Assembly: GCF_965363235.1 (NCBI RefSeq)
Contig: NC_134847.1
Location: 48,053,305 to 48,117,304, forward strand
Direction: 5' to 3'
Source of the DNA: Mytilus galloprovincialis
Taxonomy: Eukaryota > Mollusca > Bivalvia > Mytilida > Mytilidae
DNA length: 64,000 bases
This document shows positions 1 through 64,000 of the stretch, piece by piece. Within the stretch, counting starts at the first letter, position 1. Every line of letters starts with the position of its first letter. Made by a program: the position numbers and the translations under genes. The notes beneath the pieces were generated by a model. The model searched no databases. It had not been told where the DNA came from and saw only the letters and a program-made list of their open reading frames with translations.

Positions 1-411
1 AGAAAAACTAAAGACGAAGGGGAAGGCGGATTCCTGTTATTTTGTTCAATCGTTATTTTTGCAGTGTGTTTTTATGCTTTTATAACTTTTTCACTAGTAT
101 ACAGAATTTCAAGATTTTCTAAGGATGCTGACAACAGTAAGGCTGAATATAAAGTCTCAAAATATCAAAAGTTCATGATGGTATATAAATGTCTGGATGT
201 TATTTTCGACATTGAGGTGTTGCTTTATAGTTTCATTTTATCAGATTGGCAGTTAACAGCTTTTACTACCACGGCTGTTGCGGTGTTATGTACCGATATA
301 GTACTGAATGTAATTGTGGTAATGAAAAACTGTTGTTCCGACGAGGAAAAAAACAATGCATATCGTTCAAGTGAAACTAACCAAGCGTTTGAAAATCGAG
401 AAATAAAAGAG
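1..411 (+). CDS. Gene 1, internal exon: three transmembrane segments and start of cytoplasmic tail
   Basis: The frame is open from the first base to a GAG|GTAAGA donor at 411 (137 codons), so the true start lies upstream of the window; the GTG at 64 is only an internal codon. Residues 11-34 (FLLFCSIVIFAVCFYAF..), 64-81 and 85-108 (..VAVLCTDIVLNVIVVM) are hydrophobic membrane spans. A basic/polar loop separates the first two. A CC pair right after span 3 could be lipid-modified (inference). Residues 113-137 are acidic and polar, like the small exons downstream, so this is probably where the tail leaves the membrane. The exon ends in phase 0, matching the next exon at 1336. I do not recognise the family; it could be the end of a multi-pass receptor, channel or other membrane protein. 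Confidence 0.7.
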
Positions 412-968
412 GTAAGAATACATGTATTTAAAACATGTACTTTGTGTATTTGTTAGTTCGACTTTGCTGATTAATTCAAAACGTATTTAATATAGCCAAT
501 GTTTTAGTGATCACTATTTGTTTGCAATGTAAACCTCTGAATTTGTTCGTGTATTTGAGTCGTTTATATGCTTTTTATTGACTTTCAATCCTACGTTTTT
601 TAAAATCATTTGATAAACATAAATAGTGATATAATTTAGCCGGTCCTTAAGTCTTAGATTTGTTATTGTGAGATTAATTTCAATTCACGTACTCTAGTGT
701 ACGCGTATCGTTTTGTGCATACACTATTGACGTTCACATGCTAATTTTTACAGGTACACTTGAGGCACTCGTAACTGTTTGTTTGATCAGCGACATATAA
801 ACGCAACAGAAAACCTATCATCCTTTTTCATGAATTATGAATTTTCTGTGTTAACATCATTTCCTTATTCTCCAATCTCAAACTACTTTCAACAGAAGAA
901 TAAATGTCAGAAAAGGTATTAGTAAGGAAACATTCCCTTAACATGAATACAGATCAGTTGGTAGCCTT
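412..968. other. Gene 1 intron, nothing recognised
   Basis: AT-rich intron sequence following the donor at 412. I see no exon-like open frame and no repeat family in it. Confidence 0.5.
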
Positions 969-1040
969 CGGCTGTTGTCTGCTCTTTGGTCAAGATGTTG
1001 TCTTTTTGTCGCACTTCTCGTTTCCATTCTCAATTTTATC
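969..1040 (+). repeat. 3' tail of a bivalve interspersed retroelement
   Basis: This matches the end of the retroelement at 14100-14175 (GTTGTCTGCTCTWTGGTC.. then CCATTCTCAATTTTAT). Further tails of the same family lie at 16990-17062 (+), 32358-32460 (-), 55465-55550 (-) and 57655-57755 (-). Confidence 0.6.
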
Positions 1041-1335
1041 TAAAACTATAATAGGAAGAAACTTATAATATACGTGAAGGATGTATTTTGGATTAGGGAG
1101 ATAACTCAGGAAATAATGCTTAAAATTTGACAACAACCGACAACAAAACGACAAGTACTGTTGTCCATGTACAGTGTATAATATGGAATCCTTGTGAATA
1201 TGTAACAAGTATTTGCAACTGATGCTTCCATAATAATAATAATTAATAAATATGAGAATATTTAACGAGAGCCATTTCTCGACTAAAATCTTGATTTTGA
1301 CTAAAGTTATAATCATTTGTATGTGCATTTTGTAG

Positions 1336-1405
1336 GATGGATCGAATGCTATTCATCATTATATCATTCATCATGATTATAGAGAAGAAAGCGTGTCACG
1401 GGAAG
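1336..1405 (+). CDS. Gene 1 tail exon, B type (phase 0 to 1)
   Basis: TTTTGTAG acceptor, 70 nt, donor G|GTAAAT. It reads DGSNAIHHYIIHHDYREE then SVSRE, and enters in phase 0 as exon 1 requires. It leaves in phase 1, as the next exon at 16421 requires (G|AA = Glu). It is rich in His and Tyr and unlike the later B exons. It is followed by a 15-kb intron full of mobile elements. Confidence 0.55.
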
Positions 1406-1515
1406 GTAAATTGTGTAATATTCCAATTATAATGTTTTAACGTGTTATAAATGAGATGCAGTTAACAAGAAAATGAGACAACAAACTAACCCGAATGAAA
1501 AAATCCCATATAAAA

Positions 1516-1797
1516 CAAGAATGTGTCCATATTACACGGATACCCCACTCGCACTATAATTTTCTGTGTTCGGTGAACCGTAAAATTGGTATAAAACTCT
1601 TTTTTGGCATGAAAATTAGATTGATCACATTATAGAGAACATGTGTACTAAGTTTCAAGTTGTTCAGACTTCAACTTAATAAAAAAACTACCTTGACCAA
1701 AAATGTTAACTTGAAGCGGGACAGACGGAAGAACGAACGAAGGGACGTACAGACAAGGAAACATAATCCCCTCTCTATCGTAGGTGGGGCATGAAAA
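1516..1797 (+). repeat. Interspersed repeat family R1, copy 1
   Basis: About 280 bp running from 'aacaagaatgtgtcc' to 'gtaggtggggcatgaaaa'. Further copies in the same orientation lie at 7240-7560 and 32500-32780. All three share the internal text 'aacatgtgtactaagtttca' and a GGACRGACGG-rich end. I recognise it as a common bivalve repeat and see no coding capacity. Confidence 0.7.
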
Positions 1798-1904
1798 TAG
1801 GAAACATGTACAGGTTACACTATCATTAAAAAAGACAGAAAGATGTACGTCAATCAGTGAAGCTTAAAATCGCCACAAGTACAAAATTATTTAAACCCGA
1901 TCTT

Positions 1905-3070
1905 CTTATTATATATATATATATATATATAAAAAAAAAAACGCCTATAAAAAGTGTACACAACAACACCAATAACATAAAAAGGAACTATAAATATAAT
2001 TATTTATAATTATTTCGGATAACAGATATCCTTCATCGGTATATATGATTGTGATGTTGAATGAATCATCAATCAGTCTACTTAGATTAAGCTGTTACAA
2101 TCTTGAAATTTATACAATGAAAAAATCAAATCGAACATCAGGTAAGACGCTTGCACAAGTCTAAAAATTCGTTAAACACGACATAGGTTATATGACTAAT
2201 TACATCAGAGAGTTCAAATATATGCTTTAAATACAAATAATAATGTGCGATATGAACTAGCACAAATATAAAGCTTTAACGGGGTCGATAATTATGATTT
2301 TACAAGAAAGATTGCATCAATAAGAATTCAAAAAAAAAAAAAAAAAAACAGCACTGAACGGTCTAAATTTGTAAATATTTCAGATTTGACAACGGTAGAG
2401 TAGTTACATCAGAGTCTGCGATGTTTAAAACAAACAGCCGTTAAAATATAATAATAAATTTTGACTAAGGTAAACTAGTTGAACGTGGCTTGGTACCTAT
2501 ACATTCCTCACAAAATTAAGCAATGTAAAATGTTATATTCAACAGATTTATTTTAGAGATGAGTAAGATAAAGAAATAAAAATAGATACTGTAATAATAA
2601 GTAATATAACCCAGATGTGAGGCACTGCATGGAGTCGAACTACATCTTTCATTTATCCCATTTGGTGCCAAATTTGTTAATTTCTTATCCAAAATCATTC
2701 CCGAGTAAGTCTATCCTCTCTAGACCAAGCAGAGTTGTGGTCAATGATTGTTCTGGTCTGCCGATTGAGATCTGCCTTAGTGTGGCTAGGGGATCTCAAA
2801 TGTCGACTAAGAGGGAGGTCTGGCTGGCATTGGTAGTCGCTACGATTACCGTTCATTCGTTTGTAAAACGGCTGTTCTGACTCGCCAACATACTATTTTC
2901 CACATTTACACTACAGGAGATACACAACATTTGTAGTCTTGCAATTATATGGTGTATTCTGTACCAGTGGAGTGACCGTTAAAAGTCTGGGAAACCCGTA
3001 TTTGTTTGCGAGTCAGACATCGTTTGTTTCCGCAACCCTAACAAGTGCCCTATGACGAAGAGCCTGCTTG
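1905..3070 (-). mobile_element. Penelope-like element fragment, 3' part, antisense
   Basis: Read on the minus strand, the DNA from about 3060 to 2850 matches the zinc-finger linker and GIY-YIG part of the larger Penelope-like element at 5990-6230. It continues into non-coding 3' sequence and ends in a pseudo-LTR at 1975-2300. That pseudo-LTR is the inverted counterpart of 3130-3480 and ends next to a (TA)n run at 1910-1931. The reverse transcriptase part is missing and the copy is broken. With the plus-strand element it forms a head-to-head pair whose pseudo-LTRs are inverted, an arrangement known for Penelope-like elements. Confidence 0.75.
2013..2040 (-). ncRNA. Hammerhead-ribozyme-like motif in Penelope pseudo-LTR
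   Basis: On the minus strand: ACCGATGA, then a GGATA/TATCC stem, then GAAAT. This follows the hammerhead layout (CTGATGA, stem II, GAAA) with C instead of T at core position 4. Penelope-like elements are known to carry hammerhead motifs in their pseudo-LTRs. Activity is doubtful. Confidence 0.5.
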
Positions 3071-3378
3071 AGAGGATAACTCAGCTCTCACCAGTTAGTC
3101 TTAAAGGCTTTAATAACATCTTAATTGTCGACCCCGTTAAAGCTTTAGAATTGTGCTAGTTCATATCGCACATTATTATTTTTATTTAAAGCATATATTT
3201 GAACTCTCTGTTGTTATTAGACATATAACCTATGTCGTGTTTAACAAATTTTTAGACTTGTGCAAGCGCTTTACCTGATGTTCGGTTTGACTTTTTTATT
3301 GTATAAATTTCAAGATTGTAACAGCTTACTCTAAGTAGACTGATAAATGATTCATTCAACATCACAATCATATATATC

Positions 3379-3407
3379 GATGAAGGATATATGTTATCCG
3401 AAATATT
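3379..3407 (+). ncRNA. Hammerhead-like motif, 5' pseudo-LTR
   Basis: CGATGA, GGATA..TATCC stem, GAAATA. It corresponds to the motifs at 2013-2040 (-) and 6944-6973 (+), so each of the three pseudo-LTRs keeps one. The core departs from consensus CTGATGA, so activity is doubtful. Confidence 0.5.
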
Positions 3408-3561
3408 TATAAATAATTACATTTATAGTTCCTTTTTATGTTATTGGTGTTGTTGTGTATATTTTGTAGGCGTTTATATAATTTATTTTATTGTGTATAT
3501 GTAAAGTTACTTGTAACGATCCGTCGCCCTCGTGGGAAAATCGTTGACTATTATTCAGACG

Positions 3562-3563
<2 letters not shown>

Positions 3564-3632
<69 letters not shown>

Positions 3633-3651
3633 TATATATATAGTGTCTAAA
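3564..3651. repeat. (TA)n microsatellite closing the 5' pseudo-LTR
   Basis: Nearly pure TA run. A matching run of about 78 bp at 7120-7197 closes the 3' pseudo-LTR, and a short one at 1910-1931 lies beside the inverted copy. The TA run therefore looks like part of the element end rather than chance. Confidence 0.8.
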
Positions 3652-3740
3652 AATAGCAACAATCAACATTCAATCTATCTAGGTGTGGATCAGTTTGTAA
3701 ATAAACTGATGCAGTTACTAAATTAAATTATATAAGTGTC

Positions 3741-3782
3741 TAAAACTAACTATATATATATATATATATATAGTTAGTTTTA
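3741..3782. repeat. Short TA-core palindrome
   Basis: AAAACTAAC, a TA run, then GTTAGTTTT. This is a 42-bp perfect inverted repeat just before the coding part of the Penelope-like element. Confidence 0.7.
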
Positions 3783-6700
3783 AAGACTTCGCCACTTACA
3801 ACAGGCATAAAGTCAAACAGATTTTTACATAGACGGAACAATATTCTATACAACAGTTCCTTTAGCCTGATGAATCTTTTACGTCAAGAAGCAATTAATC
3901 AAGTTAATAATCTATATAAACTTAGTGATAACTTGCACTGCCGATATCGTGACCAATTATCTGGTCTTGAACTTGACGAAATTCAAGTACGGCTTAGTGA
4001 TATCAAACGTATTGAATCACATAAGCTTCACGTCAAGCAGATAAACAAATTTAAACGTGATGGTGTGAAAGTTACCACTCCTTTAAACAGACCTTCAAAA
4101 AATTATAGTAAAAAGCCTCGCAATCGTAGATTTCGAAGAAAAAAATCATATTACGGCCAATCCCAACAACACAGTTGTCAATTTGTCAACAGTCTCTTTG
4201 ACTGAGGATGAAACCAAAGTCTTATCTAAGGGTTTGAATTTTTGCCCTACTCCTAGTAACATAGATAATATGAAACTGGAAGATGACCTCAATAACTTTG
4301 CCAGAACCCTCAGAATTAAAGAATACTTTGGTAACAAGAACAAAGAGGAGGATAATGAGGAAGACACAGACACGTCCAACTCGGAAGACGAAATCATAAT
4401 TCCGCATTTTAAAAAGAAGAGTTCATGGATTCCAAAGCCCAGCAAATCTGCTACACTGGAAGATGTTATTGACAAAATCAAATCGGATGTTGTTCATCTA
4501 GCCAGCAACAAGTCCTCGTCGTTTTATAACACCTCTTCTGACGAGAAAAAAGCCATACAATAGCTGAAAAAACCGAGATGATATTGTTATAAAACCAGCA
4601 GACATGGGAAGTGCCGTTGTGATAATGGACAAAGCCGACTACATCGCGGAAGCAGAGCGTCAGCTCTCTGATGAGAGATTTTATAAGAAACTTGACTATG
4701 ACCCTACTTCCGAGTTTAGTTCCAAAATTATTACAGCGTTACAAACCATGCACGATGACGGTCACATAGATGAGGATACAATTGGATATTTAAAACCAGA
4801 GAACGCCAAGCCTGGTCGATTGTATCTTCTTCCTAAAATACACAAGGGTTAACAACCCTGGTAGACCCATTGTATCCGCTAACGGCTACCCGACTGAGAA
4901 AATCTCGGAATTTGTAGACTTTCATTTAAGATCTCATGTAGAAAATCTTCCTTCTCACATTCAAGACACTACAGATTATCTTCGCAAAATGGAATCCATG
5001 CACCCTCTTCCTCCGGAAACCCTCCTTGTCACTTTAGATGTCACCTCATTGTATACAAACATACCTCATGATGACGGAATACAATCGTGTAGGGAAATAT
5101 GGGACTCGCGCAACACTTTAGAACCACCTACCGAATGTTTAGTCCAGCTGCTTACTCTGGTCCTGAAATGCAACAATTTTACCTTTAATGGTAAGAATTA
5201 CCTTCAAATAAACGGGACAGCGATGGGGACGAAAATGGCACCGTCTTACGCCAATATTTTCATGGGCAAATTAGAGAAACAAATTATTTCAACATCTTTA
5301 ACCAAACCTCTGTCTTGGTTCCGTTTCATCGATGATTTTGACATGAAATGGATTGAATCCCAACAAAAATTGGATGCTTTTATCAGACATGCAAACAACG
5401 CCCACCAGTCAATTAAATTTACATATGAAATATCCGACTCTAAGATATCTTTCTTAGACACAGCTACATCTATAAAGGACGGTGTTATATCAACAGACCT
5501 TAACTGTAAACCTACAGATAAACATCAGTACCTTTCTCCCCAACGCTGTCACCCCAAACACTGTACAAAAAGTATCCCGTACAGTCAAGCTCTCAGAGTA
5601 AAGCGGATTTGCTCCTCTGAGGAGGCTGTCACTCAGCGGTTACAGGAACTTCGCGGATTTTTAATCAACCGAGGTTATAAGAAATGGGACATAGATAAGG
5701 GGTTTGTGCGTGCGAACAATATCAGCCGCAATGACCTGTTACAGTACAAAAAGAAGAGGTGCAGCAAAATAGTTCCAATTGTTTTAACATACAATCCCGC
5801 CTTTACTAACCTTTCACGTTTGATCCGTGCCAATTGGGAAAGTATTGCCAATCACCCAAAATTATCCAAAATCTTTCCCGATCCTCCTGTCTTAGCTTTT
5901 CGGAGACCAGCAAGTCTAAAAGACTTATTTGTGAAAGCTGCCGTCTCCTCTAATAAAAGCTGTTCAACTACAGGATGGTGCAAGTCATGTGGTAACAAAC
6001 GATGTCTGACTTGCCAACAAATACTGAATACTCAAACATTTACTTGTCACTCCACTGGGTCTGTGTTCACAATATTTTGTAATGTAACTTGCAAAACCCA
6101 GAATGTTGTATACATTCTTCAGTGTCGATGTGGCATGCAGTATGTTGGCGAGACAGAACAGCCATTCAACAAACGCATGAATGGTCATCGTAGTGACTAC
6201 ACCTGCAAGCCCGACCTCCCCGTAAGTCGTCTTTTAAGATCACATGGGCACGACAAAGCTGATCTAAAAAAAAACTTACCATCACCATCATAGATCACAA
6301 CGAGGATTGGTCAAAGACCGACATACTTGCTCGGGAAAGATTTTGGATAAGAAAGCTCAGTACAGTTTCCCCAGAGGGCATTAATGAAAAAAACATAGAA
6401 GAGTCACTCATTTTCCCTACCATCACTAACTTCCTGCCATCACCCGTGTTCAGTAACTCCGGCTTCCGTACTGGACACTTACACTTTTCAGGAATTTTTG
6501 AATTATACTAGTTTTAATTACAGTTGGCAGGGATGTGTAAATACACAGCCACGTTCTATTACTTAACCTAAGCAAAAAATTATTACTCATTTTTCTTTTT
6601 ATCTAATTACTATATATTTGAAATGTTTAAATACGCAGTCTCTTGCAATTTTTCTACCGCTGTCATATTTTAAATAGTATACCAGCGTAAATCGGTCAGG

Positions 6701-6943
6701 ACTGTTTATTGGGACTGTATTCCCACGCAGTTGTTTACCATCTCAACTATCACCACCATTGAGAATTCAGAGTTGTGCCAGTTCACATCGTAAATAACTA
6801 ATTTTATTTTGGCATATCTCTGTAGTCTTTGCGCCGTGTTTGGAAATTTTAACATTGTTCCAGCGTTCGCTTAAATTGTATTAATTTCAAGATTTTGATA
6901 GTCTTAATTTGAATTGACATGATTCATTTGTAATCGTGCTATT

Positions 6944-6973
6944 ACCGAGGAAGGATATCTGTTATCCGAAATA
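6944..6973 (+). ncRNA. Hammerhead-like motif, 3' pseudo-LTR
   Basis: ACCGAGGA, GGATA..TATCC stem, GAAAT. This is the third copy of the motif; its core is changed further (GAGGA for GATGA), so it is probably inactive. Confidence 0.45.
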
Positions 6974-7115
6974 TCTAACATATTGTTCGTTTTATTGTGT
7001 TTTTGGTGATGTTGTACCCTTTTAGATTTGTTATATATTATATTTTGTAGTGTACTGAATCATAATCATATGATCCATCGCCCCGTAAAATTTATCGTTG
7101 ACTATTTATTCAGTC

Positions 7116-7199
<84 letters not shown>

Positions 7200-7239
7200 C
7201 GCAAAATCAATAATAAAAAAACCAATGAATAAAAAAAGG

Positions 7240-7560
7240 AAGAACAAGTATGTGTCCCCAGTACACGAATGTCCCATCCGCACTATAATTTTCTATGTTC
7301 AGTGGACCGTGAAAATGGGAAAAAATCTGTAATAGGGCCATTAAAATTAGAAAGATGATATCATAGGGAACATGTGTACTAAGTTTCAATTTGATTGGAC
7401 TTCAACTTCATCGGAAACTACCTCGACCAAAAACTTTAACTTGAAGCGGGACAGCCGAACGAAAGGACAGACGGACGGACGGACGAACGAACGAACAGAC
7501 GGACGCACAGACGGACGCACAGAGAAACAAGCTTTATGACCATAAATGGGGCATAGAAAA
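7240..7560 (+). repeat. Interspersed repeat family R1, copy 2
   Basis: Same family as 1516-1797. Its end is expanded into a simple repeat of GACGGACG/GAACGAAC units (about 7460-7530) before 'ataaatggggcatagaaa'. Confidence 0.7.
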
Positions 7561-7793
7561 TAATAAAAAAAAAAATAAAGCAAATATTAATTTATAAAAT
7601 TACAGATATGTATTAAGTAAAACCATAAAATATTAGTCAACCAGAAAGTCAATGACATGGTTTCAAAATACAGACAGATACGTGACATGAACACGTGATG
7701 GCAGTTTTAGGTTTAAGGGGGCTCGCGGGTCTTAACCAAATGTTTTAATTAATATAGGACTTCGCTTTTTTTTTCTATAAATGAACTTTATCT

Positions 7794-9721
7794 CACTACA
7801 AAAGTCAAAAAGTCTGAAAAGACCAGTTTTTGTCTTGATTTGCATGAACTTTTACTCGACATTATCCAAAAGTATGACATGCGTCTTAATTTTTCTTGGC
7901 AAATTCTCATTTATATCAAATTTTTATGAAATGTACTCGACATATTCTTGGCATTCTGAATATGGTCTTAAAATGTCTTGACATATTCTTGACATTTGAA
8001 TACCGTCTTTAAATTTCTCGACATATGCTCGACATTCTTATTTTTCTCAGTATGGCTTGACATATTCTGAACATTTTGAATTGTGTCTTAAATTTACTTG
8101 ACAGTTCTTAGTTTTATAAATCATGACCAAAATTCATGATATAACTTTAATCTTTATTTCTCTTTACATAATATACAGTTGTTTTAAGTTTCACTTGTAA
8201 CAACAAATATGACAGTTAGACATGTAAAATAATTAAAAATTTTGGTATCTAATTTTTTTTACAAATGCAAATATTGTATGAAATATTATGTATAAAATAA
8301 TTTAAATGTGGGTTTTTAAAAAATTACAAATTTTGATTCCTAAAATTCCTATTAATTAAATGATCAAAACCATCATATTGTAGACATATTTCATTTTACA
8401 TTCATAATATTCAACGTTAATATGGTAAATATTTATTTTACAAAAATGTGGTAAGATTTACATAAATAGCAAATTATGATGATATACAAGTCATTCATTT
8501 AACAGAAGAAAAATTTGTGTAATGTCATCTGTTGGAAAATATATTAAGTATTATACATGGACAGGATAATCCCCATAAAATTAAGGTATTCCACACCCCA
8601 GAATACACACCACTGTCAAATAGAAATTACTGATTTACCTGTAAGAAGCCATACAACTTATCAGTTGACCATTCCAAATATTAAAAAAAAAATATTATCT
8701 ACTCCAGCAATCATAAAATAATAAAAAAGTATTGGTATAAAACTTATTGGTCTTATGATATAGATCTCAAACAGACATGCATAATATAGCTCTAAACATT
8801 TTTTTTTCTTTTTGTTTTATAAAAAATTATAAAATTCAACACACAAATTTAAATAAAAAACGATTATTGTTGTTATATAAATGAATAAGGTTTTTGAATC
8901 AAGATGAGAACGAATTATTTGACCTACACGAAAGCCCCCCTTTTTTAGCCACATTAACCCTAAAGATGAATTGTGGGGTGCAAACATGGTCACATGTTAA
9001 AACTGCCTTCAAGACACCTATTTTAGTAAAGCATTTGACTGGCAGTTTTGCAAACTGGCAAAAATCTAAATGCTGTTTGTCAGTTATTTCGTCTTATATT
9101 CCAAGTGAACACAATTGATTAAACGTTTAATAAAAATAAATCAAAATTAAACTGCATTGGGGGGGGGGGGGAGTTATTCAGGGTATTCCAACTTAGGTGC
9201 ACAAAAGGGGAATCTTACTATACCAAGTAAATCCTTGATTCTGCAAAGTTTAGTTTAGCCATAATAAAAAGGAGATATACCAGCAATAGAATGAGTCTGT
9301 ACACATTTAAGGCGAAATTTATACTGTGAGATAGTGTCAAGACATATATAAGACTTACAAGAATATGTCAAGACATATTCAGACATTATAAAGAATGTCA
9401 AGAATATGTCAAGACATATTCAGACATTATTAAGAATGTCAAGAATATGTGAAGACAGATCGAGACAAATTTAAAACAGTCAAAAATTGGTCGAGACTAA
9501 TCCAGACTCTTATCAGATGATACAGGAAGTGTCGAGAAATTTTAAGACAATGTTCATATTGTCAAAACACTAGTCAAGGAAAATCAAGAACCTCATTAGA
9601 CAAATTAATACTATGTCAAGAATTTCTTAAAAATTATTCGTACAAATAAAGAATGTCGAGTAAAAATTCATGGAAATTCAGACAAAAACTTGTCTTTTCA
9701 GACTTTTTGACTTTTGTAGTG
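7794..9721. mobile_element. Non-autonomous CACTA-type (EnSpm) DNA transposon with TCT target duplication
   Basis: The element begins CACTACAAAAGTCAAAAAG and ends with the reverse complement CTTTTTGACTTTTGTAGTG. It is flanked by TCT at 7791-7793 and again at 9722-9724, a 3-bp target duplication as expected for CACTA elements. Similarity continues inward for about 300-400 bp on both sides. There, motifs like TCTTGACATATTC and CTCGACATT recur many times, inverted at the right side, resembling the subterminal repeat fields of CACTA elements. The middle is AT-rich with a G run (9160-9171). It has only short, unrecognised frames (largest 8894-9118), so no transposase is seen and the copy would depend on another element. 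Confidence 0.8.
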
Positions 9722-9724
9722 TCT

Positions 9725-10370
9725 AATACTAAAAAAAATGAAATACAAAAATGGAGTTACCGTTCCTTTACGCTTACAATCTGCCTTCGAAAGAGGCATC
9801 CTTTTTTGTAAGCTTTAAGGTACTTTTTATCTGTTGAACTAATAGGAGAAAAAGAGGTAATATCGTAATAAAAAAAGAACTTATTTACTGAAAAAGATAT
9901 ATCAATTTTTATGCCATAAAAATGACATTTTTGCACCAAAGGGAGATAATTCGGAGCGTTTTCAATGGTATCTACATTTTAAAAGTCATCTGAAGCCTGT
10001 TCAATGATTTTTGTTCTATATGATAAAGTAACAACTACTAAAGGTAATAAATATAATTTGTAGTGAACAATACATGTTATTTTTTTTCTGAAATTTTTAT
10101 ACCCTCTAACCTCCTTAAGGAACACTATCTCAAAATCAGGGGTATATATGATTTTAATAGTTGATATAAGATCATTTAAAATTTAGAACTTATTTAATAC
10201 TAACACAACCAAAGATGTAGTTATGTGAAATTCACAAAAAATCTTGAATTTATTCTCCATACTATAAGTAAGAAGAGCCTTAGTAAAGAACAAAAGACTG
10301 CTCAATGACGCTAGAAACCAAAAAAGTTAAAAAGGCCAAATAAAGCACGAAGTTGTAGAGCATTGAGAAT
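9725..10370. other. Intron sequence, nothing recognised
   Basis: AT-rich intron DNA of gene 1 between the CACTA-type element and the interleaved repeats; no exon or repeat family seen. Confidence 0.4.
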
Positions 10371-11340
10371 CAAACATTCCTACCAGTATTACCAAATATT
10401 GCTGTGGTATTTATTACTTATCTTATCACGAGGTAAAAAAGCTTAGATTAGTATTTCAATACTTCAGAGCTTAATTCATCAAATTGACTATATCAATGAT
10501 TATTCATATCAACACAGAAAAATATGGATAGGTTAGGAACTTCTATTTGAGATATATATTTTTTTTGATTGGCGGGAAAAGTGTAATTCCTACAAGTATT
10601 GCAAAATATTGCTGTGGTATTTATTACTAATCTTATCACGAGGTAAAAAAGGTTAGATTAAAGTCATAAGAAACCTCAAATTAAAAAAATGATGCATATG
10701 ATTTTTATAACTAAATGGATAGTTTTCATTATACAACTTATGTACATATACTTTTTTCTGAGGAAAATTCTTTAATTTGTCCACATTTAGAAGAAGTTTA
10801 TTTGTTTTTAATTGCTTGCTTCCAGGAAGCAATTCGCCGACATATTTTCCGTATTCATATTGACCTGAACGTTACCGATCGCAATACGCATGGATCTGTC
10901 ATTAAAATAAACAATTATCTGATTGTACATGTTAAACACGTGCTCAATACCCATGCTTTTTGTTATTTATTTACTATAAGGTGACAATCGGTAAACTTCG
11001 GCTTTAAAACACGGCATTTAATGAACAGCCATATTTGTTAAATCGTAACAGACAGAGAGAAAAAAAAAATTGACGATTATTCGATATATTTGCGTAAAAA
11101 ATGACAAAATCGTGCACAAAGTTCTAAGTTTATGATATATACATGCATTGACTCAAGAATTGGATAAACATTATTTTTCACCACTCACTGCTTTCATATG
11201 ACTTTAACATTTCAATAATTCAGAGCTTAATTTATCATACTGACTATATGAATGATTATTCTTGTCAACACAGAAAAATATGGATAGGTTAGGAACTCCT
11301 ATTTGAGATATATATTTTTTTTGATTGGCGGGAAAAGTCT
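10371..11340 (+). repeat. Two interleaved direct repeats
   Basis: 10371-10443 recurs at about 10587-10657 ('aaatattgctgtggtattta', 'cttatcacgaggtaaaaaag'). 10455-10578 recurs at about 11208-11335 ('cacagaaaaatatggatagg', 'gattggcgggaaaag'). The two pairs overlap in position, which suggests successive local duplications. The 89-codon frame at 10715-10984 between them is unlike anything I know and is not called a gene. Confidence 0.7.
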
Positions 11341-12383
11341 TATTCTGGTCTCAAATCAAAAGAAAACAATTAATACCGGTAGCTGCCTTTATTTTGAAAA
11401 TCATCTTAACGTGAGCTAGTGAAGTCTACTACATGTATGAAAAAAGTTGGCGATATTGGGCAATATATTATACCCTGTATCTAATGAAAAAAAAAACAAA
11501 GGAGTACGAAAATCTGACAAAAAAAATCCTAATTGACCCTTCTACATTCTTACAGAACTATCTATCTTATAAACTCTCATAAGGCACCAATCAGTCAAAA
11601 CATACCCTTTTAAAGTGTTTAAGACTCGGGGCCGTATGCATAAAACATCTTAACTTAAGTGTTCCTTAAAATTAAATTTCACTAAGAATTTCCTTAGTTA
11701 AGTAAAGTTCTTAAGTCGTATGCATAAACTTACGTAGGTCTTCACTTAACTAAGGAACCGTAAATCGGAACCTTTCTCTTATTACCGTATGATATACTAG
11801 CTTATTGCATGGACTCATCCGTGTAGAAGTTTGTTATGATTATTCACATTGATTGATCAATATATACATTGTACTTTTATTAAGAACTGGGGTTGGTGTG
11901 TATTAAACAATTCAATAATGTGTAACATAGTACAATTTTGAAACACAAGATAATTTGTCGCATAAAAGAACAGTTTGACGTTTCGATGGATGACCATGGG
12001 AAGAAAAAAATGTATGAAATCCAAAACTTATCCTACCAGAGGCATATAATTATGTCTCTGCCCCTACTTAATCTTAAATGCAATGAATGTTATATTTTTC
12101 TGGAGACAAAAATATATTTAAAACTCTTAACAAAACATGATCAGAGTTTTCATTGCATGGCACCAGTGTAGCATTGCAATTTTTTTTAATCTAAAACCTA
12201 TTTCAATTTAAATAAACATTAATCCTACCCCTTTTACATGAAAAGGGGCTTTTATGACAATGATAAATATAACATTAAAATAACAACATAACATGACAGG
12301 ACTAAAGTACAAATAAATGCAAGAACATTCAGAACAAAGAAATACACAAATAAACCTTGCAATATGACATTTCGAAATGCTGA

Positions 12384-12700
12384 TATTTATCAAAGGTATC
12401 AGTCTGATAATTTAATACACCACACGTGCGTTTTGTCTACATAAGACTCACCATTGACGCTAAGATCAAAATAGTTAAAAAAAAAAAAACCAACAAGTAC
12501 AAAGTTGGAGATCAGTGGTGACCCAAAATTGTAAAAAGTGGTGCAAAATACTGCTACGGTTATATATTCTTGGATAAGAAAATCCGTAGTATTTAGAATA
12601 ATTCTTACTTTTACAAACAGTAAATTTATAAAAATGACCATATTATTGCTATTCATGTGAACACCGAAGCGGTGAGTCACCACAGAATAAAAACAAACAC
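12384..12700 (-). mobile_element. Retrozyme relic (decayed hammerhead)
   Basis: Same family as the retrozyme at 35265-35630, read on the minus strand, where the core has decayed to CAATGGTGA and GACAAAAC. The body shares 'ataagaaaatcc', 'ttataaaaatgaccatatta' and 'ttcatgtgaacaccgaag'. It is too degraded to self-cleave. Confidence 0.6.
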
Positions 12701-12744
12701 ATAACAACAAAAACGAAAGCACATAAAACAGTACAAAATAACTA

Positions 12745-12988
12745 ACTGTGCACCACTTATTGCGGACCTGTTTTTGTATTGCTATGAGTTACACTTTATG
12801 ACAAAAATCAGCAAGGACCCATCGAAACAACATCTGATACACAAATTTAATAATACTTTTAGATATTTGGATGATATTTTAGCTCTCAATAATGAAGACT
12901 TCAGTATGTATACTAAAGAAATTTATCCTGTTGAACTTACTTTAAATAAAGCTTATACTAACAATGACCACTGCCCTTTCCTCGATTT

Positions 12989-13024
<36 letters not shown>

Positions 13025-14175
13025 TAAACGGAAAGCTTAATACTAAAAATTATGATAAAAGAGATGATTTCTCATTTCCTATCGTTAATTATCCATTTTT
13101 AGATGGTGACGTACCCTTGTCACCATCTTACGGAGTTTATATATCTCAACTTGTACGATTCGCTCGTGTATGTAACAATGTTTTAGATTTTAACGAGAGA
13201 AATTTATGTATTACTGAAAAATTATTACACCAGGGTTTTCGATATCACAAACTAGTCAAAACATTTACTAAATTTTATCATCGGTATAAGGACATCATTC
13301 GTAAATATAGCTCAACACGCATATATACTTCTTATACGTTCAGGTATTTTACATCGAATATTTTATGGAAATATTCTTTATAAAGCACAAAAATGTCAGT
13401 ATTCACCTCAGAAGCTAACAAAACCTTTAAATAGACTTATTAAGAAAGGATATAGTTACGATGCTGTTGTCAGGTCATTAAAGATTGCATATTTTGGCTT
13501 TAATATTGATAGGGTCTTTGCATCGGAACTAAACACATTTATTCTTAATAAACCAGTTTTTGGAATGACACGGGTTATGTTCTTCTCAAATATACTATGA
13601 TGGTATGATACTAAACCCCTCACGGGGAGGATTATGCCTGATATTCATATGATGAAGACATAATTTTTCAATCAGTTTAATTGAGGTCCGGAGCTGGCAT
13701 GTCAGTTAACTGCTAGTAGTCTGATGTTATTTATGTATTATTGTCATTTTGTTTATTTTCTTTGGTTACATCTTCTGACATGAGACTCGAACTTCTCTTG
13801 AACTGAATTTTAATGTGCGTATTGTTATGCATTTACTTTACTGCATTGGCTAGAGGTATAGGGGGAAGGTTGAGATCTCACAAACATGTTTAATCCCACC
13901 GCATTTTTGCGCCTGTCCCAAGTCAGGAGCCTCTGGCCTTTGTTAGTCTTTTATCATTTTAACTTTTAGTTTCTTGTGTACAATTTGGAGTTTAGTATGG
14001 TGTTCATAATCACTGAACCAGTATATACTTGTTTAGGGGCCAGCTGAAGGACGCCTCCGGGTGCGAGAATTTCTCGTTGCTTTGAAGACCTGTTGGTGAC
14101 CTTCTGCTGTTGTCTGCTCTATGGTCGGGTTGTTGTCTCTTTAGCACATTCCCCATTTCCATTCTCAATTTTATT
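12745..14175 (+). mobile_element. 5'-truncated retroelement with reverse transcriptase C-terminal half and bivalve 3' tail
   Basis: Reading plus, the catalytic strand motif FRYLDDILALNN is followed by YDKRDDFSFPIVNYPF and YGVYISQLVRFARVCNN. I associate these with a very common bivalve reverse transcriptase of uncertain class. A (TA)n run sits inside at 12991-13022. The coding part fades at about 13620, followed by a non-coding 3' tail (about 13680-14175) ending CCATTTCCATTCTCAATTTTAT. The N-terminal half of the polymerase is missing and the copy is broken. Tails of the same family recur across the window. Confidence 0.75.
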
Positions 14176-14830
14176 GAATTGTCACCTACAGAAAATTACT
14201 ACGTTAAAAAATGACGTCACAGGTAAAAGTGACTAAAAGTTTGGTATAGTTCAAAATCAGGTTTGTAATAATGGCATTTAATGTTTTAATACAACAATTA
14301 CAATTTAATTAATATAGAATTGTGTTAGCGACCAGATAATTAATTTAATTATTTAGCTATGTAGGTATTAATTTTATAAAATGAAACTATAAAGCAAATA
14401 AATCGTATACGTTAAGTTGCCCCGAACTAAAATCTCGTGAATAAACTGGGTTGATGATGGAAGTGTTTGGCGACCTTGACTGGCTTTTTAGCCTTCGCAC
14501 GGTCAAAGTAACTGGGTGGTTAATTATCTGTACAAACGAAAAGAATATTAAAAAATTAGAACCACAAATACAAACAAGAAAACATTTAACAATATCCAAT
14601 CAGAATAACAAATACAACAGCATAACTAAATACATCAAATTTGGATAGCATAGTACCTTGACACGTCTTATAGTAATGCGAAATCACACTCAGCAAGGCA
14701 GTCGAATTCGGGAGTAGGTCACATTCGGTACTCAAAATACAAGACGACGTTAATGGTATAAACAACAATCTAAACCATATTCAAAATGTCCTCAGTTAGT
14801 TTAGAGAGAAACACATCGTATGTATCACGA
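14176..14830. other. Intron sequence, nothing recognised
   Basis: AT-rich DNA with only short chance frames; it lies inside the possible 4.1-kb element. Confidence 0.4.
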
Positions 14831-14995
14831 GAGGGATGAAAGATACCAAAGAGACAGTCGAATTCATCAATCTAAAATAAACTGACAACGCCATGGCTAA
14901 AAATGGAAAAGACAAACAGACAAACAATTCGTGAGGGTGTCCATAAAATTTACGGAGTGTCATTTTTAATCTTTCCTCTTCAAAACTTTGTAGGA
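14831..14995 (+). repeat. Interspersed repeat family R2, partial copy
   Basis: Shares 'gggatgaaagataccaaag', 'aaactgacaacgccatggct' and 'aaagacaaacagacaaacaa' with a long bivalve repeat. Other partial copies lie at 19520-19940 (+), 31085-31245 (+) and 62915-63100 (-). Confidence 0.6.
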
Positions 14996-15779
14996 GCTAG
15001 TTTCAGAGAAACCAATTCAGGGAAAATTTGCCCTGCATCTTTTGAATAAAACTTAATAATTTAGTTTTCAACCGATGCCCCACCCTTCTCCCTCCAACCC
15101 ATAGAGAAACCAGGGATTTGTATGCCTGAAGTTCTTCATCTCTTCAAACCTTCATGATACAGAAACTGTTTATTATGAACGGTTACAATTGAAACCACGA
15201 GGTTTAGTTCAAGAATTCAACGTTTAAAATTATTTGTGTAAACAAGGACGTGTACAGAGTAAACAAAATTAAATACTAGCAGGAACTCCATGCGCGAAAA
15301 AATGAGTACTTTTCGGTATACACAATTACTAGTTTGGGGAATAAGGATAGAATGACTTTAACATTATATAACTACCTTCTGTAATCTTTTGATATCTTGA
15401 TTATACGTACTGCTTAGAAAATTAAGATGATCGTTAATATTAGGTAATAAACAAACGATTTAATAGTATTTTATTTCTGATACAATTATCAATCAATTAG
15501 AATTATATTAATCTATTAATGTTCTGCAAAAAACGCACATTTTTGACAGATGTTTAACTAAATTTGAAGATTTAAGGTAGCTCTATAGGTACCTTAGACT
15601 AAAGTGAAGTCTTATGAGTTTTATAAGCGTGACTCAAAACAACCTATATTTTACTTAGGAAATACTAAGTATAAGATTTTGTATGCATACCACTTAGGTA
15701 AAAAGGACGAAGTTACCTTAACTTAGGTGTTTTCTAAGGACAATATTAACTTGAGCAGCTTTATGCGTACGGGTCCTGA

Positions 15780-16420
15780 AAAAAAACTCCATATTGTTAT
15801 GATAGTTCATGTAAGCTATTCGGTTGTTTTGATTTGAGGGTTGTTCTTAGAAATATGATATTTCAAAGTTGTATAATTGCACGGTTCGTTGTCTCTTAAT
15901 TGAACTCCATTTAGATATGAAGTGAGCTATTCATACGAAACATATAGAGTTATTTTCTGATAAACAAAAACACAATATTACAACGAATTTTATTTTGGTT
16001 TACAGCGATTCATTCACTTATTTCAATAAGTGATAATTGAAACTATATTTGATTTATACGGGTTTATAAATCAATAAGATAAAATTCTGCTTTGCATTGT
16101 ACAGCAAATAAGTGTCCCGATTGAAAATTAAATGAAATCGTTTTTGAGGTCTTCAACAATTATCATTAGTTAAACCAAGCCTATTATTTTCACATTACTA
16201 AATTAAATGCTAACCAAATCAGTATTCTATAAATGATGAAGTAGTATGCACTAAAAATAGAGTCAGCAATATTATTTGTTAAAACTAAGTTTAAGCAATA
16301 AACTGCATTTAACCATTGAGAAAGTTTCTTACAAAGAATGACTCTTCAAGCTTTGTCAAAAATTATACGATGTTTTTTAAATAAGGTGCAATTAGAATTA
16401 TTTTAAAATATTTATTTCAG
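15780..16420. other. Intron sequence, nothing recognised
   Basis: AT-rich intron of gene 1 up to the acceptor at 16420. Confidence 0.4.
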
Positions 16421-16518
16421 AACCAGATTTGGAAAGACTGCCACCTCAATCGGTTTCTTTATCTGATACTAGAGTAAACAGGAGGCCATATACAGAAACA
16501 GACCATCAGCAGAAAATG
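16421..16518 (+). CDS. Gene 1 tail exon, A type (phase 1 to 0)
   Basis: TTTATTTCAG acceptor, 98 nt, donor ATG|GTAGAT. With the G carried over from 1405 it reads EPDLERLPPQSVSLSDTRVN, then RRPYTETDHQQKM. The opening EPDLER matches ESDLER of the four array A exons, which supports both the splice site and common descent. Reading through the donor stays open for another 32 codons to a TAA at 16612-16614, so an unspliced form would have a different end. Confidence 0.65.
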
Positions 16519-16989
16519 GTAGATATACGTTATGAAAACAGCCAATACATATTGTTCGACAATGTTGAAAAGCGTGTAATGCTAGGTTCATACTATATAA
16601 TATATATTAAGTAAAAATTCGTTAACAAATATGTATTGCAGAATTATTTATCAACAATTGAAAAGGGTGGATTTGTTGTTGAGATTTAAATGAAAATAAC
16701 TGATACGAGTATTGATTTAATTATTTCTAAGAAAATTATGTAGCGTGATTCTCAGAAAAGTAAACAACTAGGTTATTAGTTCATGTACTGTTAATTGTAA
16801 ACAAAGGTTGACATGCATTTTTTATTATCAATTTTACTTTATAGTTTACAAATACATCCGTGCACCCTAGAGCAATTAAAATAACAACAATGGATAACTT
16901 GATCTTACACTTCACCTCCTAAAAGACGAAAAAACAAAACCAACATGATCTGTTTTTATGAGTACTTAGATATCAACCTGATTGAGATA

Positions 16990-17062
16990 GAACTATGTTC
17001 TGCTCTTTTGTCGGTTGTTGTCTCCTTGACACTTTCACCATTTACATTCTGCATTTTATTTA
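16990..17062 (+). repeat. Retroelement 3' tail fragment
   Basis: Same family as the end of 12745-14175 ('ttgttgtctccttgacac', 'attctgcattttattt'). Confidence 0.5.
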
Positions 17063-17235
17063 GTTACAAATTCTCATCCAGAAACTGCACAATTTGAGCT
17101 TTGAAAATAAGGAGGTAGTCTGAAATAGGAAAATATTTACAAAAACACTAGGTAGACGTTATGTCCTGATAATGTTATACAAACTAAATATGAAAAGTTT
17201 AATAAATCATTTTATGTTTTATGGTTCAATTGTAG

Positions 17236-17284
17236 TCACGCAGTGTCAGTTATGAAGTGCACGCTAGTTCAAAAGGAGAAGAAG
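17236..17284 (+). CDS. Gene 1 tail exon, B type (phase 0 to 1)
   Basis: AATTGTAG acceptor, 49 nt, donor G|GTGAAG. It reads SRSVSYEVHASSKGEE and then one carried base. Its length (1 modulo 3) and its phases fit between the A exons at 16421 and 20720. Polar and Ser-rich. Confidence 0.55.
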
Positions 17285-18371
17285 GTGAAGATATTTAATT
17301 AATATTAAACATATAGGCGGGAATAAGGTGACTGTGAATCCTAAAAGAGATACCTAAAATTTAAAAAAAACAAAAGTTTTAGATTAACATATCGCATTTT
17401 GTTAAAGTATCTGTTTTTGAAGATGAGCTTTGCAATTAAGCAAAGTGACTGTTATTCTTTTTTTTGTAAAGATTGTTATTTTAGTGTGCACATTTTGTCG
17501 TGGAATAACATTCAGAATATTGTTCAATCTTTTATTAACAAGAGACATATTGTCAATAAGAAATATCTTAAATGTTTTTAATATTTTTAATTCATTTCAA
17601 ATTTACTTTTCAAACAATTATATATAATTTTATAACCCTTTATCTATCAATATAAACATTAATATTTTGAGACCTTCTCAATTTTTTATCAATGAATATC
17701 GTAATAGTCATGAATGATCTAATGGGTTTCAATTCACAATATTTGTTATTTTTTTAAAATTCCTGTTATTTATTGACACTGAAAAAATAAATTTCTCAAC
17801 ATTTGCAAGAGTCACTAAGCAAAGCAAAACTATTCAGTTGCGAATTTAAGGAGTTCAGTCGTATATATTTCTGTACTCGAGGTACAAATGTTTTGCTTGA
17901 AATACCAAATTATAAATTTTTATTGCTAGATTTCTGAGCTTTAACATGATAATCATGCTCGAAATTTTTATGACCTCAATGCTTGTACTGTAAAAAGGAA
18001 GAACAAAGACAACGTTATTATTTGGACGTGTCAATTTACTATGTATGTAGCTCCATCAGGTGAACCGGGGGATATAATACCCCCCTGTTGTTATCTTACA
18101 ACTATACACCATGCATAAGGCTAGTACAATGTACTTTCGAAAGAGATTATTACAATAAGGTCAATAAGATAAATGATAAAATCACTTCGTTGCAAGTTAA
18201 TACCCTTATTGTCATTTGAGCAATTACTGGATTAATGATACGAAACAAATGTGATTTGCTACATTTAAGAAAGAAATGTAGAAACAAAACTCAATTCTAA
18301 TGACTGTAAAAACTCTAAAAAAGGGGGTAGATTTGTTTAATATTCTAAATTCAAGTTTACTGATTTTATTA
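17285..18371. other. Intron sequence, nothing recognised
   Basis: Very AT-rich; overlapping short frames at 17399-17627 look like chance. Confidence 0.4.
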
Positions 18372-18509
18372 GTTACACAGTGTGCAATTGTCCTAATACG
18401 AGAATTTATCGGGTCAATAAAATTCATATCGGGTGAGGCAAAGCCAAATCCGATATGAATTTTATTGACCCGATAAATTTCGTATTAGGACAATTGAACA
18501 CTGTGTAAC
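18372..18509. repeat. Long foldback hairpin
   Basis: Arms of about 60 bp (18372-18432 and 18450-18509), nearly perfectly complementary, from GTTACACAGTGTGCAATTG to the mirrored CAATTGAACACTGTGTAAC. The 17-base loop contains a further GGCAAAGCC mini-hairpin. Just downstream, 'taagggagataatt..aattgacgt.ataaa' is tandemly repeated (about 18678-18740) and 'aaatcaggataaagtg' (about 18798) mirrors 'aatttatcctgatttt' (18511). The hairpin may therefore be the core of a larger foldback or MITE-type element. Confidence 0.8.
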
Positions 18510-19519
18510 GAATTTATCCTGATTTTGTTATATTACATATAATTATATTCAATTTCAATAATAGGACAATATCAACCAAATATATTTTAGATATTTAATC
18601 TAAAACTGTGAAAAATCTAATATATTAGGACTATTTAAGGCAATTCAAATTATATATTCTTTATTAGGTCAGTGGTATAAGGGAGATAATTTTAATTGAC
18701 GTAATAAATAAGGGAGATAATTCCAATTGACGTGATAAAAAAATATACTGAAATTTATTAGGAAAATACCAGCCAATCAAATTGCGAGACATTACTCTAA
18801 ATCAGGATAAAGTGTTTTATGGGTCTATTTTGTATTAAACTACATTGATATTAGCGTAATAATAACCAATTATCACCCAGTTACAATTTGATTAACTAAT
18901 ACGCATGACGACAAGTACTTATAAATATTTCATAAAAATCTGTATTTAATTTGACCTGCTTTAAACTGTTGTAATAATGCTTTGATATGGTTTTTGATTT
19001 GTTTTATTTTGATGGTTGATGAAATGTTTTGCTAAACATAGTATAACAGGAATTATATTTACCATTCATTCGTCGAAAACGTATGTATTACATGCAGGAC
19101 AGGAATAAGCTAGTCATTTTTTACTTATTGTTATGTATTTATTTTTGTTATCTTTTTGCCGTAGTTTTTAAATACAATCCTTTGTAAGAGGCAAAATAAA
19201 AATATTAGTATGTTCTTTGTGATTTGTCACTTTCATTTTTGTCTATCTTTTTAGTAATGACTGGAGAAAGTAACATAATAATACTAAGATTACAAATATA
19301 ACGGCACATTATCGATGAAAGTACGACAGAATCATAGCAGACACACATGAGAAAAATAAATACCCAAGCATTTTTATTACTACGATTTCAAATAAGTGTC
19401 CTGATCTTGAGAGTATAATAGTGTTAACTAAATAATTAATGGCAACGAAACCGTGTTTTATAGTACTATTGTTAAAGAGTACCGAAATACGAACGTGACA
19501 TTTAAAATCTTAAACAAAA

Positions 19520-19940
19520 AATGATAAAGCCATGACAAAAAAAAAGACAAACAGATAAATAATAATACAAACGTCACATAGAAAATTTAAGACTAGTCAA
19601 CACAAGCCACATAAAAAAGAAGGGTGCTCTCAGATGCTCCGGAAAGGTTAGCAGATTCTGCTCCACGTGTGGCACCCGTCGAGTTGCTCATGTTATTATA
19701 AAACAGGTAAATGGTCTAATTCGTAGGTCACATTCGTAAAAATGGAACTGTATTTTTTACATAAGGAACATATCCGATATCATCTTCGAAACGAGCTATT
19801 GATGGCCTTCGTAAAATTTACGAAGGGATGATTTTAACTTCACCAATTGGACTCTTGGTTTAAAATCTTCCCAGTAAGCAACAACACTCCATCAAGGAAA
19901 GCATTATAGGAAATACAAGCCCAGGAATATTGTATCAATT
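19520..19940 (+). repeat. Interspersed repeat family R2, longer copy
   Basis: Includes 'agatgctccggaaaggttag', 'tgctccacgtgtggcacccg' and 'ttgtatcaattgggagataa', all known to me from a long bivalve repeat; no coding capacity seen. Confidence 0.55.
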
Positions 19941-20719
19941 GGGAGATAATTATATATTCCAACTTTTAAGACAATACAATAAAGCAAAAAATAGCCTTCG
20001 CCACAATATGCTCAAAAAAGAAATATAATAAAAAAGAGACAACAATGTACAAGTCATCATGAATTGCTGTTTTGATAAATAACATACAATGGACTTTTTT
20101 CAATATTTATTTTTCTGTTTTATTTATTGTATGAAGGTTGATTTCATCTCTGCTTCGACACAAACAATAAAGGAGTGTAGCAAATTATAATGTGGAGTTA
20201 TAACACTAAAACCAGTTGTGTTATAATTTTATCAGGATAATGCTAATAGGTCTACCAGATATCATCATTATTTATTGTTGCTAAATTAAAGCTACTGCAA
20301 CAATGGATCATAATGTAACATATTTCAGCATAACAAAAAAGTCATTTACATTCAAATCTTGATTTTTATATATCTTCTGATTACCTCATTAGCGATTAAA
20401 GAACACTGGTAAATATTATGTATCAAATATAGAATATTTCTCTTCTTGTATTACAAGAAACTGTACATTTTTAAAAACCTAAATATACAAAACAAAAAGC
20501 ATATATAAGAACTTATATATATCAAGCGTAAAATTTTGAAGAAGTAAAACTAAGTGCATTGTGTGAGAAAACACAGATTTTCAAATCACTGTTACAATTT
20601 GTGTGATGATCTGTTTTGAAAATTATATATCGGTGTCTAATGTTTTTATATTAATTCCTGCAAAAATTCTTGTTGAAAAAATTGTCTATATCGTCGTTTG
20701 ATAACAACTTATTTTGTAG
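19941..20719. other. Intron sequence, nothing recognised
   Basis: AT-rich intron DNA up to the acceptor at 20719. Confidence 0.4.
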
Positions 20720-20751
20720 ATCCACAGGAAGGAATTCCGCAGAAGTTTTCG
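20720..20751 (+). CDS. Gene 1 tail micro-exon, A type (phase 1 to 0)
   Basis: ATTTTGTAG acceptor, only 32 nt, donor TCG|GTATGT. With the carried G it reads DPQEGIPQKFS. Length is 2 modulo 3 like every other A exon. It is too short to be certain alone; its phase and position between two B exons are the main support. Confidence 0.45.
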
Positions 20752-21002
20752 GTATGTTGAATCTGATCTGATAGAATCAACAGTACTTATTTCACAGATA
20801 GAAAAATGTCAAATAACAAAAATACCAAAAGTGAATATTCAAAGCGGAAAATCTTTTATTTGTTGGCAAAATCAAAACTTAAAACACACCAAACGAATTG
20901 AAAACAATTATAATATTCCTAACTTTTATCAAGCATTTCCTAGAAAATAACGTATAAATGAAAACATGAATACCATTGACGTGAAATAGTATTTAAATAT
21001 AG

Positions 21003-21245
21003 GAAGATGTGGTATGAGTGTAAATGAGACAACTCTCCATCGAGGTACCAATTTATAAGTGTAAGCAATTATAGTTCAAGGTTTGGCCTTAAACACAGAG
21101 CCTCTTATCTTTATAAAAACGAGAAACGAGAAACTGAACTACATAAACAGACGACACCTACTGTACATCTGATTTAGGACAGGTGCAAACATTTGCAGCG
21201 GGATTAAACGTTTCAATGGTACCAAACCTTCTCCCTTTTCTGAAG
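21003..21245 (+). repeat. SINE-like repeat family R3, sense copy
   Basis: Runs from 'gaagatgtggtatgagtgta' through 'gagacaactctccatcgagg' to 'ttaaacgtttcaatggtacc'. An antisense copy lies at 58380-58690. I see no clear RNA polymerase III box pair, so 'SINE-like' describes size and spread only. Confidence 0.6.
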
Positions 21246-21512
21246 TAATAATTTAAAATCACAACATCGAAAAACACACAATAAAATATTAATTAGAAGG
21301 CTCAACTCAATAAAAAAAAAAAAAAAAAAAAAAAAACACGCAAATTAACACACAAATAACAAAAAAGTTAGATCTGTGATACATAGTTAAACAATTAAGG
21401 TATGAAAATTGGATTTAAATTGTATATTAATTACTATCCATAAGAAAACTCAATTGAGCATTTTTCGCTATAGTATATGTTTCTGAACATTTTTTGATAT
21501 TGTTTGTGTTAG
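21246..21512. other. Intron sequence with a poly-A run
   Basis: Contains an A run at 21311-21336; nothing else recognised before the acceptor at 21512. Confidence 0.4.
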
Positions 21513-21579
21513 GATTCGTTTGATCATAATGATGAGTTTGACCAAAGAAAAACAACAGACAACACAGAAATCTACAATA
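21513..21579 (+). CDS. Gene 1 tail exon, B type, copy 1 of a duplicated exon
   Basis: TTTGTGTTAG acceptor, 67 nt, donor A|GTAAGT. It reads DSFDHNDEFDQRKTTDNTEI, then YN. It is very acidic. The exon and about 100 bp of the following intron recur at 22131-22300. Confidence 0.65.
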
Positions 21580-21987
21580 GTAAGTTTGTTTTATATTTCT
21601 GAAGACATTAGTAAACGAGTACTGACTTGGAATATATTATAAGATGTCTAAATTATACAAACGAAATAATTTCTTACTGACTCATGTATTTTAATTTCAA
21701 TATATTTTTACATATCATTTAATTTAAAAGGAGAAATGAAGATTAAACAGCTTCATTGCCGGTAAACCGTGCATCTCAATATTTGCTGGATGTTTATGTC
21801 AACATTATTACCGGTCAACAGTGCATCTCAATATTTCCTGGATTTTTATTTCAACATCAACTTTGTAGTGTACCTAATTAACATTGTCTTAATCATGAGA
21901 ACCGGAACATCTATGAAAAATCATTTTTTTATTGTAAAATTTTATTCTAATATTGAAAAGTCTTTTTCATATTTTTCTTAACTCAAG

Positions 21988-22079
21988 AATCGAAGAATGA
22001 CAGACCACCACCTTATTCTCAGGTAGTTAATGATACAAACAATACAGGCCATAACGTATCAGAAGAGATTAATCAAGAG
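21988..22079 (+). CDS. Gene 1 tail exon, A type, with PPPY motif
   Basis: ACTCAAG acceptor, 92 nt, donor GAG|GTATGC. With the A carried from 21579 it reads KSKNDRPPPYSQVVNDTNNT, then GHNVSEEINQE. DRPPPYS contains a PPxY motif, the known ligand of WW domains such as those of Nedd4-type ubiquitin ligases (general knowledge; a partner here is inference). An inner CAG|GTAGTT could act as an alternative donor just after the motif. Confidence 0.6.
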
Positions 22080-22130
22080 GTATGCTATGTAGATTGTAAT
22101 ATTGTGTAATGTACATGATGATGTATATAG

Positions 22131-22197
22131 GATTCGTTTGATCATAATGATGAGTTTGACCAAAGAAAAACAACAGACAACACAGAAATCTACAATA
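22131..22197 (+). CDS. Gene 1 tail exon, B type, copy 2 of the duplicated exon
   Basis: Identical in sequence to the exon at 21513-21579, with acceptor GTATATAG and the same donor. Similarity continues to about 22300 with only a few changes, so the copy is recent. The next clear exon (22967) is also B type. Using both would break the frame unless an unseen A exon lies between them, so the two may be mutually exclusive. Confidence 0.55.
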
Positions 22198-22299
22198 GTA
22201 AGTTTGTTTTATATTTCTGAAGACATTATTAAACGAGTACTGACTTGGAATATATTATAAGATGTCTAAATTATACAAACGAAATAATTTCTTACTGAC

Positions 22300-22654
22300 T
22301 CTTTACAGTAAGAATATATAACATGAATCTCAACAAATTACAAGTCGATATTTTCCTTATACTATATAACAGTGTATAACATGGGAGTATCATATGTAGA
22401 CCTAATCATAACAACTTGTTCTAGCCAGATTCTAAAATAATACTTATATAGTCATTATCACATGGTATGTAAATGTATGGAAAATGTAATATATTTGATA
22501 AAAAGATTTTTACTGAACCTACTTCTTAGAAAAGTAAGACATAACACATTAAAATTCAATTATCAAAGAAAAAACTAAACACATCAATACATTAAAGTGT
22601 TTATAAAAAAAAGTTTAATCAATAAACATATAAACAAAAGAAATACAGGCTGCA
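22300..22654. other. Intron sequence, nothing recognised
   Basis: AT-rich. I looked here for a missing A-type exon and found none convincing. Confidence 0.4.
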
Positions 22655-22966
22655 GACAAGGTACGTATTGATGAATTGCTTTTCATTAACTATACTAAAC
22701 ATAACACATATCTAAAATAGCCCACACAGTTTTAACGTCTCATGAATGCTGTTTTATGAAGTCTTGTCATCAGGATTGTCATCTTATTTCGTCCACAAGA
22801 TGTTGCTTTCTAACTTGCTAAACAAGATAAAAAATAATTGAAATTTGAAAACGAAATATTGTATTTTTTCGTTTTGTGGTTTTGATTGATTTTTGATTTC
22901 ATTAGTGTAAATAATGTTAACATGACATGATTTTGTTTTATGTGATATATGTTAATCTATTTGTAG

Positions 22967-23012
22967 AAATGTAAAGAAAAGTACGAGTCAAAAAAGAATA
23001 ACGAGAATAAAA
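22967..23012 (+). CDS. Gene 1 tail exon, array B1
   Basis: TATTTGTAG acceptor, 46 nt, donor A|GTAGGT (phase 0 to 1). It reads KCKEKYESKKNNENK. It differs from B2-B4 (KFKEKYESKRNNETK) by a Cys and other changes, and its donor is weaker than their GTAAGT/GTAAGC. Confidence 0.6.
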
Positions 23013-23501
23013 GTAGGTAGTTATTACATATATTTCTATTACTATACAAATTCTTCAACATCAGCTAACACGATCTCGACACTATGATCTAAACAGAAGT
23101 TAATCATTCGTTAATTGATTTTTTTTTCTCTTACAAGGTGATTTTGAAATAAACATCAATGCAATTGTTTGAACAAAGGTCTCAGATCTGTACTCAGTGT
23201 TCTGTTGTCACTGAGATGTATAATTACACAGCCATGTCAACTTTGTGCTTTTGTTAGATGTATTTCTATTTGTATTCATCTGATAAGGTAACCAATTGCA
23301 ACTGAACTGTTAACATCCACTTCATCTGAACTTTGATGGATGGTTGTCTTATTAGCAATCATAACACATCTCTTTATTTTTTATATGCTATTCAAATTGT
23401 ACAACAATGTTTTATTACTGAGTGTATGTAAGAACTATTGAAATTCCTAAATATGATATATTTTACACGATGCTGTTTTGATTATTTAATTCTATTACCA
23501 G

Positions 23502-23578
23502 AATCTGACCTGGAAAGAGACAACCTTTATTCCCTAGAATCCAGACCCAACAATAGACAAACAGACGACCAAGATGAA
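23502..23578 (+). CDS. Gene 1 tail exon, array A1
   Basis: TATTACCAG acceptor, 77 nt, donor GAA|GTACAT (phase 1 to 0). It reads SDLERDNLYSLESRPNNRQT, then DDQDE. The first residue is Glu or Lys depending on the base carried from the preceding exon. Reading through the donor stops after VHY. Confidence 0.65.
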
Positions 23579-23725
23579 GTACATTATTAGATTAAAGATA
23601 TTAATCGAGTTTAATATAATGATTGTATGATTTGTCATAAGGAAATGATGTGATATAGATGATTGCTACGTCTGAAATAAAAATAGCTTAGTCGATTAAC
23701 ATCTATATATAAGAAATATAGGCTG

Positions 23726-23943
23726 CAAAATAAAGGCAACAGTAGTATGCCGTTGTTCAAAACTCATAAATCCATGGACAAAAAACAAAATCGGGGTAAC
23801 AAACTAAAACTGGAGGAAACGCATTAAATATAAGAGGAGAACAACGACACAACATTAAAATGTAACACACACAGAAACGGACTAAGCATTAGACAAAATC
23901 CTATGAGAATAACAAATATAACATCAAAACCAAATACATACAA
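23726..23943 (+). repeat. Interspersed repeat family R4, array copy 1
   Basis: Begins 'aaaataaaggcaacagtagt'. It interrupts 'ataggctgca..acaaggtac', which is continuous at the unoccupied site at 22646-22660. Copies in the next units lie at 25848-26065 and 27980-28195. Independent copies lie at 41940-42190 and 43875-44000, with partial ends at 34975-35225 and 51180-51400. Confidence 0.7.
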
Positions 23944-23994
23944 ACAAGGTACCTATTGATGAATTGTTTTACATTAATATTCTAAACATAACAT

Positions 23995-24300
23995 GTTTAA
24001 CCCCGCCACATTGTTTATGTATGTGCCTGTCCCAAGTCAGGAGCCTGTAATTCAGTGGTTGTCGTTTCTTTATGTGTTACATATTTGTTTTTCGTTCATT
24101 TTTTTACATAAATAAGGCCGTTAGTTTTCTCGTTTGAATTGTTTTACATTGTCTTATCGGGGCCTATTAAAGCTGACTATGTGGTATGGGCTTTGCTCAT
24201 TGTTGAAGGCCGTACGTTGACCTATAGTTGTTAATGTCTGTTTCATTTTGGTCTTTTGTGGATAGTTGTCTCATTGGCAATCATACCACATCTTCTTTTT
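23995..24300 (-). repeat. SINE-like repeat family R5, array copy 1 (antisense)
   Basis: From 'gtttaaccccgccacattg' to 'ggcaatcataccacatctt'. Array copies lie at 26124-26430 and 28250-28555. Independent copies or fragments lie at 30100-30190 (-), 44513-44800 (+), 45480-45600 (-), 47620-47700 (-), 48783-48925 (+) and 57170-57265 (-). Absent from array unit 1. Confidence 0.7.
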
Positions 24301-24334
24301 TATATAACAAATATCTAATTAGTTATCAAAAGTA

Positions 24335-24845
24335 GCAGGATTATAATGTAATACGCCAGACGCTTGTTTCGTCTAAATAAGACTCACCAGTGACGCTCTG
24401 ACCAAAATAGTATAAAACCAAACCAGTACAAAGTTGACGAGCGTTGTAAACCAAAAATTCCCCAAAAATTGTGCCAAAAACGGCTAAGGTAATCTATTCC
24501 TGGGATAAGAAAATTCTTACTTTTCCGAAAAATTCAAAGTTTGGCAACAGCAAATTTTATAAAATGACCATATAATTGATATTCATGTCAACACAGAAGT
24601 GCTGACTACTGGGCTGGTGATACCCTCGAGGACGAAACGCCCACCAGCAGAGGTATCAGCCAAGTGGTGTAAATAGTTATCTAGGGTACCAGGATTATAA
24701 TTCAATACGCCAGACGCACGTATCGTCTACATAAGACTTATCAGTGACGCTCAGATCGAAATAATTATAAGGCCAAACAAGTACAAAGTTGAAGAGCATT
24801 CAACAGACTACCCAGTTTTGACGAGCATTCAAAAGCCTACTCAGT
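24335..24845 (-). mobile_element. Retrozyme dimer with two decayed hammerheads, array copy 1
   Basis: Two hammerhead regions on the minus strand (24353-24398 and 24706-24752) lie about 353 bp apart, as in a tandem retrozyme. Both have core changes: CTGGTGA with a disturbed stem III, and CTGATAA with GATAC for GAAAC. Array copies lie at 26464-26966 and 28590-29092. They share the decay, so they were multiplied by DNA duplication and not by new insertion. Confidence 0.65.
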
Positions 24846-25092
24846 TTTGACGTCTAATGAATACTGTTTTATGAAGTATTGTTAGTTTGTTTGTTTTCTT
24901 ATTTCGATCGCAAGATGTTGTTTTCTAACTTGCTAAACAAACTATAAAATAATTGAAATTTGAAGAGACGAAATATTGTATTTCTTCGATTTGTGATTAT
25001 GATTGCTTTTTGATTTTATCAGTGTAAATAATCTTAACATAACATGATTTTTTTTACAATGTTTTATGAGATATATTTTAATCTATTTGTAG

Positions 25093-25138
25093 AAATTTAA
25101 AGAAAAGTACGAGTCAAAAAGGAATAATGAAACTAAAA
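25093..25138 (+). CDS. Gene 1 tail exon, array B2
   Basis: ATTTGTAG acceptor, 46 nt, donor A|GTAAGT. It reads KFKEKYESKRNNETK, phase 0 to 1. Lys/Glu-rich and probably flexible. Confidence 0.62.
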
Positions 25139-25624
25139 GTAAGTAGTTATTACATATTTTTCTATCACTATGCAAATTCGTTAACAACAACCAATACGAT
25201 CTCGACATTATGCTCTAAGGAGAAGTAATTGATTCGTTAATTGATTTTTTTTTCTCTTACAAGGTGAGTTTGAAATAAACATCAATGCAATTGTTTGAAC
25301 AAAGGTCTCAGATCTGTACTCAGTGTTCTGTTGTCACTGAGATGTATAATTACACAGCCATGTCAACTTTGTGCTTTTGTTAGATGTATTTCTATTTGTA
25401 TTCATCTGATAAGGTAACCAATTGCAACTGAACTGTTAACATCCACTTCATCTGAACTTTGATGGATGGTTGTCTCATTAGCAATCATAACACATCTCTT
25501 TATTTTTTATATGCTATTCAAATTGTACAATGTTTTATTACTGAGTGTATGTAAGAACTATTGAAATTCCTAAATATGATATATTTTACACGATGCTGTT
25601 TTGATTATTTAATTCTATTACCAG

Positions 25625-25701
25625 AATCTGACCTGGAAAGAGACAACCTTTATTCCCTAGAATCCAGACCCAACAATAGACAAACAGACGACCAAGATGA
25701 G
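25625..25701 (+). CDS. Gene 1 tail exon, array A2
   Basis: TATTACCAG acceptor, 77 nt, donor GAG|GTACAT, phase 1 to 0. Same protein as A1 (DLERDNLYSLESRPNNRQTD). Confidence 0.65.
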
Positions 25702-25847
25702 GTACATTATTAGATTAAAGATGTTAATCGAGTTTAATATAATGATTGTATGATTTGGCATAAGGAAATAAGGTGATATAGATGATTACTACGTCTGAAA
25801 TAAAAATAGCTTAGTCGATTAACATCTATATATAAGAAATATAGGCT

Positions 25848-26966
25848 GCAAAATAAAGGCAACAGTAGTATGCCGCTGTTCAAAACTCACAAATCCATGG
25901 ACAAAAAACAAAATCGGGGTAACAAACTAAAACTGGAGGAAACGCATTAAATATAAGAGGAGAACAACGACACAACATTAAAATGTAACACAAACACACA
26001 CAGAAACGGAATAAGCATTAGACAAAATCCTATGAGAATAACAAATATAACATCAAAACCAAATACATGCAAACAAGGTACCTATTGATGAATTGTTTAA
26101 CATTAATATTCTAAACATAACATGTTTAACCCCGCCACATTGTTTATGTATGTGCCTGTCCCAAGTCAGGAGCCTGTAATTCAGTGGTTGTCGTTTCTTT
26201 ATGTGTTACATATTTGTTTTTCGTTCATTTTTTTACATAAATAAGGCCGTTAGTTTTCTCGTTTGAATTGTTTTACATTGTCTTATCGGGGCCTATTAAA
26301 GCTGACTATGTGGTATGGGCTTTGCTCATTGTTGAAGGCCGTACGTTGACCTATAGTTGTTAATGTCTGTTTCATTTTGGTCTTTTGTGGATAGTTGTCT
26401 CATTGGCAATCATACCACATCTTCTTTTTTATATAACAAATATCTAATTAGTTATCAAAAGTAGCAGGATTATAATGTAATACGCCAGACGCTTGTTTCG
26501 TCTAAATAAGACTCACCAGTGACGCTCTGACCAAAATAGTATAAAACCAAACCAGTACAAAGTTGACGAGCGTTGTAAACCAAAAATTCCCCAAAAATTG
26601 TGCCAAAAACGGCTAAGGTAATCTATTCCTGGGATAAGAAAATTCTTACTTTTCCGAAAAATTCAAAGTTTGGCAACATGAAATTTTATAAAATGACCAT
26701 ATAATTGATATTCATGTCAACACAGAAGTGCTGACTACTGGGCTGGTGATACCCTCGAGGACGAAACGCCCACCAGCAGAGGTATCAGCCAAGTGGTGTA
26801 AATAGTTATCTAGGGTACCAGGATTATAATTCAATACGCCAGACGCACGTATCGTCTACATAAGACTTACCAGTGACGCTCAGATCGAAATAATTATAAG
26901 GCCAAACAAGTACAAAGTTGAAGAGCATTCAACAGACTACCCAGTTTTGACGAGCATTCAAAAGCC
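25848..26966. repeat. Array copy 2 of the inserted block (R4, R5, retrozyme dimer)
   Basis: R4 at 25848-26065, R5 at 26124-26430 (-) and retrozyme dimer at 26464-26966 (-), with almost the same sequence as at 23726-24845. The second hammerhead core carries an extra change (CTGGTAA). Confidence 0.7.
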
Positions 26967-27222
26967 TACTCAGTTTTGACGTCTAATGAATACTGTTTTA
27001 TGAAGTATTGTTAGTTTGTTTGTTTTCTTATTTCGATCGCAAGATGTTGCTTTCTAACTTGCTAAACAAACAATAAAATAATTGAAATTTGAAGAGACGA
27101 AATATTGTATTTCTTCGATTTGTGATTATGATTGCTTTTTGATTTTATCAGTGTAAATAATCTTAACATAACATGATTTTTTTTTACAATGTTTTATGAG
27201 ATATATTTTAATCTATTTGTAG

Positions 27223-27268
27223 AAATTTAAAGAAAAGTACGAGTCAAAAAGGAATAATGAAACTAAAA
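27223..27268 (+). CDS. Gene 1 tail exon, array B3
   Basis: ATTTGTAG acceptor, 46 nt, donor A|GTAAGC. Same protein as B2. Confidence 0.62.
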
Positions 27269-27756
27269 GTAAGCAGTTATTACATATTTTTCTATCACTA
27301 TGCAAATTCGTTAACAACAACCAATACGATCTCGACATTATGCTCTAAGGATAAGTAATTGATTCGTTAATTGATTTTTTTTCTCTTACAAGGTGATTTT
27401 GAAATAAACATCAATGCAATTGTTTGAACAAAGGTCTCAGATCTGTACTCAGTGTTCTGTTGTCACTGAGATGTATAATTACACAGCCATGTCAACTTTG
27501 TGCTTTTGTTAGATGTATTTCTATTTGTATTCATCTGATAAGGTAACCAATTGCAACTGAACTGTTAACATCCACTTCATATGAACTTTGATGGATGGTT
27601 GTCTCATTAGCAATCATAACACATCTCTTTATTTTTTATATGCTATTCAAATTGTACAATAATGTTTTATTACTGAGTGTATGTAAGAACTATTGAAATT
27701 CCTAAATATGATATATTTTACACGATGCTGTTTTGATTATTTAATTCTATTACCAG

Positions 27757-27833
27757 AATCTGACCTGGAAAGAGACAACCTTTATTCCCTAGAATCCAGA
27801 CCCAACAATAGACAAACAGACGACCAAGATGAG
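27757..27833 (+). CDS. Gene 1 tail exon, array A3
   Basis: TATTACCAG acceptor, 77 nt, donor GAG|GTACAT. Same protein as A1 and A2. Read-through stops after VHN. Confidence 0.65.
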
Positions 27834-27979
27834 GTACATAATTAGATTAAAGATATTAATCGAGTTTAATATAATGATTGTATGATTTGGCATAAGGAAA
27901 TAAGGTGATATAGATGATTACTACGGCTGAAATAAAAATAGCTTAGTCGATTAACATCTATATATAAGAAATATAGGCT

Positions 27980-29092
27980 GCAAAATAAAGGCAACAGTAG
28001 TATGCCGCTGTTCAAAACTCATAAATCCATGGACAAAAAACAAAATCGGGGTAACAAACTAAAACTGGAGGAAACGCATTAAATATAAGAGGAGAACAAC
28101 GACACAACATTAAAATGTAACACACACAGAAACGGAATAAGCATTAGACAAAATCCTATGAGAATAACAAATATAACATCAAAACCAAATACATGCAAAC
28201 AAGGTACCTATTGATGAATTGTTTTACATTAATATTCTAAACATAACATGTTTAACCCCGCCACATTGTTTATGTATGTGCCTGTCCCAAGTCAGGAGCC
28301 TGTAATTCAGTGGTTGTCGTTTCTTTATGTGTTACATATTTGTTTTTCGTTCATTTTTTTACATAAATAAGGCCGTTAGTTTTCTCGTTTGAATTGTTTT
28401 ACATTGTCTTATCGGGGCCTATTAAAGCTGACTATGTGGTATGGGCTTTGATCATTGTTGAAGGCCGTACGTTGACCTATAGTTGTTAATGTCTGTTTCA
28501 TTTTGGTCTTTTGTGGATAGTTGTCTCATTGGCAATCATACCACATCTTCTTTTTTACATAACAAATATCTAATTAGTTATCAAATGTAGCAGGATTATA
28601 ATGTAATACGCCAGACGCTTGTTTCGTCTAAATAAGACTCACCAGTGACGCTCTGACCAAAGTAGTATAAAACCAAACCAGTACAAAGTTGACGAGCGTT
28701 GTAAACCAAAAATTCCCCAAACATTGTGCCAAATACGGCTAAGGTAATCTATTACTGGGATAAGAAAATTCTTACTTTTCCGAAAAATTCAAAGTTTGGC
28801 AACAGCAAATTTTATAAAATGACCATATAATTGATATTCATGTCAACACAGAAGTGCTGACTACTGGGTTGGTGATACCCTTGAGGACGAAACGCCCACC
28901 AGCAGAGGTATCAGCCAAGTGGTGTAAATAGTTATCTAGGGTACCAGGATTATAATTCAATACGCCAGACGCACGTATCGTCTACATAAGACTTATCAGT
29001 GACGCTCAGATCGAAATAATTAAAAGGCCAAACAAGTACAAAGTTGAAGAGCATTCAACAGACTAACCAGTTTTGACGAGCATTCAAAAGCC
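27980..29092. repeat. Array copy 3 of the inserted block (R4, R5, retrozyme dimer)
   Basis: R4 at 27980-28195, R5 at 28250-28555 (-) and retrozyme dimer at 28590-29092 (-), near-identical to the two earlier blocks. Confidence 0.7.
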
Positions 29093-29347
29093 TACTCAGT
29101 TTTGACGTTTACTGAATACTGTTTTATGAAGTATTGTTAGTTTGTTTGTTTTCTTATTTCGATCGCAAGATGTTGCTTTCTAACTTGCTAAACAAACAAC
29201 AAAATAATTGAAATTTGAAGAGACGAAATATTGTATTTCTTCGATTTGTGATTATGATTGCTTTTTGATTTTATCAGTGTAAATAATCTTAACATGACAT
29301 GATTTTGTTTACAATGTTTTATGAGATATATTTTAATCTATTTGTAG

Positions 29348-29393
29348 AAATTTAAAGAAAAGTACGAGTCAAAAAGGAATAATGAAACTAAAA
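29348..29393 (+). CDS. Gene 1 tail exon, array B4
   Basis: ATTTGTAG acceptor, 46 nt, donor A|GTAAGT. Same protein as B2 and B3. Confidence 0.62.
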
Positions 29394-29880
29394 GTAAGTA
29401 GTTATTACATATTTTTCTATCACTATGCAAATTCGTTAACAACAACCAATACGATCTCGACATTATACTCTAAGGAGAAGTAATTGATTTGTTAATTGAT
29501 TTTTTTCTCTTACAAGGTGATTTTGAAATAAACATCAATGCAATTGTTTGAACAAAGGTCTCAGATCTGTACTCAGTGTTCTGTTGTCACTGAGATGTAT
29601 AATTACACAGCCATGTCAACTTTGTGCTTTTGTTAGATATATTTCTATTTGTATTCATCTGATAAGGTAACCAATTGCAACTGAACTGTTAACATCCACT
29701 TCATATGAACTTTGATGGATGGTTGTCTCATTAGCAATCATAACACATCTCTTTATTTTTTATATGCTATTCAAATTGTACAATAATGTTTTATTACTGA
29801 GTGTATGTAAGAAGTATTGAAATTCCTAAATATGATATATTTTACACGATGCTGTCTTGATTATTTAATTCTATTTCCAG

Positions 29881-29957
29881 AATCTGACCTGGAAAGAGAC
29901 AACCTTTATTCCCTAGAATCCAGACCCAACAATCGACAAGCAGACGACCAAGATGAG
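29881..29957 (+). CDS. Gene 1 tail exon, array A4
   Basis: CTATTTCCAG acceptor, 77 nt, donor GAG|GTACAT. It reads SDLERDNLYSLESRPNNRQA, then DDQDE, with Ala for Thr relative to A1-A3. Reading through the donor stays open for 24 more codons (VHYKIKDINRVQYDDSMM..) to TGA at 30030-30032; in A1-A3 read-through stops within three codons. This copy could serve as an alternative last exon (inference). Confidence 0.62.
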
Positions 29958-30099
29958 GTACATTATAAAATTAAAGATATTAATCGAGTTCAATATGATG
30001 ATTCTATGATGTTTCATAAGATAAAAAGGTGATATGTATTCATTACTACATCTAAGACGATTATTTGTATTTCCAATCTGTTGATTGAAAGTAATCAAG

Positions 30100-30190
30100 G
30101 CCGTACCTTGACCTATGGTTTACTTTTATAAATGGTTACATGGATGGAAAGTTGTCTCATTGGCACTCATACCACATCTTCCTTTATAGA
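30100..30190 (-). repeat. R5/R3-like SINE fragment
   Basis: 'aaggccgtaccttgacctat' to 'ggcactcataccacatctt', antisense, just past the array edge. Confidence 0.6.
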
Positions 30191-30823
30191 ATTACTGTTC
30201 CAAAAAAAAAAAAAATAAAGGTTTTGATCCGAAGCCATGGTTTAGAAGCGGAAACATTTATCTTTTTACAATGTAAATTATCTTACATGTAGTGCTGATA
30301 ATGACGTCTATTGACCGACCGTTATTGCAAATATCTTCGGTAACAACACCTACCAAACTATAATAGTTTACTATACAAATATTCACAGCTTACTTAGATT
30401 CATCTAAATCAAATGATGTTGAAACAATTTTTTCTCGGTAAGCTCTTGTTTTATTTCTGTGATTTTTTTCTTAAGTTGTGACTTACTGCAATTAAAGTAT
30501 TTTTGACAAAAACATATTATGAATCAAACATTGTTTTCACTGACCAATGGCAAAATTATAACAGCCTTTGTATTCATTTATATAAAATAAGTTAAAATTC
30601 CTAAACACATTGTTATTGTATCTGTGCACTAGTTATCTTAATTTTTCAACATAACCATCTATATATATTTTATTATAATTTAACTGTGGTGAACAATTGT
30701 TTTGCCAGGATATCTCAGATATTTCATTATTTATTGCATATGTGTTTTATATGGACTTTATCCTATGAATGAATTTGTGGGTCCAACAATTTACTGAACA
30801 TAATATTTAATCGGATTGTCTAG

Positions 30824-30869
30824 GAAAATCAAGAAGAACATGAACAGAAAACGTGTATTGACACAAGGA
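30824..30869 (+). CDS. Gene 1 tail exon, B type (phase 0 to 1)
   Basis: TTGTCTAG acceptor, 46 nt (the same length as the array B exons), donor A|GTAAGT. It reads ENQEEHEQKTCIDTR. The EEH core recurs in the B exons at 37014 and 40994. Confidence 0.6.
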
Positions 30870-31042
30870 GTAAGTAAATGTTTAAAAGATATCAACATTC
30901 ATCGAGTTCAAACAAACTAGCCGTCCTCATATTGTAATTTGAACATGAACAGAAAACGTGTATTGACACGAGGAGTAAGTAAATTTTTAAAAGATATCAA
31001 CATTCATCGAGTTCAAACAAACCAGCCGTCCTCATATTGGTA
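30836..31042 (+). repeat. 105-bp tandem duplication of the exon's 3' part
   Basis: 30836-30940 is repeated at 30941-31042 with few changes, including the last 34 nt of the exon and its GTAAGT donor but not its acceptor. The second half-exon is probably not used. Confidence 0.75.
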
Positions 31043-31084
31043 CTTAAAGAAAAAGATTTGGTATAAATGATAACGAGACATAAT

Positions 31085-31245
31085 TGAGGCAAAATATACC
31101 AGAGAGAAATATGTCCATTAAGAAACAAACAAAGTCTAGGGTAGAAAAGCAAACGACTAATATTAGACAAAAAATAGTACACAAAGCACAACATAATCAA
31201 CTATAGATCAAGCAACACGAACCCAACAAAAACTTGGGGTGATAT
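31085..31245 (+). repeat. Interspersed repeat family R2, partial copy
   Basis: Includes 'caaaaaatagtacacaaagc', 'agcaacacgaacccaaca' and 'cttggggtgatatccg'. Confidence 0.55.
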
Positions 31246-31985
31246 CCGAAAAATTTCCAACAAATGAAACAATACGTGAATTAATACTTTAGAGAACAGC
31301 CCGGATTTTCTCTGATATTCAACATTGAAACCATGTAATTGATTGTTTATACAAGCAATTAAATGATTAGGTTAAGTGCTTCATTCAAAGTTGGTGTCCA
31401 CTGATGTTATCAAATGAACACAGATGGTCAGCTGGTCAAGATTATTTAATTTCCATATCCTCTGCACTAAATACATTTTATATTCTTGTCTATAAAATAT
31501 TCTCATATTCAAGGTATTTTGAATGAAAAAAAAAATACTTTAAAAATTCATTTAAATAATATATTAATTTAATTTTTCTTTAGGATTTCTGCAGCTAATT
31601 TGGAAATGCTATGATAAATATTTTAAATTTAGCAAATTTGATATGTTTTAATATTATATTATTATCAATAGGGTCCAGGACCAATCCAGTCTATCTTATT
31701 ATAGTCCTTCGTAATTAATTCCATTTTTCATGTCCATATAGCTGGTATATTCAGTGAAGGATAAATATTTCTTGTTAAAAAAGTTTTTATGGAATACATT
31801 TTTTAGCATTTATTTAGATTTTTTTATCAATTCCCACTTGCAAGCTTGTGTGTGTATATTTAGAATAAAAATCAAAATCTGGTCTGTGGTTCTAATACTA
31901 TAAAAGGTGTTTCGGTTACTGTCACCTATCCTCATCAGGTATCCCTAACCTATATGTTTCCTTTCTTGTAATACTTAGAATGGTT
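31246..31985. other. Intron sequence, nothing recognised
   Basis: AT-rich intron of gene 1. Confidence 0.4.
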
Positions 31986-32357
31986 CGAATTTGGTTTCAA
32001 TTATGGGGATACGCCAGAAGCGGATTTAGACGGGGCAAAGCCCCCCCCCCTTTTCTGGGAGAAATTTGATTGATTAAATAGGGAATCACTGAAGCCTGAC
32101 CGGAGCAGGCCCCTCTAAGGCAGTCAGTGTACTCAAATAACAATATTGAAATCAATCAGGTTCAGGACCAATCCATATATTCTTCATTAAAATAGTACCT
32201 AATTCTGTTGACGTGCAAATGTGAAGTGGACACACACCCCTTTTTATTTTCCACTGAATAGATGGGCAATATGTATATAAACCACTTTTATTGTTATAGT
32301 ATTGCATTGAAATGAGTGAGATAAAACGCTTAAAATAAGAGAAAATAAGTTGGAATA

Positions 32358-33215
32358 TGAAATTGAGAATGGAAATGGGGAATGAGTAAAAGAGACAACA
32401 ACCCGACAAAAGAGCAAAAAACCGATGAAGGCCGCCAATGGGTCTATAACACAGGAAAAAATCCAGCACTAGAAGATGTTTTGAAAATGAAAATTAAGCA
32501 CAACAAGAATGTGTCCACAGTACACGGATGCGCCACTCGCACTATCATTTTCTATGTTCAGTGAAATTGTGGTAAAAATTCTAATTTGACATTAAAATTA
32601 GAAAGATCATATCAAAGGGAACATGTGTACTAAGTTTCAAGTTGATCGGATTCCAACTTCATCAAAAACTATCTTGACCAAAAACTGTAACCTGAAGCGG
32701 GACAACATAAGGACGGACAAACGGGCGCTACAACCAGAAAACATAAAGCCCCTCTACTATTGTAGGTGGGGCATAAAAATCATAAACAACTGCACTGCCA
32801 TGAGCTAGAGCGTATGATACGCCTAGCGGTTTTCAAGAATACAGTTCAATAACTTCTCAGTGTCATACCAGAAATTTATGAAAAAGGGGGGTTATCTTAA
32901 TAGATATAAATCAGTCAACAAAGTTTAACGAAAAATGATCAAAGCACTTTAAGGTTATTGTCTGAAAACTAGAGAATCACTCCTCTTAAAATCCCATAAC
33001 TCGGAAATGTGGGGGTAAATAATTTATAAAAAGCGAAAGGGAGCTTAAATAAATAGATATTAACAATTCACCAAAGTTTCATGAGAACTGCTGAAAGCAT
33101 GTTTTAGTTTTTCTCCAAAAACTAGATAATGTTAATGTCTGACATGTTAAAGACAGACGGACAAAGATATACCAGAAGACTTCCTTTAATCAGGAGTATA
33201 AAAAGGGGGAGGGGT
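32358..33215. repeat. Cluster of interspersed repeats
   Basis: Contents are a retroelement 3' tail, antisense (32358-32460, 'aattgagaatggaaatgggg'); R1 copy 3 (32500-32780, +); and a further repeat (about 32810-33215, from 'gagctagagcgtatgatac' to 'cttcctttaatcaggagtat') that I recognise loosely as a bivalve family. No gene seen. Confidence 0.6.
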
Positions 33216-34674
33216 GTTCTTATCCCAAATTGTCTATGCTTCATGAATATTTGATAAAAACAAATTGTTTAAATATCAAGTCGATTTTGTTTTATCATTT
33301 TAAAAATCAAATTTATAAAAAAAAATGTGAAAATTACAAAGAATATTCATTTCTTAATAAAATTAATCTTCAAAATGACATCAATTATCAATCTATTCAA
33401 TTAACATTTAAAAAAAATGAAAATTAATAAAAAAATTATTCAGAACTTTATTTTATATTCCTTTAACTGTATTTGAGCATGAAGTTGATAAAAAAAAACA
33501 GTGACTTGATTGTCAAAATCTTATGAAGAATATACACACATAGATTATGTTACATGTAGTAGAAATTTTTCAAGAAAAGACAGAAAATGCCAAAATGTTG
33601 ACTGTCTTATCAGATAATCTATATGTAACATCTGTGGTCAGTTTATTGGGAAGAGTGATATATAAATTACAAGGACTTCAAACTGTGAAGGTAATCAGTT
33701 GTGAAATTTGAGATTCCCTCAAATCTGAGGGCATTCTTCGGGCTGTACTATAAAGTATTAAAGCAAGTATATGCATGCAATAACCGGCATGCAAATTCAA
33801 ACAAGCAAATACTCAATCAGTACCATTACATATTGGATGATTTCTGGTACTGGTATCTAAAGACCTAAAAGTCTTTGAAAAAAATGTTTCTAATGAGTTA
33901 AGACATATCAATATCGTATAGATATTGACTGTTATACTTATGCAATGTCAATTTTATTTATTCTTACTTTTATATTTGGTGTAATAGTTTGTGGAGCACA
34001 CTTTTACTGAGGAAGTACAAATTAGATGATTATGTACGAGCGTACATGTACAAGCCATGCCTTTTTAAAAATAATTGCATAACAGATTGATACTGATTTT
34101 AGATAATTGAACAGATTAGATAACACAACAAACCGTTCAACATCAACATGAAAGTATAAACATGCAAATACAATCAATGGCAATCGAGTTAGTAAAACGT
34201 TTGGTCACATTTATGCAATAAAAAATGACGGAGGCGTAAAAATGAAATATCAAAAGCTTCTGAATTAACATTATTCCACACTTTCATCTATAATACATTA
34301 AAACGAGAAAGAAATTATTAAATGTAAAATAACACAATAAAGAATACTGTTCACTAATTGTTGTCGAAACTGGAAAAAAATATAACCTTCAAAATAATCA
34401 AAACACCATGTCGGGTAACTGTACTCATTCTCCCCTGATTAATCAATGTATTTGGCTGTTGCGAACCTTTATGACATATAAAAAGAAATTGTTGCAATTT
34501 TTCGAACAAAATTGAAACTGTAAAAAACCTTAGTACAATACGTGATATAACAGGATTCAATTGATCTATTTTTCGAAAAGTGTATGGTGTTGTTCGGAAA
34601 CAAGATCATGTTTCAGAAGGGGATTGAACTTATTCTAATGCAGTCGTTAAACGCCGAAATATTTCTATTTCTAG
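33216..34674. other. Intron sequence, nothing recognised
   Basis: AT-rich. The last 90 bp before the acceptor resemble the sequence before the exon at 37673, so the older A-exon duplication included part of the intron. Confidence 0.45.
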
Positions 34675-34751
34675 AATCAAACATAGAAAGCCGCAATCGT
34701 TATTCTAACGACCACAGAGGACCAAAAACTAGTGTTGATGTTGAAGAAGAG
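34675..34751 (+). CDS. Gene 1 tail exon, A type (older duplicate pair, copy 1)
   Basis: TATTTCTAG acceptor, 77 nt like the array A exons, donor GAG|GTACAT. It reads ESNIESRNRYSNDHRGPKTS, then VDVEEE. E-S-x-[LI]-E and NxYS are shared with the array A exons. Confidence 0.65.
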
Positions 34752-34974
34752 GTACATATAATAAGGGTTCACTTGTTTGTTTGTAGGTTTGAATATTCAT
34801 ACGTGATGGAGAATTTTATTTATATTTGATGTTTAGTTTCGGTAACAAAAGTAGCGTCATAATTTAGTGTACATCGCTTCATTAATAAAAAAAGTAAAAT
34901 AAAAAAAATACTAAACCTCAAGGAAAATGCAATAGGCAAAGTCCATATTCAAATAGCAAAATATTTTAACAACT

Positions 34975-35225
34975 TTCTTGGTACAGGCATTTTTTTATGC
35001 AGAAAATTGTGAACTTATTCTGGTTTCCTAGCTAGCTAAACCTTTCACTCGTATGACAGTCGCATCAAATTCCATTATATTGACAACGATCAGTGAGCAA
35101 AACAAACAGACATAATGGATGTAATCAGTAAATATGTAAAAAAAGGAATACAGCACTCAACATTGTGTCATAATCTTAATCACTATACAAACATACAAAT
35201 ATGCATCAACGAAGCACAAAAGGCG
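34975..35225 (+). repeat. R4-type repeat, 3' part
   Basis: 'cttggtacaggcattttttt', 'aattccattatattgacaac' and 'aaaggaatacagcactcaac'; parallel to 51220-51410. Confidence 0.55.
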
Positions 35226-35264
35226 TAGAGACAATGCACATAAGCAAACCTTAAAGTAGGGTTG

Positions 35265-35630
35265 GATGCACGGTTTCCCCTGGGTTAATGGCCTGGGTCG
35301 ATGCCACTGCTGGTGGACGTTTCGTCCCCGAGGGTATCGCCAGCCCAGTAGTCAGCACTTCGACATGAATATCAATTATATGGTCATTTTTATAAATTTT
35401 CTGTTTACAAAACTTTGAATTTTTCGAAAAACTAAGGATTTTCTTACCCCAGGAGTAGATTACCTTAGCCGTATTTGGCACAACTTTTTGGAATTTTGGG
35501 TCCTCAATGCTCTTCAACTTTGTACTTGTTTGGCTTTTTAACTATTTTGATCTGAGCGTCACTGATGAGTCTTATGTAGACGAAACGCGCGTCTGGCGTA
35601 TAAATTTATAATCCTGGTACTTTTGATAAC
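35265..35630 (+). mobile_element. Retrozyme with intact hammerhead core
   Basis: A single unit of the family seen dimeric in the array, here with the ribozyme on the plus strand. The body carries a conserved 'ggacgtttcgtcc' hairpin (35315-35327) whose antisense strand also shows a GAAAC box. Retrozymes are non-autonomous retroelements that replicate through circular RNAs made by hammerhead ribozymes and are known from mussels. No coding capacity. Confidence 0.75.
35557..35603 (+). ncRNA. Type I hammerhead ribozyme, complete core
   Basis: CTGATGA (35562-35568) is followed by stem II GTC/GAC with loop TTATGTA, then GAAAC, then minimal stem III ACGC-GCGT. The predicted cleavage lies after the C of GCGTC (about 35593). 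Stem I forms between GCGTCA and TGGCGT. All invariant core bases are present, and the layout matches the hammerheads of newt satellites and animal retrozymes. Confidence 0.8.
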
Positions 35631-37013
35631 TATTAATTATTTTTTTCGCCACCTCTTTCGCCAAACAATATATTTTTCGCCACTTTATTTTTTTTATCGG
35701 CAAGTAACATAAATATATTTTTCGTTTAAAATTTACCTTTTTTCTACCCCCCTCCCTCCCTTAAAAAAGATGATTTTGTCCCATTGTGTCTATGATTATT
35801 CTCTCAAACTTATTTCAGAGTCTACATTTTAATGAATAAACACTACACATTTACTTTAAAACATCAGAATTTCTTTTAACTTAAAAGCTAGGGAAAAATA
35901 TTAATTGTTTTTTAAACAACTTTTCTAAATGAGGGGGCTGTATACTTTTAATAATAAAAAAGATATAAGTCCTGGAATATAACAAGTTAATGTTTTTTTT
36001 TATCATATAATACCAGTATAGTTCGTAGGGAAAGTTTCTTAAAAAGAAAAATACTGATGTGTCCTTTTGTACTGAGAAGTGGTTTTTACAACAAAACAAA
36101 AGCTTTTATCACATGAAATTAATCCCTCATTTCATGTGTAGTCATTACATTGAAGAGTTACTCTCATTCGAGAGGTTGTTCCCAACCTTTTGGATATATT
36201 TCGTCATAACGACAGTTTTTTTTTCTTGACCATCGTAAACAATGGTAAATGAAAAAGTTGAGACGTCAAACTATGCTTGAAACACGTGGGTCACTCAATC
36301 GACTTTAAAGTAGTTTCCCTCATCAATTACCTATATTAAAGTCAAAGAATAATTAAAGTTTTAAATCGGAGATTTTTTTTGCTTTTGAACATTTTTCGTC
36401 ACAACAACAGCTTTCTTTTCTAAACTGTCTTTAAAAAGGAGAGGAGACGTCAAAACGTTGCTTCAAACATGTGCGTCGTAAAGTGGTAAATAATTTCTGT
36501 ATGGGACATTTAACAGAAGCCATTTAACCATATCATTTTGTCAAACTCTTCAATAAACACCTTTATTAATTAGTCCTTTGTTGTCGATAGCTTTAAAAAT
36601 GCAATCAGCTGATTATTGATTTTCTGAGCTCAAGGTGAATTCCGAGTATTGTTTGATCGGGTAAAGTCCGAAAAACTCGAAAAAATTAAATAAACAAGAT
36701 GGAGAAAAATAAATCGATATATATAAATATATTTCTTTCGCCAAATTTTTTATCGCCACAATTTTTATTTTTTCGCAAATTGCGAAATCGTCTGCCAGCG
36801 GAAACCTTGGTTGGATGGCTACACTATTAGAACATAACAAGTATTGGAACAATCTGAATATACAAGTTTCCAATGCACGACCACGAATCAACGGTATGTC
36901 GAGATTTCATTCATTACATTTCATGGTTGTGCTCACATGACGACCTGGTGTCTTGAACAATGTCCAAGATTAATAGACTTCGATCAAAAGCTTTTTTTTT
37001 TTTAATTCTTTAG
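35631..37013. other. Intron sequence with repeated 'ttcgccac' text
   Basis: 'ttcgccac/ttcgccaaa' occurs at 35647-35690 and again at 36736-36770, suggesting remnants of one repeat family. No exon seen. Confidence 0.4.
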
Positions 37014-37059
37014 GATTATCTTGAAGAACATATTCCTGCAAGTACCAATGAGATACACC
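37014..37059 (+). CDS. Gene 1 tail exon, B type (older duplicate pair, copy 1)
   Basis: Pyrimidine-rich TTCTTTAG acceptor, 46 nt, donor C|GTAAGT. It reads DYLEEHIPASTNEIH. Closely related to the exon at 40994 (DIHEEHIPASPNEME). Confidence 0.65.
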
Positions 37060-37672
37060 GTAAGTAGATTTTAGAACTTTAGTGAAGTCAAATTCATAAT
37101 TGATCAAGTGGTAAAACAATTTAAATTACTTTAAAGTCTTAACTTTAGAGAATACATGAGTGCTAGATTTTTTTTTTAAATAAACGTATTTTATTTCCTT
37201 TTGTTCTTTTCTGACGCCTTACTGAATTATCTGCGTTGACGTATACATATATATTATAACTATTGAATAGCCTGTATAGTATGTCGTCCATGCCACTTTG
37301 TGTATCTATTGTTTCAAAAAAAGAGTTTAAATGAAGGAATGTGATTTTCTAACAGACAAAATGATGACATCACAATTTCTGCTTTATAAGTTTTAGTAGC
37401 AACATGAGACACATTTGTTTTAAGAAGACAAACATGATATTTTTTTATCTTCTATTGAACGTGACATCAACATTGAACATGTTTTACTTTCGTTAAGTTC
37501 TCTGGTATTTTATAAATAAGCTTTATTTTACATTTAAATTATAATTTCCCTTTACTCTTTGCAGTATTGTGACCTTTAACTACAATAACTTTTGTTAAGT
37601 ACTATTCTATGTACAAAACATGCAGAGTTTTATTCAATGCAGTCTTTTGACGCAGGATATTTTTATTTCTAG

Positions 37673-37749
37673 AATCCAACATAGAAAGTGACAATCGTTA
37701 TTCTATAGAACCAAGAAGACCACAAAATGGTGTTGATGTTCACGAAGAG
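37673..37749 (+). CDS. Gene 1 tail exon, A type (older duplicate pair, copy 2)
   Basis: TATTTCTAG acceptor, 77 nt, donor GAG|GTACAT. It reads ESNIESDNRYSIEPRRPQNG, then VDVHEE. Paralogous to 34675-34751, including upstream intron sequence. Confidence 0.65.
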
Positions 37750-37897
37750 GTACATATATCATGTAATTCAGGAGATTTCTGAGATTGTAGGTTTTTGATA
37801 TTGATCGGCTGTGTTATGCTGAATATTTATGCATCAGTTATTTTAGTAAACCAACCTGAGGGTCGCACTTTAGTGAACACCGTTTCATACTGAAACT

Positions 37898-38246
37898 AGA
37901 GGCTCTAAAGAACATGAGTCGCTCACCATGGTCTATGTGCACATTATACAAAGGACACAGACGGATTCATGACAACATTGTGTTTTGGTGATGGTGATAA
38001 GTTTGTAGATCTGACTTTACTGAAATTCTTGCTTCTTACAATTATCTATATATATAATGAACTTGGCCAAGTAGTTACAGAAAAAAATATTATGTAAAAC
38101 TTCACAAAAATTTACAAAAATTATGAAAATTGATAAAAATTGGGCAATAACTCCTGAAGGGATCAATTGACCATTTTAGTCATGTTTGACTTATTTGTAG
38201 ATCTAACTCTGCTGAACATTGTTGTTGTTTACAGTTTATATCTATC
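37898..38246 (+). repeat. Common mollusc repeat R6, left half
   Basis: Begins 'gaggctctaaagaacatgag' and breaks off in 'tttatatctatc'. It resumes at 40361 ('aataataatattcaagataa'), running to 'gggccaggtgagctaaaa' at 40766. The insertion between the halves carries the recombinase gene. Confidence 0.75.
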
Positions 38247-40216
38247 TTAATTACACCTTATGTAAGAATGCTGCATTTTGATTGGTTAAGAACCAGTGTA
38301 TTTTTTGCATATTCTAAACTTTTTTCTTCATTTCAAAAGAATTTGGCTTTTTTTTATCACTGCCGGTGAATTTGACGCAAATACCATGGTATTTGCCATT
38401 TTGGATATTCCTTTTTTACCCTCGCGAGCCTCTTCCCGCCAAATTATTCGGAACGTTTCTCTTCTTATCCCAATTATTAAGGCAACGTGATTAATCAATA
38501 TTGATTGATAGAGATATTCCGAATACTGTAAACAAAAATGTCAGCTCACACGGCTGCAGGCGGTCGTGGATTAGATAGATTTGGTACTGCTGAAGATGAA
38601 GATATCGATGATTTGATGAATGATGTGTTGGCAAATAACACTAAAAAGTCAACCAAGTTTGCAATAAAACTAGTTTATGACTATTGTGTGTCTAAAGGAA
38701 TAGATGCAAATATAGAGGACAGAAGCCCAGCCAGTTTAAATAATTTGTTAAAAGAATTTTATGTTAACATTCGCCAAGCAAATGGAGATTACTATTCTAG
38801 AAGCAGCTTTTGTGTAATTCGTCAATCTATTAATAGGCACCTAAAGCAGCCGCCGCACAACAAGCCCTTTGATGTAATAACTGATACTGCATTTACTACT
38901 GCAAACAACATCTTCAAAGCAATGTGCAAGAAACTTAGAAAGGAAGGAAAGGGACAAATTAAACATAAAAAATCTGTTGACAAAGGTGATATTAAGAAAC
39001 TGTATGAACATCCACGTACATTCAATGTTAATTCTCCTTCTGGACTATTGAACAAAGTGTGGTTCGAGGTTTTATTATATTTTTGCCGCCGGGGGCAAGA
39101 AAATCTCCGTGAAATGAAGCCACAAGACTTTAAAATTTCTAAAGATGATGAAGGGAAAGAATATGTACACAAAATTTCATCTGAAATGACAAAGAACCAC
39201 CAGGGAGTGGATGAAGAAGACTTTGAGCCGGAAGGGGGCAGAATGTATGCCACCGGAACCCCAATGTGTCCAGTTTTGTCTTTCAAAAAGTATCTAGATA
39301 AACTAAACCCAAACCAAACTGCATTTTGGCAGAGACCAAGAGATTCTTTTGATGAAGAGGATGAAATTTGGTATGAAAATAAACCCCTTGGGAAGAACAC
39401 TTTAGGAAATATGATGAAAAACATTTCAGAATCTGCAAATTTATGCAAATCATACACTAATCACTGTGTGCGAGCAACGTGTATAACTGTTCTTAGTGAT
39501 TCTGGATTTGAAGCCAGACATATTGTCACTATTTCAGGCCATAGGAATGAACAGAGTGTACAGAACTATGTTCGTGACACATCCACAGCGCAGAAGCGTG
39601 ACATGTCTGCTTCAATTTCGTCGTATACCGCTGCGAATTCAACTGCAAATTTAGATCAAAACAATAACAATGAAAATATAAATAATTCTGTTTTTGATGT
39701 CAATGAATCAGATTTAACTGAAGATCAGTGTGATGACATTTTTGAAAGTATTCAACAGGGAGAAGCTGAATTGCACCCTCTTTCGGACTTAACAAACATA
39801 AATCCACCAGCACAAACTACAAAATGTACTGCCACTACTGGGATGAATAAGCACCCTATCGTGTTTAATAACTGTAATGTTACCATTCACAATATTTCAT
39901 AAAATTCATGTTTTGAACATTTATAGTTGACACTGTTATTTTTCATGTTTCTGTTTGTATTACACATGGTATATTTATTTTATAAATATTTTACATAGTG
40001 TTTTAGTGAACAAAATTAAAAGTTTATCAATCTTGCACACTCAATTTATTCACATAAAATAGTTGTGGTATAATTCCTAATGAGATCATGTAATTATTTA
40101 CAAATGCAAATTATGCATAAACTTGTTTACAGATTACAGCTTACTACTAGTGGTAACAAAAGATTTCCTTTGACCTGTACAAACAGTTATAATCAAAATA
40201 GATTCGGTGTAATTAA
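38247..40216 (+). mobile_element. Crypton-type element (tyrosine recombinase) with short inverted ends
   Basis: The insert starts TTAATTACACC (38247-38257) and ends GGTGTAATTAA (40206-40216), a perfect 11-bp inverted match. The outer TTAA on each side could be a target duplication, leaving TTACACC inverted ends. Cryptons are generally described as lacking terminal inverted repeats, so this is either an unusual lineage or a recombinase gene inside another element type. An internal 'gcaaataccatggtatttgc' palindrome lies upstream of the gene. Confidence 0.65.
38538..39902 (+). CDS. Crypton-type tyrosine recombinase (DUF3504-like), intact
   Basis: A single 454-residue frame without introns. The N-terminal half (about 40-150) resembles the helical SAM-like DNA-binding part of tyrosine recombinases. 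The catalytic domain spans about 170-360. CRRGQENLREM carries the first Arg, and HCVRATCI gives the HxxR box. SGHRNEQSVQNYV gives the second His and the Tyr nucleophile. This arrangement is known from Crypton transposases and the host proteins descended from them (QRICH1, ZMYM and KCTD1 types). The C-terminal 100 residues are Asn/Asp-rich and probably disordered. ATG is preceded by AACAAAA, a reasonable start context. The intact frame implies a young copy or selection. A large antisense frame (38822-39457) is a shadow. Confidence 0.85.
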   Translation: MSAHTAAGGRGLDRFGTAEDEDIDDLMNDVLANNTKKSTKFAIKLVYDYCVSKGIDANIEDRSPASLNNLLKEFYVNIRQANGDYYSRSSFCVIRQSINRHLKQPPHNKPFDVITDTAFTTANNIFKAMCKKLRKEGKGQIKHKKSVDKGDIKKLYEHPRTFNVNSPSGLLNKVWFEVLLYFCRRGQENLREMKPQDFKISKDDEGKEYVHKISSEMTKNHQGVDEEDFEPEGGRMYATGTPMCPVLSFKKYLDKLNPNQTAFWQRPRDSFDEEDEIWYENKPLGKNTLGNMMKNISESANLCKSYTNHCVRATCITVLSDSGFEARHIVTISGHRNEQSVQNYVRDTSTAQKRDMSASISSYTAANSTANLDQNNNNENINNSVFDVNESDLTEDQCDDIFESIQQGEAELHPLSDLTNINPPAQTTKCTATTGMNKHPIVFNNCNVTIHNIS

Positions 40217-40360
40217 ACAGATATATCATGTTATGGAGGGGTATTTGCGAAAAATACCAGTCTTGGGACCAAATTTCCCTCGCCTAGCGGCTCGGGAAAT
40301 TTTACAGTCCCTTGACTGGTATTTTTCGCAAATACCCCTCCATAACATGATATATCTGTT
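40216..40360. repeat. Perfect foldback hairpin flush against the Crypton insert
   Basis: Arms 40216-40262 and 40314-40360 (AACAGATATATCATGTTATG.. mirrored by ..CATAACATGATATATCTGTT) are perfect over 47 bp. The 51-bp middle is itself partly palindromic (around CGCCTAGCGGCT). It lies exactly between the Crypton right end and the resumed R6 repeat, so it was inserted with or next to the Crypton. Confidence 0.85.
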
Positions 40361-40766
40361 CAATAATAATATTCAAGATAATAACCAAAACGGCAACATT
40401 TCCTTAAAATTACCAATCCGGGGGCAACAATCAAACGACGGGTTATCCGTTTCATCTGAAAATTTCAGGGCAGATATATTTTGACCTGATGAACAATTTT
40501 AATATATAAGCCAAAATCAACATTTAATCCGTATGTTCCATTTTTAGCCATGGTGGTCATCTTTGTTGGTTGACTGGGGCACCGGACGCAAATATTTTAA
40601 ACTAGATTTCCCAATGCTGATTGTGGACAAATTTGGTTAAATTTGGCCAAGTAGATTTAGAGGAGAATATTTTTGTAAAAGTTAACGACGATGGATGATA
40701 GACGCGCTCGACGGACGCCAAGTAATGTGAAAGCTCACAAGGCCATTTGGGCCAGGTGAGCTAAAA
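40361..40766 (+). repeat. Common mollusc repeat R6, right half
   Basis: Continues the interrupted repeat; ends 'ggccatttgggccaggtgag'. Confidence 0.75.
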
Positions 40767-40993
40767 CGGAAATAAGCTTAAATGAATGATGTGGGTTACG
40801 ATGGGTTGGATTTTTTGAGAAGCATTCCATTGTTATTGTTAGATATAGTGTATCAATTGCCTATCGATAGTAATCATAGTTTACAGTCGTCACTGTTGTA
40901 ACACAAATATAACAAACTGGAAAATGTTTGTTCTTAACAATAAATTATTGATTTAGGCCTCACTCAAATGCCCTATGTTCTTAAATTTTATAG

Positions 40994-41039
40994 GATATTC
41001 ATGAAGAACACATTCCTGCAAGTCCTAATGAGATGGAAA
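40994..41039 (+). CDS. Gene 1 tail exon, B type (older duplicate pair, copy 2)
   Basis: TTTTATAG acceptor, 46 nt, donor A|GTAAGT. It reads DIHEEHIPASPNEME. Leaves in phase 1, as required by the exon at 43258. Confidence 0.65.
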
Positions 41040-41939
41040 GTAAGTATATTTAATATTTCAGTGAATGTGTATGCATAATAGACAAAGTCAAAACATAAAA
41101 AAAAAGATAATCATGATAAGGAAATAAAGACATTTGTGTTAGAAATTTATTATTTAGGCAAAAAGAAAAAGAACAAAAATACTGAACTCTGAGGAAAATT
41201 CGAAATGGATGAAAGCCCTTAATAAAATGGTAAAATCAAATGGTAAATGTACAACGTTCAATCTTGTATTTTTTAACGAACAATAAAGTATATCTGCAAT
41301 AATCCATATAGCGTTGTCGACCATGAGTCAATTTGTGTATCTGCAGCCTTTTAGACGAAAATGTAAGTGATTTTAGGCGTTTTTCTTACCAAAACCATAA
41401 ATTTCTGATATCATGCGACGTAAATGTCCTTGTGAGACGAACATTATATTTGTCCTCCAAGTGCAATTGCCTTCATAAAAAGTTATGTCAAGGGTTTCAT
41501 AATTGAAAGTTTTTACATCATGCTTAAAAAATATATAGCTGGAGTTTCCGGCTGTTTTGATAGATACCCATGTTTTGTCCGTATAAAAAAGAATGCGGAT
41601 CAAACAATGGAGCTGAGCTTACAATTTCCATCCCCTTCACGTTACGCTATAATGGTCATGCCCTTTCTCGAAATTATGGAAAACGGACAAAGTTAACCGC
41701 AAAAACTGGTCACATTGATTAAAAATGAAAGATCCCACTGAATATAATTGGAAAGGATATCGTTCTAGCATGTCGATATTTAGACATTGACATGAAAACG
41801 TTTTATTAAAATCAATAGAGATGAATGTAATATGTCAATTGTCAACGTCTCATTGTATTTACCAATATTTGAGGAGAGCATGTTTAATGCAGTTAACATG
41901 GTGTTAAGTGATACGGTATGTCAGAGCTTGTGTTTTGAA
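41040..41939. other. Intron sequence, nothing recognised
   Basis: AT-rich; the antisense frame at 41373-41603 has no recognisable features. Confidence 0.4.
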
Positions 41940-42190
41940 TAAAGGCAACAGTAGTTTACCGATATTCAAAAGTCATAAAGTTTTTGAGAGAATACAACTC
42001 TTGTTTATAATCTTAAACTAAGGGAAACACATCAACTATAAGAGGAAAACAACAAAAACTAAAGAACAACCCAAGACATACGACAATGCAACATACATAA
42101 GCGCGAACTATAAGATAACAACTGCAATATTTTTGACTTGGTTCAAAATAGTTTCAGAAAAGAAATGGTGGGTTGATTCCGTTTTTGTGG
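41940..42190 (+). repeat. Interspersed repeat family R4, independent copy
   Basis: 'aataaaggcaacagtagttt' through 'aaatggtgggttgattccg'. Confidence 0.6.
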
Positions 42191-42296
42191 CCAGTCAAAC
42201 TTCAGCGTTTCATTGGAATGTCCAAAAAAAATTTCCCCAGTAGAGGTTATTACTCAACCTTGTATTTTTATCCACGGTTTTAATATAATTAACTTA

Positions 42297-42900
42297 GTGA
42301 GGATTGTGGTTTGTAGTGCAGAAGTAAAATCATATTATACATCAGCTAGAGTCTGAATTTAATTATGGTTTTGAAAATGCCAGGGAAGCTATAACTTCAA
42401 ACTTCAAACTTCAACAAACGGCAAAACACTTTAGATAATAAGTTGAGGATAATACATAAATGTCATAAGTTTGAAAGATGAAAAGAAAATAATAAATGTC
42501 TGCAAAAAATCTATAATATTTAGAATTTAAAAAATCGTTGTTTTCAAAGGCAACCTGAATACTGTTAGCTAATGAAGTCATCTAATTTGTGCAAAGCATG
42601 TACAAACCTTTGATGTTTGGGAATATTTTGAGACATTTGATTATTTGTTTTTGGTAATGTTGTACCCTTTTTGACTTGTTTTGTATATATAAATAATTAA
42701 AGCCTAAGTGGTCGAGTTGTCTTTTGCTCAAATAATGTAGTATCTAAACACAAATATGTGATTTTATACATATATATATATATACAATTCATCAAAAATC
42801 CGGTTTAAAGGTATGAAATATATTTGTAATGCTAACAGCTCCGATATTCGTTCTAAGTACGTCTTAATTAGAAACGTGATCCTATAGTGGAGTAACAATT
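42297..42900 (+). pseudogene. Broken duplicate of gene 1's last exon and 3' UTR
   Basis: 'gaggattgtggtttgtagtg' matches the end of the terminal exon, 'gaggattgtgaagtgtagta'. The match continues on and off through 3' UTR text: 'cagaagtaaaa', 'acatcagctagagt', 'ttagctaat', 'gttgtaccctttt', 'ggtcgagttg'. The start of the exon has no counterpart here. The copy lacks the SINE-like insert present in the other 3' UTR at 44513-44800. Confidence 0.6.
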
Positions 42901-43257
42901 TTGGCCAACTTTGGAACGTTACTTTCAATATCATTAACTTGAAGTTCTTTCATCGAAAGTGTCACCGACGTCATAAGGTTGACCATTATCGACATATGAG
43001 TTACAGTTGATTCAGTGTTGTTCATACGACTGTAGATATTGTAGCTAAAATCCAGGTCTTTGATCCTACGGAGAAAATTTACAATTTACATCTATTTACT
43101 GCCAAGTACACATATTTGGTCTGAATTTAATCCTGTACTTGTCATATTTATCTTGATATTAGTGCAAACTGTAATTTGAAAGTGTTTCCTGATATCTGCA
43201 TAAATCGTAAATGGTTTCCTTACTCAATGAATTTGAAATATTGTAATGTATTAATAG
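42901..43257. other. Intron sequence, nothing recognised
   Basis: AT-rich DNA before the acceptor at 43257. Confidence 0.4.
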
Positions 43258-43364
43258 CTATTGAAGATTCATCGGACTATTGTGAACCGATGGAAATAGA
43301 AAACTCTTCTGATGATGTCCAAGAAACAGTTGCAACGTCCGATTTTAATTCATCATCAGATTGG
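43258..43364 (+). CDS. Gene 1 tail exon, A type, acidic/Ser-rich
   Basis: TATTAATAG acceptor, 107 nt, donor TGG|GTAACA, phase 1 to 0. It reads IEDSSDYCEPMEIENSSDDV, then QETVATSDFNSSSDW after the joining codon. Clusters of Ser followed by Asp/Glu look like casein-kinase-2-type sites (inference). Reading through the donor ends after nine codons at TAA 43392-43394, so it could also be a last exon. Confidence 0.55.
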
Positions 43365-43707
43365 GTAACATTTTATACTAATTATACATCATAAAGCGAT
43401 CAACCATTCTTGAGAAATGACGAAACCTTAAAAAAATACACGCTTATGAATCTATGTTACTAGATAAATATGTAATATAAATGATGGCACAAGAAAAGTT
43501 ACATGAAAATCTTATCAGTAATAAAACAAAAATACGATTTAGCATGAAATGTAAACAAGTTTGATGTGATTGTGAGATGTTTTGATATTTTCAATTTCTA
43601 ATTTGCAATTCATGAAATGTAAACGTTACATAATCATAATAATCTTTGATTATTGAAAGGTTTTTGTTTTCTTTATTTCAATTAAAAAATGTGTTATGCA
43701 TATTCAG

Positions 43708-43734
43708 GACAACAATCTTCATCGAAACGATGTT
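43708..43734 (+). CDS. Gene 1 possible micro-exon or alternative last exon
   Basis: CATATTCAG acceptor. It reads DNNLHRNDV with donor GTT|GTAAAA (phase 0 to 0). If not spliced there, the frame continues through a Lys-rich stretch to TAA at about 43809. Weak donor, so the call is tentative. Confidence 0.35.
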
Positions 43735-43874
43735 GTAAAAATAAGTTTTCAAGAGAAGAAGAAAAAAGTCGCAATTTTAGCGGTTGTTGAGTTAACAAAA
43801 GGGGATTAAAATATTATTTTGATTTTATAATGATTGATCACTATGAAAGCCATGCTGAATGATGATCTTTAAAT

Positions 43875-44000
43875 AAAGGCAACAGTAGTATACCGCTGTT
43901 CGAATTCATAAATCGATAGAGAAAAAAACAAATCCGAATTACAAACCAAAACCGAGGGAAACGCATCAAATGTAAGAGAACCAAAACTTGGAAAAAAAAA
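43875..44000 (+). repeat. Interspersed repeat family R4, partial copy
   Basis: 'aataaaggcaacagtagtat' through 'agggaaacgcatcaaatgta'. Confidence 0.6.
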
Positions 44001-44215
44001 AAAAAAAAGAGTTATTGAACATGCACAAATACATAAACTATGTGTTGACAGTTTTTTTTCATTGATGAATTTAAATGCCTCTGGTTTGACATATTTCACA
44101 TTTCCTTTATTGAAAGTTTAAGAATAAACAATATCCAAAGGTTTATGCAGCATATAAACCATGCGAATTAAATTAAGCCGTTAGTGTTATAATGCTTCCG
44201 TCATTTTACTTCCAG

Positions 44216-44281
44216 GTCGAACCCGAAGAAAAAATTCGTGATGCAATTACAAAAAGCCATATTGAGGATTGTGAAGTGTAG
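44216..44281 (+). CDS. Gene 1 terminal exon
   Basis: TTACTTCCAG acceptor, then VEPEEKIRDAITKSHIEDCE, V and TAG. It enters in phase 0, compatible with both 43364 and 43734. The partial duplicate at 42297 shows this was a functional unit that was copied. Confidence 0.6.
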   Translation, partial: VEPEEKIRDAITKSHIEDCEV

Positions 44282-45420
44282 TACAGAAGTAAAACCGTAT
44301 TTATTTAACACATCAGCTAGAGTATGAATATAATTATGGATTATATATAATGGTTTGGAAAACGCAAGAGAGGGAACAATAAACGTCATCAAGTGTGAGA
44401 GAAGAAACGGAAACTAATAAATGTCTGTATAAAATGTACAATATTTTGAAGCTAAAAAATTCATTGTAACATCCATGTTAGCTAATAAAATCATCTAATT
44501 GTGCATGTAAAAAGAAGATGTGGTATGATTTCAAATGAGACAATTCTCCACAGGAGACCAAAATGACAATGAAATTAACAAATATAGGTCACCGTACGGC
44601 TTTCAACAATGAGCAAAGACCATACCGCATAGTCAGCTATAAAAGGACCCAAAGTGACAATGTAAAACAGTTCAAAAGAAAAACGAAAGGCTTTATGTAT
44701 GTACAAAAATAAATATGAACAAACGACATCCACTGAATTAAAGGCTCCTGATATGGGACAGGCACATACATACATAATGTGGCGGGGATAAACATATTAG
44801 CAAACCTTTGCTATTTTTGGGAATATTTAGAGATATTTGAAGTTGTATAGGACGATTTAAACTTTTTAAATCAACGTATTCATGGTATTAGTAAATATAA
44901 ATGCAAGTGTAAGGAATCTCATCCCCCTTTCAGAACGTCAATATTGTAAAAAATACCAACGTTATGAACTGTGATTAATCATATAACGTTTAAGACTATA
45001 AGTTCAGCTTGACTACCACATGTTAAGATACGACTCATTTGTCATCTAACTGATGGAGGAAACTAGTTATCCAAAATGTTTAACATTTGTTTTTGATTTT
45101 ATTTATTTTTTGTAATGTTGTACCCTTTTCGACTTGTTTTATATACATAAATATATATAGCCAAGATGGTCGAGTTGTTTATCTCGATGGAAAAACTTTA
45201 ATTACAGATCTGTATGTCGTACCTAAACATATATGTGGACCTTTAAGATTATAATATTGTATTTAGTATGGCTTATATATTTACCCTAAAGTCTGGTTGA
45301 AAGGTGTGTAATATATTTGTAATGCTAACAGCTTCAATCTTCGTTCTAAATTCTCCTTAATAAATCAAAAGAAACGTGATCCTATTGAAGAGCAACAATT
45401 TTGGCCAACTTGGAAATAAT
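44282..45420 (+). other. Probable 3' UTR of gene 1 with a SINE-like insertion
   Basis: Shares blocks with 42310-42900 (see that entry). A sense R5 copy (44513-44800, 'aagaagatgtggtatgattt' to 'aatgtggcggggataaac') interrupts it between 'ctaattgtgcatg' and 'aaacctttg', which lie together at 42584-42615. The polyadenylation site was not determined. Confidence 0.5.
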
Positions 45421-46347
45421 AAAAAAAATAACTTACGCCAAACCTTACAATGTAAACAACTTTTATACCCTATTTAATTTTGTGAGTTTTTATCATTGTT
45501 GATGGTCATACGATTGCCTATACTTTCTGACGTCAACTTCATCTGAACTGCGGTGTATTGATGTCTTATTGGCAAGTTTTCTCTCGTCTCCTTATTATAT
45601 AGACATTAAACCAGTGCTCACATTGGACAAAGACTTTTGTTAAAACAGTCATTTAAACTAAATACACACAAATATAGATGGAACTAGCTAGCGAACTCGT
45701 TAAATACTTTCTAGACTTGTTTAAGTTCATATCATAGGTTTGAAATATGTTAATCTTCGTTCTTAAATGTATAAGAATGCCTTTATGTGGATAGAATCAA
45801 TCAATCACTGATCTACCTTTGTTTCATTTTTTTAAGTAACTGAATAGCCTAATTCATGCGTAATCTAGCTAAGGGGTTGAAATGAAGGTGCAATAAATAT
45901 GGATTTAATGAAATCGATGTTTTCACATGTATATGAATTATTCATCGCCGATGTTGCCATACTGGCTGCTCAAAAATTATATTTTTCACTTTTTCACTTT
46001 CATTACCGATTGAACCAAAAAAAAAAAAATATTTTAGATTTATTATATGTTTTGTAGTTAGTGCTCCTTTAACTGAATAGAAACCGCGGCGCCATCGTTT
46101 TATTCAAATACTACTCTTTGTTGGACATCATACTTTAAATGATGTATTTTGTAGCTGTAAATATTTTAATCACAAAAAAATAATTACGAACATGGCATAT
46201 ACAAAATATAATATATAATGTAACAGCTTAAAACATTCAGCAACGTAGTTTCATACATATATACATGATCAATGATAAGCCGTGGATCGTAGTTCACAGA
46301 TATTAAAAAAGGAAAAATAACATAAACGAGAAGCAAGATATGAGTAG
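45421..46347. other. Intergenic region between convergent genes
   Basis: Contains an R5 fragment (about 45480-45600, antisense). Otherwise AT-rich with nothing recognised. Both genes' 3' UTRs must end here. Confidence 0.45.
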
Positions 46348-46488
46348 TCAGTCTCTGTGTGAATTATGCTGAAGGACATGGTGCTCCAATGGTGGCATGC
46401 TTTTGAAACCAGATCCACTTTCTACATCTTCAAAATCGAACATAGGAAAGGTTTGGTCTGTACATACGCTTTCAATTTTCATTGCAAC
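46348..46488 (-). CDS. Gene 2 (LRR membrane protein), last exon: cytoplasmic tail
   Basis: On the minus strand, TCTGTCGAAG acceptor, then VAMKIESVCTDQTFPMFDFE, DVESGSGFKSMPPLEHHVLQ, HNSHRD and TGA at 46350-46348. Enters in phase 0, matching the TM exon. It is 46 residues with an acidic FDFEDVESGSG stretch. No known signalling motif (no TIR or ITIM) is visible. The plus-strand frame here is a shadow. Confidence 0.6.
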   Translation of the reverse strand, partial: VAMKIESVCTDQTFPMFDFEDVESGSGFKSMPPLEHHVLQHNSHRD

Positions 46489-47470
46489 CTTCGACAGAAA
46501 TTTATAGAATGGTTACTCTTTTTTTTTTATATAAGTAAAATACACATGAAAATAATTTTTTTTTTAAATATGGGAATGTTTTTGTGATTTTACATTGTGG
46601 TAGATTGTTTCGTGTTTCGTTGTTTCACTCAATGTAAGGTGTTTATTTATTATATGAAAAGCGAGATATACACAACAATGTTTGACTATAAAATGCCACT
46701 TCCATTCCGATATATGTATTTGCCAGACATATTCAATAATGCCTTATTTTGCTCCATTTCAATAATATCCGAGACATTTCTATTAGATCAAATTGACATA
46801 GGTAAACCTACGGCTATGATCGTTTTTTAATTACCATTTACAAAGAAGAGGGCAATAGTTTCTATTTTTTTTCAAATTTTTGATACATAATTCAAAGTAA
46901 CAATGTCGGAACATACTAGAAGGAATTTGAATAACTAAAAATGACAACAGATAATTATGTAAAAAATGGACAAACTATAATTTATAACAATCTATTTTCT
47001 TTTGAAACGATCCACCGGATCGTTTGTCGTTTGTAATACTGAACCCGTATCACCCCGTAACCCCGCCCCTCTTATTCATCCCGAACTGTTTATGTGCTCA
47101 ATCAGCAACAGTTGTTCCTCTTATAATGTGGTAAAGATGTTGGTATATAAAAAAAGGAAAACTGATTATTGATCTCAAATAGCTATTTGAATGTAACAAT
47201 CTTTGAGTCAAAAAGTACGAACAACAAATTTTAAGATCATGTTAAGGATATTTTTTCAGGTAATTTTACGCTGTATTAATTCAGTATCGATCAGAACATT
47301 CGCTTGTAGTCTATAAAGATCTGTTCAGTTCAATATCAAACTAAATTGTCAGATAATTCGGTAATTTCAGTTAACATGTTTTGTTGTGTAGAAATCTGTA
47401 ATCATTCTACTTTAATATCCTAATTTATTTTCCAGGGAACTAATTTTGTATTATTTAAATGACTTTTTAC
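46489..47470. other. Gene 2 last intron, nothing recognised
   Basis: AT-rich; the plus-strand frame at 46597-46830 is not supported as a gene. Confidence 0.4.
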
Positions 47471-47598
47471 CTGCCTTATTTCAATTTCCTGGACTTCAAC
47501 TCTTCCTTTACCTAACATTTTCATTATGGAAGCTATGATAGTAATAACAGAAACTATCCCAGAAATGCAGCCAATTATAGCCATTATTATTTGAACGC
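47471..47598 (-). CDS. Gene 2 exon: transmembrane segment
   Basis: Minus strand, TTTTATTTCAG acceptor, 128 nt, donor CAG|GTAAAA, phase 1 to 0. GVQIIMAIIGCISGIVSVIT with IIASIMKML forms one membrane span, followed by a basic stop-transfer stretch (KGR) and EVQEIEIRQ. Places the LRRs outside and the tail inside the cell. Confidence 0.7.
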
Positions 47599-48489
47599 CT
47601 GAAATAAAAACAAAAGGCTTCGTATTGAAAGCCATACTTTGACTTAAACTTTTATAAATGGATGGACAATTGATTCATTGGCACGATTACCCAATCTTTC
47701 TATATATCTTACGTCTTACGATTTTTCATGCGGTATCAATCAAGTTCATTGTTTTTATATCCTAATCATCAGAAGTAGAGTTTGTTAACAAGAGTATTGG
47801 GCAAAGCTTTGCCAGAACTAAGCAACTTATCTAGATTTGTTACGCACAGTATTCACTGACATTTTTGCGTTAAGAAATAAATATATGTATTACACATAAG
47901 AAAAAAAAAAATTCTTACGAAAGTTGTTCCTGTTGAGTGCAAAATATTTGACAACGGTCATTGTCACAATTAAGTTGACAGTACATATAGTTTACCAATG
48001 TGCACATCTCGTTATTCGACTAGAAAGAGATAATGAACGTAACAAAAAGAGAAAAAAAAAAAATAACCGAGGGAATGTCATGAACTCGTGTCTGCTTCGA
48101 AATCTCTTATAATACTAATAAAATAAAATGCATTAGTAGATACTTATTCTGTATCAGTTTTTCACATTATACAGTTATACTAAAGATCATTACAGTTTTC
48201 GTCATGGTAGAACTCGTGGTGTATTTGTAAACAATAGGTTTTAAAATAAGCAGGTAAAAGTATTATACAAAACCCGACTCATTGTAAACATAGCAGATTA
48301 TTCTGTCCAGAGCATATACTAGTAGTCCATTAAACAGGAGTATTCACTGGTTCATGCTGATAAAAAATATTTTCTTTTCACAATTCGTTACTTCTTCTGT
48401 GTTTTACTATATAACTGATGAGAATAATAACACATTTCATAAATTATCTAATAATGCAAGTAAATAAGTTTTGGTTATTTATAGAATAC

Positions 48490-48543
48490 CTGTACTTGAA
48501 GCTCTTGGCATTGCTGTTGAAATTGTGTCAGTGTCCGTTGTGC
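48490..48543 (-). CDS. Gene 2 exon: Thr/Ser stalk
   Basis: Minus strand, CTTTTAG acceptor, 54 nt, donor CAG|GTATTC, phase 1 to 1. TTDTDTISTAMPRASST is a likely O-glycosylated linker between the LRRCT cap and the membrane (inference). Confidence 0.6.
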
Positions 48544-48782
48544 CTAAAAGACAATCCAACTTTTACATATAGAACATAACATTGTATACATTATTCACAA
48601 AGTGACATTTTATGTAATTCATCTTACAATAATTACATGAACAAAACAAAATAAAAATAATGCTTTGGTACTGAAATGGTTGATAGCAAATTTTTCAATG
48701 CAATTGAAAATAAGAATACACGCCCTATGTAACTTTCAAATCTTTCATGCAAAATTGACAAAAGAACATGTTTAATGGTTTG

Positions 48783-48925
48783 AGATGTGGTATGATTACT
48801 AATGAGACAACTCGCCTTAAAAGACCAAATGACAAAGAAATAACGGTTATGGGTCACCGTACGGCCTTCTACCATGATAAAAGATTATACCGCATAGTCA
48901 TCGATTAAAAGATCCAAAATTACAA
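48783..48925 (+). repeat. R5 SINE-like fragment
   Basis: 'gatgtggtatgattactaat' to 'taccgcatagtcatc'. Confidence 0.6.
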
Positions 48926-49806
48926 ATGTTAGGTTCAAATTGATCATCTAGCTCTTAACGTTTCGATGTTAAGTATGTTAATCTATAATATAAGAATACA
49001 GTTAGTAGGGGTATATTTTTTTATGTTACAGAGGGTAAATATTAAATTTTATTTTATTTATTCATTTTAAAACACCATCAGGTATGGAGTATAGGTGTTC
49101 AGTAATACATTCTTAGAATTGTAAATTAAAATTTTATAAATATAGATGTATATGAACGAAAACGGGCATTTGAAATTTAATACAAGGAATATACTTATTA
49201 TACTTATGATTATTCTGATTCATAGACCCCTAGCAAGTTCGAGTGCAAGTGCTTCGGAGACAATTAATATAGAAGCCCATGGAACATGTTCTGTTCAATT
49301 TATTTATAAGTCTTAGCCAACTGTATCTATTACATTGCAGAACTTGTGCTGTGCAGAGAAATGTGACTGAACTTGTTTTAGAGTGTATAATACTTCCTCA
49401 AAATTTTATTACATCATGTACCTTTAAAATTAGATGATAAATTTTGATAGATAAATGAATGAAATTATAGTAGCAAATCTTGCTATATGCATAATATTTA
49501 CGGTAACACAACAGTTTTAACTCAATAGAGCGAGAATAACGTTTGAAACACACCCAACTAAGATACAGAAATCCTAGTGATAATAGCTTCATCTCCAAAC
49601 GAAGAAGAACAGGGAACGAGTCTCCATGTTACATGTATCCATTTTATCCATGTACCATCCGCTGTTGGAATTTAATCTCTGTCGAATTGTCAAAATTTGA
49701 AATAAAACACAATTTGTAAAGTTGCAGATTGACGAATATCATGGTATCTCCAGACATAAAACTACACAATTTTGGATATAACTTAGTAACGATATATATG
49801 CATTAC
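48926..49806. other. Gene 2 intron, nothing recognised
   Basis: AT-rich intron sequence. Confidence 0.4.
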
Positions 49807-49958
49807 CTGTATCATCTGAACACTGTTGATAATTATCAATTGAAAGCACGTTTCCGTCAGTAATATACTCAGCAACGATGGACACATTTTTCCAGACTTC
49901 GGTCAAATTCTTGAGATAGCATATACTATTTGAATCAAGTAAATTGTTCCCAATATCT
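49807..49958 (-). CDS. Gene 2 exon: LRR C-terminal cap
   Basis: Minus strand, GTTTTGCAG acceptor, 152 nt, donor CAG|GTAATG, phase 2 to 1. LDIGNNLLDSNSICYLKNLT opens like an LRRCT (N-x-x-x-C-x-IC-x-L pattern). It runs through EVWKNVSIVAEYITDGNVLS to YQQCSDDTG. The first Cys of the usual pattern is Ser here; the IC and QQC cysteines remain. Confidence 0.65.
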
Positions 49959-50089
49959 CTGCAAAACAGTGTTTGAAAGAATCTTGTAAATAATTTAAAA
50001 CACATGAATAATGGCGCACGGAAAACTTGAACAGGCAAAATGATCGGTAATAATATTATTTATCTTACCTTCTATACATTTCAAGGAAT

Positions 50090-50260
50090 ATGATTGGTTA
50101 AAAGCGTCCGCGTGAAAACCGTGTATATTTGATATTAGGTTAGTAGGGAAGCGGGGCTTATTTCATACGCGGTTAGTAGTGGAATTACGTCCCTTCATAT
50201 TCCATATTAGGTAAGAAGGGACGGGGCTTATATCATTCACGGTTAGAAATGGTGTTATGT
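50090..50260. repeat. Partly duplicated short repeat
   Basis: 'atattaggttagtagggaag..cggggcttat' (50139-50193) is followed by a similar 'atattaggtaagaagggacggggcttat' block (50202-50252). Preceded by 'tatgattggttaaaagcg'. Confidence 0.5.
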
Positions 50261-50510
50261 ATCTTTATAAAAACAAAATGGTACTGAGAAAAAAAATTAA
50301 AAGTTCCAACAGACGAAGAAATTTATGATTGAGATTGAAATAAATTCATTAAACACATTAAAACCTTACGAGTCGTTATTGTTGGCATCTGTTTTTGTAG
50401 GATCAATGGAAGTATTTTCTTACTGCTAACAGTATTGAAGACTTGCTCATTTTGAGAATCACTAGTTTTAATTTCACACGTTAAGATAGTCGGTAAGATA
50501 AATTCGTTAC

Positions 50511-50590
50511 ATAGTGTGTTAGTGACGTAATACGGTATATATGGGTTCAGCAAATTCCATATATACCGTATTAGTTCACTAGCACAGTAT
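50511..50590. repeat. Foldback hairpin
   Basis: Arms of 34 bp (50511-50544 and 50557-50590) around CGTAATACGGTATATATGG, with the inner 20 bp perfect, and a 12-base loop. Similar in build to the hairpins at 18372 and 40216, but different in sequence. Confidence 0.75.
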
Positions 50591-50902
50591 ATAACTAACA
50601 GTATTAATCTTCGAGTATTGGTTATGAATAAAAATTCTGCGTGTTGCAGGTGCGCACGACTCGAAAATTGTAAATGACTAGGAAAATAAGTCTGGATCAG
50701 GTGTTCCTTCCAGGCATGAAATATTGTACTGCCACAAAAAAATAAATTAAGTAAGACCAATGTGACAGTAAACACTAAAAAAAAATCTATCACTGAAAAG
50801 ATCAAACTAAAGCTTTTTCGTCATTACAGAATACAAAGCACACAATATTAGATCTTAATTTCTTTTTATTAACGTTACGTATTTGCAGATATAATTACTC
50901 AC

Positions 50903-50974
50903 AAAACTTCGAGATTTCCAGGAGAAGGCAAAGCACCAATTTCTATTGTTGTTATTCGGTTCTTGCGTAGTGAT
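50903..50974 (-). CDS. Gene 2 exon: leucine-rich repeat
   Basis: Minus strand, CTAATTAAG acceptor, exactly 72 nt, donor TTTT|GTGAGT, phase 2 to 2. SLRKNRITTIEIGALPSPGN then LEVL is one 24-residue LRR with the joining Leu. One-repeat exons of 72 nt in phase 2 are typical of animal LRR receptors. Confidence 0.75.
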
Positions 50975-51179
50975 CTTAATTAGAAAAAAAATGTGATGAA
51001 TTAGATGTAATATTCAATATGATTATAACGTTGGATTTGTAAGAAATGACATAATAGATGCAATCTCTTTTATTGACAAACATAGGATTTTGAAAACTGA
51101 CAGGACTTTATCGAAGATTTGATTTGAAAAAAGTCATATCACAAAAAGTCCCTCTCAGATTGCTAAATCAGAAGCCCTA
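50975..51179. other. Gene 2 intron, nothing recognised
   Basis: AT-rich. Confidence 0.4.
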
Positions 51180-51416
51180 ACAAATCAAAAGATTGGATAA
51201 CAACCGCCATATTCATGACTTGGTACAGGCATTTTTGTTACGATGACAACAGTGGATTGAACCTGGTTTTATAGTATCTTAACCTCTCATTTGTTTGACA
51301 GTCGCTTAAAATTCCATTGTATTGACAACGATGAATGAACCAAACACACAGACATTATTGGTGAAAATGTAAAAAAAAAAGGACACATCAGTCAATATTG
51401 TGTTATAACCTTAATC
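51180..51416 (+). repeat. R4-type repeat, 3' part
   Basis: 'ccgccatattcatgacttgg', 'tggattgaacctggtttta' and 'attgtattgacaacgatgaa'. Parallel to 34975-35225. Confidence 0.6.
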
Positions 51417-51421
51417 ACTAT

Positions 51422-54400
51422 AGTCCTGCCGATCGGTGAAAAAATTGCTCAAATAATGAGGAAAGCACCAAATTTTGTACGATGGTATATTTTTGTGTAT
51501 TGAGCAATACTAGCTATGGACCCACCCTCAACATTCAATATGGCGGCTTTTTTAAAGATGGCTGCCATACATTTTAAAATATTTTCCAGTATTGAACAAA
51601 CCACAGTGGATTTGATGCTGGAAGCACGAAAATCAACATATTTGAATGAATTGGTGTACTAAGCAAGATTTTGTTTTGATCTATCTTTGAAATTCAAAAT
51701 GGCGGCTATTTTCAAAATGGCCGCCTTGAAAAATAAGCAAATATTTATTATTAAGAATAGACCTGAATTTAAGCATTTTATTTATCTATAGTGTCATTTA
51801 GTCTCTGTCGCAGTTCTGTCCTTTTTGATTTTGCCTAAATTGTCATTTCAAACACAAAATAGTAGCTTTCTTAAAAAGCTGCAGTAGTAGCTTTCATTAA
51901 AAGCTGCACTATTTGTTGTCTTGGGTCAGACATAAAAGCTGGGATTTGGGATTTATTTGCCCTAAGATATTATTCAGTGCCTATCTCATTTCTTTGGTCG
52001 CAATATTTTTCAATTTGAGATATTATACTGTGAATTGAAAATCATTTAAACACTTATCAGTGAAATGGCAGTGATTGAGAACAACAAGGACAAGAACATT
52101 GAAATGGAAGAAACTGAATCACCTTGGGGATCTGGAGAAACCCACAGCTGAAGACGCTTTCAGAAATGACTATTAAACAATTGTACCAAGAATTTTTAGC
52201 AGATAGGAAATCTAACGCTCATAGAACAGCTGAGATTTACCGCAATATAAAACAGAGCGAAGCGCGAATTGATCAAATATGTGTCGGTCTAATTACGATG
52301 CAAGCTGAACAGAAAGAGGTAATTTTAAAATATTAATAACGAACGGATGGGAGAAATATCTCAACAACTTCAGCAGTCTAAAGACAGAATAGACCACAAG
52401 GCTATTGTTAATTGCTTGGCGAAATTGATGGTCAGACCAATAATATCTTCAATTTTGTGCTGAAACGCATGGACAAGTTGACAACAAATAAGGAAGGAGA
52501 CACAATTCAATTTAAAAGTGCATTTGTACAGCAGGGTACCTTCCAACAATTGGCATCTGTTGCCTGTTGTAAGTGAATTAGTGGACAATTATGACAACCT
52601 CGTCAGCTCCTGGAACTCTAACAGGCTTTCCATAACAGCAAGCTGACTCCACTGACCGATCAAGGATAGGGCAGAGGAAACTAAAAGAGTGTGGCAACAG
52701 CACTTCTCCAGACTCCTCATTGGAGAGATAATATACCCGATGGCAATAAAATCTTGGTGCAAGGGAACGGAGACTATGCCCACAGCTCCCAAAAAATACT
52801 CAATTGGAGAGGATTCTTGAATTGGGAGGCGTTCATTTACCAATTTGAACGAACTGCCGGTAAATGACAATGGGAAAACAGGAAAAATGTGTGTAGGCTC
52901 CCAGATTGCCAAACCGATGTTGGCTTTGAGTACGTTCGCAAGGTAAAGACAGATGATGCTTCCAAGGCCTTCAGAAAAACATTTGAGCAGCGCGTCAGCA
53001 AGAAAGAAAGACGACCAAACCAGATTGGAACCGAAACATTCCTCCCAGGATGTAAAGACAAAGATTCTGCAAGGCATGTAATATAGAAGAACCCAGAAAC
53101 ATTCAACAAAGCGTTAAAACAATTGAAAAACCTCAATAGCCAATCAGATGGCGATATATGGATTAAATAGTGCCAATTATGCATATCGGCATGTCTACTT
53201 TGCTTGAAAACCTCAATAGCCAATCAGATGGCGATATATGGATTAAATAGTGCCAATTATGCATATCGGCATGTCTACTTTGCTGTTGGCGCAGTATCAC
53301 CGACCTATAAAGGAAATATGAGCAGTCCTTTGGAAAATGAGGTGCATAACCTAACACAAATTGTTAAAAAATAGCTGATGTTATGTTTCAACTAATCAGC
53401 ATAATCCTAGATTGGCCGATCAATATAACTGTGGTCCTTCTGATCAAATAATCATGGAAGATCACCAGTTCAATGGAAGATCACCTGATCAATATACACG
53501 TGGAAGATCTCCTGATAAATAAAATCGCGGTAGATCGCCAAATAGAAATACAACCAAGTTCAATGCCTATCGACCAGCAACACCCCCACTAAGCCAGATA
53601 TCATATAGCCACTAAGGACAATGGTTAGCATCTCCACGGACAAACTCCAGAAATCCTGGTTATTTCAGACAACGGTCACCTTTACCAGGATACAGAGCAA
53701 ATAAATCTGCAACCCCAACAATGGAGTCTTTAAACAGCAAAGGGTCGGGCCAGTAGGCCATCGCTCGACTCCCATGTCTATTGGCCATGAAACATCACCT
53801 CATCACAACATCGAACAGAGGCTCGCGGCCTCGTCCGATATCGTCATCAGACAAACCATTTGAAAGAGCTTAGCAGTACGAGGTACTATACATGACCAGA
53901 ATATGAGCATGATTGTGGACACTGCTGCAATTATAACATTAGTAAATGAGAAATTAATTCCGGCAGATAATGGAGATTTGGAGACCGTTACGCCACGTGG
54001 TTTGGGTGAACAGCTTGTTTTTTGGGAAGATTATAAAGAACGGCTCTCGACATTGATAGAGTAAACATACGATGGGATGTGTGCAAAGAGCCATTAACAG
54101 ACGATGTTATACTTACGCTTGATATTTTGGACATACTGAGCGCAGTGATAAATCTCAGTACTCCCACACTTACCATCAACAATTAAGTGATAAATGCGGC
54201 AATTGTTAACAGTGGAAACGAGATTTCAACTCAGCATGTTTGCATAAAACGAACCATCATAGTTCTGCCAAACTCAAATATGACTGTTACCATTAAAACT
54301 AATAAAAGTGCTGACCAGGAGTGCATTTTAGGACCATGCTCGCTGATTAGTTGCGAATTGGTTTCGCACGTAGTTGGAAAAGGACATAGTTGCCCCTTAA

Positions 54401-55087
54401 CCATTTTAAACTGTGGCAATCGTCTAATCCGACCGCAGAAAGGTACACCTATTAATTACATAGAATAATTTGACGATGTAGTGGGTACGGCAGATGAAAA
54501 CGCGATAAGTGACGTCAGACGTGGCATTGAAGAGACATGAGACAAGGTGCCCTCGGCACTGCCTCAAAGTTCAGATAAGTTACCTACAATGTAATATTCC
54601 ACCACATTTAACCGACCTATATCAACGTTCAATCGACTCGCTTTAACCTATTTCATTCCAACCATTAAAACTTAAAGCGTTTAAAAAACGATTACAATAA
54701 CATGTAACATATTGATTAACTTTTTCAATTTCATTATTTGGTTTTGTATATGCAGCCATTTTTGCAAATGTATGTGTTATAGATACTAAAATATAACCAA
54801 ATTAATTTGTTTATATTTTGAAATTAATTGATAACAAATTCAAGAACAAGAAGACCATTTTTAAAGAATCATTACTTTAATTTCCGAAATTATATAGAAT
54901 ACCTTGCGGACACTTGATATTGATAACGTTTTTCCGCCATCTTGAAAATGGCAGCCATATTAGATTTTTCAGAGTGGGTCCATAGCTGAAATCAAAGGGT
55001 ATATAACCTAGAACTACTGTGCAAAGTTTCATGCTTTCCTCACCAAGTGAACAATTTTGCTCTATATGTGCACCAATCGACCGGACT
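51422..55087. mobile_element. Inverted-repeat element with ACTAT target duplication
   Basis: Both ends follow AGTCCKGYCGATYGGTG inward. Similarity continues for about 200 bp ('tgaggaaagca', 'agctatggaccca', 'atatggcggc/atatggctgc'). ACTAT lies directly outside on both sides (51417-51421 and 55088-55092), a 5-bp target duplication. The inside holds an LTR-retrotransposon fossil. I cannot assign the outer element to a superfamily. Confidence 0.7.
52063..54600 (+). mobile_element. LTR retrotransposon fossil, gag-protease part
   Basis: A Ty3-like gag region (about 52063-53390), a linker, and an aspartic protease region with an IVDTAA active-site motif (about 53910) followed by retropepsin-like sequence to about 54470. 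No reverse transcriptase, integrase or flanking LTRs are seen. The copy is broken in many places and looks old. It lies inside the inverted-repeat element 51422-55087, so it was probably inserted there. Confidence 0.65.
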
Positions 55088-55092
55088 ACTAT

Positions 55093-55724
55093 AAAAACAT
55101 CCAATATTTAGCAAAGAAGTACAAAAATGAATATAGAAAAAGCACATCAGCAAAAATAAAATAAGAATACAAACATTTACCATAACACAATACATTTCTT
55201 ATTCTTCAACGCATTTGAACTCATATTATAAGTTTTCCTCATAATTTAAGTTCCTCATAATATAATTCCTCATAATATAAATTCCTCACAATATACATTC
55301 TTCACAAATTCTAAAATTGAAGAAATATTATGGAAAATTAAGTGCACTTGGTCATACCCAGAAATAATTAAATGAAATGAAGAAGTATATTCCGCATACA
55401 GAGTTCTATTTTCTTGTCTTTATTCGAGTATACTTTTTAGATAATGGATAAAGGGAAGGTATTAAATTGAAAAAAAACCCGGCCAGAGAGCAGACAACAG
55501 CCTAGGACGACCAAAGGGTCTTCACCAAAGCGAGGCAGGTTACAGTTGACCACTACAAACATATTTGTACTAGATCATCTAAAATGAAGGTCACACTACA
55601 CACTGAAACACATAAACGAAACATCTGTGAATCTTCACAATATACGCAAAACTGTTTAGCAGACACATGTGAATACAAACACACAAAACGCAAAACTGTG
55701 TAACACATATATGTGAATACTCAC
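55093..55724. other. Gene 2 intron with short repeats
   Basis: Short iterated 'ttcctcataatataa' motif (55240-55290) and an antisense retroelement tail (about 55465-55550). Confidence 0.5.
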
Positions 55725-55796
55725 AAAACACGCAATTCTGTGTAATTACTAAAGTCGTTCTTTTTCAATGTAGTTATCTGATTGTTGTCAAAAGCT
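55725..55796 (-). CDS. Gene 2 exon: leucine-rich repeat
   Basis: Minus strand, TATTGCAG acceptor, exactly 72 nt, donor TTTT|GTGAGT, phase 2 to 2. AFDNNQITTLKKNDFSNYTE then LRVL is an LRR of the NxITxL..F..L type. Pairs with the LRR exon at 50903, with the same length, phase and donor. Confidence 0.75.
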
Positions 55797-56054
55797 CTGC
55801 AATATAAAAACAAGAAGATATGCTAGAAACTAATATAACAAAAATACCGAATTATCAGGAAAATTCTTAATGGAATATCCTTAAGAAAACCAAAAGGTCA
55901 TACCCACCAGATTTCAAATGACGAAGATAAAAACATAAGTTTTAAAATATTAATGTCATGTTAAAACGACTCGTCGAAATGTTGCTATTTCTATCAAATA
56001 TTCTGAATAAAATGTACTAGTATGAATAGATAATTTATGGAACGCATGGACGAT

Positions 56055-59000
56055 CGGTGGGTAAGGTTGTCCTGCGAGAGAACGTTCTGTGCTGGTGATT
56101 CGGTCCTGACGGGTGCTGGTGATCATTGAAAAAATGTAAACAAAGACGAAAATGATGATTTTTGACAATTTCTCTAATAAAAAATGTAAGGAAACCGTTG
56201 TGATTTTTCAATTTTGTTTCTTATGGGTTCATAGGCAAACCATTAAAAATGTGACCCTCTAAACTGTTTCAGTAAGTGTAACACAAAAGTGCTCATTTTC
56301 AGAAAATCTAGAACTGAAAAAAATAACACAAAAATGCTCATGGAGTCCGCTTTCTATACCCAAATCCAAAAGACAAAATTATTTTGTGAAAAACTAGGCA
56401 TTATAATGAAATGTTGCAATTTCTCAGTTTTGTTTATGTCCTGATACTGTGCTGGTGGGTCCTGATACGGTGCTGGTGATTTTGGGTAAAAATTGACGAT
56501 TCTTTACATGATATGCTAACTTCAACAGTTTTAAAAGGTGCTTAAAGTAAAGTGACATTTATAAGTGGGCGTCTTATATTGATATTAAGGTTTGACTGGT
56601 TTATTTCAGTTAAATATGCATTCCACACATCCCTCGCAACTCCATCCAACCAACCTCTCCTCCTTTCCTCATTCATTGGTACCGTGGTGTAACACCACAA
56701 CAATTTATCGCATAAAATAATAACATTAAGACACTTATTATTGAACAACACATACTTGCAGCTACTGAAAGCTAGTTCAAAGCCACATTTATAACTAAAA
56801 CCGGTAGATAAACCAAGTTTTCTTAGATAAAAATCTCAATCGTACCTGTCAAAAAGTTCATATTTTAATGTTTGATAAAGCACAACTTTAAAAGTGCAGT
56901 GAATCTTGTGCTCACAACAGTTATTTCATATGTATGAATCAGACATTATATAGTCATTTGGAAGATATCAAGAAATATTTCACAGTTAATGATCATGAAG
57001 GGGTGAAGATTGCATGGAAGTTAACATAGGATAAGAAAAAATTAATAGTGTGTTTTGTTGAAAGACTTTAAAACTTCTTTGCATTAAATTCTAAATAGTT
57101 TTTTTTTCTTGTCGTAAAGGTTAAATTCTCAACAAAATTTCAATAACTGTGTTGGAACAAACAGATCAAAAGCGACCTACAGTTGTTAACTTCTGTGTCA
57201 TTTTGGTCTCTTGCGGAGAGTTATTTCATTGGCAATCATAAGCGCATCTTCTTTTTTATATTTAAATCAAATTTTCATGGAGTTTGATTTACTTTTAAGC
57301 TCCAACCATGGTGAGCCATGCGTATTGTCGGTATGCTGTTGCACACATCGCATGTAAATTTTCATATTTCCATCTTTCTTCTGATATATTTTATCCAATT
57401 CATACGTGACAGGATTATTATCCTAGTAATCGGTGTAACCATGTATACATTGAACATAAGTTAAAAAAAATCAACAATACTATATTTATGTGTGTGTCAG
57501 TTTGTTTAAGCAAAACAAAACTACAAAAAACTTCGAAAACAAGAGAGATTTTTTTTAAACGTCATGATTATCTGTCGATTTCTAGAGCTATTAACTTCAG
57601 ATGACAGGGAATTCACACCCTGGTGACCCTGTTGTCTTTCATAATTATATTCATATAAAATTGAGAATGGAAATGGGGAATGTATCAAATTAAAGGGACA
57701 ACAACCCGACCTTAGAACAGACAACAGAAGAAGGTCACCAATAGGTCTATACATATATAAACTGAGACTCTATCGATTTATCGGATAATGCTAGTCTCCT
57801 TATACATGTAGTTAGCTACGTTATTTTAACTTAATTTTAATTCAAAAACTCATATACATTTTAACAGACATTGGGCATGTTTGTTGATGAATATTGTCTT
57901 TCCTAGATTCACTCTTGAAAAATCAGTTGGTAACATTTAATCAAGTAATTTCAGAGAACATATTTTTGTTATTACGGACGCCAAGTCGATACATGTAGCT
58001 CACGCCGCCCTTCGACACAGGTTAGCTTATAGCGAAACGGGTTGAAACCAATTATTTCAAATCAGTTGTGTAAAGTGTGTAGATTTGTAATGTTACAGCG
58101 GATAACAGTGAGGGCATTCCGGTGTATTGCTATCGCCTAGATTTCCATTACGTAACTTTCGTTTTGGGGTTTTAACCGATCCATAAACATGACGAATACA
58201 TAGTTATCATCAACATTCCTTATCGCTTGTTATGAATCTATTTCTTTAATGAATACTCATCAATTTTTTTTAAAGAAGATAAATATTAATTTACGTTTTT
58301 TTTTATTGAGTTAAGCCTTCCAATGGATGTTTATCGTGTTTTTTTCTATGTTGTAATGTTATGCTATTGTTTCAGAAAAAGGGAGAAAGTTTGGTACCAT
58401 TAAAACGTTTAATCCCGCTGCAAATGTTTGCACCTGTCCTAAGTCAGGAATCTGATGTATAGTAGATGTCGTTGCTTATATGTAATTTATACGTGTTTCT
58501 CGTTTCTCGTTTTTTATAAAGATTAGACCATTGGTTTTCCCATTTGAATGGTTTTACACTTGTAATTTTGGGGCCCTTTATAAGCCAATGCTCCATGTTG
58601 ACGGCCGTGCATTGACCTATATATACTTTCATAAATTCTTATTTGGATGGAGAGTTGTCTTATTGGCACTCACACCACATATTCCTATACCTGTGTAAAA
58701 AAATCATTAATATCTATGCACACGCATGCGGACGAATATCTCAAGAACTTTTGCAATCTCAAGGAACGATTACTGCATGGATGATTCAACATTTTTTGCG
58801 GGAAAGTACGAATGCCTACTCAAATCCATTCTATTAGAAAAATTGAATTATTTCAGTAGTGTCCAATATGCACTTGTACTGCACTATTATTTATAGAGTA
58901 GAAAAGAATGATAAACAAATACATGAGCATTATATATACAGTCATGTAACTGTAATATGCATGTATGAATATAACAATAAACCAGAGTAAACTGAGTTGT

Positions 59001-60556
59001 ATCACTACAATACAATAGGTATTACGGTGAGGTTGAATTCCCTGTTATTAATTTATCATCCACGCACGAATTTGTCCCAAAATAAAGAAATTATATCTGT
59101 TAACAAACCTCACTTTACTTTCAGGTACAGAGATGTGATTTTTTTCTAAGACAAATGGTGGTCGGACCATCCACAAGAACATGTGGTCATCCGATGTTCA
59201 GTACATCAGTACTTTGATTTTTAACTGTTATGACTTTTTAAAGTTAAATGTAGGTGTGTAATTTAGTTTTTTTTGCATCTTATACACTTGTATAATTATA
59301 CTCAATTGGAAGTATGAAGCTACGAGATATTTTATTTTTTTTGAAATCAAATGCACATTTAACAAAACCGATTCCGAGGTGCAAACAAGTATAAATTCAA
59401 CTAAAAACAAAACGTACACGAAAAGACAAAATATTGATTTTAATTTGCATATCTGACCCCTCCCCCTCCACATCCGGTAACAGCACTTTTATTCTATTTT
59501 GTTGGGGGTTATAGATGGGCAATCATTTTATTGCATTTTACTTCTAAGGCGTGTTTGAATTGACTGTTTTGTCCTGAAAACACATATTAAATGTAAAACT
59601 GGTATATCTGGCTTTAGATTCGACTATATGACAAGATATATATAAAAAGGCTACATTTTATTGTTATAATACTAAGAATTCACTGTATAAAAAAGTATAA
59701 AAAAAAATGAAATAAATGCGTGAAGTGAAATACCTCAGTAACGAGTCATTACTACAGAGAAGGTGTGTTTGGCACACAAAACTTAAAAGCCTCGTGATAT
59801 TACCGATACTTTAATAAAAGTGTATTTCTTAGTCTGGTATTTTTCCCCGTCCACTCTTTTTTCACTCGTTTTCAATCAAAATTAAGGTATATTCTTATTT
59901 TTAGTCAAGAAGTATATTTAAATATAGAAAAGTAGGACACATCATTCACTCCACCCTGAATTCTTTATCAAAAATCTTTGACAACAGACTTTCTTTTGGA
60001 ATTACAAAATGCAAAACTTTTTGTATTGTATATTTTGTTCAGTTCATTAATATATTGATAATCGATAACGGCTTTTTTAATCATTTTAAATGACAGTCAA
60101 TTAAAAAAGATACGGGTTATTTTGTTCATAATTACAGTAAACAGATTCACAATAATTTTATGATTATATACAATAAGAAAACAGATAACAGCTAATTAGT
60201 TAATTACAGTTAAGCATCAATGATCTTGAATATTTGCCACTTTTGACTAAAATATAAAGGCACAGAACCAGGACATAGGAGCACAGAACCAGAACCGTTT
60301 TTCTAGTCACCAGCACGGCGTCAGGACAATTTAGTTTAGCGAACTTGCACGACGTTTGCAATAAAATAGTGTTGTAATATGCTTTGCATGGTACTTATGA
60401 CGTATCAGAGAAAAATTAAGCAACAAAACAGTTGTTCTATTGCCGTTCTGATACAATGTAAACAAACCCACCAGCACAGAATCAGGACCCACCAGCATCC
60501 GTCAGGACCGGATCAGCAGCACAGAACGTTCCCTCGCAGGACAACCTTACCCACCG
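56055..60556. mobile_element. 4.5-kb inverted-repeat DNA element, no transposase seen
   Basis: The left end CGGTGGGTAAGGTTGTCC and the right end are inverted over about 65 bp with few mismatches. Inside each end the motif CCTGAYNCNGTGCTGGTGG recurs: 56440-56475 on the left, 60260-60330 and 60465-60510 inverted on the right. No clear target duplication. The body holds other repeats (57170-57265, 57655-57755, 58380-58690) and only short frames. Superfamily unknown. Confidence 0.7.
58380..58690 (-). repeat. SINE-like repeat family R3, antisense copy
   Basis: 'ggtaccattaaaacgtttaa' to 'ggcactcacaccacatatt'; mirrors 21003-21245. Confidence 0.6.
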
Positions 60557-61082
60557 TGATATTAGGATATTTTAACAATAGTGTCAATTAAAAAAAATAT
60601 TAAACTGTATAACAGGAGATTCATAAACAAAAGTTTGTATTGAAATCTACAATGTTTTACTTTATTTGACCTCGTTTCGTAAGATTTGTATACATGTAGT
60701 TCCAGAAAGCTATCTAATTATTTTAATACATTTATTTATAAGACAAGATTCATCAACCTTGAGCTTCATTCACATTGAATGCAAAACGTGTTGTTATCGT
60801 CAAACAAACTAAAAAAGATTTGTTTTGCATACTGAAAACAATTAGTTTTTATTGCAAAGTTAGTACAATGTTGTATAAAACTGCCAAAATCTGAATGGTA
60901 AAACATAATAAAAAAAATCTATTAAACATTTGAAGGGCGTTGCATTTGTCAAAAAGCTTATTTGTTTCAAACTATAACCCAAGTCAGAATTGATATTTTA
61001 ATACATTAAACTACACGTAGAACGAAAAGTATACTTATATTTTAACATAACAGTTTGTTTCAGATATACATACATTTCATAT
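60557..61082. other. Gene 2 intron, nothing recognised
   Basis: AT-rich. Confidence 0.4.
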
Positions 61083-61151
61083 AGTTTATTCTCCAAGGTA
61101 TTCGTTCCAGCGAAGGACATGTTAGATGATATCAAGTTGCCATGTGAACGT
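61083..61151 (-). pseudogene. Possible relic LRR exon of gene 2
   Basis: Minus strand, TTATTTTAG acceptor, then RSHGNLISSNMSFAGTNTLE, NK and L. This resembles an LRR but is 69 nt rather than 72 and lacks a GT donor. It fits phase 2 on entry. May be a decayed LRR exon or chance. Confidence 0.3.
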
Positions 61152-61822
61152 CTAAAATAATCAAAATACAATGTAATCATAAATGTCTCATGTTCATACA
61201 AAAATATACATAGAAATTCAGCTGTGCATGATAGATTATCTGAAGCAGGGCATATCAATATCATGAATGAAAAAAATAATCTACACAGATATCTCGGAGA
61301 ACAATGTTTTTCTGATTCTGAAACAAAATGAGCTGATCAAACAATATCTCTAACTGACGTCATTATAAATTGAGTTTTGTCCATAAACAACCTTTGAATA
61401 TATATGTACAGTTCTAACATATAATTAATTTGGACAACATTTCTGTTGTCTTGTCGTTAATGATCCAAATAGCTATAAAATTGCCTTTTAATACCATCAT
61501 TGTCATGAAAATTGTTTGGACACATATATTGAATATAATTATGTAAAGTTCAAGATTCATACTAGTTACGTAGGCGCGTCATTGTTTTTGATATCCTGTG
61601 GAGTTTGTCGTTGATGGGAAATGTGTGTTTATGTTCAGTTAATTGTATGCTATGTTCCATGTCATATCATTTGTTTCTGCGTTTCTTTGTTTTTTAATGT
61701 TCTTGTGTGTGTGTGCGTGTGTGTGCTATATTTCTGTCACGTAGTGATTTAGTAATATTTTTTTAACATTGCATGCAATTTAACCAGGTTCAACCGATTT
61801 CTCTTTTCTTTAAATTACCTGT
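61152..61822. other. Gene 2 intron, nothing recognised
   Basis: AT-rich, with a short GT/GC-type run at 61704-61726. Confidence 0.4.
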
Positions 61823-62348
61823 ACCAAGTACGGAAACTACATAACGTTGCTTTACTACCAATAATGACCAAGTACGGAAACTACATAAATTTGCTTTACT
61901 ACCAACAATGACCAAGTACGGAAACTACATAAATTTGCTTTACTACCAACAATGCCCAAGTGCGGAAACTACATAAATTTGCTCTACTACCAACAATGAC
62001 CCAGTACGGAAACTACATAAATTTGCTTTACTACCAACAATGACCAAGTGCGGAAACTACATAAATTTGCTTTACTACCAACAATGACCAAGTGCGGAAA
62101 CTACATAAATTTGCTTTACTACCAACAATGACCCAGTCGGAAACTACATAAAGTTGCTTTACTACCAACAATGACCAAGTGCGGAAACTACATAAATTTG
62201 CTTTACTACCAACAATGACCCAGTACGGAAACTACATAAAGTTGCTTTACTATCAACAATGACCAAGTACGGAAACTACATAAATTTGCTTTACTACCAA
62301 CAATGACCCAGTACGGAAACTACATAAAGTTGCTTTACTACCAATAAT
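61823..62348. repeat. 44-bp minisatellite, about 12 copies
   Basis: Unit begins 'accaagtacggaaactac' and ends 'ctttactaccaacaatg'. Copies vary by single bases (tacgg/tgcgg, aaattt/aaagtt, accaag/acccag), one being two bases shorter, in a mosaic order. Confidence 0.9.
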
Positions 62349-62914
62349 GAGTCTTGAACAAAAACGAAAACCTGGCACTATATATAGATCGTCTCGGGTG
62401 ATGGACAACATCTTATACAATGAAAACATTCAAATATATTTTTGAATGAAACATTCATTGCATTCAAACAATACCTGATTACTCACAGACGGATATCTGC
62501 ATATGCCATATTCAAACATGATGCAGACGTAAAACGTGATAATCATCGTCCATTAAACAAATACCACATCGGTGGCCTTATATTAAGGGAAGGAACTAGG
62601 TAATCAGTGGTTATTTCGTTTTTAAAACAATACCTGAAATATTTTTTTTTTCTCAGAGACAAACTTTATCATATTGATGATAAAAAAAGTTCAGAAAAAA
62701 ATAATATACAAACAAATAACTTATTATTGTCCTTAATCTATATCTACCTACCTAAACATGGTAACTAATTATGGCAACATTAATCAAAACTTACACAAAA
62801 CGGAACTTCGACAAAACAATGGGTTCTCCTAAGAGACACGTTGTTAACATAGTCATCGGGTTTTTTCCTGATCTAAAATATTTCTCAAAATTATAATGTA
62901 AATCATTAGTTAAG
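62349..62914. other. Gene 2 intron, nothing recognised
   Basis: AT-rich. Confidence 0.4.
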
Positions 62915-63100
62915 CAGTGGACAGAATCTGCTTACCCTTCCGCAGCACCTGAGATCACCCCTAGTTTTTGGTTGGGTTCGTGTTGCTTATTCTGTAGTTT
63001 TCTATGTTGTGTCATATGTACTATTGTTTGTTTGTCTTTTTCATTGTTAGCCATAGCGTTGTCAGTTTATTTTCGATTTATGAGTTTGAATGTCCCTCTT
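62915..63100 (-). repeat. Interspersed repeat family R2, antisense copy
   Basis: 'agaatctgcttacccttccg', 'ttgggttcgtgttgcttatt', 'gccatagcgttgtcagttta'. The plus-strand frame at 62972-63166 is repeat sequence, not a gene. Confidence 0.65.
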
Positions 63101-63381
63101 TTAAATGATATTATGCTAAATGACATAACCAGCATTATATGCAATGTTTTCGTGTTCAACAACTAGTAAATTTAAACATATGTTTCGAAAATCAAGATAG
63201 TTCATTATTATGATTTGAATACAGAAATCTAAGTTCTGGATTAAAATTGATGTGGAAATATAATACAGTATAATATTGACTCTATTAACGTAAACAAGAA
63301 TTATTTCAGTCAAAAACTAATAAACACTCCAAAACGACAAAAGACAAACAACGGTATACAAAATATATGATAGAAACTAAC

Positions 63382-63509
63382 TGGTGAGCATCACAAACCA
63401 CAAGAGTAGCCGGATTGATACTTGATGTTCCGGAAAGGTATGCAGATCTTTCACCGCATACAATATCGCATTCGCATGATTTCGTATTCATTGTTTTGAT
63501 TATTAGGAC
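63382..63509 (-). CDS. Gene 2 exon: Cys-rich LRRNT-like cap
   Basis: Minus strand, AAAGCTAAG acceptor, 128 nt, donor CA|GTTAGT, phase 0 to 2. SCECDIVCGERSAYLSGTSS then INPATLVVCDAHQ has a C-x-C-x3-C..C pattern like an LRR N-terminal cap. Leaving in phase 2 is what the LRR exons need. A signal-peptide exon would lie beyond 64000 or was not recognised. A short match to R2 text ('ttccggaaaggta') within it is probably chance. Confidence 0.45.
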
Positions 63510-64000
63510 CTTAGCTTTAAGAAAGTGTGCACAGTGTAGGAATTTTCTAATGTCATAATGGATCATAACTTTATATGTCTTATATTATTAATTTCGTCAC
63601 TTAACATTCGATTAGAAATATGCTATATAAACAAGAAATCAATCATATTTGTTAATTCTTCTTAAATGCATTCTACACATGTATCATTTGCTTTTACAAA
63701 ACTTAATTTAATATTTATTCTTACGTTCGATATATCAATTGCAGATTTGTATTAAATTGATAACAAACAAATACTTTTTTCACTTTTTCACCAACTTTAC
63801 ACCTGTAATTAAAAACGCATGTATCCCAATCACCTTCTCAATTGAATTATAAAAAAATAAGCGGTTCTGTCATTTCTTATAATTTAATTCTAAATTCCAT
63901 TTTTAACTGTAGAAAACCATGAAAAACATTGATGACTTCACGGTCATATGACCAAATTATGTATATGGGCTGATAACAAAATAACGTCGGCCAATCAGAA
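63510..64000. other. Gene 2 upstream intron, nothing recognised
   Basis: AT-rich to the end of the window. Confidence 0.4.

Follow-up and report, generated by a model that had tools for sequence, protein, structure and literature searches.

Tandem exon duplication with mutually exclusive exons is well known (PMC9013439), as in Dscam (PMC3364881) and insect Mhc (PMC2257972). The giant muscle proteins obscurin, titin and nebulin have likewise been tied to exon duplication (PMC9013439). In the micro-exon genes (MEGs) of schistosomes, most exons do not exceed 36 bp and are symmetric, so that a single one can be dropped, and an exon duplication has been linked with a transposon (PMC8293314).

We analysed 64,000 nt of Mytilus galloprovincialis DNA (GCF_965363235.1, NC_134847.1, positions 48,053,305-48,117,304, forward strand), here called the window. 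Exons are labelled A or B plus their start position in the window, and A1 to A10 and B1 to B10 are numbered in order. The features are as follows:

1-411, plus strand: membrane exon, open at the window start and ending in phase 0; its donor GAG/gtaaga scores 6.6
1336-1405, plus strand: B1 (B1336), 70 nt, phase 0 to 1; borders and frame, no motif similarity to other B exons
16421-16518, plus strand: A1 (A16421), 98 nt, with PDLERLPPQS; borders, frame and motif score; weak donor (0.1)
17236-17284, plus strand: B2 (B17236), 49 nt; borders and frame, weak similarity
20720-20751, plus strand: A2 (A20720), 32 nt; borders and frame, weak similarity
21513-21579, plus strand: B3 (B21513), 67 nt; borders and frame, weak similarity
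21988-22079, plus strand: A3 (A21988), 92 nt, with PPPYSQV; borders, frame and motif score
22131-22197, plus strand: B22131, identical copy of the B3 exon, probably dead; acceptor -2.3, 51 nt after A3
22967-23012, plus strand: B4 (B22967), 46 nt, KCKEKYESKKNNENK; borders, frame and motif score
23502-23578, plus strand: A4 (A23502), 77 nt, SDLERDNLYSLES; motif score; weakened donor GAA/gt (-2.4)
25093-25138, plus strand: B5 (B25093), 46 nt; borders, frame and motif score
25625-25701, plus strand: A5 (A25625), 77 nt; borders, frame and A profile scan
27223-27268, plus strand: B6 (B27223), 46 nt; borders and frame, near-identical copy
27757-27833, plus strand: A6 (A27757), 77 nt; borders, frame and A profile scan
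29348-29393, plus strand: B7 (B29348), 46 nt; borders and frame, near-identical copy
29881-29957, plus strand: A7 (A29881), 77 nt; borders, frame and A profile scan; acceptor 6.2
30824-30869, plus strand: B8 (B30824), 46 nt; motif score; a truncated copy lacking an acceptor starts at about 30941
34675-34751, plus strand: A8 (A34675), 77 nt, with SNIESRNRYS; borders, frame and motif score
37014-37059, plus strand: B9 (B37014), 46 nt, DYLEEHIPASTNEIH; borders, frame and motif score
37673-37749, plus strand: A9 (A37673), 77 nt, with SNIESDNRYS; borders, frame and motif score
40994-41039, plus strand: B10 (B40994), 46 nt, DIHEEHIPASPNEME; borders, frame and motif score
43258-43364, plus strand: A10 (A43258), 107 nt, acidic; no A-motif similarity; acceptor -1.0, donor -0.3
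43708-43809, plus strand: possible alternative terminal exon, phase 0, DNNLHRNDVVKISFQEKKKKVAILAVVELTKGD then stop; acceptor 0.8
44216-44281, plus strand: terminal exon, phase 0, VEPEEKIRDAITKSHIEDCEV then stop; acceptor 6.2, closing an open 22-exon join
23140-30010 (approximate ends), plus strand: recent tandem array of ~2.1-kb units, each with one A and one B exon

The first-pass annotation had described ten A and eleven B exons of fixed phase, and all 21 segments fit that description. Re-derived from the sequence, the ten A exons (32-107 nt) are all 2 modulo 3 and open from phase 1 to 0, and the eleven B exons (46-70 nt) are all 1 modulo 3 and open from phase 0 to 1; every one of the 21 has AG before it and GT after it. 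None (0/21) has a length divisible by three, and a single one (A20720, 32 nt) is at most 36 bp long. The B-A-B-A alternation with one exception was also recovered: the order along the plus strand is BABABABBABABABABABABA, and the only B-B step is due to B22131. A join running from the membrane exon through 20 A/B exons (all but B22131) to the terminal exon gave 1776 nt with no internal stop, that is, 592 codons including the stop at 44281, with a tail of 454 residues. Intron 2 of this join would span 15,015 nt and contain a transposon. Adjacent pairs of exactly 41 codons make up 12 of the 19 in the chain, and each adjacent pair from B22967 through B40994 has this length, which bears out the claim that an A+B pair adds whole codons, 41 of them in the array.

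Skipping any one A/B exon from the 22-exon join produced a stop 2-45 residues later in 20 of 20 cases, the stop after skipping A43258 falling within the terminal exon. The frame thus permits only whole-pair changes; with such a lock, the splicing of single exons as cassettes is unlikely, and a duplicated pair does the frame no harm. Exchanging A for A, or B for B, also keeps the frame, given the common phases within each class.

Four A/B units lie head-to-tail at a spacing of 2115-2132 nt, the fourth being partial and ending just after A7. Among the three full units, with cuts placed at 23140, 25266 and 27395, the pairwise differences are 0.94%, 1.55% and 1.41%, which indicates a recent expansion. 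We compared the copies in 100-column alignment bins. Over ~22.8-23.18 kb, the first copy matches the others at 85-93%; beyond ~23.18 kb, its identity to copies 2 and 3 is mostly 97-100%, with one bin at 93-94%. The fourth copy drops to 78% after ~29.96 kb and then to background. The outer breakpoints differ between copies 1 and 4, and each unit has its own substitutions and gaps. Our reading of this profile is that two older units underwent unequal crossing-over. The introns carry repeats common to the array units. Older duplicates are present as well, with 81% exon identity for A34675/A37673 and 84% for B37014/B40994. The proposal of tandem exon-pair duplication is therefore well supported by the phases, the 41-codon pairs and the ~2.1-kb units; homologous exons on the same strand, head-to-tail, were found in the core and not among the outer exons.

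Two small duplications covered less than a whole pair, and each left a poor acceptor or none. B22131 sits in a ~175-nt duplication that starts at the acceptor TAG, so the original pyrimidine tract is missing; its acceptor scores -2.3 and its upstream intron would be 51 nt. This sole break in the alternation is probably, and most simply, a dead fragment. The copy at ~30941, after B8, is truncated and has no acceptor at all.

We scored motif similarity over the first 10 codons (A) or 12 codons (B) of each exon against the other exons with close copies left out, using as rivals 6011 AG sites on both strands with the same phase imposed and known exons excluded. No rival scored as well as A21988, A23502, A34675 or A37673. 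Rivals at least as good numbered 12 for A16421, 152 for A20720 and 1456 for A43258. For the B exons, the counts were 3 (B30824), 10 (B25093), 12 (B22967), 30 (B37014), 70 (B40994), 149 (B17236), 308 (B21513) and 1262 (B1336). The near-identical copies A25625, A27757, A29881, B22131, B27223 and B29348 were left out of this separate scoring. By these scores, the homology of the module of 77-nt A and 46-nt B exons is clear, and that of B1336, A20720, A43258, B17236 and B21513 is weak or absent; the main grounds for these five are their splice borders and frame. In an A profile scan of both strands, the top eight matches were eight of the ten A exons (scores of at least 16.7), six of which were already in the profile reference set. 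The ninth match was far lower (10.5), and no further A copy is therefore apparent in the window.

Candidate exons were also counted in positions 1-44300 against 15 shuffles, with a hydrophilicity filter on or off and a splice-score cut-off of 2.5 or 0. With the filter on and a cut-off of 2.5, there were 9 A candidates (shuffle mean 0.3) and 6 B candidates (0.1), and the five control phase classes gave 0-1; at a cut-off of 0, there were 15 A (0.7) and 7 B (0.5), with controls at 0-4. With the filter off and a cut-off of 2.5, A reached 22 (8.1) and B 19 (4.8), and the control class 2>0 also reached 17 (3.9); at 0, B candidates numbered 28 on the plus strand vs 27 on the minus strand. When copies were collapsed (filter on, cut-off 0, 30 shuffles), A gave 3 distinct families vs a mean of 1.33 and a maximum of 4 (the script counted 8, since nested acceptors were included), and B gave 4 vs a mean of 0.93 and a maximum of 3, one of the four being nested out of frame inside A16421. 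The excess over shuffles shrinks when copies are collapsed, so the support comes from homology and copy number, not from many independent families.

The first-pass annotation had also noted the motifs ESDLER, EPDLER and ESNIES in the A exons. The similarity stands within the core A exons, but the first E uses an intronic G. Once spliced, that codon is AAA (K) after KEKYESK exons, GAA (E) after B1336 and CAA (Q) after B37014, and ESDLER therefore reads KSDLER. S-x-x-D/E occurs at the start of 7/10 A exons, a tyrosine is found in 9/10, and the KEKYESK B exons bring a second one; in total the tail contains 18 tyrosines, and each module of the KEKYESK units has two. With a peak 19-residue hydropathy of -0.57, the tail has no hydrophobic segment; it carries 116 D+E vs 68 K+R and is polar and probably disordered. 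We searched the 454-residue tail with the ITIM, ITAM, NPxY, Y-x-x-hydrophobic and PPxY patterns. There were no matches to ITIM or NPxY and one each to Y-x-x-hydrophobic and PPxY. The single Y-x-x-hydrophobic leaves no pair for an ITAM, and the tail thus showed none of the ITIM, ITAM or NPxY marks of a signalling receptor.

The membrane exon extends beyond the window start, and part of the protein lies outside the window. Of the three membrane segments claimed for it, two are clear (19-residue hydropathy peaks 2.61 and 2.14) and the third is weaker (1.49). A lysine/arginine-rich loop follows the first segment, which suggests that this side is inside. Together with the lack of a hydrophobic segment in the tail, this makes the proposed cytoplasmic location of the tail plausible. 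The label receptor-like, on the other hand, found no backing in our searches. No Pfam family matched the membrane exon above its cut-off (best EphA2_TM, E 0.049, 14.8 bits vs 28.9), and no convincing relative was found among solved structures (best E 0.098). A single-sequence structure model of this exon was of low confidence (mean pLDDT 60.8), and Foldseek found nothing for it below E 5, with 7 matches up to E 10. Pfam gave nothing for the joined gene model up to E 0.1, and a 195-residue portion of the tail had no solved relative below E 0.22. XK-related membrane proteins were considered as a candidate family from the look of the membrane segments; they were absent from the Pfam matches with E up to 1 and from those with E up to 10, a list from which HMMER filters drop weak matches, for a protein that is partial in the window. 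No relative of the membrane exon was found in the viral and prokaryotic contigs scanned, none of positions 23000-26000 among the plasmids scanned, and there was no Rfam or tRNA match. A mussel-like repeat of the window likewise had no copy in the collections scanned.

We consider it rather likely that the gene at this locus, of which the 3' part is seen here, encodes an integral membrane protein with a polar and probably disordered cytoplasmic tail, and that this tail lengthens as frame-neutral A+B pairs are duplicated. Its micro-exons would alternate between phase 0/1 and phase 1/0, a lone one shifting the frame and an A+B pair leaving it unchanged. Unequal crossing-over between repeat-bearing introns may duplicate a pair. 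Because the pair is frame-neutral, each duplication would lengthen the tail by exactly one module, which in the core has 41 residues, and leave the frame intact. If the gene is transcribed, all functional pairs would most likely be included constitutively, and the tail would consist of short linear motifs (S-x-x-D/E and tyrosines) repeated one after another, with copy number setting its valency.

Counting against this reading are the five exons with poor homology, several poor splice sites, the drop in candidate counts once copies are collapsed, the long intron 2 with its transposon, and a protein-level constraint that is weak between the older copies. For A34675/A37673, pN and pS are both 0.20, and 1111 of 2000 random placements were as low in nonsynonymous changes; for B37014/B40994, pN is 0.19 and pS 0.26, with 991 of 2000. 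Among four other comparisons, A29881/A37673 was suggestive (81 of 2000) and the rest gave 187, 253 and 296 of 2000. The 81% exon identity of A34675/A37673 is accompanied by 78% in the 60 nt upstream, with a random floor of 66%; flanks beside older exon copies are thus also above background, and exon-only conservation is not clean. Between families, A exon DNA lies near this floor (A29881/A34675 62%, A29881/A37673 69%), so similarity is seen only at the protein level. The near equality of pN and pS in older duplicates, the intronic repeats common to units and the broken partial copies would all suit neutral growth, in which intronic repeats drive duplication, pair phase makes it tolerable and tail length has no function. 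We regard this reading as possible, if somewhat doubtful: the S-D/N-L/I-E and then Y-S positions are kept between A families near synonymous saturation (pS ~0.65), and frame and AG/GT borders are kept in 21/21 segments, both of which speak against it. At pS ~0.65, one of two comparisons was suggestive of motif persistence. Neutral growth and our preferred reading have the same growth mechanism.

We also envisage, as a rather speculative extension, that the phase-locked pair acts as a genetic ratchet on a signalling tail. Neither exon could then be gained, lost or skipped alone, so the tail would change only by whole 41-residue steps. Unequal crossing-over would produce such steps among alleles, paired skipping might do so among transcripts, and individuals would carry different tail valencies.

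The anchor splice sites are strong (membrane-exon donor 6.6, terminal acceptor 6.2), and among the acceptors and donors of the 21 A/B exons, only the A7 acceptor (6.2) matches them. Scores are poor for the A1 donor (0.1), the A4 donor (-2.4) and both sites of A10 (acceptor -1.0, donor -0.3). Such variation in strength, the possible second terminal exon at 43708 and the 10,946 exon subsets that stay in frame if any donor may join any later acceptor would be in line with alternative splicing that picks subsets of exon pairs and makes many tails from one gene. Lone exons, however, cannot be cassettes, given that 20/20 skips lead to an early stop, and two exons would have to drop together; we hold this reading to be unlikely. 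It overlaps our preferred one and replaces only constitutive inclusion. The poor splice sites at A1, A4, A10 and B22131 and the truncated copy at 30941 might instead point to a decaying gene or to pseudo-exons, with part of the array no longer spliced, yet 22 exons join without an internal stop and we find this quite improbable. That the four near-identical units are misassembled alleles seems very improbable, for although their ~1-1.5% divergence lies within the range of allelic differences in bivalves, the units run head-to-tail at 2115-2132 nt with their own substitutions and gaps and with differing outer breakpoints of copies 1 and 4, and the artefact would not touch the older duplicates in other parts of the gene.

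If our preferred reading of a tail growing by exon pairs is true, the locus would be a clear example from nature of evolution being channelled by intron phase, with single exons frozen and pairs free to multiply. Since the units are ~1% apart, copy number may well vary between individuals, and tail valency could then be related directly to phenotype. The locus is also a warning for gene predictors, as exons of 46 nt and 77 nt in repeat-bearing introns could easily be missed.

Our literature search, mostly of papers readable without subscription, recognised no phase-locked exon-pair array in a membrane-protein tail. The cytoplasmic tail of PECAM-1 comprises several short, alternatively spliced exons and is alike in being a receptor tail split among small exons; to our knowledge, these do not form a repeated pair array. 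Giant muscle proteins share modular lengthening via tandem exon duplication, whereas the mussel case is the polar tail of a membrane protein with a two-exon module. Mutually exclusive arrays are alike in that homologous short exons are tandemly duplicated in one gene; they choose one exon each, whereas the unit of the mussel gene is an asymmetric pair, both or neither, and its all-inclusive exon path is also open. MEGs share with it many very short coding exons and an exon duplication tied to a transposon, but their single exons are symmetric, whereas the mussel exons are 32-107 nt long, 0/21 are symmetric and 1/21 does not exceed 36 bp. Symmetry is reached here only by the pair; we therefore regard this locus as a particular form of tandem exon duplication.

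A repeat common to the recent ~2.1-kb tandem units, each carrying one A and one B micro-exon, occurs twice per unit in the first three of them, and is found again in inverted orientation at 35.4-35.6 kb. Its copies could possibly be the fuel for the proposed unequal crossing-over between repeat-bearing introns. The window contains the following repeats, element-like frames and exon-like pieces:

1948-2302 and 3114-3468, inverted arms of 355 nt
3774-6293, reverse transcriptase open frames
24316-24779, 26445-26908, 28571-29034 and 35388-35634, repeat common to the recent units
38532-39902, open frame of 456 residues
about 40216-40360, imperfect palindrome
47500-51000, minus strand, exon-like pieces
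52001-54000, stretch with raised GC (0.406)
53127-53284, exact 80-bp tandem duplication, inside the higher-GC stretch
61823-62350, 44-bp satellite (12 copies, 94% matches)

The 456-residue frame matched Pfam DUF3504 (E 9.2e-14) and phage-integrase (E 2.2e-8) domains, and by these domains is a tyrosine-recombinase-like element. It lies in the intron between exons A37673 and B40994. The palindrome downstream of it, spotted by eye, matches at 54/75 positions, ungapped.

By eye, translations of the minus-strand pieces appeared to show a leucine-rich-repeat-like stretch, a piece bearing two N-glycosylation sequons, and one membrane helix; a Pfam search of the pieces gave no match. They perhaps belong to a neighbouring single-pass protein, oriented opposite to the plus-strand tail gene. 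On the minus strand, the higher-GC stretch includes open frames that are 174 and 128 residues long.

The 15-kb intron downstream of exon B1336 contains the reverse transcriptase frames, near which lie the inverted arms (93% complementary). A Pfam RVT_1 domain was matched within 4794-6293 (E 2.2e-9), and the end of the frames appeared GIY-YIG-like by eye, a combination known from Penelope-like elements.
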